DNA of 64,000 nucleotides from Cheilinus undulatus (Eukaryota > Chordata > Actinopteri > Labriformes > Labridae): assembly GCF_018320785.1 (NCBI RefSeq), contig NC_054886.1, positions 30,701,732 through 30,765,731 of the forward strand, in the 5' to 3' direction. Position numbers and translations under genes: made by a program. The notes under the pieces were generated by a model that searched no databases, was not told the DNA's origin, and saw only the letters and a program-made list of their open reading frames with translations. Positions within the stretch are counted from its first letter, which is position 1. Each line of letters opens with the position of its first letter. This document shows, in pieces, positions 1-64,000 of the stretch.

Positions 1-374
1 GGGAGGAGGGTACAAGTGGAGGTGATTCTACTCTCTGGCTTCCATTGGTTACCAGGCTTACCTATGATTTGGTTAGTTTTACTGGTTTTCTTCTCTTTCT
101 TCATCTAGGAGACGTATTCTCTGGTGGGTTGAACCCACTGACCTACAGCTGCAACTTCTGCTCTATCTCAACAGGAACTCTAACTTAAAAACAGAACTAT
201 TTTGAAGTCATTTATCTAGGATGCCTACAAATTTAGTAAAAGTTCCTTGTTGGGTTCTTTACCTCACTTTGCACAGTTGATCCAGTTGGGTGTTTATTAA
301 GAAAATTTTTCTTCCCAGGCAACTTGCCACCATAAAATATTTACAGAAATGAGTATTGTTAGTCTACCACATCA

Positions 375-655
375 AGCCAGTTGAGGTGGTCCGGGCATCT
401 GATTAGGAAGCATCCTGGTCACCACCATATGAAGGTCTTCTGGGCGCGTCCGACTTGACGGAGACCCCAGGTTAGACTCAGGACTTGCCTGAGGGGTTAT
501 ATGTTTCATCTGGCCCAAGAAGGCCTTGGATTCCCCAAGGAAGAGCTGGAAAATGTGGCTGGGGAGAAGGATGTCTGGGCTGACTTGCTAAACCTGCTGC
601 TACCACGACCTGGCCCCGGACATGCGGAAGAAATCGGATGGATGGATATTATAAG
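375..655 (+). repeat. LINE 3'-end fragment (fish non-LTR retrotransposon)
   Basis: A degraded copy of the widespread fish LINE C-terminus and tail. It reads GHLIRKHPG-like, then an in-frame segment EGLGFPKEELENVAGEKDVW and LLNLLLPRPGPG, ending in a GGATGGATGG-type tail. It is 5'-truncated as usual for LINEs. The clade (Rex3/RTE versus L2-like) cannot be decided here. Confidence 0.7.
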
Positions 656-1783
656 TCTAGGTTTTCAAGTTGACTGGCATCTGGGTTCTTTTGACTCCAG
701 CTCTTCTCCCATCCCCAACATAACACCACATTTTAAAATAAAAGCGTTACCATCGGATGAGGTTTTCCAGATTGCCATTATCGTTTTAGTCCCAGAACTT
801 GGGCCTCTTTCAAAACTTAACACTTAGGCTGAGAGGTAAGATGTGCCAGAGAACTAATGAGTTTGGGTTCAGTCTGAAAGTCAAACAGCTCAGTTGTGTT
901 GATCAGGAAATCCTCTTTAAGAGGCCCTCCTATAGGCTGAAAAGTCCCTGAATCTGATTCGATAGTTCCTACCTGGGGACTAAAATGATATAGGAGTTTA
1001 CTGCCATTTAAAACTATCGAGAGCAAGTTCACTGCATGGCAGGAAGAAATTGTTGATACATTTCTGTGCAAGTACAAAAAGAGGAAGTATGAAGAGAAGA
1101 AAATTTCCCCCTTTTGGAATTATATAATGATATATACTGATACATTTCTGTTATTTTAAGAAGTAAAGGAAAAATATTAATTATGATTGTATCAATTAAA
1201 TGATACATAAAGAGTGTAAATTCAAGTAAAAAGGAAAAGAAAGCAATCTCTGAAATGTCTTAACACAGGAAATCACTTCAAGGCAGAAAATCACAATGGG
1301 GAGAGTAAAAACAAACAAAAAATTGCATATAAAGTTCATTTTTTAAGCAAAGTAAAAGCATTTTCAGATTGATCATTTTGTAGAAAACAAAGTTCTCTAC
1401 GTAAACAGGCTTGTCTTTGTAACTGACATGGATCCCCATCAATACATCAACATTATGTCAAAAAAGGAAGCAATACACAGCAAATCTACCTTCAAATGAC
1501 AATGCAATGTTTACAAATTCTATTTATACCCACATGATCTTGTGATCCAGCTGTGACCCAGAAGGTGAGGACGAATGCTGTCAGACAAAGTAAAATCACA
1601 ACCCAGATGTGATGCACCCAAATCCTGTTTGTTTTAAAAGTCAGGAAAGTTCAGCCCGTGTCTAAGGTTAGCTCGTCACTGAAGACGACTTTCTACTGAT
1701 AAAACCACAAACTTCTGCAGGCTAACTTCCAGACACCAGCTGTGCCCCACCCACAAAACACAACATCACTGTGCACAGACATG
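656..1783. other. Intergenic, no recognised feature
   Basis: AT-rich sequence. I see no gene, no convincing splice-bounded exon and no repeat I can name. Confidence 0.5.
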
Positions 1784-2010
1784 CAGTTCCTTTGAAAAGC
1801 ATTCACCCCCTTGGATGTTTTACCCTTTTATTGATTTATAAATCAATTATGGTCACTAAAATTCGGTGTTTTTTGACCCTCATTAATGGCACAGTGGAAA
1901 CAGATTTCTTCAAAGTAATGTCAATTAAAAGAAAATGTGTAAGGTAAAGGAAGTGACATCATAATTATTCCCCCCCTTTCAAGTTTGTATTTAGTAGATA
2001 AACCTCACAG
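1784..2010. repeat. Tc1-like transposon terminal fragment
   Basis: Contains the phrase GCATTCACCCCCTTGGATG and then TTCAAAGTAATGTCAATTAA, matching the non-coding end of the Tc1-like remnant at 20.3-21.1 kb in this window. No transposase remains. Confidence 0.5.
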
Positions 2011-2936
2011 CTTTATGGAAGAGTGGCAAAGAGAAAGCCACTGCTGAAGAAAACTCTGATTTAATCTGGACTAAAGTTCACCTAAAGGCATGTGGGAGAC
2101 TCCATGCTCCATGGCAAACACCAAACACTGGTGTCTAGAAGATTCTAAATTGAGGGCCTTAGAGACAGAGGTATTTCAGGCCTCCACAGGAAGTTAGGAT
2201 GGTCCAGCAGGCTACTTTAACAACAGAAAAGGGAGTTAGAATGCTATAATAGCAACAGGAGAGCTTTCATTTATTTATAAAGCATAGTTAAAACAGCTCA
2301 TGCAGCCAAGTATTTATTAGTTATATTTTCAAAAGGGTTTAGTTTGATTAAAAAAAAGTTAGAGAAAAGTGAAGTTCATGTAAAGGCTAGCAGCCATGCC
2401 GGGGAGACTGTTGGTAAAAAAAAAAAGATGTAGTTGTGGAATAAAAACCAGAGTAGATGGAGGAGCCGTCAGCAATTGAGGAAGCTAAAGGTGCGTGTGC
2501 TAGTCCAAACAATTGTTGTGTATGTGCTTTAGAGCCGTTCCCTGGGTTGAGTGGAGCTGGAGGGGGGGCAGACGAAGTATTTGATTTATACAGTAAGTGG
2601 ACCTTATAAGAAGAGGAGACTCAAGGCTGAAGGGGTCAGTCAGTCCCTGCACAATCAAGGTGAGGTGGCACCCTTGAAGCAGGATCGATCCATCACCACG
2701 TTGGAGGATTTAAGAGCTAAAAGTAGAATGTATCTCTCTGAGATGTGTTTGGGGAAGCAAATGAAAAGACTTTGCTCATGTTTCTACAACTGGAGATTTA
2801 TTTCTATGCAACCTGACAGAGCTTGAGCAGTTTAGGAAAGAAGAATGAGGTAAAAAGCATCCGGATGTGCAAGCCTGACTGAGACTTATCCACTCTAGAC
2901 TCAGTGCTGTGGTTGCAGCCAAAGGTGCATCTGCTA

Positions 2937-3589
2937 CAGTGGTTTTCAATCTTTTTTGCCCAATGCACACCTAAAGCCAAAATTTCAAGGCACACCAAAT
3001 CATATCTATAAAAAAATAGCCCCTTACATGTTACAGTAAATCTAGGCAGGTCACAGACTGCTAACTGAGATCAGCTGATCTTGCAAGCTATCGGCAAATG
3101 GCACTCATGCTGCCTTTTTTAAACTGCTCTTTCCTGGCTACACTTTTCTGCTCCTTCTGCAGGCCACTTTTTACAACCCTCCTCCACCCCAGCTCCTCCT
3201 TCTTACTATCTTTAACTTTATAACTGTCATTCTCTTGTCATGATGCCTGCTCTAATTTTATTTTTTATTTTTTGCTGCTTCTCTTCCTGCCCCAGGCTTT
3301 GCTTGTAGGCACAGGAAAGGCAGGAACGTGGTGTTCCTGCTCAGTGCTTTTCATGCAGGCTCGTGGAAGAGCTGGGGGATCTCAAAACAGTTATATGCAT
3401 GACAGAAACGAGTGCAAATTTATATCTACTAACAAAGAGATCTATCTATAAACACATATCAAGTGTGTTTCTTGGCAAAGCAGTCCTGACTGAACTTAAG
3501 TTAGTTAGTTATAGCTGTAGTAGTTGCTAATGGTTGTACATATTCCCACAGCACACCAAGACTTGGCTTGCACCATTTGAGAATCACTT
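2937..3589. mobile_element. hAT-type non-autonomous element with imperfect 8-bp TSD
   Basis: The left end is CAGTGGTTTTCAATC, and the right end reads in reverse complement AAGTGATTCTCAAATGG, giving hAT/Charlie-type inverted termini. Flanking 8-mers are ATCTGCTA (2929-2936) and ATCTATTA (3590-3597), 6 of 8 identical. The interior (CTCCTCCACCCCAGCTCCTCC; AAGGCACACC) has a relative at 45.7-46.15 kb. About 650 bp with no transposase. Confidence 0.65.
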
Positions 3590-3764
3590 ATCTATTAAAT
3601 ACTGGTGTGAGGGGTTTGAATATTTATGCATGCACTTATTTTACATTATATATTTTTATTTAATCAGCATAGCTTTGCTGAAATGTTTTTATTTGAACAT
3701 TAAAGATTGGATGAATGTTCTGTCTGTCACATCTTTAATCAGGACAACAAAACACATGACGTTG

Positions 3765-4170
3765 TAGCCGCTACCGAGGAATAAACTCCATATAGAACAG
3801 CATAATGTGAACCATGGCGACTATAGACACGCCAGTACTCAACTTTTGTCGTTTTTGAATAGAAAACAACTCACTGCTGTTCTTTGTTCTTTTATGAAGA
3901 AATATTGTCAAGTTCCGATAAAACTGGCACTTTAGTAGCATCCTCGCTAATCTCTTCCGCCATAATTGCACCGGCCTCTTGCTGCTGCTTGTTTAAGTCA
4001 TGACTCCACCGCGCCCGAAAGTACTGCCCCTGTTGCTGATTGGTCCTGTCACTTTCTAACCGGGCCCTAACGGTTCAGATGGGAGCTTTGCAAGATGGAT
4101 TCACCAGTGAAAAACAAGGAAACAGGTGGATCCATCTGCTTTGCAAGGTTAACATTGACCATGACTGATT
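3765..4170 (-). repeat. Dispersed repeat carrying RecQ-like helicase N-terminal exon remnant
   Basis: Read on the minus strand, a former exon starts MAEEISEDATK then VPVLSELDNISS and is then broken by stops and frameshifts. It aligns with the fragments at 30.98 kb and 55.1-55.7 kb. It is followed (plus-strand coordinates about 4085-4150) by an imperfect palindrome built on GCTTTGCAAG...ATCTGCTTTGCAAG that is also present at 55.76-55.84 kb. This identifies a repeat family that carries, or captured, a helicase exon. Confidence 0.5.
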
Positions 4171-5390
4171 TATAAAATCAATAAAAGGGTGAAAGATCTA
4201 CAGTTGTAAATCCTTTTTTACAGAAAGTCCTTGGAGTCCTCTCCAAGGCTGCTACAAGCAATGGGAGCACTTGCAACAAAACTTTCTTAAGAAGCTGCCA
4301 CAAAATCAGGCATTTCAGCCAGCATTGTTTCTTTAAAGTTTGCAGAATCCTGAAGGGAGTTGTTTTTGAAAGTAAACTATATCTGCAACTTTTTGTCCAA
4401 GGACAAAAAAGACAGTCAGTTTTTCAATGTTGGGCAGTTACACTCAAATCTAAAAGAAAGAGACCAAAACAATGCATTAATGCAGCGTTATTTGTTGGTG
4501 CATTGTGCATTACTCTTATATATATGGTACTAAGGAGGTGCATTGCTGTCTGCACCAAGCATGTTTTTGTCACCTAAAAACATTCAAAATCTCGGCTCTA
4601 ATTGTGAAATGCTGTCAAATATTTAGCAATGGAGCAAGAAATCCTGATTTCAGAGCATTGGTTTAGTCTCATTATAAATCTTTTCTTTTAAAATTGCAGA
4701 ATCAAAAAATTGTTTTCACACAAAAAAATGATAACTTACACTACGATATTATAAGAGTTATTCCAGCACATTTAACTCATTTTGCCAAGACTTATGACCC
4801 CAAATATAAACCATTATTTTAAGATAAGCATCAGTGAGTATATTTACATGGGAATCTATATTGATCTAATCTCTGTAATCAATCTAAATCTAGACAGAGT
4901 AGCATAAGCCCAAAAATAAAGTGATAAACCCTCCTCTTACCAATAAAGACATGAATTAAACAGGGCTTTCTCCAGCTTAGAAACACCCAATGACGGACAA
5001 TCACGTTCCAAAATACTTCCGGACGTCCCAGTTATATCAAGCCACACAGCCCGACATGTAGAGCATATGACCTTTACGTCTTTGATAAACTGCTATTGAA
5101 TTTGACTCAACAGTTTCTTAAAAGGTGATGATATTCATTAAAGGATTATTCCCTGTTGGGTATTGCAGTAAATTAATAATACATCCCCTTTATCCCCTCC
5201 CCCAGACCACAGGGCTTAACACCCGACGACGACCCAACAGCTGACTGGCAGCACTGCGGCCGTGTCTGGAAGGGAAAGTTGAGCCAAGATATGTTCGTTT
5301 TTATTTTCAGCTGTCATCGCCACACTCTCATAGGCTCAGACGAACAGCAGGGATGTCACCCTACACAGTCTGTGCAGATGAAGGCACGAC
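4171..5390. other. Intergenic, no recognised gene
   Basis: AT-rich sequence with a short fragment (about 4160-4200) resembling a Tc1 end (TTTATAAAATCAATAAAAGG). Nothing else I can support. Confidence 0.4.
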
Positions 5391-5394
5391 AGTT

Positions 5395-6525
5395 TGAGAA
5401 AGCTTTTACCCCCTTCCTCATTTTTTGCTTTTGCTTATTTGTCACACTTGAATGTTTCAGCTCAACAAACACTCTAAAGCTACATAAAGAAAGAGTAAAT
5501 TTAAAATGCAGTTTTTAAAAAGTAAATCATGAATTAACTGTGATAAATCACATTTTCATTGGAAAGTTGAGTTTAATTTCACAAGCCACTCCCAGGCCTA
5601 CTAGACTTGCGATCCAGAAGTCCCTTAAAGAGAACCAGTCTGACAAAGTGAGGTAGGCCGAAAGATCTCAAAAAGCAACACATCATAGCACCAAACAAAG
5701 TCATCAACATCTATCAGTCTGGAAAGGGTTGCAAAGCAATTTCTGAGGCTTTGAGACTCCAGTGAAGCACAGTGAGAGCCATTGTCCACAAATGGAGAAA
5801 ACTTGGAAGAGTGGTGAACCTTCCCAGGAGTGGCCGGCCTTCCAAAATGACTCCAAGAGTACGACGACCCATCCAGGAGGTCACAAAAGAACCCAGTACC
5901 ACATCTCAAGACCTACAGGCTTCACTTGACTCAGTTAAGGTCAGCATTCATGATTCAGCAATAAGGAAGCACTGCTGGCCAAAAGAACACAAAGGTCTCA
6001 CATATGACTCAAAACATCTCGATGATCCCCAAGACTTCAGGGAGAAATACTCTGTGGACTGAAAAGACAAAAATTGAACTTTTTGGAAGGTGTGCGTCCC
6101 ATTAGATCTGGAGTAAAAATAACACAACATTTGATAAAAAGAACATCAACCAACAGTCAAACATGGTGATGGTAGTGGGATGGTCTTGGTCGGCTTTTCT
6201 GCTTCAGAACCTGGACCACTTGCCATAATTGATGGAACCAATTAAAACAATTCTGCAAAGAGGAGTGGGTTAAAATTCTTCCACACATATGTGAAAGACT
6301 CATTGCCAATTATTGAAAATGCTCACAAGCAGTTGTTGCTGCCAAGGGGGGAACAACCAGTTATTAGGTTCAGAGGGCAATTTCTCTTTTACATAGGGCC
6401 AGGAAGGTTTGGATTATTTAATAATTACTGTACATTTTGTATTTGCTCAGGTTATCTTTGTCTCATATCAACATTTTTTGATGACCTAAAACATTTAATT
6501 GTGTCAAATATGCAAAAACTCTCTT
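5395..6525 (+). mobile_element. Degenerate Tc1-like transposon, transposase in plus orientation
   Basis: The left end has the fish Tc1 phrase TTTTACCCCCTTCC...GTCACACTTGAATGTTTCAG. The transposase remnant includes 5772-6062, MRAIVHKWRKLGRVVNLPRSGRPSK-like, with the helix-turn-helix GRP(S)K box, and then AIRKHCWPKEHKGLTYDSKH. It continues past a frameshift into a region matching the DDE domain (GMVLVGFSASEPGPLAIIDG-like in broken frames). The right end, TGATGACCTAAAACATTTAATTGTG, is truncated at about 6525. Multiple stops; inactive. Confidence 0.8.
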
Positions 6526-6529
6526 CTCT

Positions 6530-7680
6530 GTAGGTGAACAAGACTATTTTTTTTGCACATGAAGTGTGAAAGTAGCCGGCTGGGGTGGTTTCTTCATCGT
6601 AAGAACTGCCTTGGACTATTGAAGAGTAACTGTGCTGGAAATACCCATCCCTACCCCTTATCTCTATCAGTATGCATTCTTTCCAGGACGCTGTCATTGC
6701 CAACGTTTGTATAGACTTGTAAAAGGTAAAACCAGACCAGAGGCTCTGAGGGAAGCCCCAATCGTGAGGTTGAACTGACCAGGTCCTAGGAATCTTCAAT
6801 AAGTCACATCATCTCCTTTTGTTGGCTTGTTTTGAACAGACGAGTGCAACAAAACCATCCACATTAGTTAGGAAAGAGAACACAACACTGAAGTCAATGA
6901 CTTTCTGTGTTTGCATGAAAAATGTAAAGAATCTCTCTGGACTGATTTACTCCTCTTTCACAAAAAAAGCTGACAGAGTTTGATACAACTTTACCAACAC
7001 AAAACAACCAACATAGTCAACAAAGAATGCTGTGAGTACCAATTTAAGAGGGGGATTATTCTTTTTCTCAATAATCTATTCAAATATTCTTGGTTCTATT
7101 TTTGGCTTTAAGATCACTAATGTGGTTGTACTAACCTATTTTACCTCTGGTAGGGTTTTCCTTTGACTACTGTTAGGTTAAAGCGTTTCCTTCTTACCGT
7201 TAGAGAGTAGGTAGTTGTCTCCAGCTCAGTAAGAACTCATATCCACCCTGTTATTCATGATATGAACAGAGAATGTGGGTGTTACAAAGAGTTGGAGTGC
7301 CCTCCCAAATATTCTCCTGTTGCTGTATTTCCTCCCACATGTGAGCGCAGTGTGAGTGTGTGAATTCAGAGACCATTAAAGCGTCTTCTTATCCGTCTCT
7401 TGGGGCTTCACGGTGTCTGGTCATGAAGTCTTGCAGCTGAATTTGTGTTTAAAAATATACTCAGAGTAAATATCAGTTCTCAAATGTGCAAATTGCTCAC
7501 GTCACTGGAAAATCATTGAGTTCTGGAGGCAGGACACAGATGATCTAAGGACGTCATGGCAAAAGGTACAAAAGGTTAACACCCAGGGGGGTTAATGCTG
7601 AACCCTGAGAGAGATGATGGAAACTTGAGGGAAGTTTCATTGTTTAAATAACACCACAAAACATGTTGAAAGTGAGGAAT
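6530..7680. other. Intergenic, no recognised feature
   Basis: No gene or nameable repeat seen; short open frames here lack any family resemblance. Confidence 0.4.
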
Positions 7681-7719
7681 GGACAAAAAGACAGAAAGGA
7701 ATTAAAAGATATGCAAAAC

Positions 7720-8720
7720 CTCATAACTGGTTGAGCCACCCTTAGCAGTAACTGGCAATGAGTCTTTCACATATCTGTGGATGAATTTTGCCCCAATCTT
7801 TGCAGAATTGTTTTAATTCAGCCACATTGAAGGGATTTCCAGCATGAACGTCCTGTTAAAGGTCATGCCACTTAATCTCAATCAGATTTAGCTCTGGACT
7901 TTGACTAGGCCACTCCAAAACCTTCATTTTGTTTGTGTCAGCCATTCAGAGGAGGACTTGCTGGTGTGTTTCAGATCATTGTCCTGCTGCATAATCCAAG
8001 TGTAGGTTATGAGCTAGACAGCAGAATTCATGGTTCCATCAACTACAACAGGTCCAGGTCCTGAAACAGAAAAGCAGACCCAGACCACCTGCCTACCACC
8101 ACATTTGACTGTTAGTACGATGTTCTTTTGATGAAATGCTGTGTTAGTTTATGCCAGATGAAACCACACAGTTCAACTTTTGTCTCGTCAGTCAACAGGG
8201 TATTTCCCCTAAAAGTCTTGGGGAACAGCAGGATGTTTTTAGTCAAATGTGAAACAAGCCTTTGTATGTTATTGGTCAGCAGTTGTTTTGGCCTAGGAAC
8301 TCTCCCATGATGCTGGTTTTGTCCATCCTCTTTCTTATTGCTGAATCATGAACTCTGACCTGAACTGAGTCAACTGAGGCCTGCAAGTCTCTAGATGTTG
8401 CTCTGGGTTCTTCTGTGACCTCCTGGATGAGTCGTCGATGCGCTCTTGGAGTCATTTTGGAACGCCGGCCACTCCTGGGAAGGTTCACCATTATTTTAAG
8501 TTTTTTCCATTTGTGGGCAATGGCTCTCATCGTGGTTCCCTGGTTCTCAAAGCCTCAGAAATGGCTTTGCAACCCTTTCAGAACTGATGGATGTTGATGA
8601 CTTTGTTTCTCATCTGTTCTTGAATTTCTTTCTATGGCAAAGATGTGTTGCTTTTTGAGATCTTTAAGCCTACTTCACTTTGTCTGACAGATTCTACTGA
8701 AGGTATTTCTGAAATTGCAG
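7720..8720 (-). mobile_element. Degenerate Tc1-like transposon, transposase in minus orientation
   Basis: The reverse complement gives MRAIAHKWKKLKIMVNLPRS, then SKMTPRAHRRLIQEVTEEPR and a DLQASVDSVQVRVHDSAIRK segment at 8530-8276. The DDE part runs down to about 7740 (THSPQICERLIASYC-like on the minus strand). It is the same family as the 5.4-kb and 40.4-kb copies. The left terminus is eroded. Confidence 0.8.
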
Positions 8721-9094
8721 TAATGACACCTGGATGTGGTTAGTGAAACTGAACTAAGCTTTCCAAAAGATGTGGCTAATCACATTAAATACATGATTTC
8801 AGACAAAGGTAACAGGACTATTTACAAAAAAATACATCAAATGAAAATAGTGAATAACAACATTATTAAATAAAAAAAATAAAGGAACATAAAAGAGACT
8901 TGTAGGTTAGTTTTTTTTTCATCCTGGTGTAGAAGTTCTGCCAAACTAAAGGGGATCCTTACATGCCAAAGTTTAAGAACCCTCTCTTTATATAGAGGGA
9001 TACTTTAGATCAAATTCTTTGAGAGAGAAACCACAGCTTCCTTTTGGAGAAAAAGTCAAAGTCCTGACTGTGTTGAAAACTCCTTGACTAAATG

Positions 9095-9108
9095 ACGCCC
9101 TCTAGTGG
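9095..9108 (-). promoter_or_regulatory. CTCF-like core motif
   Basis: Minus strand CCACTAGAGGGCGT matches the vertebrate CTCF core CCASYAGRKGGCRS at 13 of 14 positions. It lies downstream of pip4p1 between transposon remnants. Sequence motif only. Confidence 0.4.
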
Positions 9109-9894
9109 TTCCAAGTGATGCTTACATAGAATAAGAGTCTACCTTACCTGTATAATTGTGTTTAGTCATTAGACATTTTACTATAATGGGAGAATTAGCT
9201 AATTTAATCTTAACAGGATGTTAAAAAAAATAAAAAACCTCATGAATAAAAAATGAAGTGATAGTGCATTTGAACAAATTGGGAGATAAATTGTAAAGCA
9301 GTTTGATTAAAATGGTCAGTTTGATGACAATTGTTGGGATTTGATGATTATGTTGCCAAATATTGGCAGCCGGTGGCTCTTTTCCCATCATCAGTCTCCC
9401 CTCTTTCTCCCAGGTTCCTGATTCTACTCATTTTCCTATGGGGCAGTGTTTCCTGGCCATTTTTCCTTGGAGACCCCCCCCTACACATACCTTTGAAAAG
9501 CCAAGCACCCCCAAGACCCACACGAAAAGAAAGAGTAGCATCTTGCTGTCAAAAATGAACACAAATTAGATTTTTTTCACTGATAAAACCATAAAATGTT
9601 TTTCTTCTCACAAGACCTTTAAATAAAGTACTAAATAACTTTTAATCACAATTTTAGTCAAAATGTCCCTAATCTTATTGGGCTCTCAAATTAATCAAGC
9701 TTTAATTTCGATGGCAATTTTGACTTCCATTGATTATAAAAACGAGACAGTCTTGATTAATTTATTACTGGGCTGTATGTTGTTTTACTATTGTGTTGTC
9801 CATAGGGTTTGTCAAGTGCTAAAAGTTTAAGAGTTTCTTTTATTTTGTGATAGAAGAATTTTTTGTTTCATTATTGTTATTATAAAGTATTATA

Positions 9895-10260
9895 CAGCAA
9901 GTTGTGGAATGAACTGCCACTTGAAATAAAAACATCCCCCACCCTACCGACTTTTAAATCACATCTTAAAACTCATTTTTACTCTTTGGCTTTTAATTCA
10001 GCATGACAGTTGTGTGATCTCTGTCCTTTTATGTCTTCCATGGTCTTAACTCCTGTGTTTTTATGGCTTTTATTTGTTTTTATGTGTTTTTATTTCATTT
10101 TAATTGTTTTATTGATGTTCTTGCCTGCTTTTATGTCTTTCCTCTTAATGTGTTTACTTCTGCAGTCTTTGTGACTTAGATTTTACTGTGAGGCACTTTG
10201 GTAAACTTGATTATTTATATAACACATTTTAAAAACAAAGTGGATTGGATTGGATTGGAG
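9895..10260 (+). repeat. LINE 3'-end fragment with (GGATT)n tail
   Basis: Begins TGGAATGAACTGCCACTTG, then CATCTTAAAACTCATTTTTA, a T-rich stretch, GAGGCACTTTGG, and ends GGATTGGATTGGATTGG. This is the terminus of a common fish non-LTR element. A related but shorter copy is at 60.9-61.4 kb. Confidence 0.6.
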
Positions 10261-12960
10261 TATTATCTTTATATATTTATGTTTGATCCACTCATTTATT
10301 TTTTATTGCTTGTTTTTCAAAGTGTTAGGAATATCTCGGTTGAATAACTGTATGTGATGCAGACATTGAAAAAAATAAAACAGATCATAATAATCATGAG
10401 TATGATTTCTTTCACTAACCATAACCCTTTTGCAGCCCTGCTGTCCTGGCTCAAAGTACAGGAATAAAAGCCCCCAAAAAATCTGAAACAAAGCAAAACA
10501 TTACCAAAAAGTTCTTCTTTTACTCTCCTTTGTGGATGTAGTACATCCTGTAAATTACTTTTTATATTGTTTAAAGAACAAAATATTGTTAATTCATTTA
10601 ATGATGTGGAAAATAAAATAGGGATTTTTGTTTTTATAGTAGTTGTAAATAAATTTGAGCATTGAAAAAATATGAGAGGGCAAGTTAACAAAATTTCACT
10701 TCTATCTTCCCCTTTTCGGACACTCTCTTTGTTTTGTTTGTTTTTATTGTGTTGTTTGAATGTTTTGCAGAAGACTATTCCTCGTTTTCACCCAAATAAG
10801 AGTGTGGTCACTGATGAGCATTCGGCTGCTCCTATTATACTAAATTCTGAGGCCAAAACTAAACCTTCTGTCTTTTCCCTGACAAAATAAAAGCTGTAAT
10901 ACTTCTAACCTAGGATAAAAAAAGACACATGTGAGTCGTAGCACGTTGTTAAAAGTATTACTTTGTTTCACGATATACAAAAAGAAAATCCACCCACCGT
11001 AATAATATTGACAAAAGCATACAGTAGTAGTACATCAGTACAATGTAGTGCAACATGGTTCACAGTCAGCGGGTACATTAATCAGCCACAGGGAGGGGGG
11101 AAGCAACAGCTGGGAGGATTCTGTACAGTCCAAAATAATTCATATCCACTGAATGTATTTACAACTGAACCGAGAAGGAGACACACGGAGGGTTTAGAAG
11201 TGTGTCCTCTCTCTGAGTTTGACTTTAAAGATGATAAATAATCATTCCTGTGTGTGCTTCAAGTGGTTTACTGCATATCAGTGACTTAAACATGTCAAAG
11301 TGCACAGCTCAAAAACAAAACATTTAGTGAAATATGAAGAGTTTACTTCATTTTATTTGTTTGAGAATCTCGACTTCTTTCCAGTCAAGTCTGGATATGT
11401 TTTTATGGTTTTTAGTTCACAAATTTAGGTATAAATTTAACAAAATAGACGTTAATTTCATTAAATGACCTCAAAATGCACCAAGTCCCTCAGCGAGATG
11501 CTGTTAAATGCTGACATTTGAGTAGATTTAAAGAAATGTAAAAAAAGATGCCACTTGTCCCAAACGAATGCCTGTCTATTGATTAATAAATATCCCAAAT
11601 GTACATCCTCAGAAATTACACATTTCCCTGTTTAGTTATAAATGTAGCTGTTGGATTTTTCTCAGAGAACTTTTTTTTATCAAATAAAACCCTTAAACTC
11701 AAGAAATGCCTTTCCGTATGAATAAAAAATTACAGCAATGTCACTTCAAGTCTTACTTCTATCATCAGATCAGATGTATTAAAAAAAAAAAGAACCAATT
11801 AAAGGACAATGCCGTAAAACAATCTGCACATGTGGTTCCTCTTTTATACTGTGTTTGAGTGCAAACTGGCTTTGTGTCTGTGAAGTTTATATGATCATAG
11901 AGTGATTAGTTCAATCACCTTTTAAAGGAACAGTTCAACACAGCTACTCGCTTTCTACTGAGGAGGTTTTAATCGTCTACCATGTATGTGCTTCAAACAG
12001 AACGCTACAGCAGCAAGCAGTTAGCTTAGCTTACATAAAGGGATATGAAGAGTTTATAAGTTAGCACTTTCTCTCCGTTAAATAGCTAAGCTAACTGCTA
12101 GCAGCTGCAGCTGGATGTCTGTTTACAAAGCAAAAATGACCATGGTATAAATCCTCTCTTATTTTTGATAGGAATGCATCATGTTTTTGTCCTTGAATGT
12201 CGACTCATTCCTTTAAAAACGGAGCTTCATCAGGTGTATTTTTAAGCTCCTTTTTATAAAGCAGTATTGTCAAAGTCATAATAAAACACTTCATCAGAAC
12301 CAGGAAGAAAAACAGCGTGTCCTAACAGCACACAGTCATCAGATATTACTTCAGCACTGAACACTCTACATTGTTATTTACGGTAAAATCTGGTGGATAA
12401 GCAGCACTTATGATGCCTTTTTCTTCATCTTAAAGGTTGGCTGCAGCTTATACACTGAGGCCACTTGTATAACAATATACCAGTAATAATAATAATATTT
12501 CATCCATTGTTTATGCAAGTAGCTGCTTTGTCTCCACTGCTGAGAACTGGGCAGAACTGGCAGGGGATGGCGCCACCTTTTAACTGCTTTTCTCGGTTGT
12601 TAGGTCACTGTGCATTTAAAGAAAAAATGGGAAGTAGTCATTCAGTAAATAAGTCTTGTGGAGCGCTGGTTTGGCAGAGAACACTCCACAGTGAGGACGA
12701 CAAGTGTGGAGCAAAAGAAGGAAAAGTTTGTAGGGTAGGAGTTTGTCTCACAACAACCACAAGAAGCCGAGCTCAACTACCTTATTAAAGCTAGTAGAAG
12801 TGCACAATCCATGGGTAAAAACGGACATTACTAAAAGAGACACACAGCTAAACAGAAACTTCAAGTAGTGGACTTTGCACAAGAAATGGAAATCATCAGA
12901 GAGGAAGACAGATTAAACTTTGTTCTCCTTTGGTAGTTTCCAAAACAGACTGTCTTACAC
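10261..12960. other. Intergenic, no recognised gene
   Basis: AT-rich DNA downstream of pip4p1. It could include distal 3' UTR if a far polyadenylation site is used, but nothing in the sequence proves it. A run TAGCTAAGCTAACTGCTAGC near 12085-12105 is a local imperfect palindrome. Confidence 0.35.
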
Positions 12961-12972
12961 AGGGACAATTTA

Positions 12973-13293
12973 TAGGGATGCACAGTATTTGATTTTTGCT
13001 GAAATCTGATTTGCTGCCATTTACAATTTTATTTTTTTTAGCCAGTACCAAAATTGATATTTATATGTAGTTCAGACCTGAAACTTCAGTCCTTAAAACA
13101 GACTTTAAGGTGTAAGGAATGATGGTGAATAAAGACAAAGACTTGAGCTGATGTAGGTCTGCAGGTCCAGACTAAAACTCCACTAACTACTTTGGTCATA
13201 CGGCTGATATTTAAAGCTGATTTAGATTTCTATAGCAAAAATATTGGCAGAAATTTCATATCTGCCAATACTGATAACATTGTGCATCGCAAG
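12973..13293. repeat. TAGGGATGC-type MITE, copy 1
   Basis: Begins TAGGGATGCACAGTATTTGA and ends CAATACTGATAACATTGTGC. Internal text (GAGCTGATGTAGGTCTGCAGG...CTAAAACTCCACTAAC) is shared with the copy at 23.14-23.5 kb. Non-coding inverted-repeat element. Confidence 0.6.
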
Positions 13294-13299
13294 CTATTC

Positions 13300-15219
13300 C
13301 TAATCCAGGCTTTACGGTACTCCTTTGCTCTGCGAATTTCAGTCTTCCTCTCTGAACAGTAGGGGTTTTAACAGAGCATTTCTACGACACAACACAGCTC
13401 TGCTGTCTTTAAGCTTTGGAACTAGAGTTGAGCATAATCATCTGGCCAGAGGGTTAAACTCAGATCCTTTTGTTGTCAGCACCACAATTACGAGACAGTT
13501 AAACTATTAATTAAGTTCTTTTTAATCATTTTAGGCCTACAATCCCAGTCAACAGCTCTGTCTAAACTGTAACATGCCACCAGTAGCCACTTCATGACGA
13601 CTGCTTTACTGCTCCAATGCACCAATGTAAACAACCACTAACTGACAGCAACGTTAGCATCTTCTTGGAACAGGTGGTTTAGTTTTGTTACAATCTAGAA
13701 AATGGGGATAAAGCTGTCAGGAGGCTGTGTCAGATCATATTCGCATATTACTGAAGAACTGAGGGATGATATTCAGTCCAAGAATGTGGACGTTAACCTG
13801 TAAAGAGGGTCGAAAGGACAGTGGTGCTAGCACAGCTAATGCTAACAATTTTTTGGTGGAAGTGACTAACAAGTCAATACTTCTGTCCTGTTAAAAATTT
13901 CCATTGTGAACCAGTTGTTAGTGTGCGGGATGGCAAGAATTAATCATTGCAACACAATACTAAAACATCGGCTAACGACATCCGTTACCACATTACTTGC
14001 TGATTGTCTGACGTCAGTCAAGAGGGACGATATTGGTTGATACTGATGATACACCAATGCTTCGTTTGTCCCAGTTTTCACCTCTGTGATGCCTCTGTTA
14101 CTCTAAAGATGGCACAGTGGGTATTCATTCCTCATTCCCTATAGGTAGGCATAAATATCACAACTTTAAAAGCCAATGGAAATTGGGCTACTTAGACCAT
14201 TTTTTGCATTGACTTTGAAGGTGGAGAAATTAATGCACCACTATCTCTGCATTTTAAAACAAGCTCTTTTGATGGGAAAAGTGAAAGAAAATCAAGAAAA
14301 TCTTTCCGTAGGAAAGTCCCAATGCCCTGTAGATCTCTCACATGAACCTTATGTCTAGAAGAGTAGCAAAGAGGAAATATTAGCGGGGCTTCTAGGTAAA
14401 ACACGTCTGAATTTCCCTTCTGTTTGGACACTGTAGGAATCATGCTGATTTTACTACTGATGCTCGTTTGTATGTATGCTGTTAAGACACGCTGCTTTAG
14501 AGAAACCAAAGGAAAGTGACACAAAATGACAAGATTACACAAAAAAAAGCACTGAATTTCATTTAAAAGTGACAACACGCCCATCTTATTTCTAACCTTG
14601 AATACGCTCAGTTTGGTTAGGATTGATAAATGTGTTTTCCCCCATAATTTCATTTGACTATACTACAAAACTTAACTCCTTCCTCACTGCACTCAACATC
14701 CACCTCTCCATACACGTTACTTTGCTTTCTTATCATTTTGGCCACAAAAAGACAAAACTGTCTTCTTAAAGAAGCAAAGTTTTGACAGATGTTTAGATCT
14801 TGAAATGAAAATTGCACTTTCAGCTCTTAAACTCCACCCTAGTCCAACGTAGAAGAAAACTACCAACTGAAACTTAATTAAACGAGAAATATTGTCTGTC
14901 CATTGACACTAACTGCCTCTCTTTTCTTTGACTTCCTTTGTTTCAAGTCTATTTTCTCTCTGCAAACGTGCTACAACCATCCTCAGTTTGATCCTCAGTT
15001 TGAAAAAAAAAAAGTATTAAAAATAATAGAATCAAGTTGTCTTCAACACTTGGCAATTTACTGGTTAATCCAATATGGTGCCTTTTTATTCTGTCTTTGC
15101 TCTGCTGTATTTTGTTCCCTCTCTTAGCCTTTATTTTTTCTGCTTCTCACTACAATGTCGCTCCCCTCATACACTGACTCTCTCACCTTCCTACCTCCTC
15201 ACTTTCTCTCTCCCTCTCT
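13300..15219. other. pip4p1 3' flank / possible 3' UTR
   Basis: No recognisable gene. A 153-codon open frame at 14192-14653 (minus) shows no domain resemblance and is treated as chance. Confidence 0.35.
15130..15135 (-). terminator. Possible polyadenylation signal of pip4p1
   Basis: AATAAA on the minus strand (TTTATT on plus) lies about 85 nt past the pip4p1 stop codon. This is close to the stop, so a longer 3' UTR using a more distal signal is equally possible; the sequence alone does not decide. Confidence 0.25.
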
Positions 15220-18200
15220 CTACGTCATGTTGGATATGGGGTCGCTGATTTTCAGACACCTCCAGTAGATGGTTCTTGCAAAGGTGAACAGGAGGAGCAG
15301 GATCAGCAACACCCAGGAGACATAGATCCCTTTGGACTGCTGTGCAGGACGCCACGTTCCAACCTGAAGGAACAGAAAGGTTTTTAAGGAAGGAATACCG
15401 AAACTAAGAGATATTTCAGAGGTCTGAGGGACAAAAGCTGCCAGATTTGTGTCAGATCAGGGATGCTAACTTTCTTAAATCCTGGTTCTTATGCCGTCCT
15501 TCATCTTGATATCATCTTGGCCAGGCATGACAGAGTGAATGTTATAAAAGTGACGCTTCTCTGGAGCCACTGCATTTCCTGATACTTTTTTATTTCATAA
15601 CAGAGCTGTGCAACTTGACTGGTGCCACGACTCAATTATAACATCATGCTAGTATCATGGTGCATCCCAATTCATCCACATGGGTTGCATTTTCAATGTT
15701 TTTATATCCCTGCACATGGCTACTTTTTAATGGAGGCCTGGTACCTTCAGTATAGAAGGTAACAAGCCTTTATATGAAGCCCAGTATCCCTAGGGGAGGA
15801 AATCTACTAACAAGTCTAAACAATTGGAATATCATGAAAAAGTTAATCTTTTCCCCATAGGGTTTAATTCAACAAGTTTAACTTCCGTATATTCGAGATT
15901 CATCACACAAAAAAGGAATATTTCTCCAAATATCATAATATTGTTTTAAAGTCAAATCACTCATCTATCATTTTTTCTCTCTGGCTCAGTCCACACAACC
16001 ACAATCATGGGAAAGACTGCCAACTTTAGAGCTGCCCAAAGGACAATTATTGGCACCCTCCATGAGGGGGGTAAGCCACAGAAGGTCACTGCTGAAAGGC
16101 CAGGCTGTTCTCAGAGGCTGGATCAGAGCGTATTCATGGAAAGTTGACTGAAGGGAAAAGAAAAGGAGCACAAGCAACAGGAATGAGCTCAGCCTTCAGA
16201 GGACTGTCAGACAGAGCAGATTCAAGAACACCACCACAGAGACGGGTTCAGGAAATGGATCACAGGTGTGGTCTTCTTAGTGTTAGGCAAATCCTAAAAC
16301 ACAGACATCATGGACTGTTGCTCAGCGGGCCAATGTCGTGTTTTCAGATGAAAGTAAATATTGTTTTTCATCTGTAAATTAAGGTCTCAGAGTCTGGAAG
16401 AAGATCAGAGAGGCACAGAACCCAAGGTGATTGAAGTCCAGTGTTTCCAGTTTCCACAGTCAGTGATGGTTTGGTTAGCCATGTCATCTGCTGCTGTTGG
16501 TCCACTGGTCTTTATCAAGTCCAGAGTCAACTCTGTCAGCCATCTACCAGGAGATTTAAGAGCACTTAATGCTTCTATCTGCTGAGTAGCTTTAAGGAGA
16601 TATGGATTTTCTCTCCCATTAGGACTTGGCACCTGTCCACAGTGAAGCCAAACTACCAGAAACTGGTTTACTGACCATGGTGTTATGTCAAGAGGAAGAT
16701 GAGTGACTAAGATTCAAGGGTAAAAAAGCGGCAAAAGTTGCAGGAAATTGAATTAATAAGCCAAAAGACGTGGAAAGATGGCCATAAGGTAGCAAAACTG
16801 AGGCAAAAGTGGGCAGAAAAATGGCCAAAATGGAATTAGTGCCAAAAGAAGTCGCAAAGATGGTCATCAAGTGGCAAACCAGTGGCACAAAAGAGCATAG
16901 AATGGCAAAATTTGGTTTAAATGGCAAAAAATGACAAAATAGGGTACAAAAAAAGTATGGGCAATACGGGCAAAAAAGGCTAAACTGTGGCAAAACTTGC
17001 TAAAATTGAATTAAGGTGCCAAAAGAAGTGGCAAAGATTGCCATAAAATGTCAAAAATTGGTTAAAACGGCAAAATATAGCCAAAAAAAAAAAAAAAAAA
17101 AAAATCCGAAGTTGGCTAACAGGGTGGCAAAACTGTGGTAAAGTGGGCACAGAGTAGCAATAATGGGTTAAAAAATGACAAAAAAGAAAAAAATGGAACA
17201 ATTAAAAAATGCAGAAAGGAAAAAGAAGCAGCAAAAGTGGGCCAAAATTGCAAAAAATAAATTTATGTGCCAAAAGAAGTGGCAAAGATGGCCACGAAAA
17301 ACAGACGAACTGAAAGCTGCTATCATGGCAATCTGGGCTTCATAACATCCCAGCAGTGCCACGGACTGACTGACTCCACGTCATGTTGCATAGATGCTGT
17401 AAATTGTGCAGAAAGAGCCCTGACCAAGCACCAAGTTCATAAAGATAATGTTCCAAAAGGTTGACATTTCTGCATCATAAATCCTTTTTTAATGGTGTTT
17501 TGTAATACTCTAATATTTTGAGATGGTGGATTGGGGTTTTCTATGAGCTGTAAGCCGTAATCATCAAAAAAAAAGTCTTGTGTGATGAATCTAGAACATA
17601 TGGAAGTTTCCCTTTTTTGGATAGTATTATAGGAAACATTAACTTTTTCATGCTTTTGCCATTTTTTTTTTTTTTGAGTTGCAGTAGAACAAACGACATC
17701 TGCATCTTGATGCATCTTTGAAAAGAGTATTTTCAACACCACTAAGTCTCCTCATAGACACTCACTATGAGTCCTGCAGTAGAAGCAGCGAGGACGATGA
17801 ACAGCATGAGGCACAGCAGGCTCCTCCTCCTGGGGTACCTCCGGCCGATAGAAGAGCTGGAAATGAAACCAGAAGGGTTTTAACAGCTAAAACAAAATTA
17901 AAAGTGGGATTTCTTTTCCTCACAAGTACCAGAAGAAACACAGAGATGGCTGAGGTTCTTACACTTTTCGGCAGTGTGGACATCGGGCCAAGGTCCGGTC
18001 TGAAAACTCCGTCCACTGAAAGAGAGCGAGAGCATTGATATAAGTGAGTGTCAGCCTTTGTGCGTGTGCGTGGGTGAGATTTTGTCCTACCAGGAATGTG
18101 TTGGAGCAGTGCCCACAGATGATCCTGACGCCAACAGGCTGGTGCTGCGGTTCAGGACTGTCCCGGCCGATGTGAACTGGTCCCAGGTTGATGATGCGTT

Positions 18201-21200
18201 TACTGGCAGAAGAAACCAACAGGGGACTTTTTCAACAATGAAAACTGGAGGTTATTGCACTTCAGAGTCACGTAGTTTCAGTTCATAAAAGGACAGACTC
18301 GCCACTTCCACATGAACTTCATGTCAGCCAAGAGAAGTGAAAGAGAACTCTGGAGTGTTTTTGACTCAGTAGTTTCTGACAGGATTTCCCTTTTTCATCT
18401 CATTGTTTGATTTAACTTTGGTTTCGCCAAACAATCCATAATCAACGTCTTTGTCTAAACACTGACTTTAAGACTACCTAAATATTAAATATCCTGCTTG
18501 TAATAAAAACACAGAAGACTTGAAGAGACTCTGCATTGTTTTGAAAGCTCTGTTGATCAATTTAAAATCTTTTAACTCACTGTTCAGGTTTTCCAGCATA
18601 AACGTTACTGTTTTTCCCTCCTACCACTGTCTTCCACTCAGTCTTCAACAAAGTTAGATCAAACTGTATATACTGATGCCATTTAAGGCCAAGATATGCC
18701 AGAACAACAAGAATCCTGCTGATATTAGCTGATATAAACCAGAGTAAACAAGATAAGATATGAGTAAATCTATTGATTCAAGCAGAGAACAAAGTTGACA
18801 CAGACAGTCTGTACTGTTACCTACTGTAGATTAAAGCTTGTCTTTGTTATTGTAGGCTGATTAGACTGATTATTCTGGTACAACCATTCTTTTGTGAGTG
18901 TTTAAAAAGTTAAGATTAAAAACTCCATCCTAAAAAAAAACCTTCAGCCATCTGTGCCAGCAGCTCTGAAAACAACACTATCTCACCCATGAATGTGTTT
19001 TTATCAAATGACTCTTCTAAACAGATGGTGCGATTACGAGCCAAAAGCTGAGATAGGGGAAAAATAATCCCACTCTGTTCCTCCGTCTCACCAGTATGGT
19101 CTCGGACAGGCGATCCTCTGCGACGTGACTTTGCAGATCAGCAGACAGTTACACGGACAGCGGACGTACTTCTTTCCAACGGGGGCGTTCTTTATCGGCT
19201 GAGGAGACACAAAGGAGGGAGGAATAAAAATATCCCAGAAGACAACAGTTTTAAGTAGCTCATTTATAATTTTATCAGCAGAAATGTTGAATCCTCTGAG
19301 AGGAGATGATGGAGAAGCTAAGACGCTGCTGATGAGTGGTTGGTGAAATGGGACTCTGGGCTTTAAAAATAGAATTTTATTGTGTTTGATTGCAAATATC
19401 TCTGCCTTTTTGATACTGTAGGACAGGGGTGTCACACTCATGGCCTCGGGGCCAAATCCGGCCCGTGATACAGCCCACCTGATCATATCTTTTTTTATTA
19501 TAACTGACCCACTGGTATGAGGTCTGCAGATTCCCTCCACAATAAAAATGTAAATTAAACCCCTGATGATTTGAATATCCTTGTTAAGTCACAAAAACAT
19601 TTTAAAAAGAGTAAAAATTATCAGATAAAAATCAGGAAAGTGGGGGGGAAAAAAAATATTTGTTTTCATTTCATATTTAAAAATTTTGCATCTCAGAATT
19701 ACCACTTTAATCTATGATTTTGATTTTTTATTTCATATCTTAACCTTTTCAATTCATAATTTGGACTTTTATCACATATTTAAACCTTTTGGAATTAAAA
19801 ATGTTACATTTTGAATCATATTTTGACCTTTTTAGCTAAATATTTCAAATTTCATCTCAAAATTTGATCTCCCAACTCCTAACTTGACTTTTAATCTCAT
19901 ATTTTTGACTTTAGACTCAAAGAACTAGTAATTTGAACTGATATTTTGACCTTTTCAACTCATGATTTTGACTTTCTATCTCATATATTTGCTTTTTAAA
20001 ACTATATATATTTTTTTTACTTTTAATAATGTGTTTTGACCTTTTGAACACATACATTTTTTTCATCTCAGAGTTTGAGCTCTTTAAATTATCATGTTGA
20101 CTTTTTTTAATCTCAAAAGGGTGTTTTTTTTCTTCTGCCCATAATTTATCACTGGTGAAAATGAGGTTGAAAGTTTATGGTTTAATGTTGACCCTGTTAG
20201 GCTCTCAGGTTAGACCTAAATTCAGAATCTAGCCCCTGCTGAGACTGATTTTGACAGCCCTGCTGTAGGATGTGTGAAACAATTAAACCATGATTATAAA
20301 CATCATATATTTGACACCACTGCTATGTAGATTTTTGATGAGATTTGACAAAAATACAAAATAACCCTGTAATGTCAAAGTGAAAACCGATTTCTACAAA
20401 GTAATACCAATTAAATAAAATAAAAATATGTATTGTAAAATAAGTGACTGCATAAGTATTCACCCCCTTCAAGTCAACATTCAGTAGAGTCACCTTTGGC
20501 TGCAATCACAGCTCTGAGTCTGTGTGGATAGGTCTCAGTCAGGCTTGCGTATCTCAATACTGCAATGTCATTATATTCTTTACAAATCTGCTCAAGCCCT
20601 GTCAGGTTACACAGGGTCCAAGTCCAAGTCCAGTTTCAAGTTCAGACACAAATTCTCTATTGGTTTGAGCTCTGGGTGTTGACTCAGACACTCCAGAACA
20701 TTCACCTTGCTGTCTTTAAACCATGTGTGCGTAGCTTTCGCTGTACACTTCAGGTCATGGTCTTGCTGGAAAATAAATCTTCTCCTAAGCTGTAGTTCAA
20801 AATAAGATTGTCCTCCAGGATTTTCTATTCTGACACGCACATTTTACCCTCTATCTTTACAAGCCTTCTAGGGTCAGCTATCAAGAAGCATCCCCACAGC
20901 ATGATGTGGCCACCACCATGCCTCACAGTGGGGATGGTGGTTTTGTGGGGATGTGCAGTGTTTTGCATCTTGTCTGATGGTCAAAAGGCTCCATTGTGGT
21001 CTCATCAGAAAAAGAACTTTCTTCCCATAGACCATGGAGTCTCCCACATGCCTTTTGGTGAACTCTAGTCCAGATTGAATCTGAGATTTATTAAATCAAT
21101 AAAAGGGTAAATCATCCAAGAGGGTGAATACTTTTCATAGGCAGAGCACACTTCTGAGATGGGGAGAATTAGAAATAAAGGCCTGACTACAAAGGCTTAG

Positions 21201-24200
21201 TACCTTCTGCAGTATGTTAATTAAGGCCCCAGTTGTGATTTTTGTAGGCCAAATTCCCTAGATAGGAAGACTAATAACTCACAGTAGCTTCATTGCAGAT
21301 GCTGCACTTCACCACATGTTGATGCGTCTTGCCCTCCACAGAGATGGCGCTCTGACAAACCCGGCAGCTGATGACCGGAGCGCTGCTGCTGTCTGGGCTG
21401 CCCTGCGGGGAGTATGGAGGTGGCGGCTCGCCTGGTGCAACCGCACTGGGGAACGGTGCCAAACCTGGAGAGACAAATGACCAGGAGGAGAGTTTACTGT
21501 CAAATTGGTCTCAAAGTTTTTCAACACAGATCCCTGGAAAGTATGACCTTGTCTCTGAATGAAGCATGGCCTTTTTAGAGCTATGTCAAGGAGGTGGAGC
21601 ACAAAGTAACTTTTCTGTAACTTCAAAACTTTGCAGCCTGCACCAAAAAAAGTTTCTTAGAAATTTGGTGCAGGCAGTCTCAGTCCTCTGAGGATAATTT
21701 TGATATTTTGTTTTTTTATCTGCATACACCAACAGGTTAAAATGATAGATAATTACAGTTTGTTTTGCAAAATACCCGAGAAGCCATGCGAAATATATTT
21801 TCAGGGAATTTAAATGTAACACTTGAGCAGGACAGGTATAGTCCCATCCTGAAACACCTGTCTAATCCCCTGACCTGAGCCAGAGTCAGTGTGCTTTTTG
21901 GACTTGAAACATAGTATTCAGTGTGCTTTTGTTGACTATTCCTGGTAAAGTGTCTGCAGGTTCATGTTACATGTTAGTAGATCAATTTTATGGAGACACA
22001 CAGTATGCACACAAAAGAACAGTCACTTTTTGAGCAGCCTGAACACTGACACAGTGAGTGAAACTGGTTGTTCCTCCCTGAGGTTACCCGACAGCGTGAC
22101 TCAAGTATCCTGTGCTGCATTAATATCTTCTTCAAACAAACTATCAACTTGCAGTGAGTCAGGGACTGATAATCTAATGCTGTGTCACAATTTTATCAGT
22201 TTACATGATGCTATGTGTGAGCAGCGCATCAGCAGGAATGCATTTATGAGATGTAGTATAACAACACAACAGTTGTAAAAAAAAAAAAAAAAAGAGGAAA
22301 GAGATACTAAGCAGTGGAGACTCAGGTTGCATCCTGTTCTCAGAGCCCATGGAGACACCTTTACAGTTGTGCAAAAGATGTTCAATTATGATACTCTCCT
22401 TTAGCACAGAAGCAGATTGTCAAATCTCAGAGACAGTGTTAATTTCGTCGACTGAAACTATGACTAAAAATGTTGGTTGACTAGACTAAAACTAACAAAA
22501 ATAGATCTGGGATGACTTAAAATGACAAAAAGTAAGTTTAGTTTTTGTCAAGATGACTAAAACTAGACTAAAATGTAATGTAGTTTTCGTCGGACATTCA
22601 AAATCTGTGATATTTCTCCACTGTGGGTAAATCTGTCAAAAAAAACAATGCAGCTGTAGCTCTTCTGCCTCTCAGCTGTAGAAAGCAGGGACCCCAGGTT
22701 TGGCAGGGTACAGAGAACACACTAAGATGATTTGGTACCTGATTTAGGCAAGAAAATAAATGCTTGGACTAAAAGTAAAGACTAAAATGTGAGGACTTTT
22801 ATGGACTAAGCGGTGTTCATTTTGGCAGCAATTTCTAATTTTAGTCTTAGTTTTAGTCTTTAAATGAAATTCATTTTAGTTTTAGTCACATTTTAGTCAT
22901 TTGTACCCTTTTTAGATTTTTAGTCAACAAAAACTCAAAAACATTTTAGTCTAGTTTTGGGCCATGATACATTATCTCCATCTAGTTAGAGCTAATGGAT
23001 TGGATGGTTGAATTTTGACTGTTTCTGCAAGATAAGGTTGTCATGCTGCAGGATTTCTAGGTTTTGATATCACTTTTCTTCTAATCCAAGTTTATTGATT
23101 TCTGTTTGACATGACTTTTTGTTGTATATTATTGTATATTTTAGGGATGCTCGATATTGGATTTTTGCTGATGTCTGATATGCTGATATTTACGGATTAA
23201 TTTTAGCTGATACCGATATTTAAATATATTTTACACAACTAAAAATTCAGTCCTTTGAACACAATTTTAGGTTTAAGGATGAAAAAAGAAACACTTTTTT
23301 CTTAAAACAAAGTTTAAATAATGAGAATGAATACAGAAAAAGATCTCAACTTACATAGGTCTGTTCGTCCAGCCTAAAACTCCACTAATTTATTAGAACA
23401 TATGGACAAATGTTGCATTTGATATATGTTGATATGCACGGCCAAAATATCGGATTTAAGTATCGGCAAAAATTTTGATACCTGCCGATCTGGCCGATAA
23501 TATCATGCATCCCTATTAATTTGTGTATATTTCTGTAGTTCTGTTCACATGTTTAATTATTTGACTAAACAATATAGGCACTAAATAGTTATTACAAGTT
23601 GTCACATCTGAACATGTTACAGATCAATTGGTTTTACATAATCAAATCATATCAGAATGGATTTAACTGTTTAAGGCCTATTGTATCAAATTGATACATA
23701 CTTTTATGATACCTCTATCTAATTAGGTTAATAACTGAATTACTTAACAACCTTTTGAATATGATACACAATAATAAAAATGCCATCAAGTGGATTACAA
23801 AAACACCAAACGTATCAAAGGTGATACTAAAAAACAATATATGTTAAATTTTATGTAATGTTTTTCTTTTTTGGAGTAAAAGGTTAAATAAACATTTCAC
23901 TTCCAAAAAATGAAAATTTTCTTGTTTTTTTTTTTTTGAGTTTCAGGCATTAAGGGGTTAAATTATGTCTATTTTAAGATTTTGCAAGAAAAAGGAACAT
24001 CGCCAAAAATATTTCCTTGATTTATAAGGGTAAAGGCATTAAGGTAACAGGTGTAACGGCTGTAAGAGTTCCCGTGTTAACTGCGTCTGTTGTTGTACAG
24101 CTTCAACACAACTTTCTTTCAATTTATTTGTATTGGAGGAAGAAAATTGTGGTAATTTTTTAAAATCATGATAAGACAGTAGACAGAAAGGCATTCTTTG

Positions 24201-24762
24201 CAAAACTCTCCGTCTTCAGCGTCAGTTGTACCTACGTCAAGTACGAACGCATTTGGATGAAGGTCACCAGGTTGCACGGTCACCCATTACACCGTTACGC
24301 GACAAATAAGTTGTTGTCGCTCATTAAATAAAATCTGACCTAACTTAAATTTACTGTTTATTGTTGATAGTTTCTTCCCTCTGAGTGTGTGCTATTACCT
24401 CCTGTACACGTGTGAAGTATAAAAACGTTGTTAAGATCCATTTAAACAGTTCAAGCTGGATTCTCGTTATCTGAATTGCTTCATACTTGCAGGTTCCGTT
24501 GGCTAACTGCTAGCTACGTAGCTTACAAACTTAAACTAACACTAGCTAATATTTTTTGTGCAGACAGCATACATTTAAAAGGTTAGGTACAAACGACATC
24601 GTCCGTTGTTAACATTTAATTATATCTAATTTATCTGGTAGGTGAAACAGCGGACATACTCTGCGGTTTTGACAGATAACCGTGCGAGCTGCCTCCCGGA
24701 GAGAAGCCGTTGGTCCCGTCGTGCTGCTCGGACAGCAGCGGCGACCGTTCCCCATCCGCCAT
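15220..24762 (-). CDS. pip4p1: PtdIns(4,5)P2 4-phosphatase type I (TMEM55B-like), 7 coding exons
   Basis: Coding exons (minus strand, 5' to 3'): 24660-24762, 21283-21464, 19092-19198, 18091-18202, 17963-18015, 17766-17856, 15220-15363. All junctions are GT-AG and in frame, giving 263 aa. The protein starts [13 protein letters not shown] and has a proline-rich PPPPYS stretch at about 48-53. CxxC-type pairs follow at 68/71, 88/91, 160/163 and 180/183, with the cysteine-rich [14 protein letters not shown] segment at 104-117. The CX5R phosphatase signature CKVTSQR is at 117-123. Two hydrophobic segments (about 199-219 and 230-250) near the C-terminus fit the family's two-membrane-helix topology. 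The family is reported to act on late endosome/lysosome membranes, removing the 4-phosphate of PtdIns(4,5)P2; the mammalian TMEM55B protein also recruits JIP4 for lysosome positioning. The residues between the C-rich core and helices ([20 protein letters not shown]) resemble TMEM55B more than TMEM55A, hence the symbol. Length is slightly shorter than mammalian TMEM55B. The exact donor of exon 1 is inferred from frame and the GTATGT consensus. Confidence 0.95.
16700..17310. repeat. Degenerate GGCAAAA-type minisatellite array 1
   Basis: Irregular repeats built from words such as GGCAAAAGTTGG, TGGCAAAGATGGC and AATTGAATTAAGGTGCCAAAA, interrupted by a pure A run near 17083-17104. Same family as the arrays at 26.7-28.2, 32.9-34.15 and 46.2-46.9 kb. 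Confidence 0.75.
17320..17630. repeat. Dispersed repeat fragment shared with 52.2-52.6 kb
   Basis: CAGCAGTGCCACGGACTGAC and then GTGATGAATCTAGAACATATGGAAGTTT match the copy at 52.25-52.53 kb. It overlaps the right end of the Tc1-like element in pip4p1 intron 6. Confidence 0.5.
19424..20262. mobile_element. hAT-type element with perfect 8-bp TSD, in pip4p1 intron 2
   Basis: Left end CAGGGGTGTCACACTC; right end, reverse-complemented, CAGGGCTGTCAAAATC. The flanking 8-mers CTGTAGGA at 19416-19423 and 20263-20270 are identical, as expected for hAT integration. The interior from about 19560 to 20130 is a degenerate array of TTTTGACTTTTTATCTCATAT-like units. No transposase; non-autonomous. Confidence 0.85.
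20325..21150 (-). mobile_element. Tc1-like transposon remnant, in pip4p1 intron 2
   Basis: On the minus strand a transposase C-terminal part is readable at 20840-20607: [20 protein letters not shown] followed by [13 protein letters not shown], the Tc1 DDE landmark around the catalytic Asp/Glu. The non-coding ends carry AGTATTCACCCCCTTCAAG (left) and AATCAATAAAAGGGTAAATC / GGGTGAATACTTTT (right). Decayed. Confidence 0.75.
22434..22965. repeat. Inverted-repeat MITE of the GTTAATTTCGTCGAC type
   Basis: Left arm begins AGTGTTAATTTCGTCGACTG and is full of GACTAAAACTA words. The right arm (22835-22960) holds the complementary TTTTAGTCTTAGTTTTAGTC words, so the element can fold on itself. It lies in pip4p1 intron 1. 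The right terminus is eroded. Confidence 0.55.
23142..23515. repeat. TAGGGATGC-type MITE, copy 2
   Basis: Termini TAGGGATGCTCGATATTGG and, reverse-complemented, TAGGGATGCATGATATTATC; strongly inverted ends. Interior matches copy 1 at 12.97-13.29 kb. In pip4p1 intron 1. Confidence 0.65.
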
Positions 24763-24840
24763 CGCTCCCACCGGACCACGGCCTTGTCTAAACGCCCTCA
24801 GAAGGAGTCTCTGCTTCGGCTGCGGCTGGTGGGGATTTCT

Positions 24841-25040
24841 GGAAGAGTCACGTAGCAGATTTTAATCCCAGAAGCTGTCAGTTTGAGCCCCACATGACAC
24901 TGCGAGAACACAGAAGGCGGAAGCAAAATAACAAAACATCTGTCATATGACGGGGATCTGAGTCACGGCTGTGAGTGACAGATCAGTCGGCCAATGAGCG
25001 AGCTCAGAAGGGATGGGTGGTACCAGTGACGTCGAATGAG
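24841..25040 (-). promoter_or_regulatory. Putative pip4p1 promoter region with CCAAT, CRE-like and CLEAR-like motifs
   Basis: Immediately upstream of the pip4p1 start codon the sequence becomes locally GC-richer. It holds a CCAAT box (24991-24995), a CRE/ATF-like TGACGTCG (25027-25034) and GTCACGTAGC (24847-24856), which matches 8 of 10 positions of the TFEB/TFE3 CLEAR consensus GTCACGTGAC. Mammalian TMEM55B is a reported TFEB/TFE3 target, so the CLEAR-like site is plausible, but the palindrome is imperfect. No TATA box is evident, as expected for a housekeeping gene. Motif-level evidence only. Confidence 0.4.
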
Positions 25041-25059
25041 CCGTTAGATCCAGGGCCGT

Positions 25060-26450
25060 CACCGGGATTTTGGAGTCCATGGAAAGTTTTTCACATTAGG
25101 CCCCCCCACCAGCCACAGATGACAAATGAGCCTTTCCTAGACTTCAAAAGGCTTATTTGGAAGTCAGGAACCTCCTGGAGCCCCCAAACCCCCATACAGA
25201 TACCATTTTTATTTATGAACAGAGAATTTAGAAGTGAATACTTGGTTTTCAGAAACATTAACATTTCACAAAATGTTTTTTGTGTGTGTGTTTACAAAGT
25301 AAAATCAGTGCACTACTACCATTTCATTTGTGTTGATCAAACATTTGCAAAGTCAATTGAAATCTAACTGAACCCCTATAGTATATCAGTGTTTACTACT
25401 GTTATTGAATAATTCATATGCAGCTCTCAAATTTGAGCACATCATTTTAAATCTTACATTTTTTGTTTGAAATGTGTGTAGTGACTGCCCTCTACTGGTT
25501 GAAACCAGGCAACTGTGGCTGAATTTTTCTATTTGACTGGGCTGGTTCCATCTGACATCATCAGCCACTTTAGAATCGTCCCACAGATAATGTTTATGTT
25601 CAACACAGTTCTTTAAGGTGGCTGTTCATTCAAAAGGTGTAAAATATTCAGGGGTTTGGTTACCCCTTAAATGTATAGGCTATTTTTTAATTTATAAAAT
25701 ACAACTATTTTATATTTAAGTTATATTTAATTTCTAAAAAACTCATCTCAAATCTACCTGTGGCCCAATTTTTTTTTCTGCTAGCATATCCCTGAAGGTA
25801 CTGTTTAATTCTTAGAATCAGGTAAAGAGTGTCACAGAACAAATTTTAATGAAAAATAGGATAAATATGTAAATTTTTTTTATTCATATACAAATACAAT
25901 TCTTTTGTTCAGGCCTTTCCACTCCCGTTGATAAGCCTAAGGAGACTGTCAGGGTTCTTCGGGCTCTTAGGACATCCACAGGACAACCAGGGGCTTGTAT
26001 TAACCCTACCAGCTGCCTGAACGATACCCGAGGACAGACTCTCTATCTCTCCTCCCTGCCTGTGTTAGTGTGTGACTCTTCATAAACACACAGAGATAAG
26101 CACTCTCTGCATGCAGAGACCTGATACAGGACGACGCCCATAACGGCTGAATTCATCTACTGTAGTACTATCCAAAGAAGTTTCTGGGCTCAGGCAGAAG
26201 CTCTTTGTAATACTTCTCAAATTAAAATGAATCAAACTCACTGTCAGACATAGAAGGATACCAATATTACTGACTTATGAGAACAAAAATGAAAGTCATG
26301 GTACCGTATCTTCATCATAAAACACTGCTATACAAAGGTCTAAAATATACTTATGGACATTATTCTTATGAATGAATCTTGTAGAGTGAGAATGGGTAGA
26401 GCTCAGAGCAATTGTCGTTTTTAATCTGTTTATACATTTATTTAATATAA
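25060..26450. other. Intergenic region upstream of pip4p1
   Basis: No convincing gene. Contains a short (TG)n run near 25270 and a CTCF-like motif at 25485-25498. A 130-codon open frame at 24975-25367 shows no domain features and is treated as chance. Confidence 0.4.
25485..25498 (-). promoter_or_regulatory. CTCF-like core motif upstream of pip4p1
   Basis: Minus strand CCAGTAGAGGGCAG matches the vertebrate CTCF core CCASYAGRKGGCRS at all 14 positions, about 720 bp upstream of the pip4p1 start codon. Could mark a boundary; sequence motif only. Confidence 0.45.
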
Positions 26451-26454
26451 CAAG

Positions 26455-28210
26455 GCCATCCATAAGGGGGATAAAGGGGAGAGCTTTCTGGGGCCCAGAC
26501 AAACTGGGGGACCATGGAGGTCAGCAAAATCATGGTCTGATGTAAAGTTATGTTGTGGTATCCATATTTTATATTCAACCTGAAAAATAACCACTCTTAT
26601 CAAAGGAAAATAATATACTTTTATTTATTTGTGCAGTAGTATATAGCCTTCTCAAAAATGTAAATCCCTATTCTTAAACACAAAATTAAAATGGATTAAA
26701 ATTGCTCAGATTGGATAAAAATGGCCAAAAATGGTAGAAAAGGGGAAGAAATGGGACTTAAAATTGTGAAAAAGTGGGTTGAACTGGAAATAATAGGTTG
26801 ACTGAGGCAGAAATTGGTTAAACTGGCAGAAAAAGGCATAACAGGCAGAAAGTGGAAATAATCATTTTGGAATTGGAAAAAAAAAGGCAGAAAATAGTGG
26901 TGGAAGGGTTTAAAATGGGTTTTAATTGGCAAAAATGTGTTAAAATTGGCAAAAATGGTGGGGAAAAGTGATGAAAAGGGTATATATAGCCTTCTTAAAA
27001 ATGGGAAACCATTTTCTTAAAAACAAAATTAAAATGAGTTTAAAAAGCTAAAATTGGTTAAAAAGTGGCAAAAAATGTTTGGAAAAAGTGATGAAATTGG
27101 ATTTTAAAAGTGTGAGAAATGGGTTAGAGGTGGCAAAAATTTAATTAAAGAGGCAACAAAATAAAAAAAATGGCAAAAATGGGTTTCAAGTGGCTAAAAT
27201 GGGCATAAAGAGTGATCAAAGGGGATTAAAAAGTGGTAGAATGGGTTTAAAGTGGCCAAAATGGGTGTAAAATTTGGTGAAATTGGATTTTAAATTTTAA
27301 AAAATTGGTTTAAACTGGAAAAATGGGTTAAGTAAGGCACAGAAATTGGCAGAAATGGGATAAACTTGCAAAAATGAGCATAACAAATAGTAAAACATGA
27401 TTAAAATTGGTGTTAAATAGGGGTTAATAGTGGCAATGATGAGGCAACAGAGGCACAAAGTGGCAAGAATTGTTTTAAGAAGTGGCTAAACAGGCAGTAA
27501 ATGGTGGTGGAAGGGTTTAAATGGACAAAAAAGTGCTAAAATTGTCAAAAATTGGTGGAAAAAAGTGATGAATACTAAAATGAATTGGGTTAAAATAGCT
27601 AAAATTGGTTAAAAATGGCAAACACTAGTGGAAAAAGCAGTGCAATTGGATTTTAAAATAAGCAGAAATGGAGTAGAAAAAAAATTATATTCAAGTGGCA
27701 TAAAAATTAAAAACTGGCAAAAATTGGCATCAAAAGTGGGAAATGAAGAAGCAGCAGATTGGGTTTTTAGTGGCAAAAATGGGTGTAAAATTTGGTGAAA
27801 TGGGATTTAAAATTATGAAACTGAAAAAGTGGTTTGAACTGGAAAGAAATTGGTTAACTGAGGCAGAAAAAGTGAAAGAAATGGGTTGAACTGGCAAAAC
27901 TGGGCCCCACAAATAGTGAAATATGATTAAAATGGGCAAAAATTGGCTGAAAAAGGGCTTAATAGTGGCAACAACAGAGGCATCAACAGGCAGAAAGTAG
28001 CAAGAATCGCTTTATAAGTGGCAAAAACAGGCAGATAATAGTGGTTTAAAATTGACCAAAATTGATGGGAAAAAAGTGATGAAAATAGGTTAAAATTGGT
28101 GTCAACACTGGAAAAGAAGAGGTAAAAATGGGCCTAAATTGTGCAAAAATTGATCAAAAGTGGCAAACAATAGGTGTTAAATTGGGTAGGGAAAGTGGTT
28201 CAAGAAATGT
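26455..28210. repeat. Dispersed repeat with long GGCAAAA-type minisatellite array 2
   Basis: The head, CCATAAGGGGGATAAAGGGG...GGGGGACCATGGAGGTCAGC, recurs at 44.94-45.17 kb. From 26690 to 28200 the sequence is a degenerate array of GGCAAAAATGGGTTAAAA-like words. Phrases such as ATAGCCTTCTYAAAAATG and ACAAAATTAAAATGRRTT occur twice about 340 bp apart (26645, 26985), suggesting higher-order duplication. Confidence 0.75.
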
Positions 28211-28214
28211 AAAA

Positions 28215-28634
28215 AGAAATATTTCAACAGCAGAATCCAATAGAAGTAGATGCTTTCAGGCCTTGCCCATAAACATACCCAGCATAGCAACACATCTGCA
28301 AATAACACTCTAGACATTCCACTTGATTTAAAACATTTTCTTCTCCGCTTTTTAACTTTTTTATAGACTTCACTCAGATGAGTTACATGACTTATTATTA
28401 ACAGATATTTTCTATGACTGTTATGCCTCCACGCAGGTGACAACATGAATCAGGTCACCCATATAACTGTGCATGATTCTGATGTGCATGAACTTACATT
28501 TGAATAGGCATTGTGGTTTTAGTCGACAGAATTAACACTGTATTGTTGATCTCAGCTCTTTCATGAGGACAGCCAGTCACGTCAGGACAACTGAATCAGG
28601 AAATCTTAATGTACCTCATCATACTCCTCATGTG
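28215..28634. other. Spacer between array 2 and the TRIM stop codon
   Basis: Likely contains the TRIM 3' UTR (minus strand). No canonical AATAAA on the minus strand was found here. Confidence 0.35.
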
Positions 28635-30008
28635 TTACTGTGTCCTCCCAGTCACAGAGATCTTCTCTGGTAGAATCTTCACCTTATGTGTGCTGGAAAC
28701 GTACGGAAACACCCTCTCAGTGAACGTTTGCGTGAAGGTGTGGATATGTGTTTTAGTGTCCAGATCATAGAGCGACACCTTTCCTCCGCTGTAATCCAGA
28801 GTTACTCTGATCCTCTTTACCGGCTTCTTCACTGAGAGAACGGTGTCTGGGTGTGGTGGTGAGAATGTTTTGTAATCACCATCACCAAAGCGTACTGACC
28901 ATAATCCAGATTGAATGAATCCCTTCCTCTGGACAGACTCCGCCGCCACACCCAGGAACCAATTTCCACTGTCTCCAACCTCGAAGTCCCAGCTGTGAGT
29001 CCCAGAGTCGAAGCCTTTAGATCCCAGGACGCTGCTGATACTATCAAACCTTTCCGGATTATTAGGGAGCTGTCCCTCTCTCCATCTTATAGCGGTCAGA
29101 TCATTAGACAGGAGGAGGTTTGAGTGAGCCGTGTTAGGGTCGAGAATGACTGGAGAGTAGGAGGTCATGTCCTTCATCTTGTTCCAGATGTTGAAGCTCA
29201 GGTTGCCCAGGTGTTTGACCACATCGATCAGAGCTCCCTTTCTCGGCTGGGGCAGGGGGCACCACTGTACTCTTTCCACTGCAGCCTTGTAGTTTTTCAG
29301 GAATGGGACATCTTCAGCTTTCAGCTCATTTTCTGTGTCTGTGATTGTGAGTATCAGAGCTGCTTTCTCTCTGCTCATAGCCTCCAACTCCTTCTTCATC
29401 CTCTGACTCTTCCTCTCTTCTTCCTCCTTCAGTGCAAGCAGCCTGGCTTCCTCTTCCACTTCTAAAAACTGTTGGAGCATCTTAAACTGCTCCTTGATCT
29501 GCCTCTCTGCGTGCCGGGCCTGGACTTCAATGTGTTTGAAAGTTTCATCAAATGTCACTTCCACTTCTGAAAGAATCTTTAACTTTTCCTTTAAGGGCTG
29601 CAGAGTTACCTGAAGTTTCTTCCTGTTGTGTCGGGCGGCCTCATCGATGGGTCTGATTCTGTGCTGGGCATGCCGTTCTGAATCCCTGCAGATGTGACAC
29701 ACTGGCTCCTGGTGGTCCAGACAGAAGAGTTTGAGCTTCTCAGAGTGCAGACTGCAGAAAGCCTCTGAAGCTGTCTGCTCTCTCTCCTGCAGAAAATTCT
29801 CACAAAGGTTCTTTAAAGCAAAGTTGGTAGGTAATTCTTCCCTTGAATGCATCTTCTTGCAAACTGGACACTCCTTGCTCCTCTTCTCCTTCCAACAGTC
29901 CTGTATACACACTCTACAGAAGCTGTGGCAGCACACCAGGATGGCAGGATCTTTAAAGATGTCAAGACACACAGGGCAGCGGAGATCTTGCTCTAACTTA
30001 GACGCCAT
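28635..30008 (-). CDS. TRIM family E3 ubiquitin ligase, RING-B-box-coiled-coil-PRY/SPRY (TRIM35/A33-like)
   Basis: A single uninterrupted reading frame of 457 aa starting [14 protein letters not shown]. The RING finger is complete: C11, C14, C26, H28, C31, C34, C47, C50. A B-box2 follows with C85, H88, C96, D98/H99, C104, C107, H113 and H116. A Glu/Lys-rich coiled coil spans about 125-240. A PRY-SPRY domain occupies about 285-457, with the PRY motif LDPNTAH, then [20 protein letters not shown] and the SPRY tail [12 protein letters not shown]. Proteins of this layout are cytosolic ubiquitin ligases in which the SPRY domain selects the target; many fish members are expanded, rapidly evolving and linked to antiviral or inflammatory signalling. 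The ligand cannot be inferred here. It is intronless and resembles the fish TRIM35-like / zinc-binding protein A33-like / NF7-like group; I cannot choose a one-to-one name. It appears intact, with no frameshift or missing zinc ligand. Confidence 0.93.
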
Positions 30009-30053
30009 TTTTGGTCAGAGTGAACTAAAGACGCAGCAGAAAAACAGGGAGCC

Positions 30054-30106
30054 ACTTCCTGTCCTTGAAAGTTACTTTAACTTGATTCTCTGGTCTTTTA
30101 TTTACT
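30054..30106 (-). promoter_or_regulatory. Putative TRIM gene core promoter: TATA-like and Ets-type motifs
   Basis: On the minus strand a TATA-like TAAATAAAAG lies at 30106-30097, about 90-100 nt before the ATG at 30008. It is followed by an Ets-type ACAGGAAGTGG at 30064-30054. The spacing would allow a short 5' UTR without introns. No convincing ISRE (GAAANNGAAA) was seen nearby. Motif evidence only. Confidence 0.3.
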
Positions 30107-30732
30107 CTAGTTCTGTCTGTGGACTCACCACCTAAAGCGTTAATGTTCCCAGTATGCCAGGATTCCTTCCTTTCCTCCTCTCTTGGTAGAAGCGCAGCAG
30201 GTTTTTATCAGTGGGTCAGTCTGTCAGTGTGTGTGGGCCTGTCTCAAAATGCTTCCTGCATGCAGTGGGCTCAGTCTGACGTCACCAAAGCTCACTCTGT
30301 TAAGGTGGAGGGAAAGAACGATGTTAGTGGGTGGTGAATTAGGAGCCCAACTCCAAAAAAATTGGAGTGCTCTGTAAAATGTAAATAAAAACATGAAATG
30401 AATGTCAACTCATATTTGATTCACAATAGAACATAAATAACATACCAGATGTTGAAACTGAAACATTTTACTATTTCATTAAAATATTAGCTTATTTTGA
30501 ATTTGATGGCAGCAACACATTTCAAAAAAAGTAGGGACAGGGCCATGTTTAGCATTGTGTAGCAAACCCTCTTATTTTAACAACAGTCTGTAAATATCTG
30601 ACACCAGATACTGGAGTTTTGGAGAGGAATGCTGTCCCATTCTTGTTTGATATAGGATTCTAGCTCTTTTTCTATTGTTGAAAGGTCTGGACTGCATTAT
30701 GATTTGATAAAATTGAGTATTATCATTGCTGG

Positions 30733-30990
30733 GGCTGCACGGTGGCGTCTTTCTGTGCAGAGTTTGCATATTCTCCCCATGCATGCGTGGGTTCTCTCCG
30801 GGTACCCTGGCTTCCTCCCACCACCAAAAACATGCTCGTTAGGTTAATTGGTGACTCTAAATTGGCTGTAGGTGTGAATGTGGGCGTGTCTGGTTGTCTG
30901 TCTCTATATGTCAGCCCTGCGATTGACTGGTGACCAGTTCAGGGTGTACCCCGCCTCTCGCCTGATGACAGCTGGGATAGCGTGGATGCT
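30733..30990 (+). repeat. Fish dispersed repeat (GTGGGTTCTCTCCGGGTAC type), nested
   Basis: Highly characteristic text: GAGTTTGCATATTCTCCCCA, GTTAGGTTAATTGGTGACTC, CAGCCCTGCGATTGACTGG, TGACAGCTGGGATAG. Well preserved compared with surrounding repeats, so relatively recent. A small inverted fragment lies at 37755-37800. Confidence 0.7.
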
Positions 30991-31200
30991 GCTAAAATGC
31001 CAGTTTTAGCAGAACTTGACAACATTTCTTCGTTAAAAGAAGAACAAAGAACAGCATTGAGTTGTTTTCTTTCCAAAAACGACAAAAGTGGAGTACTTAC
31101 ATGTCTATGGTCGCCATGTTTTGCATTATTCCTTGTGTTCCATGTGTGTTGTTGCTCTGATTGGCCTGAAGAGATGTGACAGAACGTTCATCCTATCACA
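30985..31200 (+). pseudogene. RecQ-like helicase N-terminal exon remnant
   Basis: The plus-strand frame reads MPVLAELDNISSLKEEQRTA followed by LSCFLSKND. This aligns with minus-strand remnants at 3.8 kb (VPVLSELDNISS) and 55.4 kb (VAVLSELD...LRATLKAFHYREDVFALLP). The last of these runs into the DVFALLPTGFGKS-type Walker A region typical of RecQ-like helicases; here the frame diverges before Walker A. It is a repeat-borne fragment, not a gene. Confidence 0.5.
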
Positions 31201-32059
31201 CCGAGTTTTTTTCAAGGTCTCTGCCTTCTTCCGAACATTTCCTATTGAAGCTTTCCCAGATGGATGTGTGAAACAAATCCATCAGGCGTGTCAAGTTACA
31301 GTAAAATGGTTCATGCATGCTATTTCCGTCTAAAACTGAAGTTAATGTGTAACTAATGTGCGTGTAGTTTTAGATAACACTCAGCAAACACGGATACGGT
31401 TCCAAGCTGGCTCTATTCGGTCCAGATCAAACACAAAGCTGGCACAGGTTTTGCTAGTTTTGAGCTTGCCTGGGTCATATCTTTGCTATCAGAGATATAT
31501 CAAAGACATCTGGGCCAGATCCAGCTCAAAGCTGGCAACAGCTGGGCCAGTTTTGCACCAGATTTAGGCAGAAAAAAAAGTTACTTGGTTTTCATTTATC
31601 TGGACATGTTCTGAGCCATCATATGACTCCACATCAGATTGGGCTCATTGTGCAAAAAGACACTAAGGCAGACATGTCAAAATGAATTTGAAATTTTGGT
31701 TCATGTGACCACAGATCAGTTTTCCATTTTGCCTCAGTCCATTTTATATGAGCTTTGACCCAGAGAAGATGGTTGTGTTCACATATGGCATCTTCTTTTG
31801 CATGATACAGCTTTAACTTGTGTGTCTTGAAGTGTTCCTGAGCCCATGCAGTGATTTACAAAATCATTCCAGTTTTTAATGCAACCCCAGCTTTGTCCTT
31901 GTGCACAGAGATTACTCTAGATTCTCTGAATTTTTTCATTAAATTTGAATTCATTGGTGAACCTCTGCCTATCATTACTTCTGAGTGACTCTGCCTATCT
32001 AAAATGTTCCTTTTATACCCAGTCATGTCACTGACCTGTTTCCAATTAACCCCATTAGC

Positions 32060-32899
32060 TGCAGAATTTGGCGGCGAGAGTCACGTGACTGAAAGCCACA
32101 GTAGTTACACTTCATCACTGTCTGAAGCTCCTGCTGCTCAAAGAGCTCTGTAAGATCCAAAATAACCAGTTTGTGTGTCACAGACAGCAGAAGTAGGTCT
32201 GTGAGGGGTCACAGTGATAGATGAACCTGTTAAACTCGACAGTCTGTGTTCCAGATTTCCCCTCAGACAGCCACAGCTTCAAACAGGTGTTCGTGACGTC
32301 AAACGTTCATTGTTCATTGTTGGGGTAAAAAATTCCGAAACAGCTCATCGGATGGTGCTCCATTACCACACCAACCACACACTGACATGAGAAGTCGGTA
32401 TTTTCCTTCCTATTTTATTTCCAAAAGATCAAGCTTAAAGGAAATGATTTACTTCTCTAGTGAAACTGAAATTTTTCAACCTTTGTCTTCATTTAAAAAA
32501 TGTTAATTTATTGACGAAGCATGATGATTATCAAAGCACAAAGAGTACGAGGCCGACAGGTGAGCACAGAGATGCAGCAGAAATATCCCTCTGGAGTTGG
32601 TGGAGACCAAAAACAGAGCCAAAAGGGCTAAGACCAACACTGGACTTCAAACATGTTTAAATTAATGGTAATGTTAGTACATGACTGATACAATATTAGA
32701 ATTAAAATTTCATCATCAGACCTGCCCACAAAATTGGCTGAGCCCTCCAAAAGACCCAGAGAATGGGCCCCTCATTAGTGATTTAGTGATGTCAGAGCAG
32801 ATGTCACTAGCATTGGTGCTAGCATCCTGGCTAACAGGAATCTTATTTTGGACCTAAAAAGAGTCTCAAACTATTATCGGGTTCTGCTGTTGAAATAAT
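32060..32899. other. Intergenic, no recognised feature
   Basis: No gene or repeat I can name; short open frames are unconvincing. Confidence 0.4.
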
Positions 32900-33480
32900 T
32901 TATTGCTGCTACTTTTTAACACTTTTTCACCACATTTCCTCAACAATTTCGCCAATTTTCTGCCAATTGACCCATTTTTTAACAGTTTTTCCCCCCACTT
33001 TTTTGCCTACATGTGGCCTGTTTTGCTTTTCACCACTTTAAGCCAAATTTTGCAGCTTCCCCCCACTTTGTACCACTATAAGTCAGTTTTTGCCGTTTGT
33101 TGCAACCCTTCAACCATTTAACAATGTTTTGCCTTTTGTCGCCATTTTTAACCAGTTTTTCAACTTTTTTCCCCTAATTATTTTTTGCCAACTTTTAACC
33201 ATTTTTTGCCATGTTTGCCACAATTTCATCCATTTTGAGATCTTTTTCCCTTTTATACCACTTTTAGCCCATGTTTGCACTTTTAGCCCTTTTGTGCTAC
33301 CATTTTCTATTTTCTCACCATTTTGAACCCATTTTTGCCAATTACTGGCAATTCCAGGCCATCTTTGGACACCTTCTTTAGGCACAGTTTTGCCTACTTT
33401 GCAGTATTTTTTCCTTAATATGCCACTTTTAACCCATTTTTGCAGTTTTTTGCCACTTCTTTTTGCCAACTTTTCCCCTT
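32900..33480. repeat. Degenerate TTTTGCCAC-type minisatellite array 3
   Basis: Words such as TTTTTGCCACTTTTAACCCA and CCATTTTTTGCC repeat irregularly. The polarity is the reverse complement of arrays 1 and 2. Confidence 0.75.
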
Positions 33481-33755
33481 GCAACATTTATGTAAAGGGT
33501 TTCGTATCTTTGTTTCTTTGTTTGTATGTGTACAAGATAACTCGAGAACCGAAAGTTGGATCTTCACTGAACTTTCAGGGAATATTGGGATGGTGACAGG
33601 GAAGAATCGATTAGAATTTGGTGATGATCTGGGCACCCATTCGTTTTTTTTCTCAGACCTCAACATTTTGAACACCATAGTAATCAATGGGAGGGTGAGT
33701 TCCTCAGTGGTGCTGCTTAGGCGTGGGTCTACAACCTCAGACAGCCCTTCTAGTT
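33481..33755. repeat. Dispersed repeat insertion splitting arrays 3 and 4
   Basis: Non-repetitive text (AGATAACTCGAGAACCGAAAG...ATCGATTAGAATTTGGTGATG...AATCAATGGGAGG) inserted between two halves of the TTTTGCCAC array. It resembles a common fish repeat fragment. Confidence 0.45.
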
Positions 33756-34150
33756 TGTCATTTTTTTGCCACTTCTTGATAATTTATGCTACTTTTAACC
33801 CATTTTTGCCACTTCTTGCCTTTTTTCTGCCCACATTTTCCCCCTTTTGTTACCACTTTTAGCCCATTTTTGCCACTTCTTTTGGCCAACTTCTCCCATT
33901 TTTGCAACGTTTAACCTATTTTTGCCTTTTTTTGCCAACTCTTGCTCATTTTTTGCCAGTTCCTTTTGCCACATTTTCATCCATTTTGCAAGCTTTGTAC
34001 TTTTAAACCATTTTAAACAAGTTTGCCACGTTTTTGCCATTTTTTCCCACTTCTCTACCATTTTTGCCAATTTTAACACATTTTTGTCCTCTACTTTTGG
34101 CAAATTTGTACTTCTTTTAAAACTTTTTGCCATTCTTTGACGATTTTAAT
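33756..34150. repeat. Degenerate TTTTGCCAC-type minisatellite array 4
   Basis: Continuation of array 3 after the 275-bp insertion. Ends about 450 bp before the paralog A start codon. Confidence 0.7.
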
Positions 34151-34455
34151 CCATTTTGCTTCTTTTTTAAAACATACATTTTGTGTTAAATTTCCTTTAT
34201 TTCTTATTTTACCATACATTAAAAGCAAAGTTATAGAGTATTACGTTGGAGAGGGAGATTCCCATCACACTATACATTCTTTAATTTTGAATGTCTCGTC
34301 ATTTTGTGGTAAAATGAACAATTTTGATGAAATTCCAAATGAAAGAGCGGAGAAACAGCAGAATTCCTCTTTGTTCCTAAGCACTTATCTCTCATCGTCA
34401 CTGGCAGAATTCTCTCGGTGGTGTCCCTTCTCTAGTGAATATTTTCTCAGACACA

Positions 34456-34467
34456 TTTCCTCATACC
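34456..34467 (+). promoter_or_regulatory. Upstream block of paralog A shared with paralog B
   Basis: TTTCCTCATACC ends 139 nt before the paralog A start codon; the identical 12-mer ends 137 nt before the paralog B start. On the opposite strand it contains GAGGAA, an Ets/PU.1-type core. It is probably part of the promoter duplicated with the gene. Confidence 0.4.
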
Positions 34468-34605
34468 TCACTGTCTCCTTGTTGACTTTAACCCAAACAA
34501 TTTTCCATGTGGGAGGGAAAGAGAGTGACAGAAACAGTCAAAGTTAGAGTCAAACGTGTTATTGTTCATTCCCTCGTCTGTGCAGAGACAGACTCTCTCT
34601 TCACC

Positions 34606-37600
34606 ATGTTTGTCTCTCTGCTGCTGTTCTCGCTCGTGTGCATCGCCAAGGCCACTCACTTTTATGGGACGATGATGACTTACTACCCAAAAACCACTCA
34701 CACAAATGGGTCTGTTGAGGTATGTACAGTTCGATTTTAATCTTTAAAAGTTGTGAGTCAGATAAAGATTTCCTGAATGTCTGGAATGGTCAGAGCAGTT
34801 GCTGCTGTTTTCTCAGTCATTACACAGTTAAATCTGAATTTTTTGGATCCTACATGCTGCCAGCTGATCATCAAAAATCTTTTTTTTTCACTCATTAGAG
34901 CATATTGTTATTTGAAACTTAAAGCCCTGGTCAGACAGAGTGTCTACAGGAAGACAGTTGCAGCTGTCTGAGCTGAGCCCATGCAGTGTGAACCAGGCCG
35001 TCTGATGATCCTGTCTGCTGCTCAGTTTGTCAAACCACCAGCGGCTGATTTTTCATGTTGCATGCAGATAAATGTGAAATGGAAATTATTTTTTTAAAGA
35101 TGCCAGCAAATAACAGTGCAAGTGATTTATTTTATCACGATAAACCATGCTGTGAGTTTTGGGACTTAGTATATCTATTTTTAAACACATTTTTCAAACG
35201 GAACGGCCTAAAAACTCTCCTGTCCTTTCTGTCAGTTGGGCAGGTGAACATTTAAAAATGAAAGCCTCAGTGTCAAAATAATAGCCATCCAATATGTTTT
35301 ACAGTGTATAAAATCATCTGCCTGTTGTTTTGTCTATTTTTCACTTTTGTTTTTTTTCATTTACTTAATTTTTTGTACACATTATGTTATAAATAAATGC
35401 TTCCACCTTAAAACTTTTAAAACAGAAATTCAGAAGACACTTTAAAAGAAAAAGGTCCAACTTTTTGTTTATTCATTCTGTTATTTTGTTGTCTTGTTTT
35501 AATTTATTACTTCAGGAAAATGATGGTTTAAATTTGACACAAGGGCTTTTACTTTAAAATGTTCACTTTTCCCAATGGGTCACATGATTTTCTTTTCTTC
35601 AAGTATTTCATTTGTAAAAGAAAACAGAATAATGGAATTAAAAAAACAAAAATGGACCCCTTTAAAAAAAATGGTTTTCTCTTTTTGTGACCATCCATCC
35701 ATCTTCTTGCGATTATCCAAGGTTGGGTCGCTGGGTCAGCAGCCTTAGCAGGGAAGTCCAGACTTCTCTCTCTCCCTCCGGCGACTTCGTCCAGCTCTTC
35801 CCGGGGATCTCTTTTTTGTCAGAAATTAAAAACACAAAGAAAATGGCTTGTTTTTCTGTTCTGTTTTGTTTTGTTTTGTTTTTTTACACTTTTGGGCAAA
35901 AACAGAATAGCTAGAGTTTCTCACAATTTTGAATCTGCCAAAAATTATACTTACCCCTCTCACTAACCTTGTCACACATGTCCATGTAATTTTTTAATCC
36001 TAAATTTGTTCAAAATATTCCCACCCATCTAAAGGTTTTTTCCCAACGTGGTGAGGGATTGGAAAGCTAAAATAAATGAGGGATTTTGGGTCTCAGAGTT
36101 CCGTACGTACAAAACAGGGCCTGAGGATGGCGTGTGCCACTTCCCAGCAAAGCATGTGATCTAAAAAAAACCAAACAAACAAAAAAAAAAACCAAACGTG
36201 ATGGTAGAATGTGCAGAACTGTAAGCAAACTCTCGTACGACGGTTTTGGAGACAGAGGGAAAATGGTGACACAGTTGTTGGTAAAGAGTTGGTAAACTGA
36301 AACAATCCAAACACCAAGAAGCGGGAAACAGCGTACCATACTGCTCAAATTGGACATTTTAAACGACCATTTGGCTGAAATAAATCCTTTAGCAGACAAG
36401 TAGGTGGCAAGTAAAATGAAGCAAATCTTGTCAGTACCAAAGAGTGCAAATGATGCCAGATAAACATCAATAATACGATTAAAGTAGCAGTTTTCTCTAA
36501 AATACAACCCACAGGTGGTTCTCCGCTACAAGCTGAACTTCCACTCCTGCACAGATGCAGACTCCTGGACCTGCTTATCCGGAGACTGTGGGACTCAGAG
36601 CTTGGAGCTGCACAAGGTGGAGGAGAGCAGCGGAGAGTGGTGTCAGAGAGAGGGTGTTATGACCCGGCAGGTCCCTAGCAACGCTGCTTTTCAGCTGGTG
36701 TGAGTGCACTCATACTAAAATAGTCACCAGGTTTGATTATGGCTGAAAATGTCCTTAGAAAATAGTCAACTCACTCTCAAGGCAGTTTCAAGGCATTTCA
36801 ATTCTTTAGCTGATTCAAATTCATTGAGTAAGAAACTCAGTGCAAACCGTCCTTTCTGTCACAGGTTAGATGGTGGTAACTGGATAAGTGGCATTTTAAA
36901 TGGCATCATTAGGTGGAGAGCTGTGACTTTAGTGGAGCTGAGGAATCGATCAGACACTGGCCAAGCCAACCGATCACCCCAGACCACCATCCTGCCAGCT
37001 CTAAGGTATGAAAATGCTCTGAATGTGTTTCTGTTTGTAGTATTTCTCAAGGCATGTACACGTCACACTGTGGAATGAAAATATCAGCAGCAGATTTAGC
37101 TCCTCCCGAGGCTACAGAGGGACTTTTCTGTCAGTGGAGAACTGGTTAACTAATGTGCCTTTTTCTGGGGTCAGCAAAACAAAACATTTCCTTGTTAACT
37201 GTCTCGTTTTTACCTGTAACTTGTCACATTATTCATTCTCTTTATTTCAGAGTTCCTTCGAACTGTCAGAGAGATTTCCACCTGTTGGCATTTGATCCAG
37301 ATGGAGACGTGGTTAAATGCAGAAATGGAATTACATCTTTAGAGTGCGACCGCTGCACGCCACCGTCTGTTCTTCAGCTCTTGTCTGTGAGTAGCTGCAA
37401 TCCACAGGAACGCCATTTCAGATTGTTTACATGCTTTGATTAAAAGTTAGTGGAAGACAGTTGACTTAGATACTGGTGTCTGAGGCTGACCATGCATCAG
37501 CTGATTCCAGGCCTGATTTTGGGCATGGCCTGATTCAAGGCTTGTCTGAGCTCGAGTTCTTGTTTCCCTGCTAATACAGCCTGCTTGACACATATAACAA

Positions 37601-40600
37601 CCTGACCCTGGAAGGAACTTTCTTTAATTTCTCTTTATATAAGGTGTTTGAACAAATATAATGAAAATTGTGTGTTCATTAAATACATGCAGTCAGCCGT
37701 ACAATATATGCCTATGTTGAATTCAAACAGCAGCAGCACATAGCTTCACATCAGAGGTGGGGTACACCCTGGACTGGTCGCCAGTCAATCGCAGGGCTTA
37801 CGTAGCTCAGCCATCTGCAATTTGCTTTGTTTCGACTTCTTTATTACTTGCAGCAATGACAAACTCCAAATCCTTCAACACTGTTGTTTCCCTGCAAAGT
37901 TTTCAGTTGCTCTAAACTCCCATAGAGACAGGCACCACCCAAATTAGTCAAAATAAACAACCCAAGCACAGTAACACAGGATATGATAGGTAATTATTCA
38001 CTGTTTACTTATTTTTCAGTCAGACATTTTGACCTTCAATATTTTTATCTGCTGGCCATTGGCCTGTGGAAAAAGTCCGTAATTTTTACCATAGAAACTA
38101 ATTTTTATTTTCAATTTCTTGCAGTCCTGCTCCTTGTTGTTTCGCCCCACAAACAGCAGCAATGAAGGTCCGTACGCGGTCCAGCTGGTGATGGAGGACT
38201 TTCCCAGACAGAATATCACACTGACTCAAACCAACGGCATACAGCAGGTGAAAACTACCAACGACCCAATCAGCAAAATACCACTCCAGTTTGTTTTAAG
38301 AGGTAAGATTTTAACAGCATGGTGTTTTAAAATTTAGAAGAGTTTAAAGTCAAAGCTATTTGGCAACAAAAATACTGCAAATATAATAATTAGCATGCCA
38401 AAGACAACTGGCTCTAAAGTGCATGTCATTTATAATAAAGAAAGGCTATATTGGTTGGAAAATGTCACAAATGTACCATTTATTCTGCATGGAATTCAAA
38501 GTAAACTACATTTTCTAATCCTTGATCATAAACATGTCTTACTTTACTAAAAGAAACTTGCAGCCAGTTCTGAATATTTAACTTGAAGATCGACTTCCTG
38601 CTTTTAGAAACTTAGTTTCATTACAAGTCACATCTACCCCTCTCCAAGATGGCACCCAAGTTAGAGTTTACATCAAAGTGTATGACGACCACCATTCTCA
38701 TCCTTAGAAAACTTGACTGTTTGTGCTCCTCTTACCCTTCTAGTGGATGATGCGGTGCCGTCCTGCACTGAGGGACTCTATCTGCCAAAGTTTCTGCCTC
38801 CAACTCCAGCCAACAGAGCTCAGCTGTACGCCTCTGTAAATCAGACCCTGGACATCCACATCAGCGCTGAGGCCAATAATTCCAGGTAGGACGAAAGATA
38901 AGGCTTTTATAAGAATGACACTCAGTAACTGCAAAACTTTTTCTTGTGTTTTGGACAAAGACATGTTTTTTGGATGCACATAAATGGTTTTCAGTTGTTT
39001 AGAGAAACGTGGACTCTGATGTCTATGATATGGTTGATAAGACTGCAGCAACGTAGACAGAACCACCTGTACAGGGTGGTTGGAAGATATACAGTGAAAG
39101 ATTAAGTAACATAACACTGTATTGTTATTTAACACTTGGAAACTATTACAGAAATAGCTAAAAATCAATGCAATGATGAATATAAAACGAGAAGGACTAC
39201 CCTGTTGATTTTTAGGCATGCTTGGGTCAAAAATTCAAGCTGGAGTGAGGTGTAGATGTGTCGAGTATCACCTGAGAGATTGAAACAACTCTAGGCTGTT
39301 CTCTGGATGTCCTTGCATAATATCAGGGGCATGGGAAAATAATCTGTTGAAAGTCCATACTTTTGGGAAACAGTAAGGGGTGGATGTGCATGACTTAGGG
39401 GACCATCTGGATGGGAAGAGGGGTGGCCACAAGCCCCTGGTCATGCTATAAATGTTCCAAGGAACTAAAAACACAGGCAGTCTCCGGAGATATTACCAGG
39501 TGCAAAAAAGCCTGGACAAAATAGATGCTGTCAAGCTTGACCTTGGCTGAAATATCCCATTCAAAACAAGAAACTCAAGGAAACTGATTTTTGTTCAATG
39601 ACCTCTAAAATCTAATTGGTTCATTCTTGAGTCAGAGTGGATGCTGGAGCAGAGCTTGAGAAAGTCCCTGAAAGCATTCCTGAGATGTAATGTAAGAAGC
39701 ACAACATACTTAGGACCTAATTAACATAATGTTTGACCTTTGACCTTCAAAATTTTATCAGGTCATCTTTGAGTCAGACTAGACATTTGTAACAGATTTG
39801 CAGAAATTCTCTTTCATGATTTTTGAAATATTAATCATGATCATCAGGCCTGAAGACCATGCACTCTGACCTCCAAAATCTAATGAGACCTGCAACACTT
39901 TCAAAGTTATTATCTTTTACTGAAAGGGTTTCAAGGCTGGTACTGGTTTGACCACTTTAACACAGTGGCAGTCAAAGAAAAAGAATCTACTGATTAAATC
40001 AACATTTCTAGTGAATTATCAACAACCACCTGAAGGAAGCATCATCAAAATCTCAGCTGAGTCAGATGCCTGTCCACGTTACAATTCCAACTATGTCATA
40101 ACAAAAACAGTTTAGCTCCACGTACACACACGGATGTTGAAATGCTTATCTGACTTACCAAACCTTCTCTTATTGTTTCTGTTTAAGGATTTCTGAGCTG
40201 CTGTTCAGCGGGCCATATAATGTAATTAAGAGCAACACAACAACAGGACAATTCACTCTACAATGGACACCATCAGAGAGCGAGGATGGAGAAAGTCATC
40301 CTATTTGCTTCGTAGTAGAGTCAGTTTCTGGGTAAGGTAGTTTCTACTTTGGTTCTTTAATTAAATGGACAAATATGCAGTACCGTGAAAAAGCATTTTC
40401 CATCCTTGCGATTTTTTATTTTTTGCATGTAAGTATGTCACACTTGAATGTTTCAGATCTTCACATTTTGATATTAGACAGATATAACCCAAATGAATAA
40501 TAATTTAATTTATTAAGGGGTTCCAAACCTACCTTGCCCTTTGTGAAAAAGTCATCGCCCCCTAAACTTAATAACTGGTTGTTCCACACTAGGTGGCAAC

Positions 40601-43600
40601 AACTGCAGTCAAGCATTTGCATGACTGGCAGTAAGTCTTTCACATTGCTGTGGAGGAATTTTGGCCAACTCATTCCAGCATGTACGGCCTGTTTAAGGTC
40701 ATGCTACAACATCTCAAACAGATTTAAGTCCAGACTTTGACCAGGCCACTCCAACACCTTCTGCTTTTTCCAAGCCGTTCAGATGTGGACTTGCTAGTGG
40801 TATTCAGATCATTGTCAGAACTGATACATAACCCAAACGCGCTTGAGCTCTTGGGAATGTTTTTTGGTAGAGAGGAGGATTCATAGCTCCATCAATTACG
40901 GCAAGTGGTCCAGGTCCTGAGGCAGCAAAGCAGCCCAAGACCATTGCACAACCACCACCATGTTTGACTGTTGGTATGATGTTCTTTTGATCAAATGCTG
41001 TGTTAGTTTTACTCCAGATGTAACAGGACGAACACCTTCCAGGATGTTCAACCGTTGTCTCGTCAGTCCACAGAATGTTTCTCCAAAAGTCTTGGGGATC
41101 ATCAAGATGTTTCTTGGCAGATGTGAGATGAGCATTTCTGTTCTTGTGGTCGTGAGTGATTTTGGCCCTGGAACTCTCCCATGGATGCCATTTTTGCCCA
41201 GTCTCTGTCTTAAGCTAGGCATACATCAGAAGACTTTGAAAAGATTTGGAAAAGACTCTTGGAAAACTATCAGCCACACCTGCTCACATCTAAAGACAAG
41301 TTTTTAGAGTTTTTAGTCACAGCCTAGTCTCAGACTGAGATTTTACAAAGACTGTGAATCTTGCAGGGTCACTATTTACAAGACTACTACTAGATTTTTT
41401 TAGCAATTTTTTTCCCACCATGCAATTTTTTTCAAAGTCGTGCTGTGTTGGACAATTCACATCGAACAGGCTGGGCTGATCTGCCCACAGCTCCACCAGC
41501 TGCTCCTCTTTATGGACGGTTCATAATGGTCAATGTTTCACTGCTGGTGTTTCTTGTTCGTCTATGCTGCTCTGCTGCTTTTGTGGTTGTTTTGACCGGC
41601 AGGTTTCCTGTTTCCGGTTTTGTCACTGCTCATCTATTGGTTGTTGATAGTGTTATGTCACTGCGAATTGTGACCATATCAAACACATTTGATATGATTG
41701 CAAGTCCAAGACTAGGAAAAGACTGATATAAAGCAGCACAGATTACCACCTTAAACTTAACAATAGAGATGACGGGAGCGCGCCCTGACTCCAGTAAGAC
41801 TCCTAAAATTTACTAAAGACTTTCAGTTATTAGTCTGTGACTGTGAAAATCTTTTGGTGCAAGCCCAGCATAAGTGTTGAATCATGAACTCTGACCTTAA
41901 CCAAGTCAAGTGAGGCCTGAAGGTTTTAAGATGTTCTGGGTTCTTTCATGACCTCCTGGATGAGTCGTCAATACTCTTTTGGAGTCATTTTGGAAGGCCA
42001 GCTACTCCCCGAGAAGGTTCACCACTGTTCAAAGTTTTCTCCATCTGTGGGCAATGGCTCTCACCATGGTTTGCTGGAGTCCCAAAGCCTCAGAAATGAG
42101 GCTCATTCCAGACTGATAATGTCAATGACTTTGTTTCCGATCTATTCTTGAAATCTTTTAGCTTACTTCACTTTGTCAGACAGATTCTATTTAAGGGATT
42201 TCTGGATTCAATCTGGCTGAATATAATTTAAAAATTTATTTGATGACCTGAAACATGTAAATGTGGAAAATATGCAAAAATGAGAAATCAAGAAGGGGAA
42301 AATACTTTAATATAGCACTGTGGATACTAAATTCTTAGGAAAGTTGCTGTTCTCTTGTGTTTTGAGCCCTGGTTAATTTGGTTTAGTTTAAAGAGGCTGT
42401 GACATTGGTATAAATGAATTCAAGTGACATTAATGGAAACAGAATTTCTCTGAAGTTTGTATTTCCTTATTCAGAATAACCCATATATTCCTGGCTCTGC
42501 TTGTGGCATAATTTAAACAAACAGCTTCCTTATTTACGCCCACAGCTTAGCAAAGTATCACTCAGAGCTACGGTGTGTCATTGTTAGTGTTGGAAACCGT
42601 AAGTAGAAACCTTCCTCATTCTTTCATTCCTTTGACTTCTATTTCTGATGTCTTCCTTCGATAAAGTTGACATGAAATCTTTTCTTATCTCACAACAGCT
42701 GTAGACGTCACTGCAATGACACCAAATACAACAAATGTTCCCTCAACGGCTGCTCTGCCATCTCAATCCACAACAGCACAGAATGCAACGCCATCAACAG
42801 TCTTCACAACACCTGCAACCATAGACTCAAACTTAAGTATGATCAATGCCTAATCTTTCCACAATATTATTCTGTCCTTTTAATGTCTAAGAAAACGCTT
42901 TGGTCTGATGAAAATACACAAAATAAATACCAGAAAGTAAGTTTACAAGGATTCTTTGTCTTGACTGATGCACTAAAGAGGTAACTCCAAATGTTTTGTA
43001 AATAGTCTACTTAGAGTTTAGTTAAAAATGAAATCCTTTTTGATTCAGGAAATGCAACCAGTGGAGCAAGGCAACACAGCTTATACATTTTTCAGTGGGT
43101 CTGAACCTTGAAGTTATTCCAAGAAAAAAAAGACAAACACCTAAAATATGTAGGGTACAATAAGTTTGTGACAACACATCTTAGGCCCAGGCCATGTCAG
43201 ACGAGGGGTGGGGATCCAAACCCGACTTCCAGTCCACCGGCTATGCTGGGCCAGTCTCAGGCTTGGGAAGAGAATCTAACTTCTAATCTTTAAACGAGAG
43301 ATGAGAGATTCCAACTGATCTAGGTAGCACTGAATTGTAGTGAGCCCTAATTAACTAGTAATTTTACAATTTCTCAGGAATAAAGTGGCAATTACTTAGT
43401 AATAAGACAGCATTTTACCAAGTAACAACTCAGAAATGTGGTATATTAAGGAAGTGTTTATCTTGTAATAATGTAATCAGGTAATTCCTCATAATATTGT
43501 GACAATTCTTATTGTGACAACCCTACCCTAACCCCTAACTGTTACCCTAAAAATTACTTGAAAATTATTCAGGAAGGACTGACTTTAATTTAGGGGTCAA

Positions 43601-44448
43601 AGTAAATAAATTACCTGGAATTATTAAGCAACATTTATTGAAAGTTGTCATCTTATTTCTAAGAAATAACTTGCTAAAATACCAAATTACCAGAGGATTG
43701 CCACAATATTATAATGGTTAGGGTAAAGGTACCAGGGTTAGGGCATGAGATTTAGGGTTAGAGTTAAATACCACCCAATTAACAAAAAAAGGCTACAATA
43801 TTATGAGGGTTAAGGTATGAGGATTAAGGGAATAACGGTTAGGGTTAGAGTAATATACGAACTTCACCTCCTTTTTATGTTGCTTCTCTTCTAGTTGTTG
43901 CAGTGCTGAGAGTGAGGATTTCTTCTTCATATCCTCTGTCTGATGAGGACATCAGGAATATTGTCTCACAGGTTAGTCCCCATTTATGCACCGTGTTTAA
44001 AGTCTGTTTTTTTAAAAATACAATTAAGACTTCTACCTATTTCAAATGAATCAGCTGGCTTACATTGCTATCAGCTAGCTCACGTCACTGATAAAACCTG
44101 AAAGAGAGACAAAGGACAGAGTTTTTCATTATTTAAGCAAAATAATCAGACGTAAACAACAAAAACTATCAAGGAAATGTCACGGTGTCTGGTTTAGATG
44201 ATTTGATTCAACAGGAGGAAACAAAAACAGGTGTTCATCTGAAAGAGCTATCCAGAAAATAAAATGTAAAATAAAAATCTCTGAAGTGCAAATAGGAGAT
44301 AACTGTCTGTGAACACAACTGCTTTTTCTTCCTCCAGATTAAAGATGAACTGGTGCGTCGAGGGCTGCCTTCAGACATCACTGTACGCTTTGTGAGAAAT
44401 TTGAGCCTGGAATCTTCAACGTCAGCGCCCCCTGCTGGCACAACCTGA
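34606..44448 (+). CDS. Secreted fish ectodomain protein, tandem paralog A (11 exons, uncharacterised family)
   Basis: Hand-assembled exons: 34606-34719, 36515-36699, 36865-37005, 37251-37386, 38125-38302, 38744-38885, 40188-40331, 42546-42598, 42699-42836, 43895-43971, 44338-44448. All introns are GT-AG; intron phases are 0,2,2,0,1,2,2,1,1,0; total 472 aa. The start has a signal peptide (MFVSLLLFSLVCIAKA) and a good TCACC-ATG context. Exons 2-3 form a Cys-bearing module (SSGEWCQREG, RSDTGQANRSPQTT). Exons 4-5 form a second module (PSNCQRDF, AFDPDGD, MEDFP). Exons 6-8 form a third (PSCTEGLYLPKFLPPTP, HPICFVV, YHSELRCVIVSVG). Exon 9 is a Ser/Thr/Pro-rich stalk, about residues 366-410. Exons 10-11 encode a small C-terminal module (VLRVRISSSYPLSDEDIRN). 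Several N-glycosylation sequons are present (NSS, NIT, NQT, NTT, NAT). There is no transmembrane segment, so it is probably secreted. I recall DPDGD-type ectodomain modules in invertebrate and fish multidomain proteins but know no established name. Function unknown. Confidence 0.85.
35690..35815 (-). repeat. LINE 3' tail, minus orientation, in paralog A intron 1
   Basis: CCATCCATCCATCTTCTTGC then GGTTGGGTCGCTGGGTCAGC and CCAGCTCTTCCC is the reverse complement of the LINE terminus seen at 375-655 and 57.45-57.83 kb. Confidence 0.65.
39590..39910. repeat. Dispersed repeat (GACCTTTGACCTTCAAAAT type), in paralog A intron 6
   Basis: Text of the form ACCTCYAAAATCTAAT...TTGAGTCAGAGTGGA repeats within the stretch. 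A relative is at 53.3-53.7 kb in paralog B intron 4. Intronic. Confidence 0.45.
40586..40599 (+). promoter_or_regulatory. CTCF-like motif inside Tc1-like element
   Basis: ACACTAGGTGGCAA matches the CTCF core CCASYAGRKGGCRS at 12 of 14 positions and sits inside the transposon. Confidence 0.25.
41212..41870. mobile_element. Non-autonomous TIR element nested in Tc1
   Basis: Left end AGCTAGGCATACA and, reverse-complemented right end, ATGCTGGGCTTGCA form imperfect inverted termini. Flanking sequence rejoins the Tc1 text exactly (TCTTA | AGTGTTGAATCATGAAC compared with the uninterrupted CTTATTGCTGAATCATGAAC at 8.33 kb). A TA/TWA-type target duplication is likely. Superfamily undecided. Confidence 0.6.
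43340..43865. repeat. Inverted-repeat element with TTAGGG-like interior, in paralog A intron 9
   Basis: The left half holds CCCTACCCTAACCCCTAAC and right-half text GGGTTAGGGCATGAGATTTAGGGTTAGAG, with AATTACTTAGTAATAA arms. The opposing orientation of the telomere-like words suggests a fold-back MITE rather than true telomeric DNA. Confidence 0.45.
44425..44438 (-). promoter_or_regulatory. CTCF-like core motif in the last coding exon of paralog A
   Basis: Minus strand CCAGCAGGGGGCGC matches CCASYAGRKGGCRS at all 14 positions. It lies within the codons for SAPPAG just before the stop. Confidence 0.45.
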
Positions 44449-44719
44449 TTCAAACTCCTACTGTTCTCTCTCTCACACAGTACCTATGCAAATGAAACTG
44501 TGGTCTTTATTTTAAACCTGTTTGACATGGTATCATGTGTACACTGTGGAGTGATGTTATAAGGCTTTATTAACTCGAGACGGCTTAGATGTAAGAGCAT
44601 GCAGGTTCATGGCTCTACACAGACGCTATAAAGCTGAATTAATATTTAAAGCACTTTTTTGACCTCTGCTGCCTCAGAAACATTATTTTTTTTGCCAGAA
44701 CAAAAAACAAAACACTAAT

Positions 44720-44725
44720 AATAAA
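44720..44725 (+). terminator. Possible polyadenylation signal of paralog A
   Basis: AATAAA lies about 270 nt after the paralog A stop codon. A second AATAAA at 44812-44817 immediately precedes the hAT-like inverted-repeat end at 44819. Either could serve; no transcript evidence is available. Confidence 0.4.
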
Positions 44726-44818
44726 ATAACAACAGTCGAATGCAACCAGATTGTGCACTTGTAGTTTACCAGGGGGTAAAATGTACTGCAATGTCCACAA
44801 GAGCTTCATACAATAAAC

Positions 44819-46165
44819 CAGTGGTTCTCAACCTTTCAGCCCGGGACCCCCAAAATATAGGTGCCAGAGACCGGGGACCCCTGCTGTACCTGAAGGTGGT
44901 TGAACACAGCCACACACATGAAAAATAGTCATGTGGAGACAAGGCTGTCCATAAGGAGGGATAAAGGGTGAGGCTTCTGGGACCCAGCCAAACTGGGGGC
45001 CCATGGAGGTCAGCAAAATCATGGTCCACTGGGGGTTAAGCTGTGAAAACCGAATTTTATATTTGACCTAACTAATAATCACTCTTATTGAAGAAAAAAA
45101 TATCTCTTTCTTTTCATTTGTGTAGTAAATAACCTTCTTAAATTAAATAACTTTAGTTAAAAACGTATTTAAGATGCATTGTATAAGTGTTTTGCATTCT
45201 ATAAGAAATGTTTGTCTTTTGCACAGTAAAATAAACTTAAAACTTACACTGGGATATTTTAAAAGTGATTGTTGGTTGGATGAGTCCAGATTTCAAATTC
45301 TTTTTGGAAATAATGGCTGTCGAGTCCTCCAGGCTAAGTTGGGAAAGGAGCATCCAGATCGTTCTGAATGCAAAGTTCATAAGCCAGCATCTGTGATGTT
45401 TGAGGTGTGTTAGTACCCATGGCATGGGTCACTGACACATCTGTGAAGGCAGCATTCATACTCAGAGGTACACGCAGGTTTTGAAGCAATGTATGCTTCC
45501 ATCCATACATCTTTTCCCGGGGTGCCACATTCTGCATGAGTCACAACAGCACGGCTTCACAGTGAAAGAGGGTGGCGCCTACTCCAGTCGAGACCTGTCC
45601 TCCATTGAAATGTATGAAAAGCCACAAACACAAAAAGAAACCTCACACTGCTGGTCAACCTAAGATGTACATCATTAGATTAGTTCATGCAGGCCAAGGA
45701 GTCCAGCACTAAGATCCACCGTAAACCTTCATGAGCTGACAGCTGATTCACTCTAAACATGCTATTGGCTAATCACACTCATGCCACCTTATTAACGCCT
45801 CTCTAGCCAGTCTACTTTTTGCAAGATGCTTTTGGCAACCCTCCTCCACCCCAGCTCCTCCTTTCTTCTGCAGTCTGACTTAATCAGTGTCATTCTGTTG
45901 TCACTGATGCCTGCTCTGCTCTGGGTTGTTTTGCTGCTTCTCTCCCTGCCTCAGGCGTTCATTATACACTCAGAGAGGACAGGAATGTGTGCTGTTAATG
46001 CTTCATGGTTCCCACGCAGGCTTGTGTAAGGGTTCCAGAGCAGCCACATCGACAAATGTAAACAACTGCAATAAGTGCACAATTAAGAAGTGCTGATAAA
46101 GAGGAAATCTTGTGTATCTCTTGGTGAAAGGGTTCCTGACTAAACTAGAAGTAGTGTTTGTTTAT
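44819..46165. mobile_element. Composite hAT-like region with inserted repeats
   Basis: Begins with hAT-type CAGTGGTTCTCAACC at 44819. The right-hand portion (45660-46165) matches the interior of the hAT element at 2937-3589 (CCTCCTCCACCCCAGCTCCTCC). Inserted between them are the CCATAAGGAGGGATAAAGG repeat (44938-45170) and a Tc1 transposase fragment (45235-45660). The right terminal inverted repeat is not recognisable. Confidence 0.5.
45235..45660 (+). pseudogene. Tc1-like transposase fragment (DDE region)
   Basis: The plus-strand frame reads LDESRFQILFGNNGCRVLQA, then KLGKEHPDRSECKVHKPASV and, after frameshifts, LKQCMLPSIHLFPGCHILHE. This is the catalytic region of fish Tc1-like transposases around the second Asp. 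Only the central part is present. Confidence 0.65.
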
Positions 46166-46234
46166 TTCCAGAAAACAATCAAGTTTATCAGCTTCGGCAT
46201 TAAATAATTTGTTTTTGTGCAGTGTGCAAATGGC

Positions 46235-46940
46235 CCAGTGGTTACTAACACCTTGCCACCACTTGCCTACTATTTTAGCCCATATTAGCCCAAATATTTT
46301 TGCCATTACTTTAACCACTTTTGACCCATCTTGCCACTTTTTTAACCATTTTTGCTATTTCTTTTTGCTACTTTTGACCACTTTTTGCGAAATTCTTTGC
46401 CCTTTTTCTGTCCAGTATTTTTACCCCTTTTTTTGTCGCTTCTTTGACCGGTTTTTGGCCTTTTGCCACTTTAACCACTTTCATTTATCATTGCCACTTG
46501 TGTTTGACTTGTTAACTACATTTAACACCACGCTGACACTTTTTTGCTCTTTTAGATACTTGTCAACAATTTCTGCAATTTATTTGACAATTTTGACCTA
46601 TTTTTGCTCCTTTTTTGCTTTTTTAGCCACTGTTAACTACTTTTGCCTATTTTTGCCACCTGTAAAACATTTTTCCCACTTGTGTTTATCATTGTTGGCC
46701 TTTTTCCCACTTTCCTACTATTTTTGACATTTCTTTTGCCAAGTTTGACCTACTTTTTGCCACTTTTTCTACCTGTCAAACATTTTTGCCACCATTTTAG
46801 CCACTTTTGACCATTTTTGCCATTTGTTTGCCACTTTTCTGTCCTCTATTTTTGCCTGTTCTTTGTCTCTTCTTTGACCTCTTCCTGCACTTTTTAAACA
46901 TTTTTACCACTTTTATTTGCCACTTTCTTGAATATTTTCT
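46235..46940. repeat. Degenerate TTTTGCCAC-type minisatellite array 5
   Basis: Irregular repeats of TTTTTGCCACTTTTGACC-like words. The 189-codon open frame across it (46158-46727) is a by-product of the Phe/Leu-rich translation of the repeat. Confidence 0.75.
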
Positions 46941-47239
46941 GAATGCACCGTAACTTAGCCAAGTTAAGCCTCTTTTAGCACAGCTGGATCTAGATCTCCC
47001 AGACAGCTAAAATGACAATGTATGAGCCAGAGCCAAAAGACTGACATATTGAATGTTTACTGTATGGAATCATTTTGTGAAATGTAAAACATCGTCTCAC
47101 ATCAACAAAACCAAAGAATGCACTTTAAAAGCTGAGTGACAAGCTTCTTTTTACCTTTAGAAATAAAGTGACCAAACAGTAGACACTCTTTATGCTACTG
47201 TACAAATCACTGTTTTTCTGACAACTCTGACAGGTGATG

Positions 47240-47251
47240 TTTCCTCATACC
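47240..47251 (+). promoter_or_regulatory. Upstream block of paralog B shared with paralog A
   Basis: The same TTTCCTCATACC as upstream of paralog A, followed here by an Ets-like ACTTCCTGG. It ends 137 nt before the paralog B start codon. Confidence 0.4.
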
Positions 47252-47387
47252 AGTGCACTTCCTGGTCTTTTGTCTGACTTAAAGAGGTTCTTTTGTTGGG
47301 GACTTAGACATATAGAGAGAGGATTGCAGACAGACGAGGTGTTGTGGCTCATGTTCATGGTGGTTTAAAGCGACAGCTTCGTTCAGA

Positions 47388-50300
47388 ATGTTCATCTATC
47401 TGCTTCTGATGATGATGATGATGATGATGATGTTTCATGGAGTCGGCTCCCAGAGAACTGATTTCTATGGGGCAGTGGTAACGCATGTCCCAGGACAGGT
47501 GAACAGGGATGGGAAGGTGATGGTGAGTACATCTTCTGAGAAATTAAAGCTATAACCAACCCACTCTGAAAGATTGACTTAAGCAGCTTAGACACTCATT
47601 TAAATGCATTTATTAGCATTTAATTTTGAATTTCACATATTTTGGGGGCATGATACTTATTATTTTCCTATATGGTGAATGTTGTTGCTTGTTGCATTTT
47701 ACCCCAGGTGGTGGATTTCCACTTCAAGGGGACCAGCCGCTTATGCAGCAATTTCAACTATTGGACATGCTCCAGCAGTGATTGTGGGAATGCCAGTTCT
47801 ATTGGGATGAGCGTATCCCACAATGAGAGCAGTGGAGAGTGGTGTCACATGGAGGGAAAGATGACTTGGGGGGGCATTGACAGTGTGACATTTCAGCTTG
47901 AGTAAGTACACCATTTATGTCTGATTTTATACTGTTTCAGTTGCCTTGGGTTGGTCTTCCATCAGCATAACCCCCTGAGCTTTTGTTTGGAGTGGAATTT
48001 TAGTTTCCCTCTTTGTTTGGGATCAAAAGGACCTGACAAGTTAAAACCTCAGCCTTGTCTTTGAACAAGAATTAGTTTTCAGAAACAATGATGTCCACAA
48101 ATATCTTAGAGGTTTTAGGCTGAATGTCGGTCAGTTGTTGGGGGTCTTCAGTCAGTCAGAAACAGTGTCAGTCATAAGAAAGTTATGGTGGAGCCGCTTT
48201 TCCTCTTACTTTGATGATGTACAACAAGGACAGGTTAAGGCCAAGCGTGAATAAAATGTTCACTAAAAATTCAGAGTGTCTTGGAAGTTTTCTGTTGCAA
48301 TATCCACACATTCTCTAGAATTTGAACAAAATACTCAAAATTTCTGTTAAAATTCTCCAACATATTTTCAAAGCATCCCAGAAAAAGTATCACAAAAATT
48401 CTTAAAATACTTCTCAAATATTGCAGTGAAATTTTATCATTAAACTTAATAATTCCAAGGATGCTTTCCACCCAAAATTTTATGAAAATTCCTGAAAATA
48501 TCAAGCAAATTAGCCCTAATTTTCTAAACAAATTTCCAAAAAAATAGAAACATATAATCCAAAATTTGATGAAAATGATGGAAAAAATTCTGAAATATCA
48601 AAACAAATTCCCTAAAAATTCCATTAAAAAATCGTCAAACATTCCAAGGACACATCCTCTGCTAAATGCCAAATCTTAGTCCAAAATTTGTTTTATTGTA
48701 ATTGTTTTTATCTTTAAAATGGCCTTGAGTGATTAGAAAGGTGCTTATAAATAAAATGCATTATTATTATTATTTTTTTTTTGTTTGTCATTGTTATTTC
48801 ACATTATTATTAAAATTTAATACTAATATTCACTAAATTTCCTTGGAAGTTCCTAACAATTTCAAATCATCCGCATATGCCCACCATTGAAAAAAAAAAG
48901 AAAAAAGAAAAAGAAAGAAAGGAAAAAGAAACCTTTAAAAAAATCCTTCAAATTATGAATATACAGTATATCTCCCAAATATCCATGATAATGCCTGAAA
49001 ATTTGCAAACTAATCCCCCAAACATAAGGACTTATTTTCCAAATTCATATGAAAATACAAAAGAACCTTTCAAAGCTACGACCCTCAAAAAGCATCCTGT
49101 GAAACTCTCCAAAATATCCAAACAAAAATGTCCATGAAAGTACATGAAAATTTCAACCAAATGTCCTAAGATGTTAAAAAGAAATACCAAAATTCCATGA
49201 AAATGACTGAAAAGTCTCCAAAATATTAAAAAAAAAAAATCCCTGACATTTCCTTAAAAAAATCTTTTAAATATTCTGAAGACACACCCCTACCCAAATG
49301 CCCAATCTTCTTCCTCAAATGTTCAAATAAACTTCACAAATTTCCATGGAAGTTCCTAACAATTTCAAATCACTCGCATATGCCTACCATTGTCAAAAAA
49401 ATCTAACAAAATTCTCCAACATTATGAATATACAGTATATCTCCTAAATATCATGATAATGCCTAAAACTTTCAAAACGAATCCCCCAAACATCAAAAAA
49501 AAATTTCCAAATTCTGATGAAAATGTCCCCAAATGTTATGAAGAAATTTTAAAATTTCCATGAAAATTCCTAAAAATTTCATAACAATTTCTCTCAAAAT
49601 TTCAAGCAAATTACTAAAACTTTAATGGACATTCTGGATGATTAAAACCCTCAAAACTCTAATAACAGATATTATTACTATGCTGTCAGAAAACCAAAGA
49701 TCTAATGTCCTCATGTTTGTTCAGAGTCGTAGGAGTGTCATGAGAGCTGTGGAACAGTTTTGGTTATACAGACTTTTGAGCTGGGTTCATTTATCAGTAA
49801 ATGTCGACAAAAACATGGCATGGGTCATATTTGTGTTGTCTTTTACCACAAACGTCCACCACAGGTTGAGTAATGCTACCTGGATAGAAAATGTGAACGG
49901 CATCAAAAATCAGAAAGTTGTGACTCTGGTGGATGTGAGAACCCGATCAGACACCGGCCAGGCCAACAGATCACCCCAGACCACCACCCTGCCTGCTTTG
50001 AGGTAAGCCACGCCCCATTCTCTGCTACTATACCCTGGACTGTAAGGTCAAATTGATTTGTCTTTGGATTATTCCAATTCCATCTTCAAAAGTTTCTTAG
50101 ATAGTTTTCCCCAGTCATAAAAGAACATCAGGTTGGCAATGTACTAGTCAAAAATGTTTCTATGTTGATGTAGGTCAACTTCATGTCAACAGATCTGGGT
50201 GAGAGTGATATCACTGTGATGTTTTTATGTTTCAAACAAAAATGAGGTTACACCCAGGAACCAGTGTGTCTAGTTTTGCAAAAAAAAAGGCTTGAAATGG

Positions 50301-53300
50301 GTAAATAACTGAAGTTCTGCTCTACTCTCTGGGTAACCCCAAACCCTCCAAAGTTTTCACACGACTCTGTTTGAGTTTCTAAACTACTTCCTGTACATTC
50401 CAGATAATAGTCTGACACCCTTGGGTCCCTCATGTTTTTTAAAAAATATTTCCGATGATGTTTTAAGCCTGGCAGACGCTGAAATATTTCAAAAGTCGTA
50501 ACAAATTTTGAAAATGTAAACACTTATACATGATGATAAATAAAATTAAGTGTTGTTCTGAAAGTGTGCAGTGTGCAACAAGATGCCAACAAAAAGAGCC
50601 CACGGTCTTGAAACGCCAAATCTTGTGTGGTCAGTGTGACTTTGGAGTAAAAATGTAGATTGGGCTGCCTGTTGGATAACTGGGCCATCAATTGTGGTAA
50701 CAATTTCAGTACAGCTCCTCCCTTGTCAGTTTGATTGAAGTAGGTTTTAAAGTTCATGTTGTATAAACACTTATATTGCCATAAACAAGAAGTTGCTCCT
50801 CCATCTCTGACGTCCATTTAACTTTATGCTTACTATTGCTTCCATGGCTGTGTTTGATGTGCTTCCTCCTTCGGTCAGCTTGCTTCCTGATTGGCTATTG
50901 TTCCATTCCAGGCAACAGTCCTGCTTATAGCTCCTCGGTCCCCGGTGTCCCCCCTTTTCAAGGATAGTTTGGCATCTACATGTAGACAGAGCTGGATAAT
51001 ACAGATTGCATTGTCTATTTCATAAAGATCTGAAGCTACAGCCAGGAGCCAGGTCGTCTAGTTCTGCATAATTGTTTGAAAGGTCTGGACCAAAGTCAGG
51101 GGAACCCCCTACCCTTCAGAGTTTGTAGAAAACTGTGTGCTTTTTCTTAAAAAACTTACTTCCTGGACACATCAGAAACTAGTCTTAATCCCCTTTGGTC
51201 CCTGATGGTATTTTTAAATATCAGATAAGGTTTAAGGCCTCGCACCTGTTAAAAGATGGTCAGTTGGATCGTACTATGCTTTACAGTACATTGTAGAAAT
51301 GCTGTTGCCAAAAATCAAGAAGTTGCTGCTCCGTTACTGACATCCATTTAACTTTATGCTTATTATTGCTTCCATGGCTGTGTTTGTTGTGCTTCCTCTT
51401 TTATGGCTATTGGCAACAATCCTGCTCATAACCGCATGGCTGTCCTCTGTGTTGCTCCTACACAGCAGGATTTCATACCGTAATCTTTAGATGTGTTTTA
51501 TCTATGAATTCAAGTCAGAGCTGCTCAGATCGTGAGTAGATCGGAGAGGGAAATATTGCTCTAAACACACAGGAAACTCTGGCAAGATCATCTTTAATAC
51601 TATGACTTTGGTTGTGAAGGGGGCAATCAGACCCAAAATTAGAATCGGGTTTTCCCCTTTTTTGCCTTCAGAACGGCCTTAAATCCTCACACCGTGGATT
51701 TTACAAGGTGCTGGACTTTAAAGCATCATACAAACTGCACATTTATACCAAAGGGGCTGTATTTGATTGAAATCTGCTGAATGCAGAGCTCGTTAAGTGC
51801 AATCACACTAAAGAAACCAGTCATACACATTTTTAGCTACGTCACATAGCACATTATCATGCTGGCAGCATGCAATGTCTTTTCAATCTTCAAATGTCCG
51901 GTTTTGGTGAGCCGGTTTGAATAGTGGCTTCAGTTTCCTGTTAGCTGACAGGAAGGGTCTTCTGCATACTTTTGTCATAACAAGTTGAGTTATTGGTGTC
52001 AATGAGCTTGAACCAGTCTAGTCATTTCCCTCTGACCTCGATGAGGCAGAACTACCAGTTATTTGATATCTCCTCTTTTTCTTGCTATTGTCCCTCAACT
52101 CTAGAGACGATTATGCATGAAAAACCTGGTGAAATATGACACAAACAACCATGGCACGTTTACTTAAATCACTTAAATGACCCTTCTTTTGGGTTCTAAT
52201 GCTTGGTTTGAACTCCAGGAGATCCTCTTGATCACGTCAGCATCCCTAAATCATTGGATGCTGCCAATTCATAACACCCAAGCAGTGCCACGGACTGATT
52301 GGCTCCATGCCGCATCACTTTGATGCAGTGATTTGTGCAAAAGGTGCAGAAATGAACACAAATTTCTAGAACATTCTGGTATCATAAATCCTTTGTCGTA
52401 TTGGTGTTTTTTTTTAAATATTTTAATATTTTGGATTTTTTTGTCATCAAAATAAAAACACAAAGAGTCTTGAAATATTTCACTTCTTATGAGATGAATC
52501 CAGAATATATGGAAGTTTAATTACATCACAACAAAAATGAGCTTTTTCATGATATTGTATTTACTTTTGGATGCATGTGTACCTAATAAAGTGGCCAGGC
52601 ATGTATGCTAGGTGCTTTCCTGTTCCACCCTTTGTTATAAGGCATTCATACATGACAGATGCTAATGATATCAATCTTCTAATCTCATTTTAAACTCCTA
52701 TGCATGCATAGCTTGAATAGCTGGTTCAAGCTCCAGTGGACATGCATTCTGTTGTAGAGATGAAACAATAATATGATAGGTATGCACATGGATGGTGGTT
52801 ATATGTCTTTGTCTGATAAGTGAATGTGACATCTCTACAATCACAGGAATGCCATGTTGTTTGCAAGAACCCAAAACTGGTTCTGTTTCTCTTTCTCAGA
52901 GTTCCATCAAACTGTCAGAGAGATTTCCAGCTGTTGGCATTTGACCCTGATGGAGACCAGGTTAAATGCAGATACGGGAACGCTTTACTGTTGGAGTGTA
53001 ACCCCTGCACGCCACCGTCTGTTCTTAAGCTCTCTACAGTGAGTAGCCACTGTTCAACCCCAATTACTAAAAAGTTGGGGCGCTGTGCAAAATGTTCATT
53101 TAAAAGGACTGCAATGATTTTCAAACCTAGTAACCCATAATTTATTCAGAATAGAAAATAAAGAACATAGCAGATGAAGGGACTGAGACATTTTACCACT
53201 CCATGAAAATGTTAACTCATTTTGAATTTATACAAAGAATGAACTGGAGTTCCACCAGGATTGATCCCTGCACGCTCAGAGTTCTGACAGTGAGGTAAAC

Positions 53301-56300
53301 CAGTTGACCATTGGCAGATCTAAAGACCTCAAAATTTAACCAGTCCATGCTTGAGTCAGAGTGGATACCACTGTAAAGTTTGAGGAAAATCCATCAAAGC
53401 ATTCTTAAGATATTGCTTCACATGCACAAGGACCATTGTGAGGCCCAGTGACTTTGACCTATGATATGAAATTAAATGAACCATCTCTGAGTCGGTAAAG
53501 ATTTTTGAGCAAAGCTTGGGGTAAATTCCTGGAAGGTTTCTTGGGATATTGCATTCACATGTGGGCTGTGACCTCGACCTTTCACCACCAAAATTCAGCC
53601 AGTCCATCCTTGAGTCAGTGAAGACAACTGTGCAAAATTAAAAGAAAATCCAACAAAGATTTCTTGAGATATTGCATTCTGCAGAAAGGCCCCAATGGAC
53701 ACAGAGACAGCTGTAAACCAATTGCATCCAGCCTTGGCAAGTGCTGACATAGAGGGATTAAAAGAAATGTCTCTTTTGCAGTCTTGTTTGTTGTCATTCA
53801 GCCCCACCAGTCGCAGAAATGAAGGTCCATATGCTGTCCAACTGATGATGGAGGACTTTCCATTGAATAACATCGCTCTGAGTCAACCTTTGGAGTCAGA
53901 GACAGTGACTCCCAACAATGCTATCAGCAAAATACCTGTCCAATTTGTTCTAAGAGGTGAGATTAAAATTACTCAGATTGATTAAATGTAAACCCCACCA
54001 GCTAAACTGATCTTTGCGAAGTGTTTCTTGCAGACATGTTCAATGAAAAGCAACAACAATGATGTTCTCTGATGTTCTAGTGGATCCTGAGGTGCCGTCT
54101 TGCACAGAGGGACTCTTTCTGCCCAAGTTCCTGCCTCCAACCCCGGTGCATGGAGCTCGGCTCAGCACCCACGTCAATCAGCCCTTGGAAATCAGAATCA
54201 ACGCACGGGCAAATATGTCACTGTAAGTCACAAGAAAAACAACTAAAGGCACTCTTTAGATGGAACTCAGCCTTCAGGAATAAACATTAGCCTTCAGGAA
54301 CTTACATTTCTGTCTGGTGAAGGATCTCTGAGTTGCTGCGGAGTGGGCCATCTTCTCTAAACCAGACAATGGTTGGACCAGGAGAATTCATGGTGAGATG
54401 GACACCTCATGAGGGTCAAGGTGGAGAGATACATCCAATCTGCTTTGTTGTCCAAGCACTTTTGAAGTGAGTCTTCATTTTTATTTCAAATTGTTATACT
54501 GTCATTATTAAAACCCGATTCAAAAGAGTTGGGACACTGTGGAAAATGTGAATAAAAATAGAAGTGATTTACAAATTTCTTCCAACTTATATTTAACTGA
54601 ATACAGCTCAAAGATAATCAACGCAGACTAATGAACTTTAGAGTTTCTCTGTAGAAAGCAGTCAAACGTGGTTATAGAAAGTGGAATTCTTTCCCATTCT
54701 TACTTGAAATACATTTTGATTGTTCAAAAGTGTGAGGTTTTGCCACTTTAAACTTATTTTAACTGTCTTTTTAAGAAAAGGGGTTTACATTTTTAAGAAG
54801 GCTATAAACTATTAACCTGACAAGACTCTTGTATGTACATTGCATGCAAATATTCCACATTCATCTGGGAAAGCTCCCACTGAAAGCATTTGGGAAATGC
54901 AGGACTTTAAAAAAAAATTCTCAGAAGGTGATTGGAGGAACATTCTGTCTGTCACATACATGACGGTCCAATCAGAGCGACAAGACCAAATGATGTTCCA
55001 CACATGCGCTACTCTTGAGCTGACAGGCTACCGCTGCCGTAGATTGTTAATGCCGGAGCTTCTCGGGTAAAGAAAATTGATGCCAAGGCTGGCCGGGGTA
55101 CGTGCAAAAACATCTCCTCTGCTGAGACAAGCTTTTGGTGTGGCTCTATGCTCTTGTTTTACAAATAAATTTGGTCCAGTTCTGATTAAACTGCTGCTTT
55201 TTTACAGCTACATCCAAGCTAACTGCAACCGCAGCAGCAGCCATTGGCAATCCCCATCCCATGACGATCACAAATTTGTCCCGTAACAGGCTGGGAGAAG
55301 AGCGAAAACATCTTCTCTGTAATGAAAAGCTTTCAGAGTTGCTCTAAGCCCTTGGTTTAATAAAGGAATGAAGTCCAGTTCTGACAAAACGGCCACTGGG
55401 GCTACATCTGAGCTAATCGCTCTACAAGCAGACATTGTATACAACCACTCACGCAACAACTAACCCTTTCCCCTGAAACTTTCATAAACTCATGCCCAAG
55501 CAGGTTGGCAGAAAAACACGTTTCACATCAAGAAAAGCTTTTAATGTGGTCTTTATTCCCTATTTCATACAGAAACGTGGTCCAGTTCTAGAAAAAGTAA
55601 CGCAATTCTAAAGCTACATCTGAGATCATTTTTGCACTGTAGGCAGCCGATGAAAACCGCATCAAGTACAACAAAACCCTGCCAATAGCTACTGCCTCAC
55701 TCTCCTCCAATAAAAATGATTGATCCAAACAGTGTCCAGTTCGGGACAAATGTTGTGGATTGGAGCTTTCAAGATGGATTTGCCTGATGACAGAGAAGGA
55801 GTCTGGCAAACCCATCTGCTTTGCAAGTTTGGCGCAAATACATTTAAAAAATGTTGCATTGATAAGAATGGATATTGATCAGGTAAAAAATGAAATATAG
55901 TTATCACAGTAGTATAACTTTATAATGGGACATGATTTTGCTGACCTCCATCAACCCCCTTTATGGGCAGTCTTTCCTGATACCAATTAATCTTCTCACC
56001 TGTTGAATGTTCACCTTTCCCCGTCTTTTCTTACCCCTGTCCCAACTAATTTGGAACATGTTGCAGGCATTAGGAATGTTGTGTATGTTAAAAAAACAAA
56101 GTTTAGCATTTTGAACACTGAATGTTTTGTATGTGTTCTGTATATAACTGAATAAAGGATTAAAATGATTTGCAGATCACTGTTTTCAGTTTTTAATTCA
56201 CATTTTACTCAATGTAACATTTTTAATCGATGTTTCTAAATAGAATTTCCATTTTTTAACCAAACTCTTCATGAATTTCTTTAGTGGAACTAAGTATCAC

Positions 56301-58920
56301 TCAGAGCAACGATGTGTCATTGTAACGGTGGCAGGTGAGCTGAACTCTTTCTGTTGTTTTAAAGTCATTTCTGATTGTATGGACGGCATTACCAACATCC
56401 CTTTTTCAATTCTCTTGCATGTGACAATGACTACACCAGAGGATAGCCCATTCCCCCCAGAGATCACAGACGTCCAACAATGTATGACCACCATTCACTA
56501 TTACTTTATCATGACAATGACGTTAATCTCAAACAATAGAAATATGGTCACATGGTCCATATTTCCTCATCGGCCTTGTTCCTGTGGTATCATGCTCAGG
56601 ATGGAAAACATATGTTATCATGTTGTACTTTTATATTCAAGGTCATTTTTGGTAATTACAACAATAATGGATGCTGAAAACCCTGAGAGGGATGGGACCT
56701 CTTCATGAAGTTAAATGTAGCCTTCTGCTACCTCCTTGCTATTATTTATGTTTGATAATGATGATCCTGGGCTGCATGCTGTCTTGGTGGTTAGGATTGT
56801 TACAGTCGAAGAAATTCTGTCCTATGTTTTCCCCAAATATCTTATTTTTTAACTTGTAACCTTGGATTACTTCAAGCCCCAGCTGAGGCAGCTTGGTCAT
56901 GTGCAGTGGCTGTAGAGATCTTCATCCTTCCTTGGCCAGTAAGCATATATATCGTCATCCTGCCGACAACGCCAGTTTGCTGAGAAAATCAATTGAACAC
57001 TGTAAGGTGTCCAGCAATGATGACGAATCACTGGGATATCACTGGAGGTTGGGCTTGTGTCCTGCTCCAGAGCAAGACCATTCTGGGTGTAGCTCGGCGT
57101 AGCCCAGTGAGGCCAAACTGGTGATGGAAAAGTAAGTCAGCATGGCCAGGTTTGGATTAGTGTAACCAAAAGTCATTGTGGATTAGTCCCATTGTTTTTT
57201 GGGTTAATTGAGGATGGCTGGTTGTCTGTCAGCCTTGTGACTGAGTGGTGACCCTTCCTCTCACCCACTGACAGCCAGGATTGACTCCAAACCCATGTGA
57301 CCCTGAATGGTAGGAGCAGTGTAGATAATGGATGGTAAAACTCAGTGTATGTATTTACATTCACAAAGTAAGGTTAACCATTCTGGACTGTATTCAAGCT
57401 ACATTACTTTGATGTTACTCCATTTTCACAGACTTTTGATTTACCCTTCAGTCTATCTTCGAACCCTCACCTATGGTCACGAGCTTTGTGAAATGATTAC
57501 TCAGCAGTGAAAAGAGTTCCCTCAAGATGGTATCTGGGATCATCCAGAGGGAGTTCAGAGTAGGGCCTCTGACGCTTCACATTGAGATGCTTCAGGCATC
57601 TGATCCCTTTGGTTGTTTTTAGGGTATGTCCAACCAAGAGGAGACCCTAGAGTAGACCAGAACCTCCTTGAGGGATTATATGTCTTGTCTTGACTGTGAA
57701 CTCCCTGGGTTTTCCCTAACAGGAAGCTGGAAAAGTTGCTGGATGAGAGGGATGTCTAGGGTGGCTTACTTAGCCTACTGACACTACAACCATGTCCGTC
57801 ATGGTTGGATGGATGCATCTATCCATAATTCAGTACCATAATCTAAAAACAAAACAACAGAGGCCACAATCTCAACATTTATGTGATAAACAATCATGAA
57901 AATAACAGTACGACATGATAACTACTTTAGAGTTTACCGCCTTGAGTGTGACATCTAAGGAACATTGCTGTTTTCTTCTTGCCTTCCTTGAAATCCTGAA
58001 TCACTCTCTTTCTAGATATCCTTGGACTGAGAGTGAGGATTTCCACTCCATTTCCAGTGACTGACAAGGAAATTGCTGCCTTAATGCCAGAGGTAATCAT
58101 CAGTTTCATGTCATCCTGTTGTAGCATGAAAATATTATATGCAGACATCTTAGATATGTAGATACAGGCATTTGGTTTATATTTAAAGCTGATAAGTTCA
58201 ATAGATGTCTGGCTAATATGTTATATTTTTTCTTGTGTTTTTCTTTTGGTACTCTGCATTCTGAGTTGCTCTTTTTATTAATGAATGTAAATGAACTTGC
58301 CTTTTAATCAGGGCCCAAGCACTGAGTGGTGGAGAGCCCTATAGTAATCTAAACAGTCGGGTTCGTCATTATTATTTCCCCCACCCTTTTGGGCACCATG
58401 CTTAAAACGAAAGAAAATGGGCATGCATATGTGTTCTGAAAAATACAAGGTTGGACAGGTGTCACGACTGGCCATCAGGAATTGCCTCAATGGCGCCACT
58501 TTTTGTGCTTCAATGGAACAGCCCCAAAAGTTACTTCCACCCAGAGTTATGAAATTTGGTGGACAGATTCGGCTTAGGGAAATCTACAAAAAAGTCTCTT
58601 GGAGCAGAACCCCAACTCCAACAGGAAATCTACCATTCTGAATAAATTGAAAAAAATTGGGGTGTTTTGGGCCTGTTCCAGGTGTGATCTAACTAATCTA
58701 ATTGCTGTCACTTTAAGTCAAAGATGCTTCAGTTTATCAGCACCAGCTCTAGCATACCTCCAGCTGCTCTTCTCACAAGCATTTCCAAGTTAACCCTAAT
58801 GTTATGCCATCACTTTCTATGTAATTTCTATTCCAGGTCGAAGCAGTCTTAAAAGCAAAGGCAGAGGCATATGGGGTACCGCTGCACCACTTTTTGGCCA
58901 TCTTTAGAGGCCGAGTGTAA
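47388..58920 (+). CDS. Secreted fish ectodomain protein, tandem paralog B (10-11 exons, uncharacterised family)
   Basis: Hand-assembled exons: 47388-47522, 47708-47901, 49865-50002, 52900-53038, 53782-53956, 54081-54222, 54323-54466, 56285-56334, (optional 56461-56481), 58016-58092, 58837-58920. This gives 425 aa, or 432 with the optional micro-exon. Intron phases match paralog A at every junction. The modules are those of A: SSGEWCHMEG and RSDTGQANRSPQTT; PSNCQRDF, AFDPDGD and MEDFP; PSCTEGLFLPKFLPPTP, HPICFVV and KYHSEQRCVIVTV; then LRVRISTPFPVTDKEI. Differences from A: the signal peptide contains eight consecutive Met codons (residues 8-15); the Ser/Thr-rich stalk exon has lost its ancestral acceptor; the last exon is shorter and diverged (ends FRGRV). 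Exon 7's acceptor has a weak pyrimidine tract. No transmembrane helix follows the ectodomain. The gene appears functional since all other frames and splice sites are intact. Function unknown; the tandem position suggests a locally expanding family. Confidence 0.82.
48240..49640. repeat. AT-rich degenerate repeat with a long direct duplication, in paralog B intron 2
   Basis: Built of words such as CCAAAATTTCCATGAAAATT. A unit containing GGAAGTTCCTAACAATTTCA and ATTATGAATATACAGTATAT occurs twice (about 48650-49040 and 49270-49500). The first copy carries an extra piece of about 120 bp: a LINE 3' tail. Confidence 0.65.
48675..48795 (+). repeat. LINE 3' tail with (TTA)n end
   Basis: GGCCTTGAGTGATTAGAAAG then GTGCTTATAAATAAAATGCA and an ATTATTATT tail; a typical fish non-LTR terminus. 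It is inserted within the first copy of the 48.65/49.27-kb duplication. Confidence 0.55.
50243..51440. repeat. Direct duplication in paralog B intron 3
   Basis: Two diverged copies, 50243-50960 and 51040-51440. They share TTAACTTTATGCTTA and ATTGCTTCCATGGCTGTGTTT near their ends, and CAGGARCCAG...GTCTAGTTYTGCA near their beginnings. The second is about 270 bp shorter inside. Non-coding. Confidence 0.55.
52230..52612. repeat. Fish dispersed repeat (CTAATAAAGTGGCC type), in paralog B intron 3
   Basis: GCAGTGCCACGGACTGATTG, AGATGAATCCAGAATATATG and terminal TGTACCTAATAAAGTGGCC are hallmarks of a common fish DNA repeat. A partial copy is at 17.32-17.63 kb. Confidence 0.55.
53055..53225. repeat. 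Transposon terminal fragment (AACCCCAATTACTAAAAAGTT type)
   Basis: Matches the left end of the DNA transposon at 30345 and 54510 (AAAAGTTGGGGCGCTGTGCA, CATTTTACCACTCCATGAAA). Lies just after paralog B exon 4. Confidence 0.55.
53300..53700. repeat. Dispersed repeat (ACCACCAAAATTCAGCCAG type), in paralog B intron 4
   Basis: Related to 39590-39910: repeated phrases CCATCCTTGAGTCAGTGAAG and TTGAGATATTGCATTC. Intronic. Confidence 0.45.
54510..56215. mobile_element. DNA transposon remnant hosting nested repeats, in paralog B intron 7
   Basis: Left end CGATTCAAAAGAGTTGGGAC; right part TTTTCTTACCCCTGTCCCAACTAATTTGGAACATGTTGCAGG, the inverted partner. Internally it carries the minisatellite edge (54725-54815, reverse complement of the 26.98-kb phrase ATAGCCTTCTTAAAAATG) and the helicase-exon array (54840-55840). 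Confidence 0.6.
55080..55690 (-). pseudogene. Tandem triplicate of a RecQ-like helicase N-terminal exon
   Basis: Three diverged units of about 190-210 bp (55081-55286, 55287-55497, 55498-55686), all readable on the minus strand. The middle one retains MSACRAISSDVAPVAVLSEL and LRATLKAFHYREDVFALLPA, aligning with the N-terminus and the approach to Walker A of RecQ-like helicases. The others carry stops and frameshifts. A palindrome like that at 4.09-4.15 kb follows at 55755-55835. Confidence 0.5.
56419..56481 (+). pseudogene. Decayed stalk exon (exon 9 equivalent) of paralog B with lost acceptor
   Basis: This 63-nt stretch reads VTMTTPEDSPFPPEITDVQQ in the phase expected for exon 9 (1-1) and ends at a GTATGA donor. 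The position where the acceptor AG should sit reads TCTTGC-ATGTG, so the AG is missing. A fresh acceptor-like TTCCCCCCAG at 56451-56460 would give a 21-nt in-frame exon (56461-56481). Skipping also keeps frame. The alignment start VTMTTP parallels VTAMTP in paralog A. Confidence 0.5.
57450..57830 (+). repeat. LINE 3'-end fragment, in paralog B intron before exon 10
   Basis: AACCCTCACCTATGGTCACGAGCTTTG (an RT C-terminal landmark), then GAGGGAGTTCAGAGTAGGGC, TTGAGGGATTATATGTC, GGAAGCTGGAAAAGTTGCTG and the GGTTGGATGGATG tail. Same family as 375-655 but starting further upstream. Confidence 0.7.
58310..58690. repeat. Dispersed repeat (GGGCCCAAGCACTGAGTGG type), in paralog B last intron
   Basis: GGGCCCAAGCACTGAGTGG at the start, ATTATTATTTCCCCCACCC, and AGTTATGAAATTTGGTGGACAG resemble a widespread fish repeat that begins GGGCCCGAGCAC. 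Intronic. Confidence 0.5.
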
Positions 58921-59275
58921 ATGGAGCAAGAACCACAGTGACACCATCTGGTTCGAGAAGCCAACAGGTCCACCCGGTTGCTCTACTGGAACTTTAAATC
59001 TTGGACATCTACGCTTTTTTTTCGCATTTTGAAATCCCACTGTTTCATCTTAAACCAAGGGTAACTGACTTCCTGTTTGGACCTGCTTTTATTCTGAAAG
59101 AGAACAAGGAATTTCAGGTTGATGTAGGTTGATGGGAATCTAACCACAGAAAAAGGAACTTGTTATGGATTGTAAAGGATATAAGGGAACACTAAAAAAG
59201 GTCAACTATTGAAAACACAAGGTTCAGACCATAATCATAGTGCTATAAATGCAGTGATGCTGTCAGCACTGTTAA

Positions 59276-59281
59276 AATAAA
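59276..59281 (+). terminator. Possible polyadenylation signal of paralog B
   Basis: AATAAA about 355 nt after the paralog B stop codon, in an A-rich stretch. It is the first canonical hexamer I noted downstream. Confidence 0.35.
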
Positions 59282-60695
59282 AAAAATGTAAACTAAAAAT
59301 ACAAAATCATACTTATAAATAACAGTGAGAAGGAAAAGAAAAGGGCAAAAAGACAGAGACCATACAACTCACATTCTGGGTTACAAGGCTGACAGTAAGG
59401 GCATAAAAAGAGAAAAGCTTTTTGGGGCTCAGTCCTTTGAAATCTTTTAGAGTTAACGTTATTAAGCTGGGGGACATCCTGATTTGAGGGGTTGAAGTCT
59501 TGGTGATCTGTATGTCATTCATGTAGACTTTATTAGTATAAAACATTGTTGGATCCACTCCATGTTTATCCTTCTCAAGGTAACTTGATCATATTGTGAA
59601 TAAAACAGATCATTCATTCACTTTTATGCAGCGTAATATGCTGTGTTGGTCAGATAAAGAAAAATTGAGACATTTTACAGTCTTGTTAGATTTCTGAAAA
59701 TGAAAAATAAAAAAAGAAGAAAAGAGGAGAGAATTTCAACATATTCTCTCTCTAGACTTAAAACTACAAAACTCAAAATACAACAAATTTATTCAAAATT
59801 AATTCTGTACATCTTTTAAAAAGGTGATTATTACAGCTGTCATACAATTAAAATGTTTTTATGAGAATTTTGTTGTTTTGTGTATAATTTACTGTATGGA
59901 AATGTTTCACTTAAGGTTATTGTTGAATATTTCCTGACCGTACCGTTGATGGATGATTGCCACTCCTGCCATCAGAGTGACCAATCAGCCTATTGGTTAA
60001 CAGATCTATACTTATGGGTGTGGCTACCATTCTTCAAAAATGATCACCTGGAAAAGACTGGTTAAAATGATTCAATAAAGCTTATCTTGGTATTGAGAAT
60101 ATTAAAAACATTACAAAAATTCAACACAGATTTTCACATTATATTGTATTGAGCGGTAATTTGTCATTCTGTCTGGCCCCATTCAGCCACCTATTATAGT
60201 GAGCCTATACCTGGTATACGACTATGATTTAGTTGGGCTGAAAGCAGCAGAGGTACTGCTATTTGCATGGCATAAAAACTGCATTCAGACATTGTTTCAA
60301 AGAGAGAGAACTGGAATAAATGTGGTCAAGAATGATTAAAAAAAGAAAATACCCAAAATACAAAAAAACATAACCCTTTTATATTTGTTTGTAGGGATGC
60401 CAAAATTCAAGATAATTAAGAGACATTTCCTCAACTAGCTTTCTCTTCTGTCCCCACTGAAGCAAAACTTTTATAAATATAGAATATAGAAATTTGGGGG
60501 AAAAAATGAGACAGAGGAATAAGGAAAGCACCTTTATTAAGTTCAAAGGGGCATTTAAGTTTCAAGGTAGGTTAGGTTGGTATAGGTAGCCAATTGGGAG
60601 TCATAGTAAATGGCTATGATTGACTAATGCTAAGTTTGTTTTCATTTTTTTTCTTATTATGATTTTGTGTCCATTGCCAGAGCCAAAACTTTCCA

Positions 60696-60709
60696 ACAGA
60701 AGGTGGCAG
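60696..60709 (+). promoter_or_regulatory. CTCF-like motif
   Basis: ACAGAAGGTGGCAG matches CCASYAGRKGGCRS at 12 of 14 positions, plus orientation. Motif only. Confidence 0.25.
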
Positions 60710-60899
60710 TAATGCACTAAAGTAATGGATGCCAACTAGTGTTCCCATTCAGTTAAACACAATTATTCTATGTAGTTGACTGGTCTAAAGACAAGTAAAT
60801 ACATTCTGTTGACCAACTCCCCGCTGCAACAGTAACACAAATTCACACCATAATCTCCTGTTTATTCCAAAGTTGAGGCTTAAATCTAAATGTGACAGG

Positions 60900-61535
60900 T
60901 CCTTTTCCACCAGAGCCACTTGACTTTGGAATGACCTACCCAAGGAGATAAGCCATGCAAAACCAGTGACATCTTTTAAATCTCTTCTTAAAACAAATTT
61001 TTTATAGACCTGCTTCTATGTGATGTTGTCTCCTTACTCTTATTTAGTTGGCATTTTCTTACGTTCTTTCAGTTTCTTAGCATATTTAATTTCCTCTTAA
61101 TCTTTTACTTACCTTTACTCCCTGTAAATCTAATTTTATTTACCTGCCCCTTTGGCTGTGTTTAATTGTTATTACCTGCCTTCCTCATTTTAATTCTTTT
61201 AACTCTTTCATTGCTTCTCTTTTGTATACCTTTGCTATTACATTAATCAATTTTACTGCCTTTGTATAGTTATATAGCTTGTTTAATCTTGCTTTATTTG
61301 TTTATCCAGTCTTGCCCCCTTTATTTACATTTTGATGCCCTTTATTGTTTAGCGCTCTTTTTTGTTTTACTCCTCTTTGTTTCTCTTTTAATTTCTCATG
61401 TCTATAATTTTGGTCCTCTTGATCTCAGCCTGTGTTGCTGGGTTCTTCCATCCATCTACATCCGCTTATGGTTGCGGGGCTAACAGGCCAAGCAAGTCCA
61501 CCAAGACATCCCTTCCTTGGATAAATGGATGGACA
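60900..61535. repeat. LINE 3'-end fragments
   Basis: 60900-61440 begins TTGGAATGACCTACCCAAGG...TCTTCTTAAAACAAATTTTT, related to 9895-10260 (plus orientation). 61445-61535 (CCATCCATCTACATCCGCTT) resembles the reverse-complement tail of the other LINE family. Confidence 0.5.
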
Positions 61536-61539
61536 GATG

Positions 61540-63600
61540 AGTATGTTGTGTTTTTAATGGACAAAAATGTTAATTCTGACCAAGGTACACCTCTACATAT
61601 ACTGTAGAATTAACATAATGTTTGGAATTCAAGCCCAGAGTTTAATTTTTATAGCTAAGGAATAATTCAAATAAAATCAACCCCTTAATAAAAGACATTA
61701 GAAATGATTAAAAGACGTCTGTTTTTACTTCCAGTTGAACAAGCAGAGCAGCATGTCATTAGGAATAATACACAGGTCACGGTTTCAAGATAGTAACAAT
61801 AAATAAAACATCAGTCGGTTGTAAACTTGTTCATCATGAAGTGACATATCAAACTCTTTGTTGGTTTCATATTCAGGGCATGAAGCTAACTTTCAAACCA
61901 ACCAGCCAAGAACTTCTTTGGAGCAATGTGCTGGACACTAACTCATAAACGATAAAAATGGTACATTATCTCCTCAGGATATAAATGCTTTTTCTGTTTA
62001 GCCACAGAAGTCAGTAAAACTGAAGGTCTTTGAACTGAACTGTTTGGCTGGTGGCTGAGCGTTAAGTTCAGGCCCCCTTTATTTATACACACATTCCTTC
62101 CCGCTGTCATAGAACAGCTAATGGAGTGAGCTTGTTTTGTTTCAGCCAGTCGTCATTGGTTAGATTTTAACAAATAAATCACCATTAAGGATGAACCGAA
62201 ACAAGCGCACCCCTTTGATCGACATTGATACAAAAAACAAACAAAAACAGATCAACTGCATTTTCAATAGAGTCAAACAAGCTAGCCAGTGCCCTGACAG
62301 TCAACACAAATCTGAAAAATATTTACAGTTTCAAACATTTTCAGGTGTTTAACGAGGTTGCGGCGGAATTCATTTCATTTGGAGTGACTTTGGAAGTTTT
62401 TCAGATTTTACAGAGCCCTCTCCTCCACCATTCTCTGTTAAACTTCGACTCAGAAAAACTGGATTTTAAGGTGCACTAAAAATATATGCACCACATGATT
62501 CTGAAAATCATTTTGAACCTCGTCATTTTACCCAGATCATAAACGAAAAACACAAAAAAAGGTTTCAGAGTTTCAGTAACTTTCCCTTCAGGAGAATTGC
62601 ACATCACCGTTATAAAATTTCCTATGTCTGGCTAATGAAACAACAGTAGAAAAGGATATGGTGTGAGTGTGCCATCCTGTAAAATAGTGTCTGGAAACCT
62701 TTTAATTAACGACTTGAATCTCTCAAGCTTCCATCTCCTTTCAGTTCCAAACATAAGAGGAATAAGGCAGCTTTACTTTGGAAGATGGTGACTTCATTAG
62801 CATATATTCAACTCTAAGGATAGCATGTATTCACACTGTGAGCTAAATGAACAGAATAAGCTAGTAACTATGTAGCAAAGTACCTTGCTCATTACAAAAT
62901 TATAAGCTTTCAAGCATAAATTTTATCTCCTAATTTACTTCAAATTAGATTGTTTTAAGAAATTAACATCATGCTGTATTAAAGATGACTTTAATGCAGT
63001 AATTGATAACACTTTTGCATAAGAAAATTTAAATTGAGCCTCATAGCTCAGCGTCTCAATACAAATTACACATCTTTACTGGCCTTTCATGGTCATTGCT
63101 AAAACTCTCAAAGTTTTTAATTTGCTAGAAAGTACATTTAGTTTCACTGTTTAACATGATCTAAATTAAAGTTTCAAAAAGAAATGTATCAGTGATATCA
63201 GTAACTTAGTTTCCTTGTAACATATAAGAAAAAGGCGAATCACTCCATGTGATTAAAGTCACTTAATGTAAAAAAATGTGTCATTTTCAGAAGAAACAAG
63301 TGATATTATCTCTTAAATGGTAACTGTTCTCATTATTAAACACTATAGGATTGCTGTAAATACTTTGTTAGAATCATGTCATTAAATAAAATTAAAATCA
63401 AGCATTTGTAAAATGTTCCCTTCTGTATCTGAAACTTAAAAGTTAAGTTGGAATGACAATATATACATACATAAAAACACAAGGAGGGGCGAAGATACCT
63501 TAGGGTTTCTGGTTTCTTCTGCACTTTCAAATCCATACTAAAATGTCAGCTTTGAAAAAAACAAGACTAAATTGCACCTTTTGGGGTCACACAGCGCTTA
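61540..63600. other. Intergenic, no recognised feature
   Basis: AT-rich; no gene, RNA gene or nameable repeat seen. Confidence 0.4.
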
Positions 63601-63610
63601 ATGTGGAGTA

Positions 63611-63715
63611 CTATTTCTGCTGCAGCTTGTAAATTACTGGAGATTCTATCAAGCTAGCTTCAGCTACCTTCATTAGCTCTACCATTTCTGTGAATGCGTG
63701 TCCAACGATTGATGA
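63611..63715 (-). CDS. Weak candidate terminal exon of a gene continuing beyond the window
   Basis: The minus strand has a good acceptor (TTGTTTTTTCCCCAG) followed by an open frame SSIVGHAFTEMVELMKVAEA ending SPVIYKLQQK and a TAG stop at 63611. The amino-acid composition is ordinary for protein, but I recognise no family. Upstream exons would lie beyond position 64000 or between 63840 and 64000. It may be chance or a decayed transposon. Confidence 0.2.
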   Translation of the reverse strand, partial: SSIVGHAFTEMVELMKVAEASLIESPVIYKLQQK

Positions 63716-64000
63716 ATCTGGGGAAAAAACAAGTTCATTACAGCGGCAGTAGTGGTGAGAAAGGCAGTTGAATTGTTGTAAAAAATAAAGCATGGTATTT
63801 GAAAGTAACCTAACAAGGTTAACAACTGACTTTGCCATTTTTTATTGTATGTTTGCGAAGTATCGAGCTAAGATTGCTTTACTCCTTGTTTGGATGAAAA
63901 CTGACTTTTGTTTTGAAAGAGGAAAAGGAACTCATCAAAGGTTCCCATAGGAATGAATGGACTTCTGGTTGACTTACTTCCGTAACCATACATATGTGGA

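Follow-up and report, generated by a model that had tools for sequence, protein, structure and literature searches.

The window, that is, the whole stretch of 64,000 nucleotides of Cheilinus undulatus DNA that was analysed, holds two adjacent predicted genes, complete in appearance, on the + strand. Gene 1 occupies positions 34606-44448, from the ATG at 34606 to the stop codon ending at 44448, and consists of 11 exons encoding 472 aa; gene 2 occupies positions 47388-58920, from the ATG at 47388 to the stop codon ending at 58920, and consists of 10 exons encoding 425 aa. Both models were assembled one exon at a time, on the basis of open frames and splice signals. All 19 of the 19 introns have GT-AG ends, which is a consistency check and not independent proof, since the boundaries were chosen on GT-AG. 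The exons of the two genes, and a neighbouring TRIM gene, are as follows.

28635-30014, - strand: TRIM gene made of a single open frame and bearing RING, B-box and PRY-SPRY; it lies about 4.6 kb ahead of gene 1 and on the opposite strand
34606-34719, + strand: gene 1 exon 1, signal peptide and first part of the mature protein (ATG, hydrophobic N-terminus, GT donor)
36515-36699, + strand: gene 1 exon 2, cysteine-rich first module with SSGEWC (AG/GT, phase 0-2; alignable to gene 2 and to the relatives on contig C1)
36865-37005, + strand: gene 1 exon 3, RSDTGQANRSPQTT (phase 2-2)
37251-37386, + strand: gene 1 exon 4, PSNCQRDF...FDPDGD (phase 2-0)
38125-38302, + strand: gene 1 exon 5, MEDFP (phase 0-1)
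38744-38885, + strand: gene 1 exon 6, PSCTEGL...LPKFLPPTP (phase 1-2)
40188-40331, + strand: gene 1 exon 7, HPICFVV (phase 2-2)
42546-42598, + strand: gene 1 exon 8, YHSELRCVIV, last exon of the common ectodomain (phase 2-1)
42699-42836, + strand: gene 1 exon 9, linker rich in Ser and Thr (phase 1-1; some 30-aa windows reach at least 50% S+T+P)
43895-43971, + strand: gene 1 exon 10, tail part 1, LRVRISSSYPLSDEDI (phase 1-0)
44338-44448, + strand: gene 1 exon 11, tail part 2 and stop (phase 0, in-frame stop)
47388-47522, + strand: gene 2 exon 1, signal peptide containing a run of Met
47708-47901, + strand: gene 2 exon 2 (phase 0-2)
49865-50002, + strand: gene 2 exon 3 (phase 2-2)
52900-53038, + strand: gene 2 exon 4 (phase 2-0)
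53782-53956, + strand: gene 2 exon 5 (phase 0-1)
54081-54222, + strand: gene 2 exon 6 (phase 1-2)
54323-54466, + strand: gene 2 exon 7 (phase 2-2)
56285-56334, + strand: gene 2 exon 8, YHSEQRCVIV (phase 2-1)
58016-58092, + strand: gene 2 exon 9, tail part 1, counterpart of gene 1 exon 10 (phase 1-0; DNA match of 79% over 47 bases)
58837-58920, + strand: gene 2 exon 10, tail part 2 and stop, the least certain exon (open frame, AG acceptor and position; stop at 58918-58920)

The two proteins align over 410 residue pairs with 54% identity, and their exons follow the same order. The initial annotation had described a tandem pair of secreted genes with matched intron phases, and this description was borne out by the two + strand models, the second of which ends exactly where that annotation had placed the end of the pair. 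Both genes contain the motifs that it quoted, one after another in the expected order along the + strand, and the junction phases are 0,2,2,0,1,2,2,1,0 in gene 1 and gene 2 alike, identical at the nine common junctions. A chance assembly of unrelated exons is ruled out by the nine identical phases together with the single alignment. Gene 1 alone possesses an additional exon, the linker at 42699-42836, which is bounded by phase 1 on either side and could thus be gained or lost in frame; when a linker of this kind was sought in gene 2, no 30-aa window with S+T+P of at least 50% was present between exons 8 and 9. Alignment of the gene 1 region with the gene 2 region by blastn gave 8 matches, of which 7 are exonic and one, the sole intronic match of the pair, joins 39597-39686 to 53322-53411. 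The two tail exons are the weakest part of the pair, with 29% identity over 48 aligned residues. In the signal peptide of gene 2, an ATG repeat at 47409-47432 produces a run of eight Met residues, which may have a repeat-driven origin.

The divergence of the two coding sequences was estimated by the NG86 method. The results showed a dN of 0.37 and a dS of 0.83, giving an overall dN/dS of 0.45. Among the separate blocks, the ratios computed from the NG86 values ran from 0.30 (exons 4-5) through 0.37 (exons 6-8) and 0.48 (the tail) to 0.57 (the part of exons 1-3 beyond the signal peptide), all these figures being averages over two sequences. Only in the 17 aligned codons of the signal peptide was dN larger than dS (ratio 1.7). 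The values give no sign of wholesale adaptive change in the pair, against which they argue, and are compatible with selection at single sites. Gene 1 and gene 2 look like an old tandem duplication under purifying selection overall. No further copies on C22, the contig on which the window lies, came to light when the 1.17-Gb genome was searched with gene 1 and with a relative on contig C1 termed copy A. The family had been called fast-duplicating, which is not supported by the identity of the pair, its dN and dS and the outcome of these searches.

An immune or mucosal role had also been suggested for the pair. A secreted recognition family diversifying under microbial selection would be in agreement with proteins that are secreted, rich in cysteine and supplied with many N-glycosylation sequons (11 in gene 1 and 7 in gene 2), and with tandem copies lying near a TRIM gene. 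However, the overall and block ratios given above, which exceed 1 only in the signal-peptide codons, and the failure to find further copies on C22 speak against such a family, and we consider this explanation unlikely. The TRIM gene itself, to which the initial annotation had pointed, is real, as judged from its three domains, but it gives no functional link to the pair.

Each protein starts with a hydrophobic N-terminus and contains no other 15-residue window with a hydropathy above 1.8, which is as expected of a secreted protein; secretion, claimed earlier, is thus predicted here as well. By hydropathy no membrane anchor was found in gene 1 or gene 2, and by eye no C-terminal cleavage site. 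The earlier statement that no standard domain name fits the proteins also stands. Neither of them reached a Pfam cut-off, gene 2 being scanned without its last exon, and no match to Ig, FN3, EGF or LRR at the curated Pfam cut-off was obtained for gene 1, gene 2 or the front end (exons 1-8) of copy A. A PDB sequence search with gene 1 and with a four-sequence profile returned no solved structure at a meaningful E-value; NCBIfam gave no match to the four front ends, and Rfam gave 0 matches at the gathering threshold. Several weak candidates were set aside, namely Pfam Saw1 (E 0.097) and DUF5576 (E 0.061), which are below cut-off, and the PDB entries 7arc_U (E 0.16 with gene 1) and 1f3u_B (E 1.4 with the profile). 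Scans for prokaryotic and viral relatives, using two short peptide patterns per scan, yielded 36 pattern matches in genome contigs and 133 in viral ones, none of which was confirmed. The acidic FDPDGD loop of the window genes resembles the DPDGD loops of Ig-like or cadherin-like repeats; the window proteins differ from such repeats in having no match at a Pfam cut-off, in NCBIfam or, to any notable degree, among PDB sequences. The literature searched contained nothing on point about a named family for the front end, which does not imply its absence from print.

What the initial annotation overlooked is that the front end, by homology, is part of a family of ZP proteins elsewhere in the genome. 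The genome search with gene 1 at E<=0.001 gave 21 matches, of which 13 lie in the window and the other 8 on contig C1 (2.93-3.04 Mb), where 180 kb were read and three copies of the front end, A, B and C, were recognised. In its front end, gene 1 is 38% identical to copy A over 360 aa (E 6e-83). Exons 1-8 of copy A have the phases 0,2,2,0,1,2,2,1, the same as those of the window genes, and no internal stop, and 12 cysteines are invariant across four aligned front ends. The window genes and the C1 ZP proteins therefore share one front-end family by the homology of exons 1-8, by their cysteines and by their phases. Copy A matches ZP-C (1.4e-30) and ZP-N (2.1e-16) in Pfam, and in 3 of the 3 clustered copies ZP exons lie downstream of the front end on the same strand. 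The C-terminal region of copy A shows, by eye, the basic motif RRKRE followed by a TM-like hydrophobic stretch, an arrangement like that of anchored ZP proteins that are released from the membrane ahead of assembly. Exon 5 of the C1 copies contains a Thr/Pro-rich insert with WWWW runs after a basic KRRKRQ-like site, which is absent from the window genes. The length of this unusual Trp-containing mucin-like stretch varies among the three copies.

Recent duplication is seen in the C1 cluster. Copies A (C1:2.926-2.944 Mb) and C (C1:3.029-3.046 Mb) are inverted duplicates, 90-97% identical over seven aligned pieces of more than 700 bases. A stop codon interrupts exon 4 of copy C, so that one copy may be broken or the assembly may be at fault. 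The genome search with copy A at E<=0.01 gave 32 matches. Of these, 22 fall in the cluster and 7 in the window; the other three lie elsewhere on C1, two at 2.397 Mb and one at 54.2 Mb. The locus at 2.397 Mb is a fifth, partial copy whose matches are confined to exons 1 and 2. At 54.2 Mb, front-end exon 4 was matched with E 0.0015 in the genome search and 3e-8 in a 10-kb stretch, together with a weak match to exon 5 (E 0.05); after these exons comes a ZP-N exon that passes the Pfam cut-off (2e-6), and the last ZP exon was matched with E 1e-4 in a 20-kb stretch. A ZP match was obtained by Pfam in one of the four frames scanned at this locus and none in the candidate ZP-C frame. This divergent locus (C1:54.186-54.206 Mb, - strand), which has a Thr-rich C-terminal region, is perhaps an older, single-copy member of the family.

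No ZP module was detected in the window by any of the searches made for it. Pfam gave no ZP match in the proteins of gene 1 and gene 2 (the latter without its last exon), tblastn of the copy A ZP module against the window gave nothing at E<=0.05, and none of the 65 genome matches listed for PF00100 (ZP-C) falls in the window, the nearest on C22 among the matches listed being 4.6 Mb away. After exon 8, in phase 1, the C1 copies continue into the ZP module, whereas the window genes continue into a short two-exon tail, which gene 1 reaches through its linker exon. Genome searches at E<=1 with the gene 1 tail and with the gene 2 tail each gave 2 matches, both to the query's own exons, and neither recovered the tail of the other gene; at E<=0.1 the C1 cluster likewise gave nothing with the tail of gene 1. 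As the tail exons are short and each search missed the neighbour's tail, absence elsewhere is weak evidence. The window genes may be ZP-less because the ZP module was lost there or because it was gained in the relatives. Similar uncharacterised fish proteins are presumably present in the databases, some with a ZP module and others with a tail resembling the one in gene 1.

The missing ZP module, the lack of a detected linker exon in gene 2 and its divergent last exon would also be accounted for if the window genes were decaying fragments from the duplication of a ZP gene. A relic, however, is expected to hold stops, as exon 4 of copy C does; the frames of the two genes are open over 10-11 exons, with the dN/dS reported above, and decay is very improbable.

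The reading that we prefer, with a probability of about 0.6, is that the pair represents old tandem, secreted, ZP-less members of a family that otherwise carries a ZP module, and that they may act as soluble partner-binding ectodomains. We are highly confident of the anatomy, in which a common eight-exon front end with the same cysteines and phases is followed by a ZP module in the C1 relatives and by none in the window. The front end, about 340 residues long, would form an ectodomain with disulphide bonds, facing a lumen or the extracellular matrix and serving to bind a partner. A cut at the dibasic site would, in the C1 relatives, free the ZP module from the membrane anchor, and the freed modules would polymerise into filaments displaying many ectodomains. 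At the phase-1 junction that leads into the ZP exons in the relatives, the window proteins would carry a small tail; having neither the ZP module nor the anchor, they should be released as soluble, non-polymerising ectodomains. They would most likely bind the partner or the filaments of the relatives, as soluble modulators, competitors or decoys. This mode of action is put forward tentatively, at somewhat less than even odds. The known systems that come closest are ZP-module proteins with an extra N-terminal ectodomain, of which uromodulin is the type. The C1 relatives share with the window genes the eight-exon front end and its phases; the window genes differ from such proteins in having no ZP-N or ZP-C match, no anchor-like segment and a short tail of their own.

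Homology to ZP-module relatives would also agree with the pair being egg-coat or perivitelline proteins, as many ZP proteins of fish are, the ZP-less members serving as soluble components. Egg coats are described as built of ZP proteins, which in some fish are made in the liver (PMC13361971); proteins of the kidney and the inner ear, however, use ZP modules as well (PMC13361971). We regard an egg-coat role as quite unlikely.

A front end with fixed cysteines and a length of about 340 residues, which has no Pfam cut-off match and no PDB sequence relative, is nevertheless carried by ZP-module proteins, and a name for it would ease the annotation of a group of matrix proteins in fish. Comparison with the ZP-less pair is a natural way to approach the role of the ectodomain apart from filament assembly. 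A bolder and rather doubtful extension is that the front end is an undescribed set of extracellular domains existing in two forms, one displayed on ZP filaments and one released in soluble form, which would bind the same partner or cap the filaments; the window pair would then be dedicated soluble regulators of a ZP matrix whose C-terminus was exchanged at the phase-1 intron.

Some features of the surrounding DNA were also noted. Intron 7 of gene 1 contains, by eye, a Tc1/mariner-like transposase remnant at 40804-41214 on the - strand, and a 1-kb query (40000-41000) overlapping this remnant had at least 45 matches in the genome including itself, with 40 of 5877 candidates scored. T-rich repeats of the TTTTTGCCAC type, similar in appearance by eye, lie upstream of each gene (33110-34145 and 46155-46900); similar frames are present at C1:54.2 Mb, so that this is probably an interspersed repeat.
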